A stretch of DNA of 64,000 bases, from contig NZ_JAFFID010000006.1 of the NCBI RefSeq assembly GCF_017355955.1, positions 186,001 to 250,000 on the forward strand, in the 5' to 3' direction. Made by a program: the position numbers and the translations under genes. Source of the DNA: Sabulibacter ruber (GTDB taxonomy: Bacteria > Bacteroidota > Bacteroidia > Cytophagales > Hymenobacteraceae). Positions 1 to 64,000 of the stretch are shown here, one piece after another. The first letter of the stretch is position 1, and each line of letters begins with the position of its first letter. A model generated the notes under the pieces. It was not told where the DNA came from. It made no database searches and saw only the letters and a program-made list of their open reading frames with translations.

Positions 1-342
1 ATCCGCGTTCTTGAGAAGGTAGCCGTCCACCCCGCTTTTGAGCATCCGCAGCACCGTCTCGGTGTCATCGCTCATGGAGAGGGCCAGGATCCTTATCTCC
101 GGGTGGTGCTCCTGCAGCCAGAGGGCGGTTTCGAAACCGTCCATCACGGGCATGCTGATATCCAGCAGAACGATGTCGGGAAGGCTCCCGGGGAAAAGCC
201 TGGAGGTCAGATCTTTCCCATTCTCCGCTTCCAGGGAGACGGTGTAGCCGCTGAAGCCGTTGATGAGCTCGGCCATGCCCTTGCGGAAGAGCCTATGGTC
301 GTCAACGAGCGCTACTTTGATGGGGGAGGGGGACGTTTGCAT
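1..342 (-). CDS. Response regulator, receiver domain (C-terminus outside window)
   Basis: This is a partial gene whose 3' end lies beyond base 1. The visible 114 residues form a CheY-like receiver domain. The acidic pair VDDH is at about residues 13-16, the phosphoacceptor is Asp61 in IVLLDISMP, and the conserved Lys is in GYLLKN near the window edge. Together with the upstream HisKA_3 kinase this predicts a NarL/LuxR-type DNA-binding regulator, but the HTH is not visible. The ATG lies 6 bp after the kinase stop, so the two are co-transcribed and should form a cognate pair. The signal and target genes cannot be read from the sequence. Confidence 0.9.
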   Translation of the reverse strand, partial: MQTSPSPIKVALVDDHRLFRKGMAELINGFSGYTVSLEAENGKDLTSRLFPGSLPDIVLLDISMPVMDGFETALWLQEHHPEIRILALSMSDDTETVLRMLKSGVDGYLLKNAD

Positions 343-348
343 GTCGTA

Positions 349-1122
349 TCAGGGGAATGGTAATTCAAAAAACACGGAGGTGCCACCGCCCGGGGTACTG
401 TGGACGTGCAGGGTGGCCCCCAGGAGGGAGGCCCGGTACCGCATGTTGGAGGACCCCGTTCCCTGCGGCGAAGGAAGGGCGGCGGCATCAAAGCCTTTGC
501 CGTCATCCTCTATGGAGAGGGAGACCCTGCCTCCTGGATACCGCAGCCGGACGGTAACGGAACCTGCCTCCGCGTGTCTGAGGACGTTGTTCAGGGCTTC
601 CTGGGCGATCCGCAGGATGATCAGCTTCCTTTCCGGGTCCAACCCTGCCTCTTTCCCCTCCACCTCGAAGGATGTCGCGAGCGCACCGGTCTTTCCGATC
701 AGGTCCAGCTGGAACCGGAGGAGCGCCGCAAGGCTCTGCTGGGCGATGTACCGGCTGTTCAGCCTTTTGGAGAGGTTCCGCAGATCCTCGATGGCCTGGT
801 CCAGCAACTCCTTGCTGCTCCGGATCTTCTGCTCCCGGGCGACGCTCCCGGCACTCTCCAGGGTGCTTACGTGCAACCGCACCAGCGAGAGGACCTGCCC
901 CACGTTGTCATGTATCTCCTGGGAGATGGAAAGGAACGTCTGCTCCTGCACCTCGACCTGGGCCTTCAGCAGCTCCCGCTGGAAGGCCGCCTCCAGGTTT
1001 CCGATTTCCCGGGAGTGCTCCGACCTCCTCTTCTGGTAAGCATACATCAGGTAGAAAATCAGCATGCCCAGCGCCAGCATCAGCGCAGTCCCAAGGGTGA
1101 CGATGAGCAACAGGTCATACAT
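349..1122 (-). CDS. Sensor histidine kinase, HisKA_3/NarX type
   Basis: A 257-residue kinase. One N-terminal transmembrane helix (about residues 5-28) is followed by a coiled-coil linker. The dimerisation/phosphoacceptor region is ISQEIHDNVGQ with His71, and a HATPase_c domain carries the N box (RIAQEALNNVLRHA) and G box (DDGKGFD). There is no periplasmic sensor domain, so sensing probably depends on the multi-helix membrane protein encoded just upstream, whose stop codon overlaps this start by 8 bp. The order membrane protein, kinase, regulator is a single minus-strand operon. It autophosphorylates and passes phosphate to the downstream regulator (family knowledge). The stimulus is unknown. 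Confidence 0.9.
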   Translation of the reverse strand: MYDLLLIVTLGTALMLALGMLIFYLMYAYQKRRSEHSREIGNLEAAFQRELLKAQVEVQEQTFLSISQEIHDNVGQVLSLVRLHVSTLESAGSVAREQKIRSSKELLDQAIEDLRNLSKRLNSRYIAQQSLAALLRFQLDLIGKTGALATSFEVEGKEAGLDPERKLIILRIAQEALNNVLRHAEAGSVTVRLRYPGGRVSLSIEDDGKGFDAAALPSPQGTGSSNMRYRASLLGATLHVHSTPGGGTSVFFELPFP

Positions 1123-1801
1123 GCTTCTTCAGGGTAATCCGGCGAGGGGCACCATCCTTCCCGACCGCCCGAGGGGAACGGCCGCAAAGGGCAAAGGCAA
1201 CCAGAAAGGTAATATTAAGCAAAAGCCCCAAAAATATACTGATGAAATAGAGGGCATGGGCCAATGCATAGGAAACCTCGAGGATCCGGTTCATGAGGCC
1301 CTCCACGAAAAAATTACCCAGCGAATAGAAGAACAGACCGGTGCTGACCCAGAACATCGGCTCCTTCTCCAGCTGAACGACCGTAAGCCCAAGGAAGATC
1401 TCGCGGCAATACAGAAAGGCCCAGCAGATGATAAGGACATTCTTCAAAAGGCGGGCGTAGGTGTTGACCTCGGAGGTTTCCTGCAGCAGCAGCAGGATCA
1501 GGCTTGAGACGAGCAGGTAGAGGGGGATGGAGGCCAATACCGTTTTCCGTGCCCTGCCCCCCTTCAGCTCGCTGTAGAACAAACACGAGAAGAGGGTATA
1601 CTGGAGGGGGACCAGGAAGTGGTACAGGTAGAAATTGGTCGTTCTCTGGAACATGAGGTAGGCCGCATACCCCTCCGCCAGCAGGGTGAGCAGCAGGGTA
1701 TAGCCCAGGATCTTCAGGCCCACGGGAAGGTGCCTGAACTTCAGGGCCCACAGCAGGAGGCCGAGCGCCAGCTGAATGAAATAAACGTATATATCCCACA
1801 T
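1115..1801 (-). CDS. Multi-pass membrane protein, probable sensor partner of the kinase
   Basis: About 228 residues, very hydrophobic, with roughly seven predicted transmembrane segments. Charged residues lie mainly in short loops and in a basic C-terminal tail (about the last 25 residues). I chose the ATG at 1801 (MWDIYVYF) because the upstream in-frame extension is Pro/Gly-rich and not membrane-like. The coding region overlaps the kinase start by 8 bp, which implies translational coupling. No catalytic motif is visible. A 7TM sensor partner for a kinase without a sensor domain is the simplest reading, but this is inferred from context and topology only. Confidence 0.7.
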   Translation of the reverse strand: MWDIYVYFIQLALGLLLWALKFRHLPVGLKILGYTLLLTLLAEGYAAYLMFQRTTNFYLYHFLVPLQYTLFSCLFYSELKGGRARKTVLASIPLYLLVSSLILLLLQETSEVNTYARLLKNVLIICWAFLYCREIFLGLTVVQLEKEPMFWVSTGLFFYSLGNFFVEGLMNRILEVSYALAHALYFISIFLGLLLNITFLVAFALCGRSPRAVGKDGAPRRITLKKHV

Positions 1802-1850
1802 AGGTGCAGGGGGCGCAGGCAGTGCCTGCGCCCCGGTGTAAACCATGGTC

Positions 1851-2249
1851 CTATTCCTGCCACGCCAGCAGCCCATCCTCCTGGCAGTTCAGCCGGGGAG
1901 GGCAAAGGCAGCAGTCATCCACGTACAGGGCCTCCGCCTCGGTCCGGGCAAACGAAGGCTCCCCCTGAACGGCCCCCATGAAGATCACGTGCCGGCCATC
2001 TTCCCCGATCCCGTAGTAGACCCTGATAAAGGAACTGGCCGGGTACTGCTGGATCAACCGCAGGACAGACTCCGTGGTGAAATTGGCCGCCCGCATCATG
2101 GTATCCTCCTGAGAGGGCTGCAGGGAGGCCAGGTATTGCCGGTACCGGTCGCACCGGGCCTTCAGCTCCCCCAGGGGCACCGGCTGTTCCACCATCACGT
2201 TCGGGGTGGACCCGCTGAAATCACAGGGTCCCGGCTCGGGCCCCGACAT
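1851..2249 (-). CDS. Hypothetical protein, small, with C-terminal Cys cluster
   Basis: About 132 residues from the ATG at 2249 (MSGPEPG); an in-frame ATG at 2285 would add 12 residues. It is soluble, with no signal peptide. A central helix rich in Arg and Gln (about residues 25-60) precedes a mixed alpha/beta-looking part. Near the C-terminus are four cysteines in the pattern CCxCxxxxxC. I do not recognise the family. It lies 49 bp upstream of the membrane protein in the same orientation, so it may be the first gene of the two-component operon. Confidence 0.6.
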   Translation of the reverse strand: MSGPEPGPCDFSGSTPNVMVEQPVPLGELKARCDRYRQYLASLQPSQEDTMMRAANFTTESVLRLIQQYPASSFIRVYYGIGEDGRHVIFMGAVQGEPSFARTEAEALYVDDCCLCPPRLNCQEDGLLAWQE

Positions 2250-2285
2250 GGAATTATCCACATTTCTGGTTAACAAGATAGGCAT

Positions 2286-3142
2286 ACTTTTACTTTTTTT
2301 AGGTGAGATTAAGAAAATATATGCCCTAAAAAGAGGCTTCTCCCTTTCCTACGCAAGTAACCCGGTACCTGCACCCAAGCCCTATAATCAGATAATTAAT
2401 TGATATAAAATTAGTTGCGATTTTAACAATCCCTGATCCAAGTGAAAGGGCACCCCCGTTCAGGGAAAGATCCCGAAAGCAGGCCTTGGCCCTCCCGGGG
2501 AAACATGGGCAACTCCCCCTACGGGGACCGGGAAAAATCACATTTCCCCGATGGGGTATTTTCCCGAGTTTTGCCCATGGGCCAGTCCTGCGGGTAGGAC
2601 CGGGGGAAGGCATCGGGGGAAACGGGACCCGGACGGCGGTATCCCATGGATCCCGTGGTCGGCCATCGCTGGGAAAAGAACGAAGAGGGGAATAGAAACC
2701 ACCCGGCAGGGCAGCCCAGGGGAGAAAGGGGGGGGGGGTGAAATGCAAAAGGGAGACCCCGGCTGGGCCTCCCTTTTGCACATCAGTTCTTCAAAATCTT
2801 ACAGAGCGAATATAGTAAAATTTCCTTTGTCTGGAAAAGGGGCCTGTTTTTTTCCAAGGGAAAGCCCCCCTGCGCCGCGCCCTTCCTTACGAGTGCCCTC
2901 CCGGAAAAAAGAAAGGAGGCCCGCGGCCCCCTCCCCAAACTAACACAGTACTTAACCCAATCCATCAAAGGTACGCAACAAGTCTGATTAACTGAAACTT
3001 AGGATAGGAAATCCTGCGAAACCCTGGCAGGCGGATAACCTGGGTGGAAACCAACCGCCATACCAACGTTCCGATTCACCGCCTGTCTATAAACTCCCTA
3101 TATTTGATACCATCTAAAAGAAACCCTACTAAAAGGAACCCT
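2286..3142. other. Intergenic region without a convincing gene
   Basis: About 860 bp. The first 150 bp are AT-rich and probably carry the promoter of the minus-strand operon. Bases 2430-2780 are unusually G/C-skewed with an 11-G homopolymer run at 2728-2738. A hairpin lies at 2744-2780. Short open frames on both strands here are low-complexity (Pro, Gly, Arg) and show no domain or codon bias of a real gene. Confidence 0.6.
2744..2780. terminator. Hairpin, possible terminator
   Basis: A perfect 12-bp stem (TGCAAAAGGGAG with CTCCCTTTTGCA) encloses a 13-nt GC-rich loop. There is no clear downstream T tract on either strand, so intrinsic termination is uncertain. A structured RNA or protein-binding dyad is possible. 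Confidence 0.4.
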
Positions 3143-3340
3143 ATGAGAGAACTAGTAAGAAACAGAATCGATGCCATGCAAATGGAGATCATCCGTAAGG
3201 CATCGAACGTGGAAGAGGTACAGGCGGTATTAGGCATCTTCACCGAAATGCGCGCTTTGACCGACCGCCTGCCGGAGGGAGGGAGCTCCCCCAACGGAAA
3301 GAAGAGAGGGCGGAAACCAAAAGAACCACAGGGAGAATAG
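3143..3340 (+). CDS. Small protein with basic AT-hook-like tail
   Basis: A 65-residue protein starting at the ATG at 3143 (MRELVRNRID). The same frame is open upstream to 3044 but that extension is not protein-like. The first 45 residues look like two amphipathic helices. The C-terminus has KKRGRKPKEP, which contains the RGRKP core of AT-hook minor-groove binding motifs. The AT-hook is in the sequence; a DNA-binding role is inference. Nearby 5' DNA contains a short imperfect tandem repeat (AAACCCTACTAAAAGG then AACCCTA) just before the start. It stands alone in its orientation. Confidence 0.5.
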   Translation: MRELVRNRIDAMQMEIIRKASNVEEVQAVLGIFTEMRALTDRLPEGGSSPNGKKRGRKPKEPQGE

Positions 3341-3500
3341 CGGCTGGGCCAGGTAAGCGCACCTTCCATCCACCACTGCTATCCACCTACCATTCCCGAA
3401 GTCCTTCGTTCGGCATCCGTAGAGGAACCCTCCGGCTGAAGCGAACCCAAAACGTACCAGTACAACCGGGCCGGAACAGCCTTGGGCACCCGCAAAAATA

Positions 3501-3525
3501 AAGCCCCTCCCGAAAGGAGGGGCTT
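3501..3525 (-). terminator. Intrinsic terminator of the nuclease/Fn3 operon
   Basis: A perfect 10-bp stem (AAGCCCCTCC with GGAGGGGCTT) with a 5-nt loop. Read on the minus strand it is followed by TTATTTTTG, a good T tract, and it lies 25 bp past the stop of the minus-strand gene that ends at 3550. Confidence 0.85.
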
Positions 3526-3549
3526 CTTTGTGAGATCAGGCGGAGAGGC

Positions 3550-5604
3550 TTATTTCAGCACCACATGTCTTCTCACCAGGCCTTGGGGTGTCTGCACTAC
3601 CAGGACATACTGCCCTTTGGGAAGGCGGGCAACGTCCTGGTCAACCTCCAGCCGGCCGGCCGCACTCTGAACCTCCCGGCTCAGCACGGTGCGCCCGAGC
3701 AGGTCCACCAGTCGGAGGGAGGATGTCCCGCTGCCGGCTCCGTCCACCCGGATGCGCAGGGCCGAGGTGGCCGGGTTGGGGTACACCCGCACGGCGGAGG
3801 CGGGCAGCTCGTTTTTCACGGAGGTGGGATCACCGCTGCCGACCACCGCCCGGTAGGTCGTGCCCACGCGGATGCCGTCGATGGTGAGCGCGGGGGAATT
3901 GGTTCCCTGCCGCAACGCCACGGTGCCGATATCGGTGGGCGAGGTGCCCGTCTCCGCGGCCGTCGCCAGCGCCTCGGCGGGCTCGGCGGTGAGGGTCGGG
4001 TTCACGTACAGGCGGGAGGTGTTACCGGTCGCGTCGAAGTCGTAGCGCACCACCACCAGGTAGTCGTTGTTCAATCCGTACTCCCGCGCGGTGGTCCACA
4101 CGGCGGCGGAAGTGCCGCCCGAGCCGCTCACCCCGAACTGGATCCCCCCGGAGGCGGAGCGCACGAACACCCGTGGCCGGAAGTTGGTGCCCATGCTCTG
4201 TGGGCCCAGGTGGAAAAAGTACTCCCCGTCGGGGTGGGCCGAGCTGACCCGCACCACGAAGGAGGCGTAGACGGTGGAGCCCCGCTCTACCTTGTCGAAC
4301 GAGCGGCTCACGTCCTGCCCGTTTACCTCCAGCCGCGCGGCGCGGCCCCCCTGCCCTGCGTAGGACGGATAGGAAAGCCCCTCGGCGGCCACCAGTACCG
4401 GGGCAGTCGTGCCGCTGTGCGCGCTCCAGCCATTCGCGGTAAGGGCCGAGCCCGCCGCATAGGCGAAGTTCTCCTCGAACAGCAGCCCGGCCTCCAGGCC
4501 CGGGGTGGCCTGCTCCCCGCGGCCCACGGCCGAGGTCAGGTAGTTCTCCCCGCCGGGCTCGGTGGCCTCGTTGTACTCGAAGGAGGCGAAGTGGTAGGTG
4601 GCCCCGGCCCGCAGCCCGGTGATCTCCACCTCAGAGGCGCTGCCGTTCAGCACCACGAAGTTACCGGTGCCGACCTGCTGCCCCTGCCCGAAAGCCGCGT
4701 TGGAGACGTAGGCCGTGGCGTCCGACGGCAGGGCGTCCACCGCTGCGCCCTCACGGGCCAGCACCAGGCGCTTGGCCCCGTCCCCCCCGGAGAGGAGCAC
4801 CCTCATCGAGGTGCGGGTCACCCCGGCGAAGGTGAGCTGGGAAGCCGCGGTGGGCTCGGCAGCCAGCGGAACGGCCTGGGTCGTGAAGGTTCGCTGCTCG
4901 CCGTAGGAGGTGCCGGCGGCGTTCGTGGCGTAGGCCCGCACGAAGAAGGCCGTGTTCTGGGCAAGGCCCGTCAGCGTGCCGGAGAAGGCCGCCTCGGAGC
5001 CGGCGATCTCCAGCTTCGAATCCTCCAGGGTGGGGTTCGCCTCGGCGGACCACACCAGCCCCCGGGCGGTGACGGAACCTCCGCCGTTCTCGGACACGGT
5101 GCCGCCCACGGTGGCGGAGGTGGTGGTGACGGCGCTCACGGCCGAGGTGCTCAGCGTCGGCGGGTACACCGGCGCCGTGCCGGTACCGCTCACCGCCACG
5201 GCCTGGGCCGCGGCCCCACCGCCGGAGACGGCGAGGGTGGCGCTGTAGGCCTGCGCGGCGGCTGGCGCGAAACGCACCTGCACGGTCACGGAGGCGAGGG
5301 ACCCACTAGCCGGGCTAAGGGTGACCACGCAGCAGGAGAAGGGATCGGTGCCGGTCCGGATCTCGAAGCCCGCGGCCGGGGTGACCGTCACCGGGCCGGT
5401 AAGGCCGGTGCCCTGCACGGTGAAAGACTGGCTCAGTGAGGCGCTGCCCACGGGCACGGCGCCGAAGTCCGGCAGGGTCGCCGGGGTGACGGTGAGGGCC
5501 TGGGCCTGGGCCAGGCCGGCCAGCAGCATCAGGAGGGAGAGCAGGGTGAGCGAGCGGGCCAGTACCCGCCGGCGGTCCCCCGCGTGCTTATATAGATATC
5601 TCAT
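3550..5604 (-). CDS. Secreted multidomain Fn3 protein with T9SS type A sorting domain
   Basis: 684 residues. The signal peptide is at about 1-35 (ends AQAQA). An ASH/choice-of-anchor-like beta domain spans about 37-145 (FGAVPVG motif), two fibronectin type III-like segments span about 148-370, and a concanavalin/LamG-like region spans about 375-590. The C-terminal type IX secretion sorting domain (about 605-684) has VYPNPATSALRI, a central LVDLLGRTV and a final strand ending VVLK. T9SS cargo is exported across the outer membrane and anchored or released (family knowledge). It lies 33 bp downstream of the endonuclease, so the two are likely co-expressed. No catalytic site is visible; adhesion or substrate binding is plausible. 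Composition is strongly Ala/Gly/Thr-rich, which creates a long antisense shadow frame. Confidence 0.85.
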   Translation of the reverse strand: MRYLYKHAGDRRRVLARSLTLLSLLMLLAGLAQAQALTVTPATLPDFGAVPVGSASLSQSFTVQGTGLTGPVTVTPAAGFEIRTGTDPFSCCVVTLSPASGSLASVTVQVRFAPAAAQAYSATLAVSGGGAAAQAVAVSGTGTAPVYPPTLSTSAVSAVTTTSATVGGTVSENGGGSVTARGLVWSAEANPTLEDSKLEIAGSEAAFSGTLTGLAQNTAFFVRAYATNAAGTSYGEQRTFTTQAVPLAAEPTAASQLTFAGVTRTSMRVLLSGGDGAKRLVLAREGAAVDALPSDATAYVSNAAFGQGQQVGTGNFVVLNGSASEVEITGLRAGATYHFASFEYNEATEPGGENYLTSAVGRGEQATPGLEAGLLFEENFAYAAGSALTANGWSAHSGTTAPVLVAAEGLSYPSYAGQGGRAARLEVNGQDVSRSFDKVERGSTVYASFVVRVSSAHPDGEYFFHLGPQSMGTNFRPRVFVRSASGGIQFGVSGSGGTSAAVWTTAREYGLNNDYLVVVRYDFDATGNTSRLYVNPTLTAEPAEALATAAETGTSPTDIGTVALRQGTNSPALTIDGIRVGTTYRAVVGSGDPTSVKNELPASAVRVYPNPATSALRIRVDGAGSGTSSLRLVDLLGRTVLSREVQSAAGRLEVDQDVARLPKGQYVLVVQTPQGLVRRHVVLK

Positions 5605-5637
5605 GGTGACTCTTGTAAGGTTATGGTTCCTTTCGGG

Positions 5638-6984
5638 TTAGTTGGTGGGGCCGTTGTCGACTCTGGACTCCACGGCGGCCTGCACGGCCTCGGGCAGGCT
5701 GGAGAGCAGGTTCAGCCCCGTGGCGGCCTCAATGGCGTCCACGCTCGTGCGGTAGGCGCCCCAGGAGGAGCCCACGGCGTGGCTGTTGGGGGTATCCACG
5801 GCGATGAGGCGGGTACCGGTGCCGATGCGGGAAACGTCGCTGTCGCCCACGGGCAGCACCACGATCACCTTCCACACGCGGGCGGGCACGGTCACCCGGC
5901 CGTTGTCCAGGGTGTTGGTCACGCCCCCGCTGGAACCGGTGCCGCCCACCCCGTAGCTGCCCATGATCACATAGACCTCATGGGCGGGCAGGAAGGTGCG
6001 GGTGTAGTTCTCCAGGTCCGCCCACAGCCCCTGGTTGTTGTTGGGGGCCTGCGGGATCATGTTGGTCATCAGGAAAGTGGCTGAGTTATTCTCGATGCTG
6101 GAGGTGCGGTCCGCCGAGGGCACGTTGTGGCCCCGGTCGAAGCCGCTGCCCCGGTAGGAATCCTCGTTCACCCGGTACCAGCCGGCGGGCAGGGCGGGGT
6201 CCTCGCGGAAGTCGTCCCGGCGGTCCACCCCGCCTCGGTCGGAGGCGTCCAGGTGCCAGCTCACCCAGTTCGGGGTCCCGCGGTCCCGGTGGTAGGACAG
6301 GGCGTACTGGGGCTTGCGCATGAGGTAGTTGGCCGGGACGTTCACGTCCGGCACCGCGCCGCTGGGATTGCCCAGGGCCATATGGTCGTTGTCGGGGTAC
6401 TGGGTGGCGGGCCCCTCGGAGCCGAAGTCCCACACGGTCACGTCGTCGATGTTGATTCTCGCCGAGCCGCCCGACACCTTGCGGATCTCCAGCCGCACCC
6501 GGCCGGGGATGTCGGCGGCGAAGGTGGCCGTCTGCAGCTCGCCGGCCACGGTGACCACCGTCGGGCCGACCTTCGTCCACTTGTCGCAGGCGCAGGCCTC
6601 GCTCATGGCCCACAGCTCCCAGGCGCTGGATGCGTCCGTGCCGTAGAGGCCGTGCCTTACGGTGACGGAGCCCACCCCATTGGGAAGGTAAGTCTCCATG
6701 GTGAGTTTGCCTTTCAGGCGCAGGCGCACGGACTTGGCGCCGCCCTTGCGGTCAGCCTCGGAGGTGCCGATCAGCGCGTCCTCCAGGAGCCAGGCGCCGG
6801 AGGGCAGGGAGACGGAGCCCGCCGCGTAGCCGGCCTTGGTGCCGGACTCGAAGGTCTCGGGGTAGCCGGCGGTCTGCGCCAGCAGGGAATGGGCGCCCCC
6901 GAACAGGAGGGCCCACAGGAGCAATAGGGTGGGGAGAAGGGAGCCTCTCCCGCGGAGGGAGGGGGGAGTAAACGTTCTGAGCAT
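5638..6984 (-). CDS. Secreted DNA/RNA non-specific endonuclease (NucA/NUC1 family)
   Basis: 448 residues. An N-terminal signal peptide (about 1-37, ends SLLAQ) is followed by a beta-rich domain of about 150 residues and then the Endonuclease_NS fold (about 200-440). The catalytic DRGH motif (GFDRGHNVPSADR) is intact, and TNMIPQAPNNNQGLW supplies the metal-binding Asn. These ββα-metal nucleases hydrolyse DNA and RNA without sequence preference using Mg2+ (family knowledge). Export suggests nucleic-acid scavenging, biofilm DNA processing or attack on neighbours. It has no T9SS domain of its own. A NuiA-like inhibitor is encoded directly upstream and a T9SS-sorted Fn3 protein directly downstream on the same strand. 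Confidence 0.92.
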   Translation of the reverse strand: MLRTFTPPSLRGRGSLLPTLLLLWALLFGGAHSLLAQTAGYPETFESGTKAGYAAGSVSLPSGAWLLEDALIGTSEADRKGGAKSVRLRLKGKLTMETYLPNGVGSVTVRHGLYGTDASSAWELWAMSEACACDKWTKVGPTVVTVAGELQTATFAADIPGRVRLEIRKVSGGSARINIDDVTVWDFGSEGPATQYPDNDHMALGNPSGAVPDVNVPANYLMRKPQYALSYHRDRGTPNWVSWHLDASDRGGVDRRDDFREDPALPAGWYRVNEDSYRGSGFDRGHNVPSADRTSSIENNSATFLMTNMIPQAPNNNQGLWADLENYTRTFLPAHEVYVIMGSYGVGGTGSSGGVTNTLDNGRVTVPARVWKVIVVLPVGDSDVSRIGTGTRLIAVDTPNSHAVGSSWGAYRTSVDAIEAATGLNLLSSLPEAVQAAVESRVDNGPTN

Positions 6985-7125
6985 GCGGTCTGCGTTAGGG
7001 TTATGAAATCGGGGCGCAAGTTACCCAGAGGGCGACTCGCATCCTAACGCGAAGGTACGCAGACCGGCACGCCGGCAGGTTACGGCATTGTTAAGAGTGG
7101 GGCGAAAGGCAAGGGAAAGAGCGCC

Positions 7126-7524
7126 TTAGGTCTCCACGGCGAGGGTTTTCAGGCCTACCAGGCGGCCTTCCCCCGTCCAGCCCAGCAGGTACACCTCCAC
7201 CCGGCGCTCACCGAACCGGTAGGCCTGGGCATCCGAGAGGGAGGCAAGCAGCAGCTCCTGCAACTGCCGGAACCTCTCCGCCTCCGCCTGCCGCTCCGCA
7301 CTGGCGCCCTCCCGGGCCCTGGTCATGTTCCGCAGGCAATAGCCGATCTCCTGGGTTTCGGTCCTGGTGCCCGCCGGTTTGCCCAACAGCTGCGCCAGGT
7401 ACGCGGGGGAGAATCCTTCCCGGGGCTGGACGCCCAGGTCCACCGCCTCGAAGGGGGCGTCGGTCTCACTCAGGAAAAGAAGGCCCTCGGCGGCCTGCCT
7501 CAGATCGGAAAGTCGTTGTTCCAT
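7126..7524 (-). CDS. Nuclease A inhibitor-like protein (NuiA family)
   Basis: 132 residues starting at MEQRLSDLRQ; the in-frame upstream extension to 7773 is not protein-like. It has no signal peptide, so it should stay in the cytoplasm. The segment LLFLSETDAPFEAVDLG is the recognisable NuiA core, and the C-terminal strand VEVYLLGWTGEGRLVGLKT fits the family's alpha/beta fold. In Anabaena, NuiA binds and blocks NucA, a DNA/RNA non-specific endonuclease of the same family encoded here 141 bp downstream. The likely role is protection of the producer from its own nuclease before export. The family call rests on motif memory, and the neighbour strongly supports it. Confidence 0.8.
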   Translation of the reverse strand: MEQRLSDLRQAAEGLLFLSETDAPFEAVDLGVQPREGFSPAYLAQLLGKPAGTRTETQEIGYCLRNMTRAREGASAERQAEAERFRQLQELLLASLSDAQAYRFGERRVEVYLLGWTGEGRLVGLKTLAVET

Positions 7525-7908
7525 AGAATCGGTTTCGATGCGCTTTGATACTGGTTCTTTAGGGGTTTTGTTGCCTTGCCGACCAGGGTGCCTCCCTCTT
7601 TCTCCCTTACCAAAGCCAAGTTTATTTACCCTGAGCGCAGGGACACTGCCTGGCATTTCCCCGCCGAAAACGTCTCCAACTGCCTGAAGTCCCCCTTCGT
7701 CTTCCCCGTCAGGGGGTAGCCCCCAGGGGCTTACCCTTGCCAAGATAAGCGGAATAATGGGACCGGAAGGCATTCTCCGCCGTTCTTACGTTCAAGATAA
7801 TACAGGAAGGCAAGATCCCTCCAGAGGACAGCGTCTCCGGCATCGGCCCCCAGCGCTGGCCGCCGTTCGCCGGTGGCAGGATCCCAAGAGCCACAACCGC
7901 TGAAAGCC

Positions 7909-8423
7909 ATGGACTCCATACAGCAATACGGATTTGTGCGATCCTCCCGGAATGCCCTGCTGGGCTGTTGCCGGGGTTAAGCTCCGGCGGATTTCCCGGT
8001 TGAGAACAGCCTGTTCGGCATGGGCAGTATCCGAAACCTCTTGGTTCATACCGGCTACACCCATGAATTCTGGATCGGCCGGCACGCCCTGCACAAAAGG
8101 ACAGATGTCACCGATAGGGGTTCCATCCCGGACGCCCTGGCCGCCGGTACCCTTTTCCGTACGGGTGACATCCTGATGGAGGAGTTCTTCCCGGTCTATT
8201 CCCGAAACCAGCTGGAGGATCTCAAACTGAGTATCAACGGGGGAAAGTCACTGCAAGCCCGCTGAAGCTGTTCACGCACGTGATCACCCATGAGTTCCAC
8301 CACAAAGGGCAGATCCCTTCCCTGGGCAGGCATTTAGGGTTTGTGCCAGACGATACAGACGTAGTGAGGCAAGATGATGGGATAAATCAGCCTTTTTCAG
8401 GCCCCAGTCCCCCGCTGCCCTAG
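7909..8423 (+). pseudogene. Broken DinB/YfiT-like gene
   Basis: Translation from the ATG at 7909 gives a DinB-like N-terminus (MDSIQQYGF). It is interrupted by an in-frame TAA at 7978, then continues in the same frame with GSIRNLLVHTGYTHEFWIG and so on to about 8255. The characteristic C-terminal part (LFTHVITHEFHHKGQI, then LGRHLGFVPDDTD) is in another frame up to the TAG at 8421. So there is at least one nonsense change and one frameshift. DinB-fold proteins use three His for metal binding; the THEFHHKG helix is intact but cannot be joined to the rest. The gene is dead unless sequencing errors explain both lesions. Confidence 0.75.
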
Positions 8424-8482
8424 GAGCTCGCGGAATCGGTTCAATCAGGTAACGGATCACCGCTTTCATAAAAAAAGAAGGG

Positions 8483-8953
8483 CTACAGGAGCCCTTCGTC
8501 AGCGAAGGAGTAGTAGCCTTCCGCCGTGAGAATCAAATGGTCCAGGACCGCGATGTCCAGCAGGGTGCCTCCTTCCTTCACCTTCCGGGTGAGCTGCAGG
8601 TCCGCCGCGCTGGGCTGCAGGTTGCCCGAGGGGTGGTTGTGGCAGAGGATGATCCCACTGGCGCAGGCTTTGAGCGCGGCCACGAAGATCAGTTTGGGGT
8701 CCGCCACCGTGCCGGCGATCCCTCCTGAGGAGAGCTCGTAGATCCCCAGCACCCGGTTGGCCCGGTTCAGCAGCAGCACCTTGAACTGCTCCACGAAGTC
8801 CAGTTTGCCGGGGTCCCAGCTTCGGAGCAGGATCCCGCGGGAGTCTTCGGAGCAGGTGATCCGGGGACGCTCGGAGGCTTTCACCCGGGACCGGTAGGTC
8901 AGCTTCACTTCGGCAACCCGGAAAGCGGCGGAGGTTTTAAGGGACTTTTCCAT
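8483..8953 (-). CDS. RadC-like JAB/MPN domain protein
   Basis: 156 residues with no N-terminal helix-hairpin-helix domain, so shorter than E. coli RadC and typical of the truncated forms seen in mobile or accessory DNA. The JAMM metal site is complete: Glu55 (VEQFKVLLL), His105 and His107 in CHNHPSG, and Asp118 (SAADLQ). Despite the historic name, a DNA repair role is not supported for this family, and the activity is unknown (possibly a metallo-isopeptidase or nuclease-like fold). It is transcribed alone; a broken DinB-like gene and a gene-poor stretch flank it, which suggests a decayed accessory region. Confidence 0.88.
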   Translation of the reverse strand: MEKSLKTSAAFRVAEVKLTYRSRVKASERPRITCSEDSRGILLRSWDPGKLDFVEQFKVLLLNRANRVLGIYELSSGGIAGTVADPKLIFVAALKACASGIILCHNHPSGNLQPSAADLQLTRKVKEGGTLLDIAVLDHLILTAEGYYSFADEGLL

Positions 8954-9560
8954 AATCGTTCTGGCTTAAAGGTTAGAGAATTGATTATGGCGCCCCACCC
9001 GCCGGCGGCAGCGGCCAAAGGGCAAGGTGGAGACGGGAAAAATGCGGAGGGTTCCCGCCGGGATACCCATTTTTCCCGTACGACCTTGGCGTCAAGCGCA
9101 CCCGTGTCCGGGCCGCCGGCTACCTTCGCGGCAGAATCGATGTCTCCGCTTCAGGCCATATTCTCTTACTTAGAACCGCCCTGCCTGGGCTTTCGCAGGG
9201 ACTCCATGGCCCCCGTCCGCTTTCCTGGGCAAAAGGAGCTCGCCTCAGCCTTCCTGGTATTTGCAGCTTCCTTCGTCCTCTCCACAAACCCACGTGGGCC
9301 AAGGATACCTGTCCGCAATCTCCAAGCCGGCCTCTTCCAAGGCATTCACAGAATGCCATGTCAACAAATGAATTTGTGAATATATTAATTTATTAACTTA
9401 TTTAGGCTGTACACCGGATCCAAATGGTCCTACTGAACGGAACCCAGTATCTCAATTCCCCCAGGATAGCGACCTATCGCCCAGGTATTTACCACAGGAG
9501 GGTCCTATTGCCTTCTCCGCCAAAGCCTGCTCCCTGAACCGGGGGGCCGAGCTGAAATCC
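8954..9560. other. Gene-poor stretch
   Basis: About 600 bp between RadC and the haem-locus regulator. Frames on both strands are open for up to about 130 codons but have no recognisable domain and mixed composition. An AT-rich segment (about 9365-9410) is present. It may be decayed coding DNA; I cannot assign it. Confidence 0.4.
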
Positions 9561-10580
9561 TCAACCCTCCGTATTCCCCGGAGCCAAACCAGCCAGGGCT
9601 CCGCGCTTGAGCTGGCTGGGCAATACCCCGAACTTCTTTCTGAAGGCTGCCGTGAAATGGTGCGGGTTTTTATATCCCACCTCGGTGGCGACCTCGCTCA
9701 CTGTGGTGTGCTGCTCCAGCAATAGCCTCCTGGCAGCTTCCATGCGCAGGTCATGGAGGTATCCAAAAACGGTGTTGCCCACCACTTCCCTGAATCCCTT
9801 CTTCAGCTTGAAGTCATTCAGCCCCACCCGGTGGGCCAGCTCAATCAGAGAGCAGGGGTTCTGCAGATTCTGCTCCACCAACTTTTTGGCCAGGTGAATC
9901 TTCTCCACATCATACTCCTTCAGCGAGGTGGCCTGGGCGGGAGAAGCGGGTATTCCGCAGGACGCCAGCTGGAGGAAGAGCAGTTCCAGGATTTTGGCCT
10001 GCAGGAAAATGCGTTTCAAAAGGCCCGTCTGCTCGCACTGGTGGATGCTATCCAGGACCGTCTGCAGGAGCGGCGTGATGGGCAGGTTCCTCTCCAGCGT
10101 CACCAAGGGTTTCTGCGCCGCCTGCTCCAGCATAGACGCCAACAGCGGAAGTTCCTGCAACACCAGTTGCCGCACCGTGAGGTCGGGCAGTTGCAGGGAG
10201 AAAAGCTGCACCGGCCCCCCGATCTCCAGCAGCAGCTCGCAGCTTTGGGTACACAGCAGGTTTGCCTGTGCGTGGTGGCAGGCCACGCACAGGCTCTGAT
10301 CGCTCTTCTCCCGCAGGATGATGCTCCCTTGCCTCACAAACAGGAGCGAACACAGGGTCCCCTCCACCTTCACCACCAGGTGCCGGGGTTTCGCAGGGGT
10401 GAGCTGCACCTGTAGCAGGTGGGATCCCTCGAACCAGGTCTCTTCCAACCTGAGGTGAAGGGAGGGGAGGGAGGCCTCCGTACTCTGTTCGTTGAGCACC
10501 TGCTCTGCCTTGAAATTAGGTGGATAGGACCGGGCCCAGACTACCTGCCGGCCTGCCTCATCGCTGATGCTGATGTTCAT
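9561..10580 (-). CDS. AraC-family transcriptional regulator of the haem locus
   Basis: 339 residues from the ATG at 10580 (MNISISDEAG). The N-terminal half is a sensor-like beta domain. It has an unusual CVACHHAQANLLC segment (Cys/His-rich, about residues 115-135) that could bind a metal or haem (inference). The C-terminal AraC double HTH (about 235-330) shows EYDVEKIHLAKKLVEQNL, then TTVSEVATEVGYKNPHHFTA and FRKKFGVLPSQLK. This resembles PchR-type regulators that control siderophore or haem receptors. It is divergent from the TonB receptor gene across a 262-bp AT-rich region holding a Fur-like box. It probably activates the haem operon on sensing its ligand. Confidence 0.85.
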   Translation of the reverse strand: MNISISDEAGRQVVWARSYPPNFKAEQVLNEQSTEASLPSLHLRLEETWFEGSHLLQVQLTPAKPRHLVVKVEGTLCSLLFVRQGSIILREKSDQSLCVACHHAQANLLCTQSCELLLEIGGPVQLFSLQLPDLTVRQLVLQELPLLASMLEQAAQKPLVTLERNLPITPLLQTVLDSIHQCEQTGLLKRIFLQAKILELLFLQLASCGIPASPAQATSLKEYDVEKIHLAKKLVEQNLQNPCSLIELAHRVGLNDFKLKKGFREVVGNTVFGYLHDLRMEAARRLLLEQHTTVSEVATEVGYKNPHHFTAAFRKKFGVLPSQLKRGALAGLAPGNTEG

Positions 10581-10668
10581 GCGGAAAATCCCTTGAGGGT
10601 TATAAATAATCCGTCCTGCGTTCACTACCCCACCCACGGATGCGCCAAATTTGCAGCATAAAATTTAA

Positions 10669-10683
10669 TTAGATTAATTCTAA
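10669..10683. promoter_or_regulatory. Fur-box-like inverted repeat
   Basis: TTAGATTAATTCTAA has 5-bp inverted arms (TTAGA/TCTAA) in an AT-rich setting between the divergent AraC and TonB-receptor genes. It resembles the iron-box pattern used by Fur-type repressors in Bacteroidota as I remember it. Iron-repressed expression of the haem genes is the inference. Confidence 0.45.
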
Positions 10684-10842
10684 ATAAAAAAACATGTGGT
10701 TCATACAGGTTACTAACCCCACGCTTTCTGCTGGGAACATCCGTGGGCGATGGGGGGCTGCCTCAGGAAAGACACGCCCAGAGCAGCCGGGCAGCATCGG
10801 TCGGGAGTCCTGCTTTCTCAGATATTCCAAGGGGCGCCTGTC

Positions 10843-13119
10843 ATGAGAAACGGATATTTCACGGTGCTTTTCCTGTGCATCTGCACCTCCTTGGTTTGGG
10901 CCCAGACTTCCAGGGGTACGCTCACGGGCACCGTCCTCACGCAGGACGGGAAGCCGGCCGCCTATGCCGTGGTGGTGCTCAAGGGTACCGGGTACGGGTA
11001 CGGTACGCGAGAAGATGGGCACTTCACCCTGGAAGCACCCGCGGGAGATTATACGCTGCAGGTGCAGGGCCTTGGCCTGGGCAGGCTGGAACGTGCGGTG
11101 GAGGTAAAGCCAGGGCAGACAGTGGAGCTGAAGGAAGTCATCCTCCGCGGAAACGGAATCCAGCTGAACGATGTGGTGGTGACCGGGCAGTACGAGCCGC
11201 AGTCGGTGAGAAAATCCGTGCACCAGGTGCGCACCATCGGCAGGGAGCGCATCCTGCAGCGCGGCGCGGTGAACGTGCAGGAAGTGCTCACCAACGAGCT
11301 GGGCATCCGGTTCTCGCAGGATTTGGCGCTGGGCGGTTCCAACATCGAGCTGCAGGGGATGTCAGGCCAGAACGTGAAGGTGCTGCTGGACGGCGTTCCG
11401 CTTATCGGTCGGCAGGGAACCTCCAATGAGATTGACTTGAACCAGCTGGACGTGAACGCCATTGAACGCATCGAGATAGTGGAAGGCCCTATGTCCGTGG
11501 TGTACGGGGCCGATGCGCTGGCGGGCGTGATCAACATCATCACCAGGAAATTCTCAGAGGAGCAGCTCAGTGTGCAGGCGCGGCTGCAGGAGGAAACGGC
11601 AGGGGAGGAATACGGAAGCGGCCAGGGCATCCACAACCAGAGTGTGCGGGTGAGCTGGCAGCGCCAGGGCTGGGCTATCAACGGCGGCGGAACCCGGAAC
11701 CGGTTCGGCGGCTGGCAGGGGCAGGCGGCGGAGCGGGACAAGGAGTGGCACCCCAAAACCCAGTGGCTCGGCAATGTGTCCCTCGGGTACAAGAACAGAA
11801 ACCTGGAAACGTGGTACCGGCTGGATGCCCTGCAGGAGGCCATCACCGATGAAAACCCTTTCCAGGGCAACGAGGCGCTCGACAAGGAATACATGAGCCA
11901 ACGGCTCCTGCACCAGCTGCAAGCCAACTGGCGCGCCACGGATAGATGGTCGTTCACGGGGGCGCTGGGCTATACCACCTTCAGCCGGACGACCCAAACC
12001 ACCACGGTACACAAAGACACGGGCAAACGCACGCTGGCATTGGGGCCCGGCCTGCAGGACGTAACCGGGTTTGACGGCGTCACCGCCCGAGGGATTGCCT
12101 ACTACAAAGCCTCCCCCCAGATCACGGTGCAGGCCGGGACAGAGGTCAACCTGGAGAGCGGCAATGGCGGGCGGCTACAGGCCGGAACCCAGCGCCTCCA
12201 TGATTATGCCGCCTTCGCCACAGCGGAGTATAGCCCAGTGCCCAGCATCAGCCTCCGGCCAGGGGTGCGGGTGGTGCGCAACTCCGGGTACCAGGCCCCG
12301 CCCGTAATCCCGTCCCTGAACACCAGGTTCAGCCTGGGGGAGAACCTGGATCTGCGGCTGGCCTACGGCCGGGGTTTCCGGGCTCCCTCGCTGCGGGAGC
12401 TTTACTTCAGTTTTTTTGACGCTAGCCACTCCCTTCAGGGCAACCCCCACCTGAAGGCCGAGCTTTCCCACAGTTTCAATGGCTCCCTGGCGTGGCAGGC
12501 GGTGAAAAAGCCAACCGTACGCCTTACTTCTGCCTTAGGCGGATTTTACAACACCGTCCGTAACCGCATCGCCAACGGGCTGGATGCCACCGATCCGCAG
12601 GTGACCACTTACGTGAACATTGAGCGCTACAGAACCACGGGCGGTTCCTTCAACAACACCCTGCAATGGCGGAACCTGGAACTCACCATGGGGGCTGCCT
12701 ACATCGGGCGCTACAACCAGCTGCAGGAAGGGCAGACGGAATTGCCCCTCTTCACCTGGTCGCCCGAAGTGAACAGCAACCTAGTCTTCCGCTTCCCCCG
12801 CCTGGGCGCCAGTTTCTGCTTTTTCTACAAGTATACAGGGACGTTGCCCTACTACGAGGTAGCCGTGGTGGGGAACCGGGAAACCATCCGGCTGGCCGAA
12901 ACGGCGGGCTTCCACTGGGCCGATGCCTCCGTGACCAAGAACATTACCCAGTACGTGACGCTGAGCGGCGGCGTGAAGAACCTGTTCAACATGACCCGCA
13001 TTCGCAATACCGCCTTAGGGGCGGGTACGGCCCACGCCGCAGAGGGGGACCGCCCTATCGGGTATGGCCGCTCCTTTTTCGTGGGATTGAACGTGCAATG
13101 GCACAAACCTTCACCTTAA
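10843..13119 (+). CDS. TonB-dependent haem receptor (HmuR-like)
   Basis: 758 residues from the ATG at 10843. The signal peptide ends near VWAQ. A CarboxypepD_reg-like domain (about 25-105) is followed by a plug domain (about 120-235, with ILLDGVPLIGRQGT-type and VVYGADALAGVINIITRK segments) and a 22-strand barrel. The FRAP box (Phe512-Pro515) and the GNPHLKAE box match the FRAP/NPNL signature of haem receptors. It moves haem across the outer membrane using TonB energy. It is first in the operon, followed at once by the HmuY-like lipoprotein and a haem ABC transporter, which fixes the substrate well. Longer starts upstream add a non-signal leader. Confidence 0.92.
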   Translation: MRNGYFTVLFLCICTSLVWAQTSRGTLTGTVLTQDGKPAAYAVVVLKGTGYGYGTREDGHFTLEAPAGDYTLQVQGLGLGRLERAVEVKPGQTVELKEVILRGNGIQLNDVVVTGQYEPQSVRKSVHQVRTIGRERILQRGAVNVQEVLTNELGIRFSQDLALGGSNIELQGMSGQNVKVLLDGVPLIGRQGTSNEIDLNQLDVNAIERIEIVEGPMSVVYGADALAGVINIITRKFSEEQLSVQARLQEETAGEEYGSGQGIHNQSVRVSWQRQGWAINGGGTRNRFGGWQGQAAERDKEWHPKTQWLGNVSLGYKNRNLETWYRLDALQEAITDENPFQGNEALDKEYMSQRLLHQLQANWRATDRWSFTGALGYTTFSRTTQTTTVHKDTGKRTLALGPGLQDVTGFDGVTARGIAYYKASPQITVQAGTEVNLESGNGGRLQAGTQRLHDYAAFATAEYSPVPSISLRPGVRVVRNSGYQAPPVIPSLNTRFSLGENLDLRLAYGRGFRAPSLRELYFSFFDASHSLQGNPHLKAELSHSFNGSLAWQAVKKPTVRLTSALGGFYNTVRNRIANGLDATDPQVTTYVNIERYRTTGGSFNNTLQWRNLELTMGAAYIGRYNQLQEGQTELPLFTWSPEVNSNLVFRFPRLGASFCFFYKYTGTLPYYEVAVVGNRETIRLAETAGFHWADASVTKNITQYVTLSGGVKNLFNMTRIRNTALGAGTAHAAEGDRPIGYGRSFFVGLNVQWHKPSP

Positions 13120-13157
13120 CCTTTCTTTTACCCCATTTTCTAAACCTATACAACTTT

Positions 13158-14537
13158 ATGAAAAACAGATTCCTCCTCCTGGCGCTATTGGCCTTCGTGA
13201 GTGTGTTCAGTGCCTGCGACGACGATGAGCCGCCTTTACCGGACAATGCACTCGCCTTTGAGGCACAGGCCTTGGGTTTTGATGCCGCCCAGAGTTCCAT
13301 GCAGGTGAAACTCAAGCTGTCCCGGCCGGCTGATGTGGCCGTACCCGTCACCGTGCAGCTGACGGGACAGGGCGTGACGTACGGCGCCCATTTCACCACC
13401 AACCCCGCCGCTACGAACGGCCTTGTGGCGTTGACCATTCCGGCGGGCAGCAGCGAGGTTTCCTTCACCGTGGCCAAGGTGGCCGGGGTTCTTCTGGACG
13501 GAACCGAGAAAATCACCTTCGAGGTGCAATCAGCCGCGCAGCCGGTAGTGCTGGGCTCTGCCAATACGCTGACCCTGAGCTTCTCGGAAATCCTTTCGGG
13601 GGGCGCTACGCTGGACATCAACGGCGGCGGCCCCACCTATCCCAACAAAGTGTTCATTGACCTGAGCGCCAACCGGCAAACCGCGGTGGCCCGATCTGCC
13701 TGGGACCTGGGTTTCCACAGCGGCGCCGATTTCAGGGTCACCCTGAATGCCACGGCGGGCGCCCTGGCCTACCGGCTGGACAAAACCGACCTGAGCCAGG
13801 TGGGCACGGCCGATACCGTGGATCTGGTTTCCAGATTGGTGCTGTCCTCCACCGCGCCGAGTACCGAAACCATGGCCTACGTGGATGACCCGGACGGCGA
13901 CCTGACCAAGACCGTCATCGCCGCCATCTCGGCCAACGAGACGGAAAACAAAGTCTACATCGTGAACCGAGGTTCCAGCGGCATCGGTGCCCGCAGGTGG
14001 CAAAAGATCCGGGTGGTGCGCAGCGGAGACGGCTACACCCTGCAATACGCCGATATCACTTCCCCCTCGTTCAAGACGCTGTCCGTCAGCAAAGACCCGC
14101 GCTATAATTTCAAGTATGTGTCCTTTGACAACGGGGCCGTGGAGGTGGAGCCTGCCAAAGACCGTTGGGACATCGCCTGGAGCGGCAGCGTGTACAAAAC
14201 GAATTTCGGGGCGGGCCTGATCCCTTATTACTTCCAGGATTTTGTGGTACAGAACAGCCCGGGCGGTGTGCAGGTGAAGCAGGTGATGGCCAGCGAGGTG
14301 AGCTATGAGGCCTTCAACGAAACCAACCTGAGCAGCCTCACCTTCTCCACCGGCATCGCCACCATCGGGTCCACGTGGCGCGCCACGGGCATGTCCGGGG
14401 CCACCATCCACACGGACCGTTTCTATGTGGTGAAAGACCCGGCAGGTAACATCTATAAGCTCAAATTCACTGCCCTCGCCCAGAACGGCGAGCGCGGCAG
14501 ACCGCAGATCGTGTACGCGCTGCTGAAGAAAGGCTAA
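13158..14537 (+). CDS. HmuY-like haem-binding lipoprotein
   Basis: 459 residues from the ATG at 13158. The lipoprotein signal ends at Cys20 (VFSAC), followed by acidic residues. An N-terminal Calx-beta/Ig-like domain (about 30-140) precedes the HmuY fold (about 150-455). HmuY features include the paired WDLGFHSG and RWDIAWSG segments and the final YKLKFTAL. HmuY of Porphyromonas captures haem at the surface and delivers it to the receptor (family knowledge). It is longer than classic HmuY because of the extra N-terminal domain. It lies 38 bp after the receptor gene. Axial ligands cannot be assigned by eye. Confidence 0.88.
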   Translation: MKNRFLLLALLAFVSVFSACDDDEPPLPDNALAFEAQALGFDAAQSSMQVKLKLSRPADVAVPVTVQLTGQGVTYGAHFTTNPAATNGLVALTIPAGSSEVSFTVAKVAGVLLDGTEKITFEVQSAAQPVVLGSANTLTLSFSEILSGGATLDINGGGPTYPNKVFIDLSANRQTAVARSAWDLGFHSGADFRVTLNATAGALAYRLDKTDLSQVGTADTVDLVSRLVLSSTAPSTETMAYVDDPDGDLTKTVIAAISANETENKVYIVNRGSSGIGARRWQKIRVVRSGDGYTLQYADITSPSFKTLSVSKDPRYNFKYVSFDNGAVEVEPAKDRWDIAWSGSVYKTNFGAGLIPYYFQDFVVQNSPGGVQVKQVMASEVSYEAFNETNLSSLTFSTGIATIGSTWRATGMSGATIHTDRFYVVKDPAGNIYKLKFTALAQNGERGRPQIVYALLKKG

Positions 14538-14601
14538 TTACACTTTCGGCGTGCCTTCCGAAAACCGCCGAAATCAGATACTGAACGCAAAAGATAGAAC
14601 A

Positions 14602-15480
14602 ATGAGACAACTGAGATTTTCATGTTTGTTGGTTGTGTTGGTTGGGGTCATGGCCGCTTGCCGTGACTCCTCCTCCCCAACTACTACCGTGGGGTTGAAA
14701 GACGCCCACCTGCCCGCCACAACCAGGATCGTGTCCTTGAACGGCACCGTGAGCGAGATCCTCGTTGGATTGGGGTTGGAGCAGAACATTGTGGGGGTTG
14801 ACGTGACCAGCACTTACCCCGAGAGCCTGCAGCGGAAAGCCAAGGTGGGCCACAACCGCACCATTTCCCCGGAGGGCGTTCTGGCGTTGCAGCCCACCCT
14901 TGTCATCGGTCTGACCCAGGACGTGAAGCCCGCGCTGGTGGAGCAATTCAGAAGCGCGGGTGCCCGGGTGCTGCTGTTTGACCAGGAGCATTCCGCCGAA
15001 GGCGCCAAGAAATTGATCCGACAGGTAGGCGATAGCCTGCACCGCCAGGCGCAGGCAGACACCCTGGTGCTGAGACTGGAGACGGATTTAGGCAAGGCAC
15101 CCTCTGCCCCGGCCCCAAAGCCGAAGGTGCTTTTCATCTACGCCCGCGGAACGGGCACCATGATGGTGGCCGGGGGAGGCACGCAGGTGGAAAAGGTGGT
15201 AGAACTAGCCGGCGGTCAGAACGCGGTGCAGGGCTTCCGGGACTTCAAGCCACTCACCCCCGAGGCGCTGGTGCAGGCCAACCCGGACGTGATTCTCCTG
15301 TTTGACAGCGGACTGAAGAGCCTGGGTGGTGAAAACGGGTTATGGGCGGTGCAGGGCATGAACCAAACCACCGCCGGTAAAAACAGAAAAGTCATTGCCA
15401 TGGAAGGGGCGCTGCTCACAGGCTTCGGGCCCCGGCTGGGGCAGGCGGTTTCCCAGCTGGCGCAGAACTTACGGAAGTAG
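14602..15480 (+). CDS. hmuT: Haem ABC transporter substrate-binding lipoprotein
   Basis: 292 residues from the ATG at 14602. The lipobox Cys is Cys20 (VMAAC). It has the two-lobe helical-backbone class III binding-protein fold: TRIVSLNGTVSEILVGLGL at the N-lobe, KVGHNRTISPEGVLALQPTLVIG, then VLFIYARGTGTMMVAGGGTQVE and NPDVILLF. HmuT proteins bind haem and hand it to the HmuUV permease. Neighbouring receptor, HmuY and HmuS genes distinguish it from cobalamin or siderophore homologues. It is separated from the permease gene by only 2 bp. Confidence 0.92.
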   Translation: MRQLRFSCLLVVLVGVMAACRDSSSPTTTVGLKDAHLPATTRIVSLNGTVSEILVGLGLEQNIVGVDVTSTYPESLQRKAKVGHNRTISPEGVLALQPTLVIGLTQDVKPALVEQFRSAGARVLLFDQEHSAEGAKKLIRQVGDSLHRQAQADTLVLRLETDLGKAPSAPAPKPKVLFIYARGTGTMMVAGGGTQVEKVVELAGGQNAVQGFRDFKPLTPEALVQANPDVILLFDSGLKSLGGENGLWAVQGMNQTTAGKNRKVIAMEGALLTGFGPRLGQAVSQLAQNLRK

Positions 15481-15482
15481 GC

Positions 15483-16535
15483 GTGCAGATCAATCATAAA
15501 CTGGTGTTGGCGGGGTTGGGGCTACTGTTGGTCGTCGTGGCGGTGGTGTCGGTCTGCACGGGTGCGGTGCCCATCAGCCTGGCGGAGCTCTGGTCCATGG
15601 TGCGGCACAAGTTGGGCTGGAGCCAGGCAATGCGTTTCAATCCGCAGCAGGAGGCCATTCTGTTCACGCTACGTTTGCCCAGGGTTCTGTTGGGCGTGCT
15701 CATTGGCGCCGGGTTGGCGGTTTCCGGGGCGGCCATGCAGGGGCTGTTCAGGAACCCCTTGGCGGAGCCCGGGCTGATCGGAATTTCCTCGGGCGCGTCG
15801 CTGTTTGCCGTGATGATGATTGTGCTGGAGGCGAAGGTGTTCACCCTGCTCACGGGCGTGCTGGGGTATTACGCGTTGTCGGTGGTGGCGTTTGCGGGGG
15901 CCTGTACGGCGGCGTTTTCGGTGTACCACCTGGCCATGCACCAGGGCAAAACGGTGGTGACCACGCTGCTGCTGGTAGGTATTGCCATCAACGCGCTGGC
16001 GGGTGCGTTCAACGGGCTGCTCACCTTCGGCGCCACCGATGAACAGCTGCGCAACATCACCTTCTGGAGCCTGAGCCTGGGCAGCCTGGGCGGGGCTAGC
16101 TGGAAAACGGTGCTGGGCGTGCTGCCCTTCATCCTCATTCCGGTCGCGGTGCTGCCGTTCCTGGCCAAGCCCCTCAACGCTTTCGCTTTGGGCGAGGGGC
16201 AGGCCAGCCACATGGGCACAGACGTGAACAGAACAAAGAAAATCATCATCGTGCTGGCCACTATGGCGGTGGGTACCTCGGTGGCGGTGGCGGGCATCAT
16301 CGGGTTTGTGGGGTTGATCGTGCCCCATATCCTGCGCATGGCCTTCACCGCCGACCATCGGCTGATCATCCCGGCCTCGGCCTTGCTGGGCGCCACCATG
16401 CTCACCTTCTCAGACCTGGTGTCGCGTACGTTGGTGGCCCCCGCCGAGCTGCCTATCGGCGTGATCACGGCCCTAATGGGAACCCCCATTTTCCTCTACA
16501 TCATCCTGAACGAACGTAAAAAGCATTTTAGGTAA
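15483..16535 (+). CDS. hmuU: Haem ABC transporter permease (FecCD family)
   Basis: 350 residues, initiating at GTG (15483), 2 bp after hmuT. No ATG lies near and the GTG precedes the first membrane helix directly. About ten transmembrane helices. FecCD signatures are present: LRLPRVLLGVLIGAGLAVSGAAMQ, then RNPLAEPGLIGISSG, and GFVGLIVPHILR followed by PASALLGA near the ATPase-contacting loop. It forms the inner-membrane channel, as a dimer, for haem passed from HmuT. The last codons precede the ATPase start by 3 bp. Confidence 0.93.
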   Translation: MQINHKLVLAGLGLLLVVVAVVSVCTGAVPISLAELWSMVRHKLGWSQAMRFNPQQEAILFTLRLPRVLLGVLIGAGLAVSGAAMQGLFRNPLAEPGLIGISSGASLFAVMMIVLEAKVFTLLTGVLGYYALSVVAFAGACTAAFSVYHLAMHQGKTVVTTLLLVGIAINALAGAFNGLLTFGATDEQLRNITFWSLSLGSLGGASWKTVLGVLPFILIPVAVLPFLAKPLNAFALGEGQASHMGTDVNRTKKIIIVLATMAVGTSVAVAGIIGFVGLIVPHILRMAFTADHRLIIPASALLGATMLTFSDLVSRTLVAPAELPIGVITALMGTPIFLYIILNERKKHFR

Positions 16536-16538
16536 ATT

Positions 16539-17435
16539 ATGCTGGACATACAGAACGTCTCCTACAGCGCGGGCAAGCGGAAACTGGTCCATGGCCTCTC
16601 CTTTCAGGCGAAAGGGGGGGAGCTGCTGGCCATTCTGGGAGCTAACGGTGCGGGCAAAAGCACGTTGCTCAAGCTGCTCTGCCGGGAACTGGAGCCCAGC
16701 GCGGGCGAGATCTTCTTCGACGGTATAAAGCTGCCGCTGTTTTCGCTCGAGGAATTGGCCAGAAAGCGGGCGGTGCTCACGCAGCACAACACGCTGTCCA
16801 TGTCGTTTCTGGTGAAGGAGTTGGTCCTGATGGGGCGGTACCCTCACTTCAGGAACAAGCCCACCGACCACGATTGGCAGGTGGTGCGCTCCGCCATGCG
16901 GGAAACCGGGATAGCGCACCTGTCAGATCGTGCCTACCCTACGCTCTCGGGCGGGGAGCAGCAGCGGGTGCAGCTGGCGCGGGTGCTAACCCAGATTTAC
17001 GATGTGCCGAACGCCTGCCTCTTTCTGGATGAGCCCACTACCGGGCTGGACCTGTTGTACCAGCAGCAGATCCTCACCCTCGCCCGTGACCTTGCCGACC
17101 GTGGCTACTGCGTCATCAGCATCCTGCATGACCTCAATTTCGCCTCCAGGTATGCCCATAAGATCCTCCTGCTCCAGCACGGCCAGAAGGTGGCCTTTGG
17201 AACGCCCGCACAGGTGTTGACATGTGAGAACATTGAGGAGGCGTTCCGGCTTCAGGTGAAGCTGTTGCCATGCGAAGGCTTCGAATGCCCGCTGGTGATT
17301 CCACTCGGAGGGCACGACCTACAATGGAGAACATCAGCCGATGGGAACTCCCAGCCGAAGAGGGTAGGGCGGGAGGAGGCGGACAATAGGAGAATACAAT
17401 CAACGGGCAACCCCAACGGGTTACCTGGTACTTGA
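16539..17435 (+). CDS. hmuV: Haem ABC transporter ATPase
   Basis: 298 residues. Walker A is GANGAGKS (34-41), the Q loop is near VLTQHN (79-84), the signature is LSGGEQQR (136-143), Walker B is LFLDEPT (161-167), and the switch His is in SILHDLNFA. It powers haem import through HmuU. The last roughly 45 residues after ECPLVIPL are low-complexity and charged, unlike the compact family end, so the native stop region may have drifted. Translation is probably coupled to hmuU (3-bp gap). Confidence 0.93.
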   Translation: MLDIQNVSYSAGKRKLVHGLSFQAKGGELLAILGANGAGKSTLLKLLCRELEPSAGEIFFDGIKLPLFSLEELARKRAVLTQHNTLSMSFLVKELVLMGRYPHFRNKPTDHDWQVVRSAMRETGIAHLSDRAYPTLSGGEQQRVQLARVLTQIYDVPNACLFLDEPTTGLDLLYQQQILTLARDLADRGYCVISILHDLNFASRYAHKILLLQHGQKVAFGTPAQVLTCENIEEAFRLQVKLLPCEGFECPLVIPLGGHDLQWRTSADGNSQPKRVGREEADNRRIQSTGNPNGLPGT

Positions 17436-17453
17436 CAATAAAACTGAAATGAT

Positions 17454-18479
17454 ATGGAAAATATGACTTTAACCTTGAAAGAACAGTGGGATGCTCTGAA
17501 GGAGGGGAACCCCAGGCTGCGCCTCCGGGATGCCGCCCTGCAGCTGGGTGTGACCGAAGCAGATTTGGTGAACCTGAACGTAGGCCATGGCAATACGCTG
17601 CTGCGGCCCGTTTTTCAGGAGATCCTGTGCGAGGTGGAGCAACTGGGCTACGTGATGGCCCTCACCCGCAACGACCACTGCGTGCATGAGCGCAAAGGCG
17701 TGTACCGCAACGTGACGTTCAACGGGAACATCGGCCTGGCGGTGAACCCCGATATTGATCTGCGCCTGTTTATGGGGGGCTGGAAGTTCGGGTTTGCCGT
17801 GAACGAGGGCGGAAGGCTCAGCCTGCAGTTCTTTGGGAAAGACGGGGAGGCGGTGCATAAGATTTACGTGACCGACCAAACCGATGTGGCCGCGTATCAC
17901 GCTCTGGTAGCCAAATACAAAGCCAAAGAGCAGGAGCAGACGCTGGAGATTGTACCCTCAACAGGACCGAAGGAGGAGAAACCCTATGACGAGATCGATA
18001 TTCCCGCCTTTCAGCAGGCGTGGCTGAACCTTGAAGACACCCATGCCTTCCACGGCATGTTGCTGAAACATAAAGTCTCCAGAAGGCAGGCCATGCATTT
18101 GGCACCTTCCGGCCACGCCCAACCGCTCCGATTGGATAGACTCAAGCAAATCATGCAGGCCGTATCGGAGCGAGACGTGGAGATCATGGTGTTCACCGGC
18201 AGCGCCGGCTGTATCCAGATTCACACGGGAAAAGCGAAGAAGCTGGTGCAGACGGGGCCTTGGTTCAACGTGCTGGACCCCGAGTTCAACCTGCACCTGC
18301 GCGAAGACGGCATCGCCTCGCTTTGGATAGTGAAAAAGCCCACCGTTGACGGGCCGGTGCACAGCATGGAGGTTTTTGACAAAGACGGCGGTATGGTGGT
18401 GCAGTTCTTCGGGAAGCGCAAGCCAGGCGTGCCTGAAAGCGAAGAGTGGCGGACGGTGTTGCAGGAGTTCGGTGGTTAG
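17454..18479 (+). CDS. hmuS: Haem-degrading/haem-trafficking factor (HmuS/HemS-like)
   Basis: 341 residues in two related halves, each of the HemS/ChuS fold (about 8-165 and 185-335). The repeat is visible in paired phrases: FMGGWKFGFAVNEGGRLSLQFFGKDGEAVHKIYV versus DPEFNLHLREDGIASLWIV with SMEVFDKDGGMVVQFFGKR. The middle segment VSRRQAMHLAPSG lies where HemS proteins carry the haem-ligating His. Family members bind cytosolic haem and some cleave it to free iron. It is the last enzyme gene of the operon and fits use of imported haem as an iron source. Confidence 0.9.
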   Translation: MENMTLTLKEQWDALKEGNPRLRLRDAALQLGVTEADLVNLNVGHGNTLLRPVFQEILCEVEQLGYVMALTRNDHCVHERKGVYRNVTFNGNIGLAVNPDIDLRLFMGGWKFGFAVNEGGRLSLQFFGKDGEAVHKIYVTDQTDVAAYHALVAKYKAKEQEQTLEIVPSTGPKEEKPYDEIDIPAFQQAWLNLEDTHAFHGMLLKHKVSRRQAMHLAPSGHAQPLRLDRLKQIMQAVSERDVEIMVFTGSAGCIQIHTGKAKKLVQTGPWFNVLDPEFNLHLREDGIASLWIVKKPTVDGPVHSMEVFDKDGGMVVQFFGKRKPGVPESEEWRTVLQEFGG

Positions 18480-18573
18480 CTGACGCAGCTTTGGGGCTAT
18501 TTTTCGGAAAACAGCTCCAAAGCACACTTTTCCTGCCCCAGAATTCTTGTTCAACCAATAACCACAGATTGAG

Positions 18574-18894
18574 ATGTGTGACACCAAGCCCCTTAGCCAG
18601 AAAGGCTCTACCTATGTAAACCAGTGTGATGCCTGCGATTCAATCTTCCTGTGGCATAACAATGTCATGCTCACCTATACCCCAGAGGAGTTTGCTTCCT
18701 TTATAGAGGTCATCAGTGGGTTTGCCTTCGCGAAATGTGCGCAGGTTTTCCCAGACGGCGAAGAGCGACTGGTGATCCGTACGCCACAGCGGTTCGTCAG
18801 CCTGGCATTTGCCAGGAAGGAATGGGAAGACCTGCACGAAGCATTGGCAGCAGCCCAGCACCTACGACAGGTGCTTGCCTTAATCTCGGGTTAA
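18574..18894 (+). CDS. Small conserved Cys-containing protein of the haem operon
   Basis: 106 residues, no signal peptide. A CDACD pair near residues 18-22, plus Cys2 and a later Cys, could form a small metal or redox site. The fold looks alpha/beta with LTYTPEEFASFIEVI and VSLAFARKEWEDLHEAL helices. It resembles short uncharacterised proteins (DUF6686-like) that I associate with Bacteroidota haem loci, but that link is from memory. It lies 94 bp after hmuS and directly before the operon terminator. The function is unknown. Confidence 0.7.
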   Translation: MCDTKPLSQKGSTYVNQCDACDSIFLWHNNVMLTYTPEEFASFIEVISGFAFAKCAQVFPDGEERLVIRTPQRFVSLAFARKEWEDLHEALAAAQHLRQVLALISG

Positions 18895-18913
18895 ACAACT
18901 GTGTTTACACCCC

Positions 18914-18960
18914 TAAGGCCCAAAGAGCACTCCCGTCTGCTCTTTGGGCCTTATTTTTTT
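18914..18960 (+). terminator. Strong intrinsic terminator of the haem operon
   Basis: A perfect 16-bp stem (TAAGGCCCAAAGAGCA with its complement) with an 8-nt loop is followed directly by a run of T residues. It lies 20 bp after the last gene of the haem operon. Confidence 0.95.
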
Positions 18961-19347
18961 CAAGTGCCAAACTAATCGTCGCCTCAATAGATAGGGTGAA
19001 AATGATCTAATCTTTTAAGGGTACAGAAAACGTTTTTGGTGACAGAAGGGGTGATATCAAATGGGAAGGAAAATGGATCTTGTTAGGTACAAAGCAAATC
19101 GCGAGAGATTACTTCCATGAAAAATTTTCATAGCGACAGGAGAAAGTATTTCAATTTACTGATATTGGAACTGTTAATGAAGGTGTGGTAACTGTTATTG
19201 AGAAATGTGGAATTCCTCAACCGGATTAAAGCAGAATGCACACCAGCATGGCGCATAAGCCATGCTTCGACCAACGGCCCTTTACGCCTCATGCACGAGG
19301 GCGTTAGCAGTTATATAAAAAACAACGTGGGAACGAGAAATAAAAGA
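18961..19347. other. AT-rich junction with cassette-end-like sequence
   Basis: Composition drops sharply after the haem-operon terminator. One frame ends ...GTVNEGVVTVIEKCGIPQPD before a TAA at about 19227 and looks like the tail of a lost upstream gene. At 19246-19309 there is a GCATGGC/GCCATGC hairpin and an end GAGGGCGTTAGCA that matches the end of the element after the next gene (see findings). Confidence 0.45.
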
Positions 19348-20025
19348 ATGAATAGAGAAGAAATTGAGGCATTGTTTGTGACTGTTCCGCCAGGAGCTGT
19401 TCTTATGAGAGACGATCGAACAAAAGAAACTTGGTCGGTTAACATAGATTCCTTTGAACTCTGTAAGTTCCCGATAACGCAAGAAATCTATAAAGCAGTA
19501 ACTGACGAGAATCCTTCGACATTCAATGGGGACAGATTACCAGTTGAAACAGTCTCTTGGATTGAAGCGGTGATTTTTTGCAATGAACTATCAGAGTCTC
19601 TAGGAAAAGACACATGCTATACCATTGACTTAGGAACTGAAAAGATAGCCGTTAATCCAAAGGCTAATGGATTTCGACTACCGACAGAAGCTGAATGGCA
19701 GTATGCATGTCAGGCGGGAACGAAGGACATCAGACACGGAGATTTGAATGAAATTGCTTGGTTTAAGGAGAACTCGAATAATAGAACTCAGGAAGTTGGA
19801 CAAAAGAAACCTAACGAATGGGGGTTATATGATATGTTGGGCAATGTTTGGGAATGGTGTTCTGACATATATGACGAAACCGTTTACGGAACTTACCGTG
19901 TTTTCCGCGGTGGCGGTTGGTGCGACCAAGAAAGGAGTGTAATGGCGACAACTCGAAGAAGAAGTCACCCATTCTCGTTTAAAATAGAAGACTTAGGATT
20001 TAGAATTGCAACCAACTCTAAATAG
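19348..20025 (+). CDS. SUMF1/formylglycine-generating-enzyme-like protein
   Basis: 225 residues from the ATG at 19348 (MNREEIEALF); the frame is open 50 codons further upstream but that part overlaps a repeat-like element. FGE-sulfatase domain landmarks are FPITQEIYKAV, PVETVSWIEAVIFCNELSE, GFRLPTEAEWQYAC, YDMLGNVWEWCSD, FRGGGWCD and LGFRIA. Many SUMF1-domain proteins are not true formylglycine generators. The C-terminal catalytic Cys pair of real FGE is not evident, so a structural or regulatory role is likelier. It has no signal peptide. Its base composition is far more AT-rich than the haem operon and it is flanked by attC-like sequence, indicating transfer. Confidence 0.8.
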   Translation: MNREEIEALFVTVPPGAVLMRDDRTKETWSVNIDSFELCKFPITQEIYKAVTDENPSTFNGDRLPVETVSWIEAVIFCNELSESLGKDTCYTIDLGTEKIAVNPKANGFRLPTEAEWQYACQAGTKDIRHGDLNEIAWFKENSNNRTQEVGQKKPNEWGLYDMLGNVWEWCSDIYDETVYGTYRVFRGGGWCDQERSVMATTRRRSHPFSFKIEDLGFRIATNSK

Positions 20026-20036
20026 TAAAAAACAAA

Positions 20037-20166
20037 AGCTAACAATGAATATAGCTTATGGCGGGTGAACGGTTGCAAGCAAGGACTCAGCTCTGTAAAT
20101 AGGTTCATCCGCGGTGGATAGGAACGCGCTCTGAAACCGCCACAAGCCATATGCGGGCCGTTACCT
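20037..20166 (+). repeat. attC-like integron cassette site
   Basis: A 130-bp imperfect palindrome just after the SUMF1-like gene. The outer boxes AGCTAAC (20037-20043) and GTTACCT (20160-20166) are inverted with one mismatch. After 5 bp and before 7 bp respectively come the inner arms 20049-20064 and 20137-20152, which pair at 14 of 16 positions. This R''-L''...L'-R' spacing is that of integron attC sites. No integrase gene is present in the window. Confidence 0.55.
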
Positions 20167-21048
20167 ATAATATAATCCAAGAGCCATGGCAGCTACCTGG
20201 ATCAATTAACTCCTTTCCTTTCTTACTGTCCTATTCATCATGAATATCCCCGTGTGTCCGGGTAGCGTAATACTAAGGAGTATATATGGTACGAGCCGCT
20301 CATTCAAATCATAGAAGGTTTGATCAATGCTGGTTCCAAGGCAGATTGCACTTCTTGCCATTTCTAGCATAGCTTGGCCAACCAGATAAACAGGCCTGCC
20401 AATACCCGGGCCCCACGGTCTGACCCAATGCGTTTCAATCGGAAACTATACCCCGCCTATCAAATACAAGCTACCCAAGCATATCCCTTTGCTGCGTAAA
20501 GAAGGAAATGCGCAGAAAATTACGCACCCTAAGACATGGCTTTCTAAGGGATGAAATGCAGCAGGGAAGCAAAAGTTGTACATATATGTGTACGCAGTAA
20601 AAGAAAAACGCCTGTAATGCAATGCAAAACAGACGTCTCTAAAATTCGATGTGGTCGCGTAGGGATTTGAACCTTAAACGGAGCATTCATACGTGTAGCC
20701 CTCCTTATGCAGTACCTATTATCTGTTTATTTTCATAAAGAACCATCAAATCCACTTAGTTAACAACTAGTATTCATTACATTTTTAATTTTTACTTTTT
20801 TTATACTAAATTAATATTTCAAATTAATTAATCAATTAACTAATTTACTTATTAACAAATTAATTAATCAATAAATTAACATATATATATTCTTAATAAT
20901 TGACCATCTATATACTTTTATTATGTTTTAATAATTATCAATAAGCACAAATAAAGGTGCAGACATAAGGTTTTATTCCACAAAACACAATAAGATCCTT
21001 TGCACTTATATAAAAGATTAAAATTAACACCTCTAATAAAATGCAATT
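20167..21048. other. Gene-free AT-rich region
   Basis: About 880 bp with no convincing frame. It holds a GTACATATATGTGTAC near-palindrome (20578-20593), a tRNA-3'-end-like sequence (20652-20673) and a very AT-rich tract (about 20740-21040) with repeated TTAATTAATC-type runs. It looks like decayed mobile-element DNA downstream of the recombinase. Confidence 0.5.
20652..20673 (-). other. tRNA 3'-end-like fragment (possible att relic)
   Basis: Read on the minus strand this is GGTTCAAATCCCTACGCGACCA: a T-arm with GGTTCAAATCC, the acceptor strand and CCA. No D-arm, anticodon arm or 5' acceptor strand is found next to it, so it is not a working tRNA. Such 3' fragments are left where elements integrate into tRNA genes. 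Confidence 0.5.
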
Positions 21049-21711
21049 TTATCCTGATGAGCCTTTCAGCAAATAGTGCACTGTTCCCTTCATAAACGGC
21101 TTACCGTTTCGGGTGACATACCCTCCCTCGTTCAGTTCTTCCGCGATTCGCTGATAAGTATAGCCTTTCTCCCGGTAGATCCGGATCAGCGTGAGCGCCT
21201 GCCGGTTGCGTTTATTCTGGTTCGCATTATTCCTGCGCACCGCCAGTCCTTTCACCCGTGCCTCCTGGGTGAGGTTCGCAGGGGTACCTAGGGTAAACCC
21301 CTGTTCCTTCTTCGCCTTCAGGGCAGCTTTCGTCCGGGAAGAGATCAGCTCCCGCTCGTGCTGGGCGAGCACGGCGAAGATCCCGATGGTGAGGGTGTTA
21401 GCCTCCGGCATGTCCGCGCACACGAAATCCACCCCGCTGTCCCGCAGGGTGAAGATGAAGGCCGCGTTCCGGCTGAGCCGGTCCAGCTTGGCGATGATCA
21501 GCGTCGCCTGGGTCCGCTTCGCCCGGTCGATGGCCGCGACCAGCTCCCCCCGGTTGTTCTTCTTCCCGCTCTCCACTTCCGTGAACTCCTCCAGGATCAG
21601 GTCGTGCTGTTTGACGAACTGGCGCACGGCCGAGCGCTGCGCCTCCAGCCCCAGTCCCGACTGCCCCTGCATCTTGGTGGACACCCGGTAATAGGCGACA
21701 TATTTCCTCAT
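21049..21711 (-). CDS. Serine site-specific recombinase (resolvase/invertase family)
   Basis: 220 residues from the ATG at 21711 (MRKYVAYYRVST). The catalytic Ser is Ser11 in YYRVSTKMQGQSG. Other resolvase landmarks are EVESGKKNNRGEL, LIIAKLDRLSRNAAF and the E-helix start FAVLAQHERELISSRTKAAL. A short C-terminal HTH-like DNA-binding part follows (ALTLIRIYREKGYTYQRIAEELNEGG). The size fits small resolvases, not large phage integrases. It cuts and rejoins DNA through a phosphoserine link. It lies upstream of a gene-free AT-rich region and close to a tRNA relic and attC-like element, so this is an accessory insertion zone. Confidence 0.93.
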   Translation of the reverse strand: MRKYVAYYRVSTKMQGQSGLGLEAQRSAVRQFVKQHDLILEEFTEVESGKKNNRGELVAAIDRAKRTQATLIIAKLDRLSRNAAFIFTLRDSGVDFVCADMPEANTLTIGIFAVLAQHERELISSRTKAALKAKKEQGFTLGTPANLTQEARVKGLAVRRNNANQNKRNRQALTLIRIYREKGYTYQRIAEELNEGGYVTRNGKPFMKGTVHYLLKGSSG

Positions 21712-21761
21712 CTTTTCCCTCTTCCGTCGATTTTCCTGTAAAAGTACAAACAAACGGCACC

Positions 21762-21801
21762 TTGTCAAACTTTACAAACGCACGATTGAAAAGTTTGACA
21801 A
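21762..21801. promoter_or_regulatory. 12-bp inverted repeat upstream of the recombinase (res-like or operator)
   Basis: TTGTCAAACTTT (21762-21773) is exactly inverted as AAAGTTTGACAA (21790-21801), with a 16-bp spacer. It lies 51-90 bp before the recombinase start. Twelve-bp inverted half-sites of this layout are typical of resolvase-binding subsites, which also overlap the recombinase promoter. Confidence 0.5.
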
Positions 21802-22478
21802 CACACTCCAGGCTACTTTCCTTAGCAACCCACTCAGCCATCCCAATCAGGTTAGCATACCCATTCGCCTATCCTTAGGGCTATTGATCCGTCAACCAGG
21901 AACGCAAAAGGAAAGGCAAAATCAGGTTTGTCAGGAGGAGGCATCCCACCTGCTTGGATTGCTCCCGCTGGTACCCGGCGCTTCTTCACCACCATCGTAC
22001 TGAAGGTGGCGGAGATAGGATTGATTCGGTTCTATTTTAGTATGGTGCCAACCATACGCAGGGACTTCATCCGAAGGCCGAGGGGTTGCCGTAAAATTTG
22101 GGGCTCAACTCTCTGCCGCTGTCGCCGTCCAGCAGGCATACGCCCCGTGCTTTCTCACATCAAGACTTAAGATGCCGTCGGAAGGAGGAAGGGGATGCGC
22201 AGAAAGCCAGGGACTAATAAGGCAAGCAGTTGGTCATCGTTGGAATCATCTCCTATTAGTGATAGACTAAAGCGCCGGTAGGTGTAAGGGGTGGTTGTCT
22301 TTCCGGCAAACAGTTACCCACCTTATATAAAGTTAAACGAGTCAGACTACCCACTTTCCCAGACGGCTCACTTTTAACCGCCCGTGAATCCGGCATGCTT
22401 ATCTTCTGTTTTCGGCTGCTGAGGTACTGCTAATAAAAAGCGGAAACTGATTTCGCGTAATTAACGGCTTTTTTTCCC
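21802..22478. other. Intergenic region upstream of the accessory cluster
   Basis: About 680 bp. A plus-strand frame at 21928-22170 has no recognisable domain and poor coding character. I see no RNA gene. Its right end leads into the dyad and promoter-like sequence in front of the gene at 22600. Confidence 0.5.
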
Positions 22479-22500
22479 TAAACGAAATGAATTTCGTTTA
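22479..22500. promoter_or_regulatory. Perfect 22-bp dyad, candidate upstream activator site
   Basis: TAAACGAAAT-GA-ATTTCGTTTA: 10-bp perfect arms around a 2-bp centre. It lies about 40 bp upstream of the -24/-12-like element and 100 bp before the first gene of the cluster, a usual position for a sigma54-activator or repressor site. Confidence 0.55.
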
Positions 22501-22537
22501 CACCCTCCAAAACAACCACTATAAGCCGTTTTTTGTC

Positions 22538-22555
22538 TTGGCATAGTCCTTGGCA
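22538..22555 (+). promoter_or_regulatory. Candidate sigma54 (-24/-12) promoter
   Basis: TTGGCATAGTCCTTGGCA compares with the sigma54 consensus YTGGCAC-N5-TTGC. The -24 TGGCA is intact and the -12 element reads TTGG at the standard spacing, or TGGC with one extra base. Predicted transcription would start about 35 nt before the ATG at 22600. A sigma54 activator gene lies at the end of this cluster. Confidence 0.4.
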
Positions 22556-22599
22556 ACTGTATAGCGAAAGCATTCATTTATTCAGTTAAACCTAAGATT

Positions 22600-23490
22600 A
22601 TGCATGACATCGATCGAACCTTAAGAGAGCAAGAGTTTGGGAATGAACTTGAGTTTAGCCAAGCGTTCGGAAACGAGCTTGGGCAGGAAACTGGCTATGA
22701 ATTTGGACAGGAAACAGGATATGAATTTGGGAATGAATTCATACAAGAACTAAGCCAGGAGTTTAGTCCTGAAATGGAATATGAATACCAGGGAGAAACG
22801 CAGGGGAACCTGGAAATGGAATTGACGAATGAACTGCTTGCGGTAACGAACGAGCAGGAGTTAAATCAGTTTGTGGGTAACCTGATGGGCAAAGTAGCAA
22901 AAGCAGCTTCGGGCTTTGTCCAGTCCCCTACCGGACAAAGTGTAGGCCGTTTCCTCGTTAATTTCGGAAAAAACACGCTTCCACAGTTGGCATCCAACGT
23001 GGGTGGGCAGGTTGGGAGTGCTTTAGGGGCAAGGGCCGGCCAGGCAATCACAAACCATATAGGTAACAGGGTTATTGGACAGGCCGTAAGCGGTGGTCTG
23101 AAACAAGGAGGCGCATATCTGGGAAAACAAGGTGGTGCCTGGCTAGGAAGTAAAGCCGGTAATTTGTTAGCGTCTACAGCCCAACGGGTCTTTAACCTGG
23201 AATTGGAAAGCTTAAGCCCGGAAGAAAGTGAATACGAAATTGCCCGTTCGTATGTACAGTTTGCCTCAGAGGTGGCTAAAAGAGCCAATGCGGCCATCAG
23301 AAACAATCCCTCCATCGGCTTATCCAATCTCTCCCGAAACATTATTCCTCAGGTAGCACAGCAATATGCCCCCGGCCTTCTCCGCATCAAATACAAGGGA
23401 GGCGATGGCATGAACACCTTTATTGGCCAACGCCGCAATGGCACCTGGATAAGAAGGGGACGGTCCATCATTCTTTATGAATTCCAATAA
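22600..23490 (+). CDS. Acidic-repeat/glycine-zipper protein, paralogue A
   Basis: 296 residues, unknown function. Residues about 10-72 are an acidic, aromatic low-complexity region with repeated QEF/NEF/YEF units, including a tandem GQETGYEF. Residues about 93-205 are Gly/Ala-rich with GxxxG spacing (NVGGQVGSALGARAGQ, then GGAYLGKQGGAWLGSKAG), suggesting membrane-inserting or tightly packed helices. The C-terminal domain has ELESLSPEESEYEIARSYV and ends WIRRGRSIILYEF. No signal peptide is present. It is paralogous along its length to the next gene. Similar acidic/Gly-zipper proteins ending in (K/R)W(I/V)RRGR-hydrophobic occur in other phyla as I recall, without known function. Confidence 0.8.
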   Translation: MHDIDRTLREQEFGNELEFSQAFGNELGQETGYEFGQETGYEFGNEFIQELSQEFSPEMEYEYQGETQGNLEMELTNELLAVTNEQELNQFVGNLMGKVAKAASGFVQSPTGQSVGRFLVNFGKNTLPQLASNVGGQVGSALGARAGQAITNHIGNRVIGQAVSGGLKQGGAYLGKQGGAWLGSKAGNLLASTAQRVFNLELESLSPEESEYEIARSYVQFASEVAKRANAAIRNNPSIGLSNLSRNIIPQVAQQYAPGLLRIKYKGGDGMNTFIGQRRNGTWIRRGRSIILYEFQ

Positions 23491-23557
23491 ACCACGCCGT
23501 TGGACTTAGTCAAACCTGCTAAAACAATGAATCTCTAAATACTAAAACTCAATTATC

Positions 23558-24316
23558 ATGTACGACAACAGAGAATTAGAATTCGGCAACGAACTGGAGT
23601 TCGGCAACGAGCTAGGCCAGGAATTCGGCCAGGAATATGGTCAGGAGTTCGGAAGCGGCCTTGGCCAGGAGTTTAACCAGGAGTTTCTCACCGAGTACCA
23701 GGGAGAGAATGAATACCAAGGTGAAAATGAATTCCAGGGCGAGTTGAATGAAAGCCAGGAATTGGAATTGGCTAACGAGTTGCTGAGTGTGAGCAATGAG
23801 CAGGAACTAAACTACTTTCTGGGCAAACTGGTTAAAAGAGCCGGTAGATTTATAAAATCTCCAGTTGGGAAAGCATTGGGTGGCGTTCTGAAAAGCGTGG
23901 CGAGAAAAGCATTGCCCTGGGCCGCGGGAGCCTTGGGAGGTGCGATTGGTGGACCATTAGGCGCTATGGCGGGCCGGCAGTTAGGCTCTATGGCTACCAA
24001 GCTTTTCGAATTGGAGCTGGAAGGACTTAGCCCAGAAGACCGGGAATTTGAAGTAGCCCGCGCCTATGTCCGGTTCGCCAACGATGCCCTGCGCAGGGGA
24101 TCTGCCATGTATAGAAGTAATCCGGGAGCCCAGCCCAACCAAATCGTAAGAGCCGCCCTGAAGCAATCTGCGAGTAAGTATGCTCCAGGCCTTCTAGCTA
24201 AAAACGCGGGGTTGGGGGGAGGAAGTAGCAGCCGGTTAAATGGCAATGGAACAGCCGGAGCCAACCGGGGAAGTTGGGTCAGAAGAGGTAGGACATTGAT
24301 TTTATATGATGCATGA
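23558..24316 (+). CDS. Acidic-repeat/glycine-zipper protein, paralogue B
   Basis: 252 residues with the same plan as its upstream neighbour. An acidic repeat region (about 5-68) has LEFGNELEFGNELGQEFGQE units and a YQGENEYQGENEFQGE triplet. A shorter glycine zipper (about 118-148, AAGALGGAIGGPLGAMAG) follows. The C-terminal domain has ELEGLSPEDREFEVARAYV and YAPGLL, ending WVRRGRTLILYDA. No signal peptide. Paralogue A has a longer Gly/Ala segment; the C-terminal domains align almost gap-free. The stop overlaps the next start (ATGA), implying translational coupling. Possible roles, all inference: a secreted or membrane-active peptide-like product, a scaffold, or a substrate of the protease encoded next. 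Confidence 0.8.
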   Translation: MYDNRELEFGNELEFGNELGQEFGQEYGQEFGSGLGQEFNQEFLTEYQGENEYQGENEFQGELNESQELELANELLSVSNEQELNYFLGKLVKRAGRFIKSPVGKALGGVLKSVARKALPWAAGALGGAIGGPLGAMAGRQLGSMATKLFELELEGLSPEDREFEVARAYVRFANDALRRGSAMYRSNPGAQPNQIVRAALKQSASKYAPGLLAKNAGLGGGSSSRLNGNGTAGANRGSWVRRGRTLILYDA

Positions 24317-25656
24317 TGGCCAGATCCGTCGCCGATAATCAGTTTCTGGAGAATGAGGCCGCAGCGTTGTTAACCCGGCTGGACATGGTAAAACCATTTG
24401 CCTTGAATACGCCGATGGTAAGGGCCGCAGCGATATCAGCAGAAGCCCAGGACGCCATCAGCGAACTGATAAACAAGGTAAGCCTGGACGTGAAGCAAAA
24501 GGTAAACGCTTTCATTCTGTGGTTGAATAGTCCGACCAGTAAGGAGGTTACGGCGGCAGAGGCCCAAACCAGATATGCTCTACTGAAGTTGCGCTTCAAT
24601 AATCTGCTCGACCAACTGGATATATTCGCCGATGTATTATCCCAAAGGGGGGAGCACAGCACCGGTGTCTGGCTGGCTGGTCTAGATGTAATGGCGATGG
24701 ATGCCCTGGCTTTACCCGGGAGCTATTATCATCCGCCACCATTGGTGTGTTTCCTCGACCGGGGCCACGGTGCTGCCATCCGACGGGCCCGCACCCGGTT
24801 ACCAGGCGGAGAAGCGAACCCCGTAGGCGTTATTCAGGTACCCCGCGAAAGATTGGTTGGAAGCGGCATAGCCTCCTCGCTTATTCACGAAGTCGGACAC
24901 CAGGGTTCGGATTTACTCAACCTGATCGATTCGGTAAAAGGCGCCATAAACCTAAAAGTGAAGCAAGGGAGGGAGGCCTTGGCCTGGCAGTTGCTGAGCC
25001 GGTGGATCTCGGAGATCATATCGGACTTCTGGGCAATGGCCCATATAGGGATAGGAGCCACCACTGGGTTAATAAGCGTGGTGGGATTACCAAGCTATTT
25101 CGTTTTCAGGATAGGTACTGATGGCCCTCACCCTTTCCCTTGGATTCGGGTAAAAATCAGCCTTGCTCTGGGAAAAGCATTATATCCGCACCCGCAATGG
25201 AACTTTCTGGAAAAACAATGGGAGTCCTTTTATCCAACGAAAGGATTAGAACCCGGAAAATTGCAGATAATTGGTTCTCTTGAAAAAATACTGCCGGAAT
25301 TCGCCAACTTGCTAATCAACCATAAGCCTGAGTCATTGAAAGGGAAACTGTTGAAGGAAATTTTCCCTTTCAGGGAACGGCAACCGGCCCAACTACAAGA
25401 ACTCTACCAACGCTGGAGGCATTCGCCGAAATCAATGGAGTCGGTGGCGCCTACCTTGGTATTTGCCGTGCTGGGGCAAGCAAAATACAACAAAAACATT
25501 ACCTCCTCCGGGGAGAGCCGGATTTTACAACACATGCTCACCCGCTGGGCATTACTGCGATCACAGCATTATTGTGTGGCCGGTAAACGGCACATGTTAG
25601 AGGCTGTGCAGCAGGGAGAACTCCACTATTCACCAAAACAACTTCAACTTATCTAA
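24313..25656 (+). CDS. HExxH putative zinc metalloprotease, uncharacterised
   Basis: 447 residues (a second ATG at 24316 is equally possible). The zincin signature is IHEVGHQGSD, with His192, Glu193 and His196. A helix about 40 residues on has SEIISDFWA, where Glu234 or Asp238 could be the third ligand, as in gluzincins. No signal peptide or clear membrane helix; some hydrophobic stretch near 245-265 (IGIGATTGLISVVGL). It does not match a named peptidase family that I know. Tight coupling to the acidic-repeat proteins suggests that it processes them or shares their pathway (inference). It precedes the 696-residue unknown by 15 bp. Confidence 0.7.
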   Translation: MMARSVADNQFLENEAAALLTRLDMVKPFALNTPMVRAAAISAEAQDAISELINKVSLDVKQKVNAFILWLNSPTSKEVTAAEAQTRYALLKLRFNNLLDQLDIFADVLSQRGEHSTGVWLAGLDVMAMDALALPGSYYHPPPLVCFLDRGHGAAIRRARTRLPGGEANPVGVIQVPRERLVGSGIASSLIHEVGHQGSDLLNLIDSVKGAINLKVKQGREALAWQLLSRWISEIISDFWAMAHIGIGATTGLISVVGLPSYFVFRIGTDGPHPFPWIRVKISLALGKALYPHPQWNFLEKQWESFYPTKGLEPGKLQIIGSLEKILPEFANLLINHKPESLKGKLLKEIFPFRERQPAQLQELYQRWRHSPKSMESVAPTLVFAVLGQAKYNKNITSSGESRILQHMLTRWALLRSQHYCVAGKRHMLEAVQQGELHYSPKQLQLI

Positions 25657-25671
25657 AAATGGGAGGTTACC

Positions 25672-27762
25672 ATGGATACCCCAAGTAAAAATGATGCTTC
25701 AGGCCTTATAGATGCGGACAAAGCCCCTCAATATAGTTTTGATATTATTTTTCCTTCAAAGGAAAATATCTACGAACAAAGTAGCTTGGCTTTTTCATTT
25801 AAAGTTTCCTTTTATCCAAACGACGAAAAATACGAAAGTTTCAAAAAGGACCTAGGAAATAAATCAGGTAAGGGAGTAACTGTAAAGTTAAAATTATTCA
25901 ATGTTATTGAAAGTGATGATGTCTTCGCTGAACCAAGAAATCCTACAAAGTTTCTAAAAGATGATGATATCAATTATGCTAAAGAATTTATTTGGAACAT
26001 TGAACCTAATACCCTTAAACCAGGCACCTATGATGCTATCGTAGAGCATAACATTGGGGGGAATAAGCAGGGTAGAGTCGAAAAGTCCAGGTTTATTGTT
26101 CAACCTAATACCAAAGACACAATCGTAAAACTGGAAGATCCACCAACTGTCAACAAACCCTTTAATGTAAGTTTAAATGAAACCAAGAGAATCGAAACTG
26201 CAGATCAGTTCCTATGGATTCTGATCCGAAACCGGACCGTAAAATTCGAAAAATTCCAAAGCTTCATAGATGGTGTGATGTGCGGCAATCCGGATCCTTC
26301 GCCGAAGGATTCCTTGAAATATCCAACCAATACTCAAAAGTACCTTTACGCAAATCGCCTTCCTTACAGCAATGTTGCTTCTTATAGCCTGCTTAAATTC
26401 GCAACAGAGCATTTCCTGATGCAGGAATGTGGGTTAGTACCAACCGGTTTATTGGACGGCAATTGGAGTATATATAAAAATATATTCAACAACTCCGATG
26501 AACTGGGTAGGACGGCACGGGGAGCAATCATAAATGTAGATGAATTAAGGGAAGAATACCTTAAAGAACTGCTCGACTCAGAAGGGAAAACACATTATAG
26601 CTTACCTTATTTCAAACTGATCAAAGATAAGTTAAGGGAGGTCCAATTAAAGAAACCTTATGAAATCATCCTCAATATGGAGGGGGAGAAGGAAGCTTTC
26701 CCTATTGATGCCTGCTATGGAATATTGCCCTCCAACCTTCTCAACCCTTGTCTACTGGAGCTGATATGGTCGTACTGGCATGAAGAAGGCGGTTTGGTAC
26801 AAACCATGAATGCCATCAGTCTGCGCTTTCAGAACATCCGCAGCAATTCCGGGAAAGACCCCTTGGCTAATTTCAACCTCGACCCGCTACGCCCCCTAAG
26901 TAACCTTTTGTGGGGCTATATCGAAGATGAACGTAACCGCCTAAGCATGTCGCGACGGAACTTGGAGTATCAATATGAATATGGAATATCACTCATTGGA
27001 AAGGCGGTTCCACAAATAGGAGTAGCTGAACACCGGACTAACTTTATCCGGGCCTTCCATAACCTCTTAAAAGTCACCCTAGAGTTTTACAACCAGGCTA
27101 ACTTTACGACAGTTATACCTGATGCTTTCCCGCTGCTGAACCATTTACGTGAAGTTCACCTGTTATTGGCTGAAGGGGCCCATAACCAATACGGTGAGCT
27201 GCCCTGGACGTCGCGCGTGGAAATGCTCACTCAACAATGGTTGTTATCCCGACCAGAAATGCGGGAATTTCTAGGTGGCCGCATCATGGTACCTTACAAT
27301 GAGGCCTGGATGGACAAGGTGGATAACATGAAGCTCCTACAAGGGTGGAATGACACCAATATTACCCACTTCCATGATTTAGGAGTATTTGGCGAGCAAC
27401 TGTTGCTATCTATTCGCTTTGGAAGTTGGAATTCAACCACTGATGTTGGCGCCCTAAATGCCGGGAACTGGGCTCACTACTGGCGTAACGAGGTGCAGCG
27501 GTATGTACATGCCTATAACGCCGTAACAGGGGTGGATTTAAGCGCCGACGTAACCGATGCACGAGTGCAGATCAGTACTGCCGAAGGTAGATATACCCCG
27601 CCTGCTATTTTGATTCAGAAACAAGCCGCCCTGCAGAAAAGCCGGCAACAGTACGCCTTGCAAGGTAATGCCGGCACTCCAGGTTTACTGCAGAACAGCC
27701 CCCCGACTGCAGTAGGGGCACCATCTATTCCGGTACTTGGTCAAAAAAAGTTGAATGGATGA
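25672..27762 (+). CDS. Large conserved protein of unknown function
   Basis: 696 residues, no signal peptide. The N-terminal part (about 15-150) looks like beta-sandwich (FSFKVSFYPND, then YDAIVEHNIGG). The rest is mostly helical. The best-conserved-looking block is about 410-600 (RPLSNLLWGYIEDERNRLSMSRRNLEYQYEYG, shown here in two parts in nature; LLLAEGAHNQYGELPW; MREFLGGRIMVPYNEAWMDKVD). Related proteins occur in actinobacteria, myxobacteria and cyanobacteria as I recall, always uncharacterised. A clear Shine-Dalgarno-like GGGAGG, unusual in this phylum, precedes the ATG. The last 8 bp overlap the PLP-enzyme gene. Confidence 0.75.
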   Translation: MDTPSKNDASGLIDADKAPQYSFDIIFPSKENIYEQSSLAFSFKVSFYPNDEKYESFKKDLGNKSGKGVTVKLKLFNVIESDDVFAEPRNPTKFLKDDDINYAKEFIWNIEPNTLKPGTYDAIVEHNIGGNKQGRVEKSRFIVQPNTKDTIVKLEDPPTVNKPFNVSLNETKRIETADQFLWILIRNRTVKFEKFQSFIDGVMCGNPDPSPKDSLKYPTNTQKYLYANRLPYSNVASYSLLKFATEHFLMQECGLVPTGLLDGNWSIYKNIFNNSDELGRTARGAIINVDELREEYLKELLDSEGKTHYSLPYFKLIKDKLREVQLKKPYEIILNMEGEKEAFPIDACYGILPSNLLNPCLLELIWSYWHEEGGLVQTMNAISLRFQNIRSNSGKDPLANFNLDPLRPLSNLLWGYIEDERNRLSMSRRNLEYQYEYGISLIGKAVPQIGVAEHRTNFIRAFHNLLKVTLEFYNQANFTTVIPDAFPLLNHLREVHLLLAEGAHNQYGELPWTSRVEMLTQQWLLSRPEMREFLGGRIMVPYNEAWMDKVDNMKLLQGWNDTNITHFHDLGVFGEQLLLSIRFGSWNSTTDVGALNAGNWAHYWRNEVQRYVHAYNAVTGVDLSADVTDARVQISTAEGRYTPPAILIQKQAALQKSRQQYALQGNAGTPGLLQNSPPTAVGAPSIPVLGQKKLNG

Positions 27763-28870
27763 TTTCACATCGGCACTTTACCTGGGTTTCCGCCACCCAT
27801 CGAGCCATGTTTCCCCCTGGCAGCAGTTAACTACCGGGATACCGGCGGCCTTAGAGGAGCCCCCTATCAACCAGTGGGTGGCAAATCAGGTAGCGAAAAT
27901 GCAGGGACTGGAAACGGGCGTGATTTCTCCTTCCTCACTGCATCTGTACTGGGATGTTTTGGGCCAGGCAAGGGAGAGTACTTTGATTCTTGCCGATGAT
28001 AAATCATACGCTGTGGCCAGATGGGGATTGGAAAGGGCTGCTGCCCGCGGGGCCAAAGTGGTTTATTTCAAACACCAGGATGCCCAAGACCTGTCTTTGA
28101 GGCTACGGCAGTATGTACCCCGGAAAGGTTCTCTTTTGGTGGTTACCGATGGCTGGTGCCCGCACTGCGGTAAACCGGCACCCTTACCTGAATACCTAAG
28201 CGTTTCCCGGGAATATGGCGGATCACTCCTGATAGATGATACGCAAGCATTAGGTGTTCTGGGCGCTAGGCCAACAACAGAGTTGCCCGGCGGAAAAGGT
28301 GGCGGGGGATTGCTACAGTGGTATAATACCCAAAGGGAAAATATTATGACGATTTGTTCATTAGCCAAAGGGTTAGGGGTGCCTCTGTCAATTTTGAGTG
28401 CCAGTCAGCAGCAAATAGCGAGATTCAAAAGCCAAAGTGAAACAAGGGTGCACTGTAGCCCGGTGTCAGCTGCGCATGTGCAGGCCGCAAGCCTGGCTTT
28501 AGCGGAAAACAGAAGGCTAGGCAATTTGCGCCGGCTTAAGCTATATGAGAATGTAACGCTGTTTCGGGAAAGTTTAGCAGGGTTTGGTATTCCCTCCAAG
28601 GGAAGCTTTTTCCCGGTTCAGACCGTGAAGCTGCCTAGCCGAACCAACCCTTATGCCACATACCAACGATTACGGAGCATGGGTATCAGGCCCCTACTGC
28701 TGGAACCGCATCAGGGCCAAAAGGCAGATATTGGTTTATGCCTGACAGCATTGCATTCTCCGGAGCAAATAACAAGGGCTGCCACCTGTATATATGAGGC
28801 TATCCAAACAGGCCAAAGAAAGGCACAACGTTATGTTCGAACAATCACACCTATGCCGTCCAGGCTGTAA
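27755..28870 (+). CDS. PLP-dependent fold-type I enzyme (AONS/glycine C-acetyltransferase-like)
   Basis: 371 residues. It has the aspartate-aminotransferase fold of the alpha-oxoamine synthase group: SPSSLHLYWDVLG near the start, LLIDDTQALGVLG (161-170) replacing the usual DExHS motif, and the PLP lysine Lys205 in CSLAKGLGVPLSIL. Unusual is GWCPHCGKPAPL (134-143), a CxxC inserted where family members have a PxxGD-type loop; it could bind metal. DDTQ instead of DEAH and the insert argue against ordinary biotin or haem-synthesis roles. It overlaps both neighbours, so it belongs to this operon. The substrate is unknown. Confidence 0.8.
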   Translation: MDDFTSALYLGFRHPSSHVSPWQQLTTGIPAALEEPPINQWVANQVAKMQGLETGVISPSSLHLYWDVLGQARESTLILADDKSYAVARWGLERAAARGAKVVYFKHQDAQDLSLRLRQYVPRKGSLLVVTDGWCPHCGKPAPLPEYLSVSREYGGSLLIDDTQALGVLGARPTTELPGGKGGGGLLQWYNTQRENIMTICSLAKGLGVPLSILSASQQQIARFKSQSETRVHCSPVSAAHVQAASLALAENRRLGNLRRLKLYENVTLFRESLAGFGIPSKGSFFPVQTVKLPSRTNPYATYQRLRSMGIRPLLLEPHQGQKADIGLCLTALHSPEQITRAATCIYEAIQTGQRKAQRYVRTITPMPSRL

Positions 28871-29888
28871 ATGCAGAGAACAGGCCGGTTGGGTTACCCG
28901 GGAAGTTAGATTCCCGGGTACATCAGGCGTCGCACCCTATGCTGCCACCAATAAACGGGGTACCCCGGTCACGCAAGCCCGGATAGTGATAGTACTCCGC
29001 GATAAATTGCCGGCCTTTACAATCCAAACGATTTCCCTGGGCCGAACAACCCATATCACCGGCGGCATTGGGGGGCTGGGCGGCGCCCGTGTCCCTATTC
29101 AGGCTAAAGGCAAACGCCAATATGTTTCTTTGCCCAGCAAGGGCGAAAGGGGTAATGGCGGGATTCTGTTTTTACCCGAACCGGGTAAAAACATGATTCA
29201 TTTACTTGTCTGGAACGTAGGTCCCCTGAGCTTGAACGGGAAGGTTGGGAATGATACACACGCCGAAACCCAATTCTTGAACTGGTTTAAGGCCCATTTG
29301 CAACAATACCCGCAGTTCTTAAAACGGATCAGAGCCATTTATATATATATAAATAACAGTCCCTGCGGTTACTGTACCTCTGATCTATGTGCTTTTACCG
29401 CACGTTATAATCTAGGAACTAAGATTAGAATATCCTGGGAAAGGAACTACAACAAAGGCACCGACAGTACGGCTAATGCTCAGAGGTTAAGGCAATGCGG
29501 GATTGTGGTTAATCCGCCCACTGTAACCGGGATATCGGCCGAAGCAAAACCCCAACTGAGGAATCTGAAATTAGTTAAGCAACAGCAACAAACTTACCTG
29601 TTGGACAAACGCCTGCATTCAAATAGTGCCCGTGCGGTAATGGCCGATGGTACAAGACCAGCCAGTTTACTGTCGCGGTTTTTTTCCAGCCCTCATAGCT
29701 ATGCGCGGGTAAAACAGCTTTTTCAGGGCACAATCAACCAGGGAAACTACCGCCTACGGCCGGACGGTAGTTACGAAGCAATTCGTTCTTTTAGGTTCCC
29801 TACCGGTTGGTCGTATGGCAAGCCGGTTCACCGGATGAAAGCTATTATCGACCAAACAGGAGATTGGCATTATTATCCGGTCCTATAA
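28833..29888 (+). CDS. Deaminase-fold protein with HAE and PCxxC zinc motifs
   Basis: 351 residues from the ATG at 28833, overlapping the PLP gene by 38 bp; a start at 28794 is possible. The N-terminus has CRPGCKC (about residues 8-14). The cytidine-deaminase-like zinc site is visible: HAETQ (His143-Glu145) and SPCGYC (Cys178 and Cys181), with a predicted helix-strand order fitting the fold. This pairing is typical of bacterial nucleic-acid or toxin deaminases (for example Pput_2613- or DddA-like groups) as well as metabolic ones. No secretion signal. A toxin or base-modifying role is inference; a small-molecule deaminase remains possible. Confidence 0.75.
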   Translation: MFEQSHLCRPGCKCREQAGWVTREVRFPGTSGVAPYAATNKRGTPVTQARIVIVLRDKLPAFTIQTISLGRTTHITGGIGGLGGARVPIQAKGKRQYVSLPSKGERGNGGILFLPEPGKNMIHLLVWNVGPLSLNGKVGNDTHAETQFLNWFKAHLQQYPQFLKRIRAIYIYINNSPCGYCTSDLCAFTARYNLGTKIRISWERNYNKGTDSTANAQRLRQCGIVVNPPTVTGISAEAKPQLRNLKLVKQQQQTYLLDKRLHSNSARAVMADGTRPASLLSRFFSSPHSYARVKQLFQGTINQGNYRLRPDGSYEAIRSFRFPTGWSYGKPVHRMKAIIDQTGDWHYYPVL

Positions 29889-29921
29889 GCGCTTGGGAAA
29901 AAAATTTAGTATCTGGTATTT

Positions 29922-31358
29922 ATGGCTTCTATACAGGCAGTACTTTCCTATGTTAAGGAGTTCTTCCCTGGGTTTGTGGAGGACTTAAAGGCTTTTGTAC
30001 GGTTCCCGAGTGTTGGGACGGATAAGAAGTACAGAAAAGAAACAACAGCCTGCGCTAATTGGCTGGCACAACATCTGGAGCATATTGGACTCCAGCAAGT
30101 ACGAATTTTTCCTACACTCCGGCACCCTATCGTGTATGGAGAATGGGTAAAGCAACCTGGCAAGCCAACTCTGCTTATTTACGGGCATTATGATGTACAA
30201 CCGGTGGAACCCCTTCCGGACTGGTCGTTCCCGCCCTTTGATCCAATTGTGCGGGGAGGGTACATCTACGGGCGGGGCACCTCCGACGATAAAGGCCAGC
30301 TGTTTGCGCATGTGAAAGCCTTGGAGGCCATCCTGAAAACCTATGGGAAGTTGCCGATAAATGTAAAGTGCCTGTTTGATGGGGAAGAAGAAATGGGTAG
30401 TCCCAGTTTAAGGCATTTCATTCAGACGCAGAAAGAACTACTAAAGGCTGAGGTGGCAGTATTGTCAGACATGGCCATGCTTTCTGCAGACCATCCTTCC
30501 CTTGCCTATTCCCTCCGCGGCAGCCTGAGCGTGGAACTGGAGGTGAAAAGCCAGGGGGTGGATCTGCATTCGGGTAATTTTGGCGGCGCGGTGCGCAATC
30601 CCTTGCAGGTAGTATGCGAACTTGTCGCCCAATTACACGACCAGAACGGTCGCATTACCATTCCCGGATTTTACAACGGAGTAAAAACTTACGGATCTGC
30701 AGAAAGGAATTACATGCGCCAGAATGGGCCAACCGATAATAAAATCCTGGGGGACGCAAAAGCCAGGTATGGGTGGGGCGAAAAAGGGTTTACAGCTTAT
30801 GAGCGAACTACCATCCGCCCGGCTTTAAGTATAAACGGCATTGTGGGCGGCTACCAGGGACCAGGTGTAAAATCAGTTATACCGGCAAAAGCCGGAGCAA
30901 AGCTTAACTTCCGGTTAGCCCCCCACCAGGACCCGCAGGTGGTTGAAAAACTACTCCGCACCTATATTCAGGGGATTGCTCCTCCAGGGGCGGCGGTTAA
31001 TATCCATACTTACCTGCACGCCAAACCTTACGAACTGAACCTCGGGCATCCCGCCTTGCAAGCCGGTCAATGGGCCTTGCGGCAAGGGTTTGGCAAAGAA
31101 CCGGTATTGATGCGTATTGGCGGTACCATCCCTGCCGTAAGTCTATTCAGGGAAATACTCGGAGTCTCTACAATACTGCTCGGCTTTGGGTTAGCTACTG
31201 ATCGGATCCATGCGCCAAACGAGCGCTTCTGTTTGCGAAATTTTAAGAAAGGGATCGAAACCAGCATCTGGTTTATGGCAGCTTTAAGCCAAAAAGCGAA
31301 TGTATCCGGCAGCGTTGGTACCCGGCTGGTACGGAAAGGAACCGCTTCTACCGGTTAG
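29922..31358 (+). CDS. M20-family metallopeptidase (dipeptidase-like)
   Basis: 478 residues, cytoplasmic. The di-zinc site is visible: His89 and Asp91 in YGHYDVQPV, Asp122/123 in GTSDDKGQ, the catalytic Glu region DGEEEMGSPS (153-161), and later DMAML and GRIG-like IGGTIPAV segments. The dimerisation domain (about 190-345) has SQGVDLHSGNFGGAVRNP. M20 enzymes hydrolyse small peptides or acylated amino acids. It is 33 bp downstream of the deaminase-fold gene in the same orientation, so it probably belongs to the cluster and could trim a peptide product (inference). Confidence 0.9.
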   Translation: MASIQAVLSYVKEFFPGFVEDLKAFVRFPSVGTDKKYRKETTACANWLAQHLEHIGLQQVRIFPTLRHPIVYGEWVKQPGKPTLLIYGHYDVQPVEPLPDWSFPPFDPIVRGGYIYGRGTSDDKGQLFAHVKALEAILKTYGKLPINVKCLFDGEEEMGSPSLRHFIQTQKELLKAEVAVLSDMAMLSADHPSLAYSLRGSLSVELEVKSQGVDLHSGNFGGAVRNPLQVVCELVAQLHDQNGRITIPGFYNGVKTYGSAERNYMRQNGPTDNKILGDAKARYGWGEKGFTAYERTTIRPALSINGIVGGYQGPGVKSVIPAKAGAKLNFRLAPHQDPQVVEKLLRTYIQGIAPPGAAVNIHTYLHAKPYELNLGHPALQAGQWALRQGFGKEPVLMRIGGTIPAVSLFREILGVSTILLGFGLATDRIHAPNERFCLRNFKKGIETSIWFMAALSQKANVSGSVGTRLVRKGTASTG

Positions 31359-31395
31359 TTGGCAAACTTGGAAGCTTAATCTTTAGGTGAATCAT

Positions 31396-32235
31396 ATGAT
31401 AATTGACAGTCATTGCCACGCCGGGAAAGGAGATGGCTTAACCGGCCCCTGGGATACCGATGCGCCCTTAACCGATTACCTCGCCTGGGCTACGGAAGCC
31501 GGAGTTCAGAAAACCGTCCTTTTCGCCGCTTTCCATTCGGATTACAGCATCGCCAACAAAGAAGTGGCGGGCATTGTGAACCGGCAACCTAACCGTTTTT
31601 ACGGGTATGTCTTTATTCATCCGGAACGGGACCGTGGCCGGGTGTTGGGCATGGTAAAAACTGCAGTGCAGCAGTATAGATTTTGCGGTATCAAAGTGCA
31701 CCGGTACGACGCCCGCATAACCCGCGAGATTTGTGAAGCAGCCCGGAGTTTTCGCCTGCCGGTGCTGTACGATGTCATGGGAGAAGTCTCCGTGGTAGAG
31801 TTACTGGCTACCGAATATCCGGACGTGAATTTTATTATTCCTCATTTAGGTAGTTTCGCCGACGATTGGAAAGCGCAGACAGCCTTAATTGACCATTTGG
31901 TTCGTCACCGCAATATATTCACTGATACTTCCGGCATCCGCCGTTTCGATGTATTGAAGACAGCGGTGAAAAGGGCCGGTGCCGGTAAGATTTTATTTGG
32001 TTCCGATGGCCCTTGGCTGCACCCGGGCGTTGAGCTCTCCAAAATTTATGCGCTGCATTTGTCCGAAAGGGAGCAGCAGATGGTTCTGTCTGGTAATTTC
32101 CTGCGCCTGATCTCGAATATCCGTACGCAGCCTTCCGCCATCAGGAAAACAGCGATGAGACATTCCGGCGCCCGCCCCGCTGACTTTCGCGATCCTTGGT
32201 TAATAGGTCAGGATTTCATTTCTGCCCAGAAGTGA
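31396..32235 (+). CDS. Amidohydrolase family (amidohydrolase_2) metal-dependent hydrolase
   Basis: About 279 residues from the ATG at 31396; a GTG at 31387 would add three. A TIM-barrel amidohydrolase: MIIDSHCHAG carries the HxH metal site, GIKVHRYDAR follows, the histidine in FIIPHLGS is the later ligand, and ILFGSDGPW supplies the terminal Asp. The family includes decarboxylases and lactone or amide hydrolases, so the reaction cannot be fixed. It is the last gene of the cluster before a hairpin, 37 bp after the M20 peptidase gene. Confidence 0.85.
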   Translation: MIIDSHCHAGKGDGLTGPWDTDAPLTDYLAWATEAGVQKTVLFAAFHSDYSIANKEVAGIVNRQPNRFYGYVFIHPERDRGRVLGMVKTAVQQYRFCGIKVHRYDARITREICEAARSFRLPVLYDVMGEVSVVELLATEYPDVNFIIPHLGSFADDWKAQTALIDHLVRHRNIFTDTSGIRRFDVLKTAVKRAGAGKILFGSDGPWLHPGVELSKIYALHLSEREQQMVLSGNFLRLISNIRTQPSAIRKTAMRHSGARPADFRDPWLIGQDFISAQK

Positions 32236-32255
32236 GGACGCCTTTTGGCGTTCTC
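32234..32255 (+). terminator. Hairpin at the end of the cluster
   Basis: GAGGACGCC and GGCGTTCTC pair over 9 bp (one G-T) around a TTTT loop, overlapping the stop codon of the amidohydrolase gene. The T tract is weak, so termination may be partial. Confidence 0.5.
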
Positions 32256-32524
32256 TAAAATAACCTGTTTTGTCAAGCCTGTTATGTACAGTTATGAGGC
32301 CTGGACGGGTAAAAAAACTAGGGAATTAGATAGGAGTCAGTATAAACCGTCCTTATATTAGAAATAAATTCCAATTCAGACCCCGCTCTTCATGTAATAC
32401 AGCCCCCTACTATCCATTAGGGGAATCGCTGTATTTTCACCAGAGGCATCACTATGAACCAAGCCCTTCTGCTATCCTGTGGTAAGAGCATGGCATGGTA
32501 ATTCAAGTCATAGTTCCCTAGATC

Positions 32525-33916
32525 ATGCTGAAGAACGCATCCGAAAACGAACTTTGGGTTAAGAGCTTTTGTCGGTCTTCATCAAAAATCACCGACGTGA
32601 TCTCTGCGTTAGGCCAATCAAAAATCAAAGTTCAGGCATTGCATAACCAGGAGGTTCCGACGGGCCCAGGCGTCATCTTTTTTGATAGCCATGCTCCCAT
32701 AACGGCTATAATAGAATGTATTGCGGAACACGCCCACTCGTGCGAACACCAGATAATAGCTATTTCCTTCGACGCCATGCCCCATGGGTTATCCTGGAGA
32801 CTATTGAACGCCGGTGCCTCCGATGTGTTTACCTGGTGTTCCGTTGAAAGACCAACCGAGATCCTATCTGCCCGACTGCAGTACTGGGAAAGCACCAAGC
32901 GGAAATTACAATACCTTAACAGCAAGCTGATTGGCAAAAGCGACCTTTGGCAAGCGACACTCCGGCAAATTGTAGACATGGCTTCAACGGATTGTCCCGT
33001 CCTGATTTTAGGGGAAAGCGGTACAGGCAAAGAGTTGGTAACGAAAGAAATCCACCAACTGGATGCCCGGAAAGACAAACAGGATTTGGTTGTGGTGGAT
33101 TGCACCACTATAGTGCCCAGCCTTTCGGGTAGCGAACTGTTTGGACATGAGAAAGGGGCTTTTACCAATGCCATAAGCACAAGGGACGGGGCGTTCGCTT
33201 TAGCCAACAGCGGTACTTTGTTTCTGGATGAACTGGGCGAATTGCCGCCTGCATTACAGCCGGAACTGTTAAGGGTACTGCAAGAGGGCACCTACAAACG
33301 GGTAGGCAGTAATACTTGGCGCAAAGCCCATTTCCGGCTTATCAGTGCCACAAATCGTGATTTATCCGAAGAAGTGAAGAATGGGAATTTCCGTCAGGAC
33401 TTATTTTACCGTATTTCAGGGTGGGTATGTCAGCTTCCCTCCCTGGAGAAAAGAAGAGAGGATATTCCCCTATTGGCAGATTACTTCCTGAGGAAAGTCC
33501 ATAAGAAAAACCAACCCATTGACCCGGAGGTATACCAATATCTATCCACGCGCAATTATCCGGGCAACGTCCGGGAACTACAGCAACTTGTAAGCAGGAT
33601 CGCCAACAAACATATCGGGGAGGGACCGTTTACGGTAGGTGATATCCCGGAGGCTGATCGCCCTAGCTTTCCGGAACAGGAATCTTGTTTCGGGGGAAAA
33701 GAGTTGGAACAGGCAGTCAAAAAAATGATCTACGCTGGGCTGAGCTTGAAAGATGTAAAGGACATCGTTACAAATATTGCGAAGGAAGTAGTTATCGATG
33801 ATGAAAATGGCAACCTGAGGCAAGCCGCAAAAAAGCTGGGCTGCAGTGAGCGGATCCTTCAAATGCACAAGAAAACAGATACTTATCATAACCCATATCT
33901 TAAAGTTTGTCACTGA
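32525..33916 (+). CDS. Sigma54-dependent transcriptional activator (NtrC type) with degenerate receiver
   Basis: 463 residues. Residues about 12-105 look like a receiver domain that has lost key residues: one Asp (FFD, Asp54), a Ser in IIAIS, and Trp in place of the conserved Lys (DVFTW). So it is probably not controlled by ordinary phosphorylation. The AAA+ domain has Walker A GESGTGKE (163-170), GAFTNA (211-216) in place of GAFTGA, Walker B LFLDELGEL and the RQDLFYR arginines. A weak Fis-like HTH ends the protein (GNLRQAAKKLGCSERILQ). It should open sigma54 promoters. The -24/-12-like element in front of 22600 is the obvious candidate target. It lies 289 bp after the cluster, on the same strand. 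Confidence 0.9.
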   Translation: MLKNASENELWVKSFCRSSSKITDVISALGQSKIKVQALHNQEVPTGPGVIFFDSHAPITAIIECIAEHAHSCEHQIIAISFDAMPHGLSWRLLNAGASDVFTWCSVERPTEILSARLQYWESTKRKLQYLNSKLIGKSDLWQATLRQIVDMASTDCPVLILGESGTGKELVTKEIHQLDARKDKQDLVVVDCTTIVPSLSGSELFGHEKGAFTNAISTRDGAFALANSGTLFLDELGELPPALQPELLRVLQEGTYKRVGSNTWRKAHFRLISATNRDLSEEVKNGNFRQDLFYRISGWVCQLPSLEKRREDIPLLADYFLRKVHKKNQPIDPEVYQYLSTRNYPGNVRELQQLVSRIANKHIGEGPFTVGDIPEADRPSFPEQESCFGGKELEQAVKKMIYAGLSLKDVKDIVTNIAKEVVIDDENGNLRQAAKKLGCSERILQMHKKTDTYHNPYLKVCH

Positions 33917-34586
33917 CTTAATAGACTAAAAGGAAATAAGGCTGTAGCTTCCCGTCGGTCCGCCCCAAGTCTGTCACGGCACCTGACAAAGCCTCGAATA
34001 TTTATCAAAAATTTCGGTCCAGACTCGGCAGTCACTTCCCGGATAGTGAAAGGCCTCTAAAGGGCAGTACCGTTTCGTTTGTGTGCGTACAGCCCTATAG
34101 TGGGATTTGCGTGCATTTTATCAACCTTTTGTATTTATGGCAGCTTCTCTAAGAGGCGGTATTTCCTAAGAGAACCTAGTCTGGTTGGAACAAAGACAAT
34201 GGTTAGCCAAACTTACAGCAAAAAGAAGGCAGGATTCGACTCAGAGGGCGAACAGCAGAGCAATTAAGACAAAACAGATTCTCTGTTTTAAGTCTGGGCC
34301 TTTGTTAATATAATATAAATATCAGCTAAAATAAGCTTATAGAAACATATGGGTTCTTGATAGCTTTATAAAAATTATCACTACTGAGTTCCCTATAGGA
34401 ATGGACTGGTTGCCCGAAGCCTATTCCTTTCTTTCTTCGGTTTTAAGCGGGAAAACCGCAATAAGGGTTAAACCGGCAAAATCACTACCTCCTAAGGTGG
34501 ATAGGCGGAACAATAAAGGGGTTTGTTCAAAACCTTTTATCTGTCTCCACTAGCCTCAGTACTCGGTTGAAAAGACATGATTGACT
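33917..34586. other. Gene-free region before the glycosidase gene
   Basis: About 670 bp, AT-rich. It has a 62-codon frame at 34079-34267 without coding character. It holds TGTTAATATAATAT at 34303-34316, matching elements upstream of other genes in the locus, and probably the promoter of the glycosidase gene. Confidence 0.5.
34303..34316 (+). promoter_or_regulatory. Shared motif, copy 1 (upstream of GH127 gene)
   Basis: TGTTAATATAATAT differs at one position from the copy before the susC-like gene. It lies about 270 bp before the GH127 start. Confidence 0.4.
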
Positions 34587-37500
34587 ATGAAAATGTACAA
34601 AGTATTCGTGCGTGTAGCCCTGTTCGTCTCCGTCTTGGTCCAGGGTGTAAGCTCCGCCCTGGCCCAGAACGGAGACCAGATATTAGACGGAATTGGGGAA
34701 ACGGGCATGATTGCCCGCTATGTGTTCAATGGCGATCTTAAAGACTGGTCCCGAAATAACTTGCACGCAAAACACCAGGGCACCGAACCCACCTTTGTCA
34801 ATGACAGTAAGTTTGGAAAGGTTTTGTCGCTTTCCGGGAATAATAAAGCCTTTGTTACAATCCCGGGAGAAGCGTTGACAGATTTAGAATCGATCAGTAT
34901 CTCAGGCTGGTTAAATCTGCGTTCAAAGCAACCCGGACAGCGTTTCTTTGATTTCGGGAAGGATGCCACCAAACACTTCTTCGCCGCCCCAGTGGGCACA
35001 AAATCCCAGGAGGGTTTTCAAGCATTGATAACGGAGGGGAAGGGAAATAGGAAAGGAGCGCTTTCCCCGACCACTATTGAAGAAAATAAGTGGGTTCACC
35101 TTGCCATAGTGGTGGATATCCCCTCGAAATCCATCAATACCTATGTAAATGGGAAACCAGTGGGCGAATCCAAGGACATCCCAATGGAGTTGACGGAGGT
35201 ATTCGGTCCGCAACCAGTGCTTTATATCGGGAAATCACTGGTGCCGGGAGACCCTACCCTGAATGCACTGCTCCATGATTTTCGTATTTACCGGGTTCCT
35301 TTGACTGGCCGACAAGTAGCCGGCATCTATACCAACGCCCAGAAAGGCAGGGGAGTCAATGAAGGTTCGGTCAATACGACGGGTAAGCGCGTGGAGGATG
35401 ACCTGCCCCGTTTCCCGCCCACTAAGGCACAGCTGTATACTACCTATTTAGTCAAGGTATCCGATGTGGAAGTGGAAACGGAAGTAGGAAACCTGCCGCG
35501 GTTGCCGGGTTACGTGCCGGGAACCTACAGGGATGGAATGAAAGGACCCAAGGTACGTGTGATATGGCCTGCGGATACAGACAATAGCGCTGTTCTCAAG
35601 CCCGGGCGTTATACCGTTACAGGGCGAGTTGCCGGAACGAATTTCCAACCTAAGGCACTTGTCACGGTTAAAGCGGTCAGTAAATCAACCACACCAAGTC
35701 TAAAGCTGGCCATGTTTGATTTGGATAGGGTTTCTTTGAATACCGATGCAAAAGGCCAGCAAACCCAATTCACCGAGAACCGGGATAAGTTTATCAACAC
35801 GTTAGCTAAAACTGACCCGAACTCCTTTCTCTACATGTTCCGCCATGCTTTCGGTCAGAAACAACCTGAGGGAGCAAAGCCGTTAGGCGTCTGGGACAGC
35901 CAGGACACCAAACTAAGGGGGCATGCCACAGGCCATTACCTCACGGCCATTGCACAAGCCTACGCCGGCACAGGATATGACAAAGCGCTTCAGGCCAATT
36001 TCTCCGGAAAAATGGAGGACATGGTCAATACCCTTTACGAGTTATCCCAATTATCAGGAAAGCCGGTTCAGGCGGGTGGCAAACATGTGTCAGACCCGGC
36101 GGCGGTGCCGTATGGCCCTGGCAAATCGACCTATGACTCAGACCTCAGCGATGGGGGCATCCGGACGGACTACTGGAACTGGGGGGCGGGATATATCAGC
36201 GCTTATCCCCCTGATCAGTTTATCATGCTGGAAAAAGGAGCCAAGTACGGCGGGCAGAAGAACCAGGTCTGGGCGCCCTACTACACACTGCACAAAATAC
36301 TGGCGGGCTTGATGGATGTTTATGAAGTCAGCGGCAACAAAAAAGCGCTTGCCGTAGCCTCTGACATGGGTGATTGGGTCCATGCCCGCCTGTCAAAGGT
36401 ACCCACAGATACGCTTATAAAGATGTGGAACACCTACATTGCCGGAGAGTTTGGCGGCATGAACGAGGCAATGGCCCGGATGTACCGGCTTACCGGCAAA
36501 CCGAACCACCTGAAAACAGCGCAATTGTTCGATAATATCCGAGTTTTTTACGGTGACACCAACCATTCACATGGCTTGGCTAAGAACGTCGATCTTTTCC
36601 GCGGTTTGCACGCCAACCAACATATCCCTCAAATTGTGGGGAGTGTGGAAATGTACCGGGTTTCCAATAATCCGGAATACTACAAAATAGCCGATAACTT
36701 CTGGTATAAGCTGGTCAATGACTACATGTACAGCATTGGCGGAGTGGCCGGGGCACGAAATCCGAACAATGCGGAATGCTTTGTCGCCCAACCGGGCACC
36801 CTGTATGAAAACGGTTTCGCAGCCGGGGGGCAGAATGAAACCTGCGCCACGTACAATATGCTAAAATTGACCAGTGACCTGTTCCTCTTTGATCAGCGGG
36901 GAGAGTTAATGGACTATTACGAGCGTGCGTTATACAACCATATTCTGGCCTCCGTTGCCGAGGACAGCCCTGCCAACACCTATCATGTACCGCTCCGGCC
37001 AGGGGCCTCCAAACAATTCGGCAACCCCAACATGACCGGCTTTACCTGCTGCAACGGCACCGCCATAGAGAGTAGTACCAAGCTGCAAAACTCCATTTAC
37101 TTCAAAAGCAAAGACAACCAGGCGCTTTATGTCAATCTATTCATCCCCTCTACCCTAAATTGGACAGAACGTAAAGTAACAGTAGAACAGTCAACAAACT
37201 TCCCGAGCGAAGACAATACCCGTCTGACGATCAAAGGAAGCGGGAAATTTGACCTTAATGTGCGGGTGCCCGGCTGGGCTACCAAGGGTTTTTTGGTGAA
37301 GATCAACGGCAAAGGGCAAAAGCTGGACGCGACACCAGGCAGTTACCTTAAATTAAGCCGTCATTGGAGAAACGGCGACGTGGTCGAGTTGAAGATGCCC
37401 TTCCAATTTCACCTGGACCCGGTAATGGACCAGCAGAACATTGCCAGTCTCTTTTACGGGCCAATATTGTTGGCCGCCCAGGAGCCCCAGGCAAGGAAAG

Positions 37501-37655
37501 ACTGGCGTAAGGTGACCTTTGATGCCGAAGACATAGGCAAGTCCATCAAAGGCGACCCCCAGCAGCTACAGTTCACAGTTGATGGAGTGGTTTTCAAACC
37601 CTTTTACGAAAGCTACGGCCGTCATTCTGTTTACCTGGATGTCGAGTTGAAATAA
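34587..37655 (+). CDS. Exported GH127/GH146-type beta-L-arabinofuranosidase with LamG-like domain
   Basis: 1022 residues from the ATG at 34587. Signal peptide to about residue 27 (ALAQ). A LamG/concanavalin-like domain (about 38-250) probably binds substrate, and a Big_4-like Ig domain (about 285-365) follows. The catalytic (alpha/alpha)6 barrel with beta domains spans about 380-1020. The Cys/Zn centre known from HypBA1 is recognisable: Glu751 and Cys753 in NETCATYN, and Cys821 and Cys822 in FTCCNGT. These enzymes release L-arabinose from beta-L-arabinofuranosides, including those on plant hydroxyproline-rich proteins. The C-terminal half is closest to the GH127 homologue at 47025. A strong hairpin follows the stop. 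Confidence 0.88.
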   Translation: MKMYKVFVRVALFVSVLVQGVSSALAQNGDQILDGIGETGMIARYVFNGDLKDWSRNNLHAKHQGTEPTFVNDSKFGKVLSLSGNNKAFVTIPGEALTDLESISISGWLNLRSKQPGQRFFDFGKDATKHFFAAPVGTKSQEGFQALITEGKGNRKGALSPTTIEENKWVHLAIVVDIPSKSINTYVNGKPVGESKDIPMELTEVFGPQPVLYIGKSLVPGDPTLNALLHDFRIYRVPLTGRQVAGIYTNAQKGRGVNEGSVNTTGKRVEDDLPRFPPTKAQLYTTYLVKVSDVEVETEVGNLPRLPGYVPGTYRDGMKGPKVRVIWPADTDNSAVLKPGRYTVTGRVAGTNFQPKALVTVKAVSKSTTPSLKLAMFDLDRVSLNTDAKGQQTQFTENRDKFINTLAKTDPNSFLYMFRHAFGQKQPEGAKPLGVWDSQDTKLRGHATGHYLTAIAQAYAGTGYDKALQANFSGKMEDMVNTLYELSQLSGKPVQAGGKHVSDPAAVPYGPGKSTYDSDLSDGGIRTDYWNWGAGYISAYPPDQFIMLEKGAKYGGQKNQVWAPYYTLHKILAGLMDVYEVSGNKKALAVASDMGDWVHARLSKVPTDTLIKMWNTYIAGEFGGMNEAMARMYRLTGKPNHLKTAQLFDNIRVFYGDTNHSHGLAKNVDLFRGLHANQHIPQIVGSVEMYRVSNNPEYYKIADNFWYKLVNDYMYSIGGVAGARNPNNAECFVAQPGTLYENGFAAGGQNETCATYNMLKLTSDLFLFDQRGELMDYYERALYNHILASVAEDSPANTYHVPLRPGASKQFGNPNMTGFTCCNGTAIESSTKLQNSIYFKSKDNQALYVNLFIPSTLNWTERKVTVEQSTNFPSEDNTRLTIKGSGKFDLNVRVPGWATKGFLVKINGKGQKLDATPGSYLKLSRHWRNGDVVELKMPFQFHLDPVMDQQNIASLFYGPILLAAQEPQARKDWRKVTFDAEDIGKSIKGDPQQLQFTVDGVVFKPFYESYGRHSVYLDVELK

Positions 37656-37666
37656 CCCTCATTGCT

Positions 37667-37720
37667 CAAAGGCCTGACGGAACCGCTGCTTCACCCAAGG
37701 GACGGTTCGTCAGGCCTTTG
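37667..37720 (+). terminator. Long hairpin terminator
   Basis: CAAAGGCCTGACG pairs perfectly with 37708-37720 and the inner AACCG/CGGTT extends the stem to 18 bp with one bulge. It begins 12 bp after the GH127 stop. The T tract after it is short. Confidence 0.75.
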
Positions 37721-37900
37721 GTTCCCTTAGCAGGGTAAACTTGCAATATCCCAGTGCGTTTATTGCCCCGCATTTTCCGGTTCACCAGGGAAAGGTCATT
37801 CCCCAAAACCGTCCACCAACGATTTAAAGGGTCCTAACTATTGGCCAATATCGTTTGTCACTCATTTCTGACCCCTCACCAACTTTCAGAATCACTCACC

Positions 37901-40654
37901 ATGATGTTTGCCAGTATGACGATCATTGCTTCCAAAAGGCTGTCTATGTTAACCAGGCTTGGAGGGATGCTGCTTTTCCTCCCGCTCCAACTTTTTGCCC
38001 AGTCATGGAAGGACCTTGCCCAGCGGCCTGCAACATTGGGCATGGAACAGGGTACAATTTCCTTTCAAACACCTTCTTTTCAGGTTGAATTGGTAAAGGC
38101 CTCCCAAACGGTGTCGGGATTGCACCCGAAGGCTGAGCCGGCTTTTGATTATACACCTGGTGACAGATTGAAAGTGCGTAACAGTAATGGTATGTATCAC
38201 TTGGGTGATTTGACCTTACGGCTCCGGGAGGGCCGGTCAGGCCAGTGGGAATCTTTTTCAACGGCTTCAGAGCGGAAGCCTGTGCAGGCACTCCCCGCAA
38301 AAGGCCCCGTTCTGGCGGGCGCTGATCTGGCCAATACCTTGCCTGCTGATATCCCGCTGACGGTAAAACGGTTCTGGGAGTTGGAGCAAGGGCAGTTGGT
38401 GCTTCGATTCGAACTGACAAACCGCACCACGAACCCCGTGGAGATCGGGGCCCTGGGCATCCCCATGATTTTCAACAACGTCCTGGAGGGGAAAAACCTG
38501 GTTCAGGCCCATGCCCAGAGTGTTTTGTATGATCCTTACATAGGGCAGGATGCTGGTTATCTACAGGTAACCCGTCTGCACGGGAGGGATTCATCCTTGT
38601 TGGTCCTACCCTATGGGGCTTCTCCTTTTGAGGCATATAACCCGTTGAATGATGACCCCACCCCTAGGGGCATAGCCTTTGAGGGTTTCCATGAATGGAT
38701 GGTGCACAGCAAGGCTTTTGCTGAAACTGAATGGAAAACAGCAGTTCCCTGGAATCAACCCACTTCCGTTATCCTAAAACCGGGAGAATCGAGAAGTTAC
38801 GGGGTCCGCTTTGTGCTGGCAGGAGCCCCGCAAAACATTGAAAAGGAATTAATGCAACAAAAACGTCCCGTAGCCGTCGGCATCCCGGGGTATGTCCTGC
38901 CACAGGACGTGAACGGCAAGCTGTTTATTACCTATAACAGCAACGTTCGGAGCATAAAGGCGGAACCAGAAGGAGCTTTAACCATTACCCCTTCCCCCTC
39001 CGGTAAAAACGGATGGAAGGCCTATGCTGTCAAAGGCCAAAAATGGGGAAGAGCAAGGCTGACGATCCAGTACGAAGACGGCTTGGTGCAAACAGTGCAT
39101 TACAAGGTGATCAAACCGGAAAGCGAGACTGTAACCGACTATGGGAAGTTTTTAACGACAAAGCAATGGTTTGAAAAAGAGGGAGATCGCTTTGGCCGAA
39201 GCCCCTCTGTCATTAGCTATGACAATGAGAAAAAACAGCAGGTGTTGGAGGATAACCGGGTCTGGATTGCCGGTCTAAGCGATGAAGGAGGAGCAGGCAG
39301 TTGGCTAGGAGCCATCATGAAGCAATCCGTATTGCCTAATAAGGCAGAGATAGACAAACTGCAGCGGTTTGTTGATGAAACTCTATGGGGCCGAATACAG
39401 GTGGCAGAAGGGCCTGATAAATATGGGGTTCGCAAAAGCCTGTTTTACTATGCCCCTGATTCCATGCCCCCTGGTACCTACAGCATCCCCGCCAACCAGA
39501 AAGTATGGTCTTTGTGGCCCAGGAAGGAAGCGTATTCCTTAGGCCGCTCCTATAACTACCCCCACGTAGCAGCGGCCCATTGGGTGCTGTACCGTTTGGC
39601 CCGTCACCACAAAGGGTTGGTTACTGCCCAATCCTGGGACTGGTACCTAAGCAACGCCTATGAAACAGCCATGGCCATGGTTCGCCTGGCACCGCACTAT
39701 GCTGAGTTCGGGCAAATGGAAGGAACCATTTTTTACATGATCCTGAAGGATTTGAAGGCAGAGGGTAAGAACGAAATGGGCAGTATGCTGGAAGCCGAAA
39801 TGAAGAAGCGAGCCGCCCACTGGGCTTCCCTCCCTTATCCTTTCGGGAGCGAAATGCCCTGGGATTCAACCGGTCAGGAGGAAGTATATATCTGGTCGCT
39901 CTTTTTTGGGTACGAGGAGAAAGCGGATGTTACGTTGAACGCTATCCTAGCCTATATGCCTACCGTGCCCCACTGGGCATATAACGGCAACGCGAGGCGC
40001 TACTGGGATTTCTTGTATGCCGGAGGGTTGCCGCGGGTGGAGCGAATGATACACCATTATGGTTCAGGCCTGAACGCAATACCTGTGCTGGCAGCATACC
40101 GCAGGCAACCGGACAACTTCTATCTACTGCGGGTAGGTTACGGTGGTGTCTTGGGGACCCTCTCTACGATCACGGAGGAGGGATTTGCCCCCGCTGCCTT
40201 TCACAGTTATCCTGCCAGCTTACACAACGACAATCTGTCGGGTGATTACGGCTCAGGGTTCTTTGGCTATGCGGTGAACTCAGCTACTTATCTGGTTCGG
40301 CATCGTGATTTCGGTTGGGTGTCATTCGGCGGCAATGTACGCGAAAAGAACCAATGGGTGGAAGTGCAGCCCACCGCTGCAGGCAGATCGGGTGTGTTCA
40401 TCGCGCCTGCTGGTTTGTGGGTTTCCTTACAGGCAGGAAAGTTGAAAAAAATCTCTTTTCACCCCTCTTCCGGCCAGGTAAGAATACTCCTTGATCCAGC
40501 TGATGCATTCACCCCGAAATCTTTTCTGACTTTTGAGCAGGCAGGCGGAGAGAAATATACATTGAAAACGAAAGGAACGAAGCAGAGAGGTGGTTATGAA
40601 ATCGAACTTTCGGACCAAGAGACCGAAGTGATCATTGCCCGCCTCAAAAAATAA
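37901..40654 (+). CDS. Exported DUF5695-like protein, probable glycan-active enzyme
   Basis: About 917 residues from the ATG at 37901; other ATGs at 37904 and 37916 are possible. A signal peptide ends near QLFAQ. A beta-rich N-terminal region (about 35-360) with supersandwich character precedes a helical, (alpha/alpha)-barrel-like region (about 400-780; RSYNYPHVAAAHWVLYRLARHH, split in structure). A C-terminal beta domain closes the protein. It resembles DUF5695 proteins of gut and soil Bacteroidota from memory. No catalytic residue is established. It sits between two GH127-type genes, so a role on the same arabinosylated substrate is likely. Confidence 0.7.
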   Translation: MMFASMTIIASKRLSMLTRLGGMLLFLPLQLFAQSWKDLAQRPATLGMEQGTISFQTPSFQVELVKASQTVSGLHPKAEPAFDYTPGDRLKVRNSNGMYHLGDLTLRLREGRSGQWESFSTASERKPVQALPAKGPVLAGADLANTLPADIPLTVKRFWELEQGQLVLRFELTNRTTNPVEIGALGIPMIFNNVLEGKNLVQAHAQSVLYDPYIGQDAGYLQVTRLHGRDSSLLVLPYGASPFEAYNPLNDDPTPRGIAFEGFHEWMVHSKAFAETEWKTAVPWNQPTSVILKPGESRSYGVRFVLAGAPQNIEKELMQQKRPVAVGIPGYVLPQDVNGKLFITYNSNVRSIKAEPEGALTITPSPSGKNGWKAYAVKGQKWGRARLTIQYEDGLVQTVHYKVIKPESETVTDYGKFLTTKQWFEKEGDRFGRSPSVISYDNEKKQQVLEDNRVWIAGLSDEGGAGSWLGAIMKQSVLPNKAEIDKLQRFVDETLWGRIQVAEGPDKYGVRKSLFYYAPDSMPPGTYSIPANQKVWSLWPRKEAYSLGRSYNYPHVAAAHWVLYRLARHHKGLVTAQSWDWYLSNAYETAMAMVRLAPHYAEFGQMEGTIFYMILKDLKAEGKNEMGSMLEAEMKKRAAHWASLPYPFGSEMPWDSTGQEEVYIWSLFFGYEEKADVTLNAILAYMPTVPHWAYNGNARRYWDFLYAGGLPRVERMIHHYGSGLNAIPVLAAYRRQPDNFYLLRVGYGGVLGTLSTITEEGFAPAAFHSYPASLHNDNLSGDYGSGFFGYAVNSATYLVRHRDFGWVSFGGNVREKNQWVEVQPTAAGRSGVFIAPAGLWVSLQAGKLKKISFHPSSGQVRILLDPADAFTPKSFLTFEQAGGEKYTLKTKGTKQRGGYEIELSDQETEVIIARLKK

Positions 40655-40664
40655 AAACAGCATC

Positions 40665-41020
40665 GGACTACCCCGATTGTCCATCAAAGCAAGGGAAAGT
40701 ACGGCCATCATGTGCGGTTACCGGGCTGCCTACCAAGTGGCTCCTGGCGAAGATCAACGGCAAAGAGCAAAGGCTGGAAGGCAAGCCGGGCAGATTACCT
40801 GGGGTGAAGGCCTGGTTGAAAAAACGGCGAGGCTATAGAACTGAAAAATACCCTTCTAATGCCACCAGGCCCAGTGATGGACCAAAGGAACATAGCCAGC
40901 CTCTTATACGGATCGGTTTTGCCGCCGGCTATGGACCCGGGGCAAGAGAAGAGGGACATAAGACTAGTGGCTGGGTGGTCAACGACGCGAAAGACAAAGT
41001 AGAATCTGTTTTGCCGGACT
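40665..41020 (+). pseudogene. Relic of a fourth GH127-type gene (C-terminal piece)
   Basis: Bases 40665-41020 align with the C-terminal coding part of the intact GH127 gene (about 37210-37500). Shared stretches include AAGATCAACGGCAAAG and, in other frames, the equivalent of PVMDQxNIASLxYG. Several indels break the frame, so no long open frame remains. It lies 11 bp after the DUF5695-like stop. It is a decayed duplicate or the remains of a second GH127 gene. Confidence 0.75.
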
Positions 41021-42049
41021 CAGGAAGAAAGGAATACCCAAGGGTTCCCTGTATCCATTCACAGGTAGATTCCAGGTGAAATGCCGGTTTCTACCTGAAA
41101 GATTATCCTACCCCATCTGAACAGGGGATTCTTGGGCCGTTAGCCTTGGCCACGGAAAGAGCATCCTTCCTTTCAGGTATGAAAAACAAAGTGGCTGTTA
41201 AGTAAGAGAAACCAGTACACCTTCCACCAAAGTTACGCTTGGCACTAGCATTCCGGTTCTTCCCAAAAGGAAATGCCGTGAACCCATTTGTTAACCCATT
41301 GTTAATATAGTATCTGTATTAGATAATACAGAAGAGGGGTTACACTGAAGGAAATAGTAGATTTGTCAAGGTGCCGCACTTAGAATCTGGATTGGATAAA
41401 TCTAACTCAGTAGGACATACTAAACGCGAGCGTGATGGCTGCAGATAACCTGGTCTTAAACACATGAAAACCTTTAAGAATATCCTTTAAGGGCAAAGGA
41501 GAGGGGTATTCGGGTATATTACCGAATACAGTTCAACACTTCATCTGAATCAACCTGCATTTAACAAAAGCGGTCATACTATGTTTCAAATATGAAGAAA
41601 CTACTATCTGGAGCAATAATCCCTGTAAATGGTATGAAAATTTATAGGAGACAAAGCGATTGCCTGCCTTAAGGTAGGGTAATCTCGGGATATCGGTCAA
41701 ATGATTCATCCTTTTAGAACTTTTCATATAGAGAATCCACAGAAGAGGTCTGAATAGCTCGGAGCTCCCTCTTTTTTGTGCCCAGAGACACGTTTATTAT
41801 CATTATTCAAAGGGATCGGTTCTATCCTTTCCCCTTAGAAGGTTTGTGTACAGCAGCACTTCCTTCATCTTTGACACCCGCACTGCTGGCGGGTGTTGCC
41901 GGAATGCAGCTTAGGCTGTTCTTTTTACAAAGTTTCTGTCTGTCCATTTTCTCAGATGGCAACCCAGCGCCTCCTGGTACTGGTGGATGGCGCCTCCAGT
42001 TCTGGAGGGTAGGTGAATTCTTTCAATTTGTATTTAAACAATTGGCTTT
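41021..42049. other. Gene-free region before the susC-like gene
   Basis: About 1 kb with no supported gene. It contains the shared element at 41287-41313 and a perfect CCTCCAG-TT-CTGGAGG dyad at 41993-42008, 42 bp before the susC-like start. A frame at 41778-42053 is not protein-like. Confidence 0.55.
41287..41313 (+). promoter_or_regulatory. Shared motif, copy 2 (upstream of susC-like gene)
   Basis: TTTGTTA-N6-TGTTAA-N-ATAGTAT, a 27-bp element identical at all fixed positions to the copy at 46752. The N6 and N bases differ, which argues for a protein-binding site with conserved contacts rather than a recent duplication. Confidence 0.5.
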
Positions 42050-45049
42050 ATGAAATGGAAATTTACGAATAGGGTTCTCGCTTTGTCGGGCACCGTGGTG
42101 TTGTACACCATTCTCCCCTGTTTTCACCAGGGAGATGCGTATGCTGGGGTATTGGGCCATCGTGAGGTAACAAGGCAGGACAGGCCAGTTTCAGGGATTG
42201 TAACGTCAGCGGAGGATGGGGCCCCTCTTATTGGGGTTTCGGTTTCGGTGAAAGGAGGCACTGCCGGTGTCATGACTGATGCGGAAGGGAAATACCAGAT
42301 TTCGGTTTCAAATAATGCCGTTCTGGTCTTCAGTTATATAGGATATACTCCCCAGGAAGTACTGGTGACTAACCAATCCCAACTGAACATCCGCTTGAAG
42401 TCAGATCGGCAGGTATTGGATGAAGTGGTGGTGATTGGGTATGGAACCCAGAAGAAGGGTGATGTGACGAGTGCTGTGGCAGGGGTGGACAGGGAAGACT
42501 TCGTGCAAGGTGCCGTGCGGGATGCGGCCCAGTTGGTGCAGGGGAAAGTAGCCGGTTTGCGGGTGACCACCCCCAGCGGAGACCCCACTGCCACTACCCA
42601 AATCAACCTGCGGGGCATAAGCTCCATTCAGGGAAGTTCTAACCCGCTGGTCATCATAGACGGGGTGCCCGGCAACCTGAATACCGTTGCCCCGGAAGAC
42701 ATTGAGTCAGTGGACGTGTTGAAAGACGGGTCTGCAGCTGCCATTTACGGCACTCGGGCTACCGGAGGGGTAATCCTGATCACTACCCGCAAAAACCAAA
42801 CCGACCGCAGCACGGTGGAATACAACGCCTATACCAGCGTGCAGACCATCGCCAGGAGACCTGAACTGTTGACGGGTGATGATTACCGGCGGTTAATAAG
42901 AGACGAGGGCATTGACTACGATGACTACGGCGGCAACACCGATTGGTTGGATGAGATCATGCAGACACCTGTCAGCCATAACCATAACCTGACCTTCTTC
43001 GGGGGAAATTCAGCCACCAATTTCACGGGCTCTCTCAACTATAGAAACTGGGAAGGTATCATGAAAAGAACGGGGCAGGAGCGCTTCGTCGCACGGGCAG
43101 ATATTAACCACGCCATGTTTGATGAGAAACTGAAGGCAAATATTCAGTTGATCAACACGGTAGCTTCTTCGGTGCAGGGCGGTGGCGACGGTTATGCGTA
43201 TCGGCAGGCCATCATCCGGAATCCAACGGACCGGGTAAGGACCGAAACAGGGGAATGGCAAGAGCGAGGAGGGTACTTCTACCTGAATCCGGTGGCCAGG
43301 ATAGAGGAATTCAACCGGGAGTACACCACCAGAGAATTGAGAATGAGCGGAAGTTTGGACTATTCCCCCATCAAAGACTTGCATTTCAAGATGCTGGGGT
43401 CCCATATCCAATGGAGCTCGTTGTATGGCTATGCCTCCACGTTCAATCACTCAGACACCTGGCTGGACAACCGCAACAGCAATGCGGGAAGAAGCACAGG
43501 CGCTAGCCGGTCTAACTTGCTGGAACTTACCTCCAATTACGCCAAAACGATCGGAGCCCATAGTTTCAGTGTGTTGGGGGGCTATAGCTGGCAGGATGAA
43601 ACCAATGAAGGATTCAATGCTGATAACTGGAATTTTCCAACGGATGCGTACGGCTGGAACAATTTAGGGGTTGGACAAGCTGTTCAGTCTGGCTTGGCTA
43701 GTATGGACAGCTACAAAGACAACTGGAAACTGATTGGCTTTTTCGGGCGCGTGACCTATGACTGGAACAATAAATACCTGTTCATGGCCAGTGTGAGACG
43801 GGAGGGATCCTCTAAGTTCGGGGTTAACTCCAAGTGGGGTACTTTCCCGGCCGTGTCGGTGGGCTGGAGAATCAGCCAGGAGGGCTTCATGAAAACCCTG
43901 GGATTTGTCTCGGATCTTAAGGTCAGGGCGGGTTATGGGGTAACGGGTACCATTGCCAACGCCCCGTATATTTCACAGATCAGCTACAACTTTGGCCAGA
44001 CCGAAGGGGCCTTCATTGGGGGGAGATGGGTAAGGGGCTTTTCTCCGGTTCGAAACTTCAACCCAGACCTCCGGTGGGAAAGAAAAGGGGAATACAACGT
44101 AGGTCTTGACTTTGGCTTCCTGAAAAACCGTATCAGCGGTTCCCTGGATTTCTTCCGCCGTGACATCGATGACTTGCTGTACAACTTTGAGGTTCCCTCG
44201 CCTCCTTATCTGTACGAGTGGATAACCATTAACGCGGGTACTCTCCGTAGCCAGGGATTTGAGGCATTGGTGAATTTTGTTCCGGTTGAATCGAAGAACT
44301 TCACCTGGAATTCAAACTTGACATATTCTACCAACCGTACCGAGCTAGTTTCCCTGGCTAATGACCAGTTTGAAACCACTGTAGAGTACTTCGACGCAGG
44401 CTATACCGGTGAACCCATCCAGGATTTCACCCACCGGGTAGCGGTTGGGGAGCCCATCGGGCGCTTCTATGTCTGGAAAACCGTGGGGGTAGACGCCAAC
44501 GGCGGCTGGCTGGTGGAAAGCAGAACCGGCGAGGCCATACCTATCAATGACGCCACCCAGGAAGACCGCCAATACTACGGAAACGCCATCCCTAAACATG
44601 TGTTGGGCTGGAACAATTCTGCCCGCTACAAGAACTTTGACCTGACGGTAAACATCAGAGGCGCCTTTGGGCATGACATCCTCAACTTCCAGCGGATGTT
44701 CTATGAAAACCCTAAGAACCCCGCCTACAATATGTTGAAAACCGCTTACGACCCAGTGTACGGAAAACGGCTCAATAACGACTTGGTGTATGTAAGCCAT
44801 TACATTGAGAAAGGGGATTACGTGAAAATTGACAACGTCACCTTCGGTTACACACTGCCCAAGGACCTGATCAAGGTTGTCAGAAATGCGAGGGTTTTTG
44901 TGTCTGGCCTGAACCTGATTACCATCACCGGTTACAAAGGACTGGATCCGGAAGGTGTGAGTTACTCCGGATTCGCCCCTGGCAACGATGAGCGCGACAA
45001 ATACCCCACCACGCGTACGTTCACGGCTGGTCTAAATGTGTCCTTCTAG
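42050..45049 (+). CDS. SusC/RagA-family TonB-dependent outer-membrane transporter
   Basis: 999 residues. N-terminal signal, then a CarboxypepD_reg-like domain (about 45-125). The diagnostic SusC box LDEVVVIGYGTQKKGDVTSAV is present in two overlapping parts near residues 124-145. A plug domain with GSSNPLVIIDGVPG and ISSIQG, and a 22-strand barrel ending in Phe (LNVSF), follow. It imports oligosaccharides or glycopeptides with its SusD partner, 18 bp downstream. No STN domain is seen, so no anti-sigma/ECF coupling is expected. The flanking genes indicate arabinosylated substrates. Confidence 0.95.
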   Translation: MKWKFTNRVLALSGTVVLYTILPCFHQGDAYAGVLGHREVTRQDRPVSGIVTSAEDGAPLIGVSVSVKGGTAGVMTDAEGKYQISVSNNAVLVFSYIGYTPQEVLVTNQSQLNIRLKSDRQVLDEVVVIGYGTQKKGDVTSAVAGVDREDFVQGAVRDAAQLVQGKVAGLRVTTPSGDPTATTQINLRGISSIQGSSNPLVIIDGVPGNLNTVAPEDIESVDVLKDGSAAAIYGTRATGGVILITTRKNQTDRSTVEYNAYTSVQTIARRPELLTGDDYRRLIRDEGIDYDDYGGNTDWLDEIMQTPVSHNHNLTFFGGNSATNFTGSLNYRNWEGIMKRTGQERFVARADINHAMFDEKLKANIQLINTVASSVQGGGDGYAYRQAIIRNPTDRVRTETGEWQERGGYFYLNPVARIEEFNREYTTRELRMSGSLDYSPIKDLHFKMLGSHIQWSSLYGYASTFNHSDTWLDNRNSNAGRSTGASRSNLLELTSNYAKTIGAHSFSVLGGYSWQDETNEGFNADNWNFPTDAYGWNNLGVGQAVQSGLASMDSYKDNWKLIGFFGRVTYDWNNKYLFMASVRREGSSKFGVNSKWGTFPAVSVGWRISQEGFMKTLGFVSDLKVRAGYGVTGTIANAPYISQISYNFGQTEGAFIGGRWVRGFSPVRNFNPDLRWERKGEYNVGLDFGFLKNRISGSLDFFRRDIDDLLYNFEVPSPPYLYEWITINAGTLRSQGFEALVNFVPVESKNFTWNSNLTYSTNRTELVSLANDQFETTVEYFDAGYTGEPIQDFTHRVAVGEPIGRFYVWKTVGVDANGGWLVESRTGEAIPINDATQEDRQYYGNAIPKHVLGWNNSARYKNFDLTVNIRGAFGHDILNFQRMFYENPKNPAYNMLKTAYDPVYGKRLNNDLVYVSHYIEKGDYVKIDNVTFGYTLPKDLIKVVRNARVFVSGLNLITITGYKGLDPEGVSYSGFAPGNDERDKYPTTRTFTAGLNVSF

Positions 45050-45067
45050 GTTTTTAAAAGCATGATC

Positions 45068-46660
45068 ATGAAAAAGAGATTTATTGTCTATACCTTGGCC
45101 ACCACCTTAGGGGCGGTGGGCGCTATCAGCTCCTGTACCAACCTGGATGAAGAGGTGTACTCAGAAGTCCTTGCCTCTAGTTTCAAGCCCACGGAAAAGG
45201 ACATACCGGCAATCATTGCTCCGGTGTATGCCTCCTTCCGGGGATTGATGATGGGCTGGCAAGGGTATTTTGATTTGCAGGAAGAAAGCGCGGATGCCAT
45301 TGCCACGCCTGCCCGTCCCAATGGCTGGTACGATGGGGGCACGTATCTGCGGATGCACACCCACACCTGGACCCCGCTGCAATGGCAGCCCCAGAACACC
45401 TGGTTAAGTGCCTTCCGAAGCATCACCACCGCCAACCGGGTACTGGCGCAGATTGAAGACGGAGTTATTGCAATGGAGAGCGGGCAAGAGGCCTTAGTGG
45501 CAGAACTGCGGGCTACCCGAGCTTTCGCCTATTACCTCTTGTTGGATAACCACGGCAATGTTCCCATTGTGACCAATTTCAAAGACACCCAGTTGCCGGA
45601 GCAGAAAACCCGCCAGGAAGTATATGACTTCGTGGTTAAAGAACTGTTGGAAGTAGTAGACCTGCTGAGCGATGACCCACAAGCCACCTATGGCCAATTG
45701 AACAAGTGGGGCGTGAAAGCCTTGCTGGCGAAAATCTACCTGAACGCCGGGGTGTACACCGGTACCCCGCAATGGGAGAAATGCATCCAGCAATGCGATG
45801 AGATCATCAACAGCCAGAAATATACCCTGGACCCCAATTATTCGGATGTCTTCACCTATACAAACCAGAACTCGAAGGAGATTATCTTTGCCATACCATA
45901 TGATCAAATCTACGGCACGGGCAATATCGTGCACATGAAAACCCTGGACCCAGCAAGCCGTTTCGTGTACAAGATGCAGGCCGGTCCATGGGGAGGCAAC
46001 GCCGCCGTACCGCAGTTTATTGACACGTATGATGCGCAGGATGGCCGCCTGAAAGACACCTGGATCATGGGGCCGCAGAAAAATGCCTCTACCGGTGAAG
46101 TGGTGATTGATTATGTGAAACTGCTGCCCAGCATGGCGGCCACTGAATCAAACGAAGGTTACCGCATAGGGAAGTATAAAATCAAGGAAGGAGCCACCGG
46201 GGCGCTGGATAATGATTTCCCGATGCTGCGCTACGCCGATGTGCTCATGATGAAGGCGGAAAGCCTGCTGCGCCTGGGCCGCGCAGATGAAGCGGCAGTG
46301 TTGGTGACTCAGGTGCGTCAACGCGCTTTCCGGGACACCAACCCCGCCAAAGCCACCGTTACCGGCGATGATCTGAAGAAAGGCAGTTCCTACAATTACG
46401 GATTGCAGGATGAGAACGGGAATGTGCAGGCCGGTCCAGGAAGCGGCGGTGCCGATATCCAATTCGGGAGAATGTTGGATGAACTAGGATGGGAGTTTGC
46501 CGCTGAGGCGCACCGGAGACAAGATCTGATCCGCTTCGGGGTTTTCAGCACGAAAGCCTGGTTTAACCATAGCCCAAGCAGCCCCAACAAAGCCCTGTTC
46601 CCGATCCCGGCTGAGGAAATCAACAAGAACCCTAAACTGGCACAGAACCCTGGGTATTAG
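45068..46660 (+). CDS. SusD/RagB-family substrate-binding lipoprotein
   Basis: 530 residues from the ATG at 45068 (MKKRFIVYT); ATG 45062 is also in frame. The lipobox Cys is Cys23 (ISSC). The typical TPR-like alpha-helical scaffold is visible: AELRATRAFAYYLLLDNHGNVPIVT, WGVKALLAKIYLNAGVY, DFPMLRYADVLMMKAESLLRLG, then EFAAEAHRRQDLIRFG and a C-terminal LFPIPAEEINKNPKLAQNPGY. It caps the SusC barrel and binds the glycan. It forms one operon with the susC-like gene and ends before a good terminator. Confidence 0.95.
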   Translation: MKKRFIVYTLATTLGAVGAISSCTNLDEEVYSEVLASSFKPTEKDIPAIIAPVYASFRGLMMGWQGYFDLQEESADAIATPARPNGWYDGGTYLRMHTHTWTPLQWQPQNTWLSAFRSITTANRVLAQIEDGVIAMESGQEALVAELRATRAFAYYLLLDNHGNVPIVTNFKDTQLPEQKTRQEVYDFVVKELLEVVDLLSDDPQATYGQLNKWGVKALLAKIYLNAGVYTGTPQWEKCIQQCDEIINSQKYTLDPNYSDVFTYTNQNSKEIIFAIPYDQIYGTGNIVHMKTLDPASRFVYKMQAGPWGGNAAVPQFIDTYDAQDGRLKDTWIMGPQKNASTGEVVIDYVKLLPSMAATESNEGYRIGKYKIKEGATGALDNDFPMLRYADVLMMKAESLLRLGRADEAAVLVTQVRQRAFRDTNPAKATVTGDDLKKGSSYNYGLQDENGNVQAGPGSGGADIQFGRMLDELGWEFAAEAHRRQDLIRFGVFSTKAWFNHSPSSPNKALFPIPAEEINKNPKLAQNPGY

Positions 46661-46686
46661 AGAATATAAGGTTTGTTTGTTAGAGT

Positions 46687-46738
46687 ATCTGCTCATTCAT
46701 GCCTCCTGAAAAGGAGGAAGGGTGAGCAGATCTTTTTT
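46687..46738 (+). terminator. Intrinsic terminator after the SusCD operon
   Basis: ATCTGCTCA pairs with TGAGCAGAT and an inner CCTCCT/AGGAGG adds a second stem; CTTTTTT follows. It starts 27 bp after the susD-like stop. Confidence 0.85.
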
Positions 46739-46751
46739 GCTGCCCCACCGG

Positions 46752-46778
46752 TTTGTTACCTCGCTGTTAACATAGTAT
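46752..46778 (+). promoter_or_regulatory. Shared motif, copy 3 (upstream of GH127/GH146 gene)
   Basis: TTTGTTA-N6-TGTTAA-N-ATAGTAT, the same 27-bp layout as at 41287. It lies in the 360-bp gap between the SusCD terminator and the next glycosidase, so it marks a new promoter region. Confidence 0.5.
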
Positions 46779-47024
46779 TACCATTGGCTAACATGCTGAA
46801 GCCTATTGTAAGACTATTGGTGTTTATTGCATTAGAAGAAGATGGCAGGAGAGACGTGTTTTAGGCGTGTTTTTCCCGAATGGGCCCAACCGCAGTCCTG
46901 AGGAGGTGAGAAAGTGCTCTGCCCTGGGCAGGAAGAGGCAATAAAGGTGCGAAGCGGCAACTTTCTTTTTGCATTAGAGGGTGGCCCAGATGAGTTCAGT
47001 ACCATTAAGTAAGACCCCAACTTC

Positions 47025-49424
47025 ATGAACGAAACGAAAAGATGGTTTATACTGCCCATGCTCCTGGGCGGTTTGATCTCCCTCAGCACAGCCCGCGCCC
47101 AGTCCTATGTTCCGGAGTGGGGCAACACCAAAATGCAGGTCACGCCGGTGGTCGGGATAAAGGCTTACGCGTTCAACCTGCAGGACGTGAAACTGCTGGA
47201 AAGCCCTTTCAAGGAGGCCATGAAAGCAGACGCCGATTACCTCCTGAAGATTGAGCCTGACCGCTTGTTGTCAGATTTCCGGGCCCACGCCGGCCTCAAA
47301 CCCAAGGCGCCTAAGTATGGCGGTTGGGAATCCTCGGGCTTGGCGGGGCATAGTCTGGGGCATTACCTCTCGGCGTGCGCCATGCAGTATGCGACCACCA
47401 AAGACAAAGCCTACTTGGACCGCGTGAACTACATTGTGGAGGAGTTGGCAGAGACCCAGAAAGTCCGAAAAACCGGGTACGTGGGCGCCATTCCCGACGA
47501 GGACAAGATGTGGCCCGAGGTGGCCAGCGGCAACATCAAATCACGGGGTTTTGACCTTAACGGCGCCTGGGCACCCTGGTATACCGTGCACAAGATCATG
47601 GCCGGCCTCCTGGATGCCTACCAGTACTGCGGCAACGGGAAAGCCCTGGCCGTGAACAAAGGCCTCGCCGATTGGACCGGGGAGACCATCAAAGGCCTGA
47701 GCGACGAGAAAATGCAGGAGATGATGGTCTGCGAGTACGGCGGCATGGCCGAGACCCTGGTCAATACCTACGCCATCACCAAATACAAAAAGTACCTGGA
47801 CCTGTCGTACCGGTTCTACGACAAAAGCATCCTGGATCCGCTGGCGCAAGGAAAAGACATCCTGCCTGGCAAGCACTCCAACACCCAGATTCCCAAGATC
47901 ATTGCCAGCGCCCGCCGTTACGAGCTTACCGGTGATAAAAAAGACATCGCCATCGCCGATTTCTTCTGGAAAACCGTGACCCAGAACCACTCCTACGCCA
48001 CCGGCGGAAACAGCAACTACGAGTACCTGGGCGAGCCGGGCAAACTCAGCGACAAGCTCACCGACAACACCACCGAGACCTGCAACACCTACAACATGCT
48101 GAAGCTGACCCGGCATCTGTTCGCCCTGCAGCCCTCAGCGCATTTGATGGACTATTACGAGAAAGCGCTCTATAACCATATCCTGGCTTCCCAGAACCAC
48201 GCAGATGGCATGATGACCTACTTCGTGCCCTTGCGCATGGGCGGCCGGAAGTTCTACAGCACGCCCTTTGATGATTTCACCTGCTGCGTGGGCTCGGGCA
48301 TGGAGAACCACGTGAAGTACGGCGAGAGCATCTACTTCCGGGGTGAGGACGGCAGCCTGTTCGTCAACCTGTTCATCCCTTCAGAGCTGGACTGGAAAGA
48401 GAAAGGCGTCAAAGTAAAACAGGAAACCGAACTCCCTGCCAAGGACCACACTACGCTGACCATTTCCACCAGCAAAACAACTGCTTTCCCGCTGCGCATC
48501 CGGCGGCCGCACTGGGCCAAAGACCTGCAGGTGAAAGTGAACGGCGAAACCCAGAAAGTAAGCCCAGGCAAAGACGGCTACCTGGTTTTGACCCGAAATT
48601 GGAAAAACAACGACAAAATAGAATTCACCGCCAAATCTGATTTCTACACCGAGGCCATGCCTGATAACCCCAACCGCAAGGCGGTGTTCTACGGTCCGGT
48701 GCTGCTGGCGGGCGTGCTAGGGGAGAAAGAGCCGGAGCCCGTGACCGGCGTGCCGGTGCTGGTCACCAGCGAAACGAACGCCAACCACTGGATCAGAACC
48801 CTCAACGAGGAGAAACTCCGGTTCCAGACTGCGGGCATTGCCGTGCCGGAGCAGGTGAACCTGATTCCTTTCAACCAAACCGGCACCGAGTACTACACTG
48901 TCTATTGGGACGTGTTCACGCCCGAGAAATGGACTGTGCAGAAGAAATTGTACGAGGAAGAAAAGCAAAAGCAACGAGACCTAGAAGCCCGCACCGTGGA
49001 CATTCTGCGGGTAGGCGAGATGCAACCCGAGCGCGACCATGAACTCACTGGAGACAGCGCAACCACCGGCGAGGGCCACGGCCGTAAGTGGCGCTCCACC
49101 AAACAGGGCGGCAACCTGGTCTTCAAGATGAAAGTGGCACCCAACGCCAAGAACACCCTCATGGGCACTTACTGGGGCATGGACAACCGGGGCAGAAACT
49201 TTGATATTCTGGTGGACGGCGTGAAAATAGCCACCGAGGACCTGAATAAGTACAAAGAGAGCCGCTTCTATGACATCTCCTATGATATTCCGCAGGAGTT
49301 GGTGAAGGGCAAACAGCAGGTGACGGTTAAGCTGCAAGCCAAGCCCAAAAACAATGCGGGGCCCATCTACGGAGTGCGGATGGTGAAAGAAAACATCACT
49401 TCAGGGGGTACCTCGTCCAAATAG
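47025..49424 (+). CDS. Exported GH127/GH146-type beta-L-arabinofuranosidase
   Basis: 799 residues. Signal peptide to about residue 26 (ARAQ). The catalytic barrel spans about 45-470, with GLAGHSLGHYLSACAMQYA near its start. The metal/nucleophile set is present: Glu351 and Cys353 in TETCNTYN, and Cys420 and Cys421 in FTCCVGSG. A beta domain (about 470-600) and a C-terminal DUF4986/Ig-like part (about 600-790) follow. The layout resembles Bacteroides enzymes acting on beta-L-arabinofuranosides in pectic arabinan (GH146 type). It lies just after SusCD with its own upstream motif, and 100 bp before a third family member. Confidence 0.92.
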   Translation: MNETKRWFILPMLLGGLISLSTARAQSYVPEWGNTKMQVTPVVGIKAYAFNLQDVKLLESPFKEAMKADADYLLKIEPDRLLSDFRAHAGLKPKAPKYGGWESSGLAGHSLGHYLSACAMQYATTKDKAYLDRVNYIVEELAETQKVRKTGYVGAIPDEDKMWPEVASGNIKSRGFDLNGAWAPWYTVHKIMAGLLDAYQYCGNGKALAVNKGLADWTGETIKGLSDEKMQEMMVCEYGGMAETLVNTYAITKYKKYLDLSYRFYDKSILDPLAQGKDILPGKHSNTQIPKIIASARRYELTGDKKDIAIADFFWKTVTQNHSYATGGNSNYEYLGEPGKLSDKLTDNTTETCNTYNMLKLTRHLFALQPSAHLMDYYEKALYNHILASQNHADGMMTYFVPLRMGGRKFYSTPFDDFTCCVGSGMENHVKYGESIYFRGEDGSLFVNLFIPSELDWKEKGVKVKQETELPAKDHTTLTISTSKTTAFPLRIRRPHWAKDLQVKVNGETQKVSPGKDGYLVLTRNWKNNDKIEFTAKSDFYTEAMPDNPNRKAVFYGPVLLAGVLGEKEPEPVTGVPVLVTSETNANHWIRTLNEEKLRFQTAGIAVPEQVNLIPFNQTGTEYYTVYWDVFTPEKWTVQKKLYEEEKQKQRDLEARTVDILRVGEMQPERDHELTGDSATTGEGHGRKWRSTKQGGNLVFKMKVAPNAKNTLMGTYWGMDNRGRNFDILVDGVKIATEDLNKYKESRFYDISYDIPQELVKGKQQVTVKLQAKPKNNAGPIYGVRMVKENITSGGTSSK

Positions 49425-49524
49425 ACGGAGCACCTTTTCTTCAAGCGGCAGGACAACTGATCTTTGCTCACAGGTCCTGTCTCGCCTTCATCGCTTACAT
49501 ACTTTTCGCCAAAGGATTGAGAAA

Positions 49525-51489
49525 ATGAAGAAGAATCTACTTAGCCTTGCCGCCTTGCTTCTGGTGCAAACCGGGGCTTTCGCGCAGGGCGGCATCAGGA
49601 ACATTGCCCCGGTCAACTTTTCTAAAGTCACCATCAACGATGCCTTCTGGAAACCCCGCGTGGACCAGGTAGCCACCGTCACGATTCCGGTCTGTATTGA
49701 GCAAACCGAGGTGAAAACGCCCCGCATCCAGAACTTTGAGATTACGGCAGGTCTTAAGAAAGGTGAGTTCAAAGGCCTCTTCTACGATGACTCCGATGTC
49801 TACAAGGCCCTGGAGGCGATTGCCTATTCCCTCAGGAACAAACCCTCAGCTGAGTTGGAGAAGAAAGCCGACCAATGGATAGACCTCATCGCCAAGGCCC
49901 AGCAGCCCGACGGCTACCTGAATACCTACTACACGCTCCAATTTCCCGAGAAGCGCTGGACCGATATGAGCATGCACGAAGACTACAACGGCGGGCATCT
50001 CATAGAAGCGGCCGTGGCGTACTATGACGCCACCGGCAAACGCAAACTGCTAGACGTGGCCACCAAGTTCGCCGATCATTTCGCCTCGCTTTTCGGGCCG
50101 GGCAAGCAGCACTGGGTAACCGGGCACCAGGAACTGGAGCTGGCGTTGGTGAAGCTGTACAACACCACCAAAAACAAGAAGTACCTGGACCTGGCCGATT
50201 GGCTTCTGGAGGAACGCGGCCGCAAACTGGCCAAAGGCTACACCTGGACCGATTGGAAAGACACCGCCTACGCCCAGGATGTAGTGCCGGTGAAACTGCA
50301 GAAGGAGATCACGGGGCACGCCGTGCGGGCCATGTACATGTACACCGGCGCCGCGGATGTGGCTGCCCTGAAAGGCGATGAAGCCTATATGGGCGCCATG
50401 AAAAACGTGTGGGAAGATGTGGTCTACCGCAACATGTACATCACCGGCGGTATCGGTTCCTCGGGCCGCAACGAAGGTTTCTCCAAAGACTATGACCTGC
50501 CTAACGAGCATGCCTACTGCGAAACCTGCGCCTCGGTGGGCATGGTGTTCTGGAACCAGCGCATGAGCTCCATGACCGGCGACAGCAAGTACGTAGACGT
50601 GCTGGAACGCAGCCTTTACAACGGGGCGCTGGATGGTTTGTCGTTGAGCGGCGACCGGTTCTTCTACGGTAATCCGCTGGCCTCACGGGGGCAGCACCAA
50701 CGCAGCGAGTGGTTCGGGACGGCCTGCTGTCCGGCCAATATCTCCCGCCTGATCGCCTCGTTGGGCAACTACGTCTATGCGCAGGCCGGCAACGGGGTGT
50801 GGGTGAATCTGTACATCGGAAGCCAGACCACCCTCAATACCCCCAACGGGAACCTGCCGCTGGAGATGAAAACCAATTACCCCTGGGAGGGCAAGGTGGA
50901 CCTGACCATGAACCCGGCGAAGGCGACCAGCGCGACGCTGCACCTGCGCATTCCGGGTTGGGTACAGGGAGAACCGGTGCCCGGTGATCTGTACCGTTTC
51001 ACTGACAAGGCTCCATCTAAATTCACGTTGAAGCTCAACGGAAAAGCCGTACCTTACAAGATGGAGCGGGGTTACGCCGTCATTGACCGGAAGTGGAAGA
51101 AAGGCGACCGCCTGGAACTAGACTTCCCCATGGAGGTGAAAAAAGTTGTAGCAAAAGACAGCCTGACCTACAACAACAATAGGATTGCCTTGCAACGCGG
51201 CCCGCTGGTGTACTGCGTGGAAGGCGTGGACAACGGCAAGGAAGCCTGGAACATGGTGGTGCCCGAGGATACCCGTTTTGAGGCTACTTTCAACCAACAG
51301 CTCCTAACCGGCGTGGTGTCCCTGAAGGCCGAAGTACCGGTTATCTCCGTGAGTGCCGATGGCCTGTCTACCGTCACCCAGAGGAAAACCATCACCGCCA
51401 TTCCTTACTATTCCTGGGCTAACCGCGGCAAAAGCCCGATGCAGGTCTGGTTGCCCACTAAGATCAACGGCATCATGTTGAATTACTAA
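49525..51489 (+). CDS. Exported GH127 beta-L-arabinofuranosidase (HypBA1-like)
   Basis: 654 residues, the length of classic GH127. Signal peptide to about residue 21 (AFAQ). IAPVNFSKVTINDAFWKPR opens the mature protein as in HypBA1. Catalytic features are Glu333 and Cys335 in AYCETCAS and Cys401 and Cys402 in TACCPAN, equivalent to Glu338, Cys340, Cys417 and Cys418 of the Bifidobacterium enzyme. HypBA1 removes the last beta-L-arabinose from hydroxyproline, so this is the gene that most directly links the sugar locus with the hydroxyproline pathway downstream. Confidence 0.94.
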   Translation: MKKNLLSLAALLLVQTGAFAQGGIRNIAPVNFSKVTINDAFWKPRVDQVATVTIPVCIEQTEVKTPRIQNFEITAGLKKGEFKGLFYDDSDVYKALEAIAYSLRNKPSAELEKKADQWIDLIAKAQQPDGYLNTYYTLQFPEKRWTDMSMHEDYNGGHLIEAAVAYYDATGKRKLLDVATKFADHFASLFGPGKQHWVTGHQELELALVKLYNTTKNKKYLDLADWLLEERGRKLAKGYTWTDWKDTAYAQDVVPVKLQKEITGHAVRAMYMYTGAADVAALKGDEAYMGAMKNVWEDVVYRNMYITGGIGSSGRNEGFSKDYDLPNEHAYCETCASVGMVFWNQRMSSMTGDSKYVDVLERSLYNGALDGLSLSGDRFFYGNPLASRGQHQRSEWFGTACCPANISRLIASLGNYVYAQAGNGVWVNLYIGSQTTLNTPNGNLPLEMKTNYPWEGKVDLTMNPAKATSATLHLRIPGWVQGEPVPGDLYRFTDKAPSKFTLKLNGKAVPYKMERGYAVIDRKWKKGDRLELDFPMEVKKVVAKDSLTYNNNRIALQRGPLVYCVEGVDNGKEAWNMVVPEDTRFEATFNQQLLTGVVSLKAEVPVISVSADGLSTVTQRKTITAIPYYSWANRGKSPMQVWLPTKINGIMLNY

Positions 51490-51601
51490 CCTGCAAGAAT
51501 GCTTTAAACCGAAGCATAGTCGGGGTATTGGAATACCTTCCGGAGGCAGGAAGTTTTTCTCAAGCCTTTGTTTTGTCACCAGAGTCAAGCACGTTTAACC
51601 G

Positions 51602-53293
51602 ATGGGTATAAAGGAAACAGAATCTTGGGGCTCCCGGATGGGGCTCATTTTAGCCATGGCAGGCAATGCCGTAGGCTTGGGGAATTTTCTCAGGTTCCCG
51701 GTGCAGGCGGTTCAGAATGGGGGAGGAGCCTTCATTATCCCGTATCTGGTTTGCTTTCTGGTAATGGGTATTCCGCTGCTGTGGGTGGAGTGGGCCATGG
51801 GCCGCTTCGGAGGTAGACAGGGGCACCACTCTACTCCTTTCATCCTGGATTCCATGGGAAAAAGGGCCCTCTGGAAGTACGTGGGCGTGTTTGGCATTTG
51901 GACGAACATTGCCATAGCGGCCTATTACTGCTACCTGGAGTCCTGGACCTTGTCTTACATGATGCATTCTGTCCTGGGCACTTTCCACGGAAAGACCCAG
52001 GAGGCCATTGGCAATTTTTTCACCCAATATGTGAGTCTTGGCCCTTCGGCGGTGGGGATCCCCTATGAGCCTGTCTTCTTCTTTGTGGTTTGCCTGTTGC
52101 TCAACACCTGGATTCTCTCTAAAGGGCTGATGGCGGGGGTGGAAAAGGTGGCGAAGGTAGGGATGCCTTTGCTCATCCTATTTGGGATTTTCCTGGCCTA
52201 CAAAGGCCTGACCATAACCGCTGGTGAAGCAGGGGCTCTCCATGACAGCAGCGTAGGGCTAAACTTTCTCTGGACCCCCAGGTACGAGAGAATCCTTTCG
52301 CCCACGGTGTGGCTCGCCGCAGCCGGGCAAATCTTCTTCACCTTGGCAGTAGGTATGGGAACCATCCATTGCTATGCCTCTTACATGAAGTCCAAAGAGG
52401 ACATTGCGTTGAATGCCATGTCTGCCGGGTGGATGAACGAGTTTGTGGAGGTAGTCTTAGGCGGAGCCATCCTCATTCCGGTAGCCGTGGGTTATCTGGG
52501 CATAGACAAAGTAAACGAACTGGTGCAATTGGGCGGCCTGGGGTTAGGCTTCAAGACGCTGCCCTACCTGTTTTCCCAGTGGGGTCCCATCCTAGGGGCT
52601 TTCTCCAGCTTCCTATGGTTCGGATTGCTGTTTTTCGCCGGCATCACCTCTTCGCTGGCGATGGGCACACCTTGGATGGGCTTTCTGCAGGATGAGTTCA
52701 GCTGGAGAAGGAAACCGGCAGCGTGGTCGTTTGGGGTACTTGTGTTCATATTGGGGATGCCGACTGTTCTGTTCTTCAACTACGGAGTATTTGATGAATA
52801 CGACTACTGGACGGGCACCGTGGCGTTGGTAGTGTTTGCCCTGTTGGAGTGCCTTCTTTTTGCCTGGGTGTTCGGCATGGGCAAAGGGTGGAGTGAAATC
52901 ACAGATGGGGCAGACATCAAAGTACCCCGAGTCTACCGATTCATCATCAGGTATGTTACGCCCGCGCTCCTGCTCTGGGTGTTTGTGGGTTCCCTCTTCA
53001 CCCCGAAAGGAGGCGACTGGGGAGCTTACCTGAAGGGGAATTGGGAAACGGATAACTCCTCAATTCTGAACAAGATCCTGAACAGCAGTATCCACGAGAA
53101 AATAGCGGCCACCGCCGATCTCTCGAAAATAGCGCAGCTACGGGATCAACTATTTTATGTAAACGCCTCCCGCTTTTTGTTGTTAAGCCTTTTTGTGTTC
53201 ATCTGTGGATTGGTCTTCGTGGCTCATCAAAGAAGATGTACCCTGGCCAAGCGCAAACGGATGGAGGCCACCCTTGAACTCACAAAGGTATGA
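51602..53293 (+). CDS. Sodium-dependent symporter, NSS (SLC6/SNF) family
   Basis: 563 residues with about 12 transmembrane helices. The first-helix signature WGSRMGLILAMAGNAVGLGNFLRFP is the NSS Na+/substrate-binding motif (quoted here in overlapping parts: WGSRMGLILAMAG and GNAVGLGNFLRFP). NSS proteins move amino acids or related solutes with Na+. Lying between arabinosidase and peptidase genes and upstream of Hyp catabolism, it may import hydroxyproline, proline or small peptides (inference). Its stop overlaps the start of a tiny membrane-protein gene. Confidence 0.93.
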   Translation: MGIKETESWGSRMGLILAMAGNAVGLGNFLRFPVQAVQNGGGAFIIPYLVCFLVMGIPLLWVEWAMGRFGGRQGHHSTPFILDSMGKRALWKYVGVFGIWTNIAIAAYYCYLESWTLSYMMHSVLGTFHGKTQEAIGNFFTQYVSLGPSAVGIPYEPVFFFVVCLLLNTWILSKGLMAGVEKVAKVGMPLLILFGIFLAYKGLTITAGEAGALHDSSVGLNFLWTPRYERILSPTVWLAAAGQIFFTLAVGMGTIHCYASYMKSKEDIALNAMSAGWMNEFVEVVLGGAILIPVAVGYLGIDKVNELVQLGGLGLGFKTLPYLFSQWGPILGAFSSFLWFGLLFFAGITSSLAMGTPWMGFLQDEFSWRRKPAAWSFGVLVFILGMPTVLFFNYGVFDEYDYWTGTVALVVFALLECLLFAWVFGMGKGWSEITDGADIKVPRVYRFIIRYVTPALLLWVFVGSLFTPKGGDWGAYLKGNWETDNSSILNKILNSSIHEKIAATADLSKIAQLRDQLFYVNASRFLLLSLFVFICGLVFVAHQRRCTLAKRKRMEATLELTKV

Positions 53294-53439
53294 ATATGGC
53301 CGCCCTCGCCTTTATGCTCCTCACCCTGGGTTTGGTGACAGGCATGACCTTCTACTTTTTCATCAAAGTCCTGAAAGTACCCCCGAAAACCTACCCGGTG
53401 AACCCTGGGGGAGAAGCAACGGAACAAACCGGAAAGTGA
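53290..53439 (+). CDS. Small single-helix partner of the NSS symporter (MetS-like)
   Basis: 49 residues, start overlapping the symporter stop (ATGA). One hydrophobic helix (about 3-27, AALAFMLLTLGLVTGMTF in part) is followed by a short basic/Pro-rich tail (KVLKVPPKTYPVNPGGE). Some NSS transporters, such as MetP of Corynebacterium, need a tiny membrane subunit (MetS) encoded directly downstream. This gene fits that arrangement by size, topology and coupling; sequence homology is not established. Confidence 0.7.
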   Translation: MNMAALAFMLLTLGLVTGMTFYFFIKVLKVPPKTYPVNPGGEATEQTGK

Positions 53440-53586
53440 ACGATAGTACCAACAGTAGCAACCAAAGGGAAAGTGCCTGACTGGGTGCTAGGGGTTTTCC
53501 CTTTGAATCTGTCTGGAGCTTCCAATTCTTTCCTCTTTTTAAGCCATTCTGTGGAAATCGGCTTGGGATCCTTAACTCATTTTCAG

Positions 53587-55251
53587 ATGGTTTCTAAAAC
53601 TCACAGCGTAAAAACCAGTGCTTTGTCTGTCCTTTTCCTGCTTTTGTGGAATACTGCCGCGCAGGCCCAGACCAAGACGTTTACCCGACAGGATACCCTC
53701 CGGGGGAGCATCACCCCGGAACGTGCCTGGTGGGATCTGGCGTACTACCACCTCAACGTGAAGGTGAACCCGGCTGACAGCACCATCAATGGCATGAACG
53801 CCATCACCTATAAGGTTCTCACGCCCAACCAGCGCCTGCAGGTGGATTTGCAGCCGCCCATGCAGATAGAGAAAGTAACGCAGAACGGAAAGGAACTCAC
53901 TTTCACCCGCGACGGCAATGCCTGGTTTGTGCAGTTAGATCTGAAACAGACGAAGGGCGCGGTGAACACCGTGGAGGTATATTACGGCGGCAAACCCGTG
54001 GTGAGCAAGAATCCACCCTGGAGCGGCGGCATCACCTGGAAAAAAGACGCCAACGGCCAACCCTTCGTGGCAAATTCGAACCAAGGCGACGGCGCCAGTT
54101 TGTGGTGGCCCTGCAAAGACCACATGTACGATGAGCCCGACAGCATGCAGATCAGCGTCACCGTGCCGGAGAACCTGATGGATGTCTCCAATGGGAAACT
54201 CCGGGGTGTGACCAAGAATAATGACGGCACCAAGACCTTCCATTGGTTTGTTGCCAACCCCATCAACAACTACGGGGTGAACCTGAGCATTGGCGACTAC
54301 GTGCATTTCTCAGAGAAATTCAAGGGCGAGAAAGGCCTGCTGGATCTGGATTACTACGTCCTGAAAGAAAACCTGGAGAAGGCCAAGGTACAGTTCAAAG
54401 ACGCGCCGCGTATGCTAAAAGCCTTTGAGCATTGGTTCGGCCCGTACCCGTTCTATGAGGACGGTTTCAAGCTGATTGAAGTGCCTTACACCGGCATGGA
54501 GCACCAGAGTGCCGTGACCTACGGGAACGGGTACAAAAACGGGTATCGGGGCAAAGACCCCAGCGGCTCCACCGGTTGGGGCATGAAGTTCGATTTCATT
54601 ATCATCCACGAATCGGGACACGAGTGGTTCGCCAACAACATCACCTACAGAGACATCGCCGACATGTGGATCCACGAGAGTTTCACCAACTATTCTGAGA
54701 ACCTCTTCGTGGAGTATTACTACGGGAAGAAAGCCGGCAGCGAATACGTGATCGGAACCCGTGCCGGAATAGGGAACAAGCAGCCCATCATAGGCGAGTA
54801 CAACGTAAACCACAAAGGCTCCGGCGACATGTACCCCAAAGGCGGCAACATGCTGCATACGCTTCGGCAAGTCGTGAACAATGATAAGAAATGGCGCGAC
54901 ATTCTGCGGGGCCTCAACAAAGAGTTCTACCACCAGACCGTCACTACCCAGCAGATTGAGAACTACCTGAGCAAACACGCGGGCCGTGATCTCACGCCTT
55001 TCTTCAACCAGTACCTCCGCGACATCCGGATTCCCAAGTTTGAATACCAACTCGCCGGCAATACCCTCAAGTACCGCTGGACCAACGCCGTTTCCGGGTT
55101 CGATTTACCGGTGAGAGTGTACCTGAACGGCAAAGTAAAGTGGCTGGAGCCGGTGACCACCTGGAAGGAAATAAGCGGCGTGGAACCCGGAACTGAGCTC
55201 ACCTTGGACCCTAACTTCTATGTGGAGGTCGCCGGTAAAGAGAGCATCTAA
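53587..55251 (+). CDS. Exported M1-family zinc aminopeptidase
   Basis: 554 residues from the ATG at 53587 (MVSKTHSV); the frame is open further upstream without a signal. Signal peptide to about residue 28 (AAQAQ). Gluzincin motif HESGHEWFANN: His341, Glu342, His345, with Glu364 (WIHESFTNY) 18 residues on. The exopeptidase loop reads TGMEHQS instead of GAMEN, a common Bacteroidota variation. It should remove N-terminal residues from peptides in the periplasm or outside. Its place between glycosidases and Hyp catabolism suggests action on deglycosylated Pro/Hyp-rich peptides (inference). Confidence 0.9.
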   Translation: MVSKTHSVKTSALSVLFLLLWNTAAQAQTKTFTRQDTLRGSITPERAWWDLAYYHLNVKVNPADSTINGMNAITYKVLTPNQRLQVDLQPPMQIEKVTQNGKELTFTRDGNAWFVQLDLKQTKGAVNTVEVYYGGKPVVSKNPPWSGGITWKKDANGQPFVANSNQGDGASLWWPCKDHMYDEPDSMQISVTVPENLMDVSNGKLRGVTKNNDGTKTFHWFVANPINNYGVNLSIGDYVHFSEKFKGEKGLLDLDYYVLKENLEKAKVQFKDAPRMLKAFEHWFGPYPFYEDGFKLIEVPYTGMEHQSAVTYGNGYKNGYRGKDPSGSTGWGMKFDFIIIHESGHEWFANNITYRDIADMWIHESFTNYSENLFVEYYYGKKAGSEYVIGTRAGIGNKQPIIGEYNVNHKGSGDMYPKGGNMLHTLRQVVNNDKKWRDILRGLNKEFYHQTVTTQQIENYLSKHAGRDLTPFFNQYLRDIRIPKFEYQLAGNTLKYRWTNAVSGFDLPVRVYLNGKVKWLEPVTTWKEISGVEPGTELTLDPNFYVEVAGKESI

Positions 55252-55606
55252 GTTGCAAGATCATTCAACCTGCTTTTGAGCCTCTTCACCCAAAACGGCT
55301 TAAAACAAGATAGGCTACGCTTGGCAGGGAGAAGCTACGTTTGGTACCTCATGCGCTCATCGCTGATTAAAGCCTGCCCTTTTAAAACCGAGCCCTACAT
55401 GGGGAGATTGATATCGCTGAGATCGAAGATAGAACCTAGGTTGACTATGTCGCTAAAAGCCGAGGCCTAGTGATTATAAGATTTTGGTTTGAAGTTCCCG
55501 GCTACAGCAGACTGCTAATATTGTATCAGGAGATGCTAATATGCTGAACAGAAATTACGGGTTTTACAGACATATTGCAGTACACTTCCATTAAATCCTG
55601 CCTGAA
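55252..55606. other. Intergenic region with degenerate motif copy
   Basis: About 355 bp without a supported gene; a 64-codon frame at 55276 looks non-coding. TGCTAATATTGTAT at 55513-55526 matches the shared locus motif at 12 of 14 bases, and GATGCTAATATGCTG follows nearby. Confidence 0.4.
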
Positions 55607-57922
55607 ATGGTTCACTTCCCCTACCTTCCTACTACCAAGCCGTGCGGGCACAGCTTCGCCTTGAAACAAATCCTGGTTTGCCTGGTCGTTCTCCTGGGTT
55701 CTGCCCAGCTTCGGGCGCAGGGGACCAAGGCCGATTACGAGCGCGCGGAGAAGCTGAAGGCCGCCATGAATACGAAGGTGTATTATGCGCCGTCCCGGTT
55801 CAACTGGCAGGAGGGGAAAGAGTCTTTTTGGTATGTGCGGCAGACGCCCAGAGGGAAAGAGTATATGCTGGTCAATGCCCAGAAACGCTCTAAAAAGCCG
55901 GCCTTCGATCAGCAGAAACTGGCCAGGGAATTATCCGCCGCTTTGGGCAAACCGGTAGAGGCATACAACCTTCCCTTTACGGAGATCACCTTTGTGGAGG
56001 ACGGCAAAGCCCTGGAATTTACTGCCGACGGAACGAAGTGGCGCAGTCCTTTGAACTCCTACAAATTGCAGAACCTGGGCAAAGCAGAGGAGCGCCCCAA
56101 CCGCTACTGGGGCGATAGGGGGAGCGACCAAGGCAACAAACCCGTTCCTTCGCCGGATAAACAATGGGAAGCGTTCATCAAGAACCACAATGTGTATATC
56201 CGTTCGGTTAAAGACAAAAAAGAGGAGTATCAGTTAAGTTTCGATGGGTCGGCCGGAGAGTACTATTCCTCCTTTCTGGAGTGGTCCCCGGACTCAAAAA
56301 AGCTGGCCACCAACCGGGTGCGGCCCAACAAAGAGCATTTGGTGTACCTGATTGAGTCCTCCCCCATGGACCAACTGCAACCCAAGCTCCATTCACGCAA
56401 CTACCTCAAACCCGGCGACGCGCTGCCGCAGCGGGCGCCCCAGCTTTTCCTGGTGGAGGAGAAACGGCAGGTGCCGGTGGACCCGGCGCTCTTCGGGGTG
56501 GGGATGCAGTATGACTTATCCAACCCCAGTTGGCGGAAAAACGGGCAGGCATTTACGGTGGAGTATAACCAACGCGGGCACCAGGCCTACAAGGTGCTGG
56601 AGGTGGATGCGCTCACCGGCAAGGTGCGGGACCTGATCAAAGAGGAAAGCAAGACCTTTATCGATTACAGCGGCAAGCGGTTCCGGCAGGATGTGGGGGA
56701 TGGGAAAGAGATCATCTGGGCCTCTGAGCGCGATGGCTGGAACCACCTTTACCTCTTTGATGGTGCTACTGGCAACGTCAAAAACCAGATCACCAAAGGC
56801 GATTGGGTAGTCAGGAGGGTAATCCACGTAGATGAGAAAAACCGCAGCATCCTGTTTGAAGGCAGTGGCCGCGAGGCGGGACAGGACCCGTACCTGGTGC
56901 AGTATTACCGGGTGAACTTCAACGGCTCCGGCCTGACTGCGCTCACGAAGGAAGACGCCCACCACACCGGTACTTTCTCCTCTGATTTCAAGTATTTTGT
57001 GGACAATTTCTCCCGGGTAGATGTGGCTCCCGTGACGGTGCTCAGAAGCGCGACCGACGGGAAAATTGTGATGGAACTGGAGAAGGCAGACGCCTCCGAA
57101 CTCCCTAAACTCGGTTGGAAGGCCCCCGAGGTGTTCTCAGCCAAAGGTCGCGACGGGCATACGGATATCTGGGGCATCGTGGTGCGTCCTACCAACTTTG
57201 ATCCCGCCAAAACGTACCCGGTCATTGAATACATCTACGCCGGCCCGCACAGCGCGTTTGTGCCCAAGACGTTCAATTCCGGGGCCCGGCACATGCAGGA
57301 ATTAGCCGAGTTAGGCTTTGTAGTGGTGCAGATAGACGGCATGGGTACCTCCAACCGATCCAAAGCCTTTCAGGATGTCGCCTGGAAGAACATCAAAGAC
57401 GCGGGCTTCCCGGACCGCATTGCTTGGATGAAAGCCGCCGCGCAAAAATATCCTTATTTAGACTTGACGCGGGTTGGCATTTTCGGGACTTCCGCCGGTG
57501 GGCAGAGTTCGGCCGGAGCCCTGTTGTTCCACCCCGATTTCTACAAAGTAGCGGTTTCCTCGGCGGGTTGCCATGACAACCGCATGGACAAGATCTGGTG
57601 GAACGAGCAATGGATGGGCTTCCCCATCGGGCCGGAATACGCCGCCTCCTCAAACGTGGTCAACGCCCATAAACTGCAGGGCAAGCTGATGTTGATCTTG
57701 GGCGAAATGGACGACAACGTAGACCCGGCTTCCACGCTGCAGTTGGTGGACGCGCTCATCAAAGCCAACAAAAACTTCGACTTCCTGATGGTACCCGGCA
57801 TGGGGCACTCGTCCGGCGGAGACTACGGTGAGCACAAACGCCGTGACTTCTTTGTGAAGCACCTGCTGGGCGTGGACCCGCCGGCCTGGGAGACGAAGAA
57901 CCAGGAACAGTCCAAAACCTGA
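55607..57922 (+). CDS. Exported S9-family prolyl dipeptidyl peptidase (DPP-IV-like)
   Basis: 771 residues. Signal peptide to about residue 38 (QLRAQ). An N-terminal beta-propeller (about 60-520, with [12 protein letters not shown] and [14 protein letters not shown] blades) is followed by an alpha/beta hydrolase domain. The nucleophile is Ser629 in FGTSAGGQ, the Asp is in GEMDDNVDP (702/703), and the His is in [13 protein letters not shown]-type enzymes release X-Pro dipeptides and often accept X-Hyp, matching the Pro/Hyp-rich backbone expected for extensins (inference). It is convergent with the AraC regulator gene, with a small hairpin between. Confidence 0.92.
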
Positions 57923-57961
57923 GACAGGTCTGAAATTCCTGAAACCGCCTAAAACAGAACT

Positions 57962-57979
57962 GGCTGAATTCAATCAGCC
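57962..57979. terminator. Small hairpin between convergent genes
   Basis: GGCTGA and TCAGCC pair around a 6-nt loop in the 70-bp gap between the convergent S9 peptidase and AraC genes. It lacks a good T tract. Confidence 0.35.
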
Positions 57980-57992
57980 CGATAGCACTGGT

Positions 57993-58901
57993 TTACTCCT
58001 GGGCCGTTTCCACCAGGGAAAAGTCGCTTGTGTACCGGGTGTTGTGGAGTTTCACAAACTCGGTGGGCGTGAAATTGGTGATGTCCTTGAACTGCCGGTT
58101 GAAGTAAGAGATGTTGTCATAGCCGCATTCAAACGCCGTCTCCCGGATGTTCCATTTGTCCTCAATCAGGAGTTTGCAGGCGTGGCCGATCCTGATCTCG
58201 TTCAGGAACTGGGAAAACGTTTTTTGGGTGTGTTGCTTGAAATACCGGCAAAACGCATTCACGCTCATGTTGGCCACGTTGGCGGCATCACTGAGTTTGA
58301 TGTCCTCAGAGAAGTTGTTCATGATATAGTTGAAGACATCGTTGATTTTCCGGTTATCAGATTCGTTTAGGTTGGCATTGAAGCCCACCGAGGAAAGCAT
58401 TTCCACTTCAGTGGAGTGGGAGAGCAGGTTCAGAATGATGAGAACCTGAATAATCCGCTCGAATCCTTTCATGGAACGCATGTCCTGAATCAGGGCCAAA
58501 ACCTTTTTCTTGGTGTCGCCCTTGATGCATAGGCCGCGCTTGCTGTTGAGCAATAATTTTTGCAGCGCATGGGCCTCAGGGAGCGAGAAAAGGTTATCTT
58601 CAAAGGAGGCAAGATCCACAAACACTGAGATGTTGGTGGCTTTAAGCTCCGAGGCAGGTTCGTAGTACTTTTTGTCGTTCCGGAACACGTGCGGAAGGTT
58701 AGAGCCCAGGACAAAAATGTCTCCCGCCCTGAAACTTCCGATGCTGTCTCCTATGAACCGGGTACCCGTGCTTTCGCAGATCACCATGATCTGCAGCTCC
58801 GGGTGAAAATGCAGGTTTTCATAGAAATGGCGCTGCTCATCATACTGAACCCGGACGGATTCGCCTGAGGTTTTCGGGATTTTGAAATGTAAGGGTTTCA
58901 T
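57993..58901 (-). CDS. AraC-family regulator of the hydroxyproline genes
   Basis: 302 residues from the ATG at 58901 (MKPLHFKIPK). An N-terminal cupin sensor (about 20-110) has HFHPELQIMVI, GDSIGSFRAGDIFVLG and LPHVFRND. The C-terminal double HTH (about 200-290) has IKLSDAANVANMSVNAFCRYFK and IRETAFECGYDNISYFNRQFK. Divergent from the Hyp catabolic operon across 210 bp, so it is the likely sensor of hydroxyproline or a pathway intermediate (inference). Cupin/AraC regulators of this shape are typical of catabolic operons in this phylum. Confidence 0.88.
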   Translation of the reverse strand: MKPLHFKIPKTSGESVRVQYDEQRHFYENLHFHPELQIMVICESTGTRFIGDSIGSFRAGDIFVLGSNLPHVFRNDKKYYEPASELKATNISVFVDLASFEDNLFSLPEAHALQKLLLNSKRGLCIKGDTKKKVLALIQDMRSMKGFERIIQVLIILNLLSHSTEVEMLSSVGFNANLNESDNRKINDVFNYIMNNFSEDIKLSDAANVANMSVNAFCRYFKQHTQKTFSQFLNEIRIGHACKLLIEDKWNIRETAFECGYDNISYFNRQFKDITNFTPTEFVKLHNTRYTSDFSLVETAQE

Positions 58902-59111
58902 GGTTTGGGTAAGGAAAAGGTAGGGTAAGAACGTACCTAAATTTAGCCAACATAATTGATAAAAAGGCACAAGCAGCCTAATTGATAATTCTGTATCACC
59001 AATGGGTAAAATGTAGGAATTCCCTTCGGACCCTTTCAGCTAGTTTTGTTAAGCTCTTATACACGTCTAGAAATCATAAAATCAAATACAGTAACATTAA
59101 AAAAGCACGCC

Positions 59112-60047
59112 ATGAATGTACAATGGAAAGGAGTTTTCCCCGCTGTCACCACCAAGTTCACGGAGCATGACCGACTTGATATTCCTGCGTTTCTGAGCAA
59201 TATTGAGGCTCAGTTGAATGCCGGGGTGGACGGGATCATTTTAGGGGGGACCTTAGGGGAAGCCAGCACCTTGACAGATGAGGAAAAAGCAACTCTGGTG
59301 ATGGAAACCGTTGCTTATGTAGAAGGAAGGGTGCCTGTGGTGATGAACATAGCCGAGCAGTCCACTGCCAAGGCGATCCAGGCGGCCGAGGAAGCCCGCA
59401 AGAACGGGGCGAGTGGACTCATGATGTTGCCGCCCATGCGCTACAAAGCAGATGGCCGGGAAACCGTAACATATTTCAGATCAGTGGCCCAGTCCACGGA
59501 TCTGCCCATCATGATCTACAACAACCCCATTGACTACCGCATTGAGGTGACGCTGGATATGTTCGAAGAACTGGCCGAAATGGACAATATCCAGGCAGTG
59601 AAGGAGTCCACCCGTGAAGTAGGCAACATCACCAAGATGCGGAACCGCTTCGGAGACAGGTTCAAAATCCTTTCCGGCGTGGATACCCTGGCGCTGGAAA
59701 GCCTGGTACTGGGGGCCGATGGCTGGGTAGCCGGTTTGGTCTGCGCTTTCCCAGCCGAGACGGTGGCTATTTACAAACTGGTGAAAGCAGGCCGCTTTGA
59801 GGAAGCCGTGAAAATCAACCGATGGTTCTATCCACTGCTGGAATTGGATGTGCATCCTAAGCTGGTTCAGAACATCAAGTTGGCCGAAGTCTGCACGAAC
59901 CTGGGAACGGAGGCCGTACGTCAGCCTCGGCTGCCTTTGGAGGGCGCTGAGCGCGCACAAGTGTTGGCTATCATCAACGAGGCGCTGGAGAACCGTCCGG
60001 CTCTGCCAGATTTTGAAACAGAAAAGGAACTGATCACCTCCCTGTAA
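59112..60047 (+). CDS. DHDPS-family lyase, probable 1-pyrroline-4-hydroxy-2-carboxylate deaminase
   Basis: 311 residues from the ATG at 59112. DapA-type TIM barrel: GGTLGEASTLTDEEK near residues 42-56 and the Schiff-base lysine Lys164 in QAVKEST. In the D-hydroxyproline route this enzyme deaminates the cyclic imine made by the D-Hyp oxidase to 2-oxoglutarate semialdehyde. Three downstream genes for the epimerase, oxidase and semialdehyde dehydrogenase make this assignment much better than lysine biosynthesis. A hairpin overlaps its stop codon, so downstream genes may be expressed less. Confidence 0.9.
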   Translation: MNVQWKGVFPAVTTKFTEHDRLDIPAFLSNIEAQLNAGVDGIILGGTLGEASTLTDEEKATLVMETVAYVEGRVPVVMNIAEQSTAKAIQAAEEARKNGASGLMMLPPMRYKADGRETVTYFRSVAQSTDLPIMIYNNPIDYRIEVTLDMFEELAEMDNIQAVKESTREVGNITKMRNRFGDRFKILSGVDTLALESLVLGADGWVAGLVCAFPAETVAIYKLVKAGRFEEAVKINRWFYPLLELDVHPKLVQNIKLAEVCTNLGTEAVRQPRLPLEGAERAQVLAIINEALENRPALPDFETEKELITSL

Positions 60048-60086
60048 AAAGCTGGGCTTATGTCACCTGACAGTAGCCCAGCTTTT
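60047..60086 (+). terminator. Hairpin inside the Hyp operon
   Basis: AAAAGCTGGGCT pairs perfectly with AGCCCAGCTTTT across a 16-nt loop, starting within the stop codon of the lyase gene. It could terminate part of the transcripts or stabilise the upstream mRNA. Confidence 0.6.
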
Positions 60087-60147
60087 CGCTTGATAGATCA
60101 TCTTGGTTTACAGAGCGAAAAGCTTATATTTAAAAGGACCAAAATCA

Positions 60148-61611
60148 ATGCAAAGCATGCCGCTTGATCAAGTGCTTCAAACCGCCGAGGAAGCCTTCCA
60201 TACCTACAAAAAGGCATCTGCCCAAGGAAAGGCCAACTTTCTGCGGGCTATCGCCACCGAGATAGAACAATTAGGCGAGGAGCTGTTGCAGGTAGCCAGC
60301 CAGGAATCCAATCTGCCCTTGGCGCGCCTCACCGGAGAACGGGGCCGGACCATGAACCAGCTCAAGGCCTTCGCCGATCTTCTGGAGCAGGGCGGCTGGC
60401 TAGAGGCCACCATTGACCCCGCTTTGCCCGACCGGCTCCCCCTTCCCAGACCAGATCTGCGCCGCATGCTGTTTCCACTGGGACCGGTAGTGGTGTTTGG
60501 GGCCAGTAATTTCCCCTTGGCTTTCTCCACGGCCGGTGGAGACTCTGCCTCGGCGCTGGCCGCTGGCTGTCCGGTGGTGTACAAAGAGCACCCGGGGCAC
60601 CCGAAAACCTCTCAGCTGGTATTCGGGGCCATCCAACAGGCTCTGGGCTCATGCGGTTTGCCGGCTGGGGTTTTCCAGCACGTAAGCGGCGGCATTGAGG
60701 TGGGGCAGGAGCTAGTAAAGCACCCCAAAACCAAGGCCGTGGCGTTCACCGGCTCCTACAGAGGCGGCAAAGCCATTTTTGACCAAGCCTGCCAACGCGA
60801 ACAACCCATTCCGGTGTATGCCGAAATGGGAAGCATCAACCCGATTTTCGTGCTGCCCGGGAAAGCGGAAGCGGAAACCACTGTTCTGGCGGAGCAGGCG
60901 GCAGCCTCCGTGTTGCAGGGCGTAGGGCAGTTCTGTACCTGCCCAGGCTTGGTCTTCTATCCGCAATCCTCAACCACGGAAGCCTTTTTGGAGCTACTTT
61001 CCCAGAAACTGGGCGAATCCGCCGGCGATAAAATGCTGCATGAAGGCATCTCCAAGAACTACTACCAGGGCCTGACCAGGTTATTGGCCGAAAGCGGCGT
61101 TGAAACTCTGGTGACGGCGGAGGAAGATGTATTGACCGGCCACGCCGCCTTGGCCAGAACCAACGTGCAGGAGTGGCTGAAAAACACCGCGTTGCAGGAA
61201 GAGGTCTTCGGACCGTTCACTTTGGTGGTGACCTATAGCGACATGGCAGAACTGGAGCAGGCGGCGGAAGTGCTGCAGGGCCAGCTCACCTGCACCATCT
61301 GGGGAACCACAACTGAATTAGCTGCCGCTGGGAACCTTGTGGACACAGTGCGCGAGAAATGCGGCCGATTGTTGTTCGCCGGCGTGCCGACGGGCGTGGA
61401 GGTAAGCCCGGCCATGACCCACGGCGGACCATTCCCGGCTACCTCAGACAGCCGCAGCACCTCGGTGGGAACCAACGCCATCAAGCGTTTTGCCCGCCCT
61501 ATCACCTTCCAATCGGCGCCGCAGGACCTGCTGCCCGATGAATTAAAAGATCAGAACCCCCTTTCCATCTGGCGTACCGTGGATGGACAGTTCACCAAAG
61601 ACCCCATTTAA
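60148..61611 (+). CDS. 2-oxoglutarate semialdehyde (2,5-dioxopentanoate) dehydrogenase
   Basis: 487 residues from the ATG at 60148. Aldehyde dehydrogenase fold: GPVVVFGASNFPLAFSTAGGD (NAD-binding start, here split between residues 110-130), VAFTGSYRGG, general-base Glu226 in EMGSINP, nucleophile Cys263 in GQFCTCPG. The sequence type is the alpha-ketoglutaric semialdehyde dehydrogenase class seen in Hyp and sugar-acid operons. It oxidises the product of the lyase to 2-oxoglutarate, which enters the TCA cycle. The Glu and Cys residues are intact. It lies 6 bp before the epimerase gene. Confidence 0.92.
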   Translation: MQSMPLDQVLQTAEEAFHTYKKASAQGKANFLRAIATEIEQLGEELLQVASQESNLPLARLTGERGRTMNQLKAFADLLEQGGWLEATIDPALPDRLPLPRPDLRRMLFPLGPVVVFGASNFPLAFSTAGGDSASALAAGCPVVYKEHPGHPKTSQLVFGAIQQALGSCGLPAGVFQHVSGGIEVGQELVKHPKTKAVAFTGSYRGGKAIFDQACQREQPIPVYAEMGSINPIFVLPGKAEAETTVLAEQAAASVLQGVGQFCTCPGLVFYPQSSTTEAFLELLSQKLGESAGDKMLHEGISKNYYQGLTRLLAESGVETLVTAEEDVLTGHAALARTNVQEWLKNTALQEEVFGPFTLVVTYSDMAELEQAAEVLQGQLTCTIWGTTTELAAAGNLVDTVREKCGRLLFAGVPTGVEVSPAMTHGGPFPATSDSRSTSVGTNAIKRFARPITFQSAPQDLLPDELKDQNPLSIWRTVDGQFTKDPI

Positions 61612-61617
61612 TCCTTT

Positions 61618-62619
61618 ATGGCAAGAAAAACCTTCTTCTGTATTGATGCCCACACCTGCGGGAACCCCGTGCGCCTGGTGGCCGGGGGCGGCCCCGTTTT
61701 GCAGGGCGCCAACATGAGCGAAAAGCGCCAGCACTTCCTGCAGGAATACGATTATATCCGGAAAGGCCTTATGTTTGAGCCGCGCGGCCATGATATGATG
61801 TCGGGCAGCATTCTGTATCCGCCGCATGACCCGGATAACGACGTCGCCGTGTTATACATCGAGACCAGCGGTTGCCTGCCCATGTGCGGTCACGGCACCA
61901 TCGGTACCGTCACCATTGCCATTGAAGAAGGCTTGATCACGCCCAAAACACCCGGCGAATTGCGTTTGGAAGCACCCGCCGGCCTGGTGAAAATAAAATA
62001 CACCCAAGAAGGCAAAAAGGTAAAATCAGTGAAACTGACCAACGTAGCCTCTTACCTGGAGGCGGAAGGCCTGACGGTGGAATGCCCGGAGTTGGGCGAG
62101 TTGAAAATAGATGTGGCCTACGGCGGAAATTTCTACGGCATCATTGATCCGCAGGAGAACTTCCCCGGCCTGCAGGAGTTCACCGCCGATAAGCTGATTT
62201 CCTGGAGCCGGGTGATACGGGAGCGCATGAACGAGAAATACAGCTTCGTGCACCCAGAGAACCCCACCATCAAAGGGATGAGCCATGTGCTCTGGACCGG
62301 CGATACGCTGCAACCGGCTTCCACGGCCCGTAATGCCGTTTTCTACGGCGACAAAGCCATAGACCGATCGCCCTGCGGCACCGGAACCTCGGCGCGCATG
62401 GCCCAGTGGTACGCAAAAGGAAAGTTGAAGCCGGGCGATGTGTTTGTGCATGAAAGCTACATCGGGTCAATCTTCAACGGCACCATTGAGGGCGAGACCA
62501 CCGTCGCCGGCAAACCCGCCATTCTGCCCGGCATCGAAGGCTGGGCCATTGTTACGGGGCTCAACACCATCTTCTTTGATGACGAAGACCCTTATGTCCA
62601 CGGATTCCAAGTGATTTGA
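61618..62619 (+). CDS. 4-hydroxyproline 2-epimerase (proline racemase family)
   Basis: 333 residues. The cofactor-independent racemase/epimerase fold has two catalytic cysteines: Cys90 in PMCGHGTIG and Cys253 in DRSPCGTGTSAR, so it is not a dehydratase-type relative (which has Thr or Ser in place of the second Cys). It interconverts trans-4-hydroxy-L-proline and cis-4-hydroxy-D-proline, the entry step of the pathway. Context with oxidase, deaminase and semialdehyde dehydrogenase supports Hyp over proline. It is separated from the oxidase gene by 1 bp. Confidence 0.93.
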   Translation: MARKTFFCIDAHTCGNPVRLVAGGGPVLQGANMSEKRQHFLQEYDYIRKGLMFEPRGHDMMSGSILYPPHDPDNDVAVLYIETSGCLPMCGHGTIGTVTIAIEEGLITPKTPGELRLEAPAGLVKIKYTQEGKKVKSVKLTNVASYLEAEGLTVECPELGELKIDVAYGGNFYGIIDPQENFPGLQEFTADKLISWSRVIRERMNEKYSFVHPENPTIKGMSHVLWTGDTLQPASTARNAVFYGDKAIDRSPCGTGTSARMAQWYAKGKLKPGDVFVHESYIGSIFNGTIEGETTVAGKPAILPGIEGWAIVTGLNTIFFDDEDPYVHGFQVI

Positions 62620-62620
62620 T

Positions 62621-63868
62621 ATGAGCAGAGTTACCATTGTAGGGGGCGGCATCATCGGCCTTTTTACCGCTTACTATTTGTCTGAAGAAGGCTTTGAGGT
62701 CACCATTATTGACAGAGGAGATCTGTCCAACAGCTGCTCCATCGGCAATGCCGGCATGATCGTGCCCAGCCACATCGTGCCGCTGGCCTCGCCCGGCATC
62801 ATCGCCAAAGGCATGAAGTGGATGCTTTCCTCTACCAGCCCCTTTTACATCCACCCGAAGCTGGATCTGCGCCTGGCCCAGTGGTGCCTGCTTTTCTACA
62901 AGGCAGCCACCAAAAAGCACGTGGAATACAGCATTCCCTACCTGAAAAACCTGAGCCTGTACAGCAAAAACCTGTACGTGGACTTCGCCGGTAAGCACAA
63001 CTCCCCGGAAGTAGGCTTTCAGGAAAAAGGCCTGCTGATGCTGTATAAATCCGAAGAAGCAGCCCACGAGGAAGTGGAATTCGCGCATCTGGCCCGCAAA
63101 CACGGCCTGGAAACCGAAATCCTTTCACCGGACGAGGTGAAGCAACTGGAACCTCATGCCGGCATGGACGTGCGGGGTGGGGTCTTTTTCCCCGGCGACG
63201 CCCATTTGAATCCCTCGCAGTTGCACGCGTATTTGGTGCGGCACTTAGAACAGAAAGGCGTGAAGATTGTGCGCCATGCCGAGGTGCTGGACTTTGCCAC
63301 CTCCGGGAGAACCGTCACCTCCGTCATCACCGACAAAGGCGAGTTTGCCTCTGACCAGGTCATCATCGCGGCTGGGAACTGGGCCGGTGAGGTGGCCCGC
63401 AAGCTCAAGATCACCATGCCCATGCTGGGCGGTAAAGGCTACAGTTTCCTCACCAAAAATTCCCCCGCTATTCAGCGTCCGGCTATCCTCACCGAAGCCC
63501 GCGTGGCGGTGACCCCTTTCGGGGAACAGGTACGGTTTGGCGGCACCATGGAAATCACCAATGACAACACCAGCATCAACCTGAACCGGGTAAAAGGGAT
63601 CCATAATTCCATCTCCAAATATTACGGCGGTTTTCAGGCCGATTTTCCGGAAAAAGATAAAATCTGGAGCGGGCTGCGTCCGTGCTCGCCAGACGGTCTG
63701 CCCTACATCGGCGCAACCAGTCGCTGGAACAATGTGTTTTTTGGCACCGGCCACAGCATGATGGGCCTCAGCCTGGCGCCCGCCACCGGCAAGCTGCTCA
63801 CCCAGGAACTCCTGAACCAGAAATCATCCGTGGGCATAGACGCCTTCTCGCCGGATCGGTACAGTTAA
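62621..63868 (+). CDS. FAD-dependent D-amino-acid oxidoreductase, probable cis-4-hydroxy-D-proline dehydrogenase
   Basis: 415 residues. DadA/DAO-type fold: the N-terminal Rossmann motif VGGGIIGLFTAYYL, SIGNAGMIVPSH near residue 42, and the C-terminal FAD contact GLRPCSPDGLPYIG with TGHSMMGLSLAPATG. It oxidises cis-4-hydroxy-D-proline to the cyclic imine handled by the DHDPS-family lyase, passing electrons onward (family knowledge). It directly follows the epimerase gene and completes the four-step set in this window. Confidence 0.92.
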   Translation: MSRVTIVGGGIIGLFTAYYLSEEGFEVTIIDRGDLSNSCSIGNAGMIVPSHIVPLASPGIIAKGMKWMLSSTSPFYIHPKLDLRLAQWCLLFYKAATKKHVEYSIPYLKNLSLYSKNLYVDFAGKHNSPEVGFQEKGLLMLYKSEEAAHEEVEFAHLARKHGLETEILSPDEVKQLEPHAGMDVRGGVFFPGDAHLNPSQLHAYLVRHLEQKGVKIVRHAEVLDFATSGRTVTSVITDKGEFASDQVIIAAGNWAGEVARKLKITMPMLGGKGYSFLTKNSPAIQRPAILTEARVAVTPFGEQVRFGGTMEITNDNTSINLNRVKGIHNSISKYYGGFQADFPEKDKIWSGLRPCSPDGLPYIGATSRWNNVFFGTGHSMMGLSLAPATGKLLTQELLNQKSSVGIDAFSPDRYS

Positions 63869-64000
63869 CATCTTAGTAGGTTCCTTCCTGCCAGGCAGGC
63901 GAGTGACCCCAGAGTGCGCTTACCATGTTCACCCCAGACCTTTAAGCCCTTACTAAACCCATGATCTACCGTTGCGCTCGCTTCCTGAAGGTTTCCTGTT

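Follow-up and report, generated by a model that had tools for sequence, protein, structure and literature searches.

A gene block that starts at 34.3 kb in the window (the whole 64,000-nt stretch of DNA analysed) and extends ~24 kb beyond its end, to ~88557 in window coordinates, is probably a utilization regulon for plant, possibly green-algal, hydroxyproline-rich glycoproteins, with extensin the first candidate. Among plant wall proteins, extensins form an abundant and cross-linked class; to our knowledge, little is known about microbial use of both their Hyp-arabinosides and hydroxyproline itself. The enzyme families encoded in the block fit each bond of textbook extensin. Genes were called using Pfam profiles on predicted frames, and NCBIfam for the hydroxyproline genes. 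Coordinates are positions in the window, and those prefixed L003 or L004 refer to DNA past its end.

34306..34332, + strand: operator-like site 1, ahead of LamG-GH127/DUF5695, with the annotated start 248 bp downstream
34581..37655, + strand: LamG, Big_4, and GH127-type catalytic domain protein, 1024 aa (Pfam; likely start ATG 34587)
37841..40654, + strand: DUF5695 protein, 937-aa frame, candidate PL27-like lyase (Pfam, predicted fold, recurrence)
41303..41329, + strand: operator-like site 2, ahead of SusC by 720 bp
42050..45049, + strand: SusC-like TonB-dependent transporter (Pfam)
45062..46660, + strand: SusD-like lipoprotein (Pfam; Cys after a signal-like N-terminal stretch, by eye)
46768..46794, + strand: operator-like site 3, upstream of GH146
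47025..49424, + strand: GH146-type beta-L-arabinofuranosidase, 799 aa (Pfam, PDB sequence match)
49525..51489, + strand: GH127 HypBA1-like beta-L-arabinofuranosidase, 654 aa, signal-like N-terminus (Pfam, alignment)
51602..53293, + strand: NSS (LeuT-like) Na+ symporter (Pfam)
53473..55251, + strand: M1 metallopeptidase, HEXXHX18E present (Pfam, motif)
55516..55542, + strand: operator-like site 4, upstream of DPP-IV
55607..57922, + strand: S9 DPP-IV-type peptidase, 771 aa (Pfam)
57993..58970, - strand: AraC-family regulator, oriented divergently to the hydroxyproline genes (Pfam)
58986..59012, + strand: operator-like site 5, in the gap separating araC from the hydroxyproline operon
59046..60047, + strand: DHDPS-family deaminase, likely start ATG 59112 (Pfam, operon position)
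60103..61611, + strand: aldehyde dehydrogenase, ALDH (Pfam)
61618..62619, + strand: 4-hydroxyproline epimerase, HypE (NF010578; Cys90 and Cys253)
62621..63868, + strand: FAD D-amino-acid dehydrogenase type (Pfam)
63961..64000, continuing to L003:1733, + strand: DUF885 gene, start in window
L003:1895-4108: second DPP-IV, past window end
L003:4207-6189: GH97, past window end
L003:6516-9764: GH2, past window end
L003:9917-11302: aminopeptidase P, past window end
L003:11575-11601: operator-like site 6, before the second GH127
L003:11650-14139: second GH127, past window end
L003:15187-19844: SusC2/SusD2, past window end
L004:1948-4557: GH51, past window end

All genes named in the original prediction are uninterrupted frames in the ORF list of the window. 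It had claimed three intact GH127/GH146-type enzymes, one HypBA1-like, and these are borne out by frames, Pfam domains, a PDB match, and an alignment to HypBA1; the grouping of SusCD, M1, DPP-IV, NSS, and four hydroxyproline-type genes is likewise intact and Pfam-assigned, and their co-occurrence is conserved and above chance. The span it gave, 34587–63868, stands for the genes inside but not for its end, which was placed at 63868 because the window edge falls there; the locus has almost double that length. Its gene list was correct but incomplete, as a second DPP-IV, aminopeptidase P, DUF885, GH97, GH2, a second HypBA1-like GH127 (the frame at L003:11650), and GH51 lie past the window end, of which GH97, GH51, aminopeptidase P, and DUF885 also belong, and the DUF5695 gene had gone unnamed. 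With a SusC/SusD pair and glycosidases, the block has the makeup of a Bacteroidota polysaccharide utilization locus (PUL). It does not have that of an arabinan PUL, as no endo-arabinanase/GH43 set is present among its Pfam-annotated genes, and neither GH121 (HypBA2) nor GH43 (HypAA) of the Bifidobacterium/Xanthomonas type was seen in the annotated block.

Fifteen Rufibacter congeners were searched, of which five have the epimerase and 10 lack both it and the HypBA1-like GH127. Gene order is retained in all five, with glycosidase, peptidase, and hydroxyproline genes interleaved (GH127, M1, DPP-IV, Hyp genes, DPP-IV, GH97, aminopeptidase P, GH127, GH51). Synteny in close relatives had been set as a check on the proposed extensin or hydroxyproline-rich glycoprotein utilization, and this result supports that reading.

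The 654-aa GH127 has a PF07944 catalytic domain above the curated cut-off, along with GH127 middle and C domains (356.8, 85.7, and 88.2 bits). In an alignment with Bll1HypBA1 (positions counted by eye), it retains the zinc Cys3-Glu set (E338, C340, C417, C418) and substrate-site residues H142, Y145, H194, and R273. The acid/base residue Glu322 is likewise retained in the alignment. The roles of the zinc and substrate-site residues are those described in PMC10850190, where the zinc ligands are given for a GH146 enzyme and said to be identical in HypBA1. The 799-aa protein is a GH146, with a best PDB match to 5opj/BT0349 (E 1e-151) versus 9e-20 for GH127 4qjy. In the LamG protein, a GH127-type catalytic domain is matched in two stretches, and the zinc-motif residues ETC and CC are present. 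The GH97 falls with the retaining alpha-galactosidases (3a24, E 8e-166; 5e1q, 7e-165), and SusB-type alpha-glucosidases score 1e-65 or weaker. Extensin carries Ser-O-alpha-galactose, so this alpha-galactosidase clade provides a match to it.

An arabinogalactan protein (AGP), or a mixed hydroxyproline-rich glycoprotein (green-algal wall protein among these), is a possible though less favored substrate in place of extensin; beta-arabinofuranoses would then come off side chains before the hydroxyproline core is used. The predicted DUF5695 model (pLDDT 73, pTM 0.79) is alike in fold to the PL27 L-rhamnose-alpha-1,4-D-glucuronate lyases (BACCELL_00875; Z 22.4 over 585 residues, next fold Z 12.7), although identity is 15% and a phmmer search of PDB sequences gave no match at E ≤ 1. 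The modeled fold makes DUF5695 a candidate PL27-like lyase, and PL27 is described as an enzyme of gum arabic AGP breakdown (PMC8377490). GH127 and GH146 are described as serving AGP and pectin breakdown too, with GH146 able to act on AGP (PMC10850190), and a GH2 beta-galactosidase lies within the block. However, none of the exo- and endo-galactanase families GH43, GH16, and GH30 was seen among the block's Pfam-annotated genes, and the GH97 clade with several GH127/146 enzymes better matches the Ser-Gal and Hyp-Ara of extensin.

The epimerase scores 601 bits against NF010578 (cut-off 376) and has both catalytic cysteines, Cys90 and Cys253. The dehydrogenase, DHDPS, and ALDH proteins are of the right superfamilies and in position, with no NCBIfam equivalog above cut-off for any of them (for two, among the best 25 families). 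The DHDPS-family protein would be a pyrroline-4-hydroxy-2-carboxylate deaminase and the ALDH a 2-oxoglutarate semialdehyde dehydrogenase, and the FAD dehydrogenase would act on D-hydroxyproline.

Tandem half-sites in a 21-bp register occur upstream of the units. A 27-bp AraC-type tandem repeat pattern, partly written from this locus's own sites and allowing up to 3 mismatches, matches six times in the 6.16-Mb genome, always upstream of units of the locus; a reversed control pattern matches 0 times here and five times in the other 17 genomes. Sites precede glycosidase, SusCD, peptidase, and hydroxyproline units alike, which predicts common control. The site between araC and the hydroxyproline operon is found in all six Rufibacter, as is, by PWM, a counterpart of site 2; the counterparts outside this genome have more than 3 mismatches. 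Where the LamG-GH127 is located elsewhere (five relatives), a site precedes the gene in every case. Among Rufibacter that carry the locus, G003, G004, and G011 each have one match without a known tie to the system, the 10 Rufibacter without the locus have four sites in total, and four genomes from genus g6 of the same family showed no site of ≥15 bits in their loci. Judged by their pattern, the sites are operator-like and would belong to an AraC-type regulator, presumably the neighboring one. It is unlikely that they are the operator of another regulator, such as an arabinose sensor encoded elsewhere, with arabinose rather than hydroxyproline as trigger. The AraC assignment comes only from 21-bp tandem spacing and position, and single sites occur in some genomes without the locus; against a different regulator are the placement of site 5 in all six Rufibacter and sites accompanying hydroxyproline genes in Pontibacter loci (G040, G128) with no glycosidase in the examined stretch.

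Outside Rufibacter, the parts are clustered in a different order in the sister genus Pontibacter (2/2 genomes among those first compared) and shuffled yet clustered in genus g6, and clusters of like kind occur in other families. One genome from another family among the first 39 relatives (G034) has both genes on separate contigs. HypE and a GH127-type gene are ≤30 kb apart in 15 of 41 drawn Bacteroidota genomes carrying both (1.06 expected). Of the 80 best GH127 relatives, 21 (16 outside Rufibacter) have a HypE or DHDPS gene in the examined stretch, and the tree forces at least five changes of this neighbor label. In Lacibacter luteus and others, a single gene run has GH127/GH146 flanked by HypE and the dehydrogenase. 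All six Pontibacter peptidase and hydroxyproline loci examined lack GH127 over 13.5–20 kb, and the peptidase and hydroxyproline part thus also exists without extensin sugars; operator-like sites of ≥18 bits, one or more per locus, occur in five of the six. Two adjoining loci with separate jobs, one an arabinan/pectin-type GH127 locus and the other for collagen-type peptides and hydroxyproline, would suit these Pontibacter loci, the common occurrence of GH127 without HypE in genus g6, and the 26 of 41 genomes in which the genes are not within 30 kb, but are very improbable given the interleaved order in 5/5 congeners, like clusters in other families, a single type of operator upstream of units of either kind, and no endo-arabinanase family seen among the block's Pfam-annotated genes.

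Like other Bacteroidota PULs, the Rufibacter locus combines SusCD, clustered glycosidases, and a local regulator; unlike them, it also carries a group of peptidase genes and an operon for amino-acid catabolism, apparently under the same operator. The usual PUL regulator is SusR or a hybrid two-component system, and a small AraC protein is present here instead. As in trans-4-hydroxyproline catabolic operons, all four gene types are adjacent with a divergent AraC gene, but glycosidases, peptidases, and SusCD are joined on. GH127/GH146-type beta-L-arabinofuranosidases for Hyp-linked arabinosides are shared with hypBA1/hypBA2/hypAA of Bifidobacterium longum and its Xanthomonas counterpart (PMC6085000, PMC7263609). 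The Xanthomonas cluster adjoins a prolyl oligopeptidase-like gene described as broken, and hydroxyproline catabolic genes are not mentioned in the passages on these clusters (PMC6085000). In the Rufibacter locus, GH51/GH97 take the place of GH121/GH43, and SusCD, the peptidase set, and the hydroxyproline pathway are added. An in silico prediction of extensin use in Latescibacteria also takes GH127 as an extensin enzyme, but the passages on it mention neither linkage to hydroxyproline catabolism nor common regulation (PMC4454575).

For the extensin regulon, we infer substrate, induction, localization, the regulator's ligand and identity, and each enzyme activity as follows. GH51 would remove terminal alpha-linked arabinose, GH127 and GH146 would strip beta-linked arabinoses down to hydroxyproline, and GH97 would cut alpha-galactose from serine. 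Glycan or glycopeptide pieces would be imported via SusCD. The proline/hydroxyproline-rich backbone would be cleaved by M1, two DPP-IV, aminopeptidase P, and possibly DUF885, with the imino acid or small peptides taken up by the NSS symporter and trans-4-hydroxyproline converted to 2-oxoglutarate by the four hydroxyproline enzymes. On binding the 21-bp-spaced tandem repeats, the AraC regulator would turn the units on together; its signal is probably hydroxyproline or a product of the pathway.

More broadly, Bacteroidota may well have an undescribed, recurrent class of regulon that completely mineralizes hydroxyproline-rich plant or algal wall proteins, including glycan, peptide backbone, and hydroxyproline, through a single AraC switch that responds to hydroxyproline, with DUF5695 a new lyase family acting on arabinogalactan-type caps. 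It was apparently assembled more than once, with GH127/GH146/GH51 inside hydroxyproline gene runs. If true, one regulated unit would unite deglycosylation, proteolysis, and the use of an amino acid, DUF5695 would gain a concrete candidate activity, and a hydroxyproline epimerase adjoining GH127 would be a genomic marker of an extensin-consuming lifestyle.

All genes named in the original prediction were recovered with Pfam and NCBIfam models, and only the right-hand limit of the block had to be redrawn: it does not end at 63,868 and runs on through the next 24 kb of the 6.16-Mb assembly (stretches L003 and L004, beyond the window end). The following features lie in or just past this extension.

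from window 63961, into the next 24 kb: DUF885 gene with a signal-like N-terminus
beyond DUF885, in the next 24 kb: second DPP-IV, GH97, GH2, aminopeptidase P, second HypBA1-like GH127, GH51
L004:5433-6875, + strand: DUF6055 protein, after GH51
L004:8257-9953, - strand: AbiEii nucleotidyltransferase and DUF6088 partner, just past the locus
L004:17779-18567: integrase-core (rve) protein

Ahead of GH51, the window genome also has a second SusC/SusD and a 338-aa gene; neither turned up at the corresponding position in the five other Rufibacter (a name also used here for the window genome). The DUF6055 protein may belong to the system: genome G412 has a homologue (55%) behind DUF5695, and G002 keeps the gene in synteny (90%). 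AbiEii/DUF6088 is a type IV toxin-antitoxin-like pair.

Synteny in close relatives, which had been proposed as a check, is retained, with gene order kept in all five congeners that have the 4-hydroxyproline epimerase (HypE; window 61618-62619). The order is SusC, SusD, GH146, GH127, NSS, M1, DPP-IV, araC and the four hydroxyproline genes, then DUF885, DPP-IV, GH97, GH2, aminopeptidase P, GH127 and GH51. GH146, NSS and GH2 are absent or broken in some congeners, GH97 is split over two frames in G014, and GH51 was found only as a piece in G011. Two Pontibacter have most of the same parts together in reshuffled order. In the first search of 39 relatives, the epimerase was matched at 87% identity or more in seven family genomes, and the 654-aa HypBA1-like GH127 (window 49525-51489) at 80% or more in exactly those seven and no other; the two genes lie within 15 kb of each other in all seven. 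A genome of another family (G034) has them at 75% and 57% identity, respectively, on separate contigs.

Epimerase matches were identified in 39 of 200 family genomes (31 full-length, eight weak). A GH127-type gene lies within 15 kb in 11 of the 31 genomes with a full-length epimerase, namely six Rufibacter including the window genome, G017, G022, and G127, G192 and G194 of another genus of the family (g6, probably Hymenobacter). The distance is ~28 kb in G174, the two genes are split across contigs in G206, and G088 has a GH146 within 10 kb. The remaining 17 genomes are all Pontibacter; loci were read from six of them (13.5–20 kb each), and these hold peptidases and hydroxyproline genes, with GH127 in none.

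Linkage is also seen in part of the wider phylum. The epimerase was detected (E up to 1e-80) in 77 of 395 Bacteroidota genomes drawn, and 41 of the 76 other than the window genome also have a GH127-type catalytic domain (E up to 1e-50). The two are no more than 30 kb apart in 15 of the 41, with 1.06 expected under random placement (p ~3e-14, relatedness ignored), and no more than 15 kb apart in 11, with 0.53 expected (p ~3e-12, relatedness ignored). The other 26 genomes either run contrary to linkage or are obscured by contig breaks. GH3, a weak control, gave no case within 30 kb among the 51 rows listed that were judged by eye to share a contig (nearest, 34 kb). Of 360 relatives of the 654-aa enzyme in GTDB, the best 80 were kept; at least 21 of these have an epimerase or DHDPS gene nearby, 16 of them outside Rufibacter; where 9.5 kb or more was available on both flanks, at least 12 of 45 are linked. 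These counts are lower bounds because a Pontibacter locus (L057) was scored as unlinked despite an epimerase 13 kb away. On the tree of these relatives, the linked label needs seven changes, at least five of which are forced by well-supported branches. The run in Lacibacter luteus (L102) consists of DHDPS, ALDH, a VPS10/BNR protein, epimerase, GH127, GH146 and a dehydrogenase on a single strand, with gaps from a few to ~500 bases.

ORFs from 34 linked and 20 HypE-only loci (our labels) were clustered in search of a further conserved, uncharacterized gene. The cluster representatives scanned were accessory genes: an amino-acid permease, GH51, BshC, a GFO/IDH/MocA oxidoreductase, a VPS10-domain protein, an aldose epimerase, a glutaminase A type, YceI, DUF5777 and an arylesterase/SGL-type protein. 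One cluster with eight linked and no unlinked members is probably an antisense shadow of aldehyde dehydrogenase.

Upstream alignment of six Rufibacter and two Pontibacter revealed a single 30-bp element with two TAAT-type half-sites at a spacing of 21 bp. The element precedes the hydroxyproline operon, DPP-IV and the second GH127. A PWM built from seven such sites located further sites before GH146, SusC and LamG-GH127. A second PWM, trained on the hydroxyproline-operon and DPP-IV sites only, recovers GH146 (31.9 bits), SusC (25.5), the second GH127 (23.9) and LamG-GH127 (20.3), with two weaker sites (17–18 bits) before SusC2. In the 36 kb ahead of the window it scored nothing at 15 bits or above. 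At 18 bits or above, 20 Markov copies of the 104-kb stretch gave no site and 2.05 Mb of other loci gave eight; these loci include some hydroxyproline loci. Pontibacter hydroxyproline loci without a GH127 nearby (G040, G128) also bear the site; the g6 loci of four genomes have none of 15 bits or more.

Allowing up to three mismatches, TAAYATNGTATNANNATTGGNTAANAT has six matches genome-wide. Every match is on the + strand and lies upstream of a unit of the locus. This count is circular in part, since sites of the same locus served to derive the pattern. The reversed pattern has no match in this genome and five in the other 17. Comparison of other genomes is less circular: six Rufibacter with the locus have five or six matches each, versus four in total in ten without it. 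One match each in G003 (C20), G004 (C3) and G011 (C25), at up to three mismatches, is not known to be connected with the system. The stretch of G004 designated L213 has two operator-like sites, and no match to the block's proteins was found in it.

L213 (G004:C3:944001-962000), at 8981: operator-like site, 25.9 bits
L213, at 17845: operator-like site, 20.8 bits

Since G007, which lacks the locus, has a site near-identical to one in L213, similar sequences may serve a related regulator. The putative operators of the block would be bound by the neighbouring AraC protein.

The encoded enzymes are consistent with an extensin-like substrate. The 654-aa GH127 retains the acid/base glutamate. Aligned with B. 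longum HypBA1, it also conserves the zinc ligands and four residues of the substrate site, whose roles are described in PMC10850190. The 799-aa protein is a GH146 closest to BT0349, and GH97 groups with retaining alpha-galactosidases, distant from alpha-glucosidases. Extensin serine bears alpha-galactose. The textbook extensin glycan is Araf-alpha1,3-Araf-beta1,2-Araf-beta1,2-Araf-beta-Hyp (PMC6085000, in part). Judged by sequence, GH51, GH127/GH146 and GH97 would fit these linkages, and DPP-IV, aminopeptidase P and M1 would suit a proline-rich backbone. Of the hydroxyproline enzymes, the epimerase scores as an NCBIfam equivalog and has both cysteines; the remaining three are putative assignments from superfamily and position.

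The LamG-GH127/DUF5695 pair (window 34.6–40.7 kb) does not adjoin the block in four of the five congeners and was initially read as foreign to the system. This reading was dropped because the same pair adjoins hydroxyproline genes in other families and because an operator-like site precedes copies located elsewhere: in G003, G004, G011, G014 and G022, the site lies ~130–256 bp ahead of that LamG-GH127 in all five, with DUF5695 behind it in three. Among the 395 Bacteroidota genomes, 14 have DUF5695. The epimerase is present in nine of the 13 other than the window genome, versus 67 of the remaining 381 (Fisher p 9e-5, relatedness ignored), and lies within 20 kb of DUF5695 in seven of those nine; a LamG-type GH127 lies within ~3 kb in six of the 13. 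No PDB sequence matched DUF5695 at E up to 1. Its AlphaFold model (pLDDT 73, pTM 0.79) aligns over 585 residues with the PL27 enzyme BACCELL_00875 at Z 22.4 (next other entry, 12.7) and a Foldseek E of 1e-23; matches to GH94-type phosphorylases and mutarotase-like sandwiches covered single domains only or had large rmsd. PL27 enzymes act on the arabinogalactan protein gum arabic and liberate its rhamnose (PMC8377490, in part), so the regulon may extend beyond extensin.

Several other genes were annotated to the left of the block.

10750-18479, + strand: haem uptake set (TonB receptor, HmuY-domain protein, periplasmic binding protein, FecCD permease, ABC ATPase, HemS/ChuX)
22600-28867, + strand: five consecutive genes of 296, 252, 447, 696 and 371 aa
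28794-29885, + strand: 364-aa protein, APOBEC_N (Pfam 39.8 bits, cut-off 25; also NAD1, SNAD4)
32525-33916, + strand: sigma-54 activator (best PADLOC match RtcR_PspF2, 292 bits)

The 364-aa protein is a candidate bacterial AID/APOBEC-like cytidine deaminase, with HAE and SPCGxC motifs kept in three relatives (G014, 74% identity; G049, 71%; G130, 55%). Its distribution is patchy: across 150 family genomes, strong matches occur in four, one of them the window genome, and weak ones in eight more. The five genes directly upstream drew no Pfam hit (E up to 0.001) and perhaps form one cassette with it. The sigma-54 activator gene comes after M20 peptidase and amidohydrolase genes.

A search of open-access titles and abstract openings, a scope that leaves subscription papers mostly outside, found no description of GH127 linkage to hydroxyproline catabolism. 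Relevant prior work, as represented by parts of these sources, comprises Bifidobacterium and Xanthomonas enzymes, a Latescibacteria prediction and a PL27-related paper. The block is most likely one hydroxyproline-rich-glycoprotein utilisation regulon, in which deglycosylation would take place outside the cell, import and proteolysis would follow, and hydroxyproline would be converted to 2-oxoglutarate inside the cell, with all units under a single AraC-type switch. The Pontibacter variant without the sugar part suggests that a peptide and hydroxyproline regulon may have been the earlier form, or may also occur on its own, with glycosidases recruited to it.
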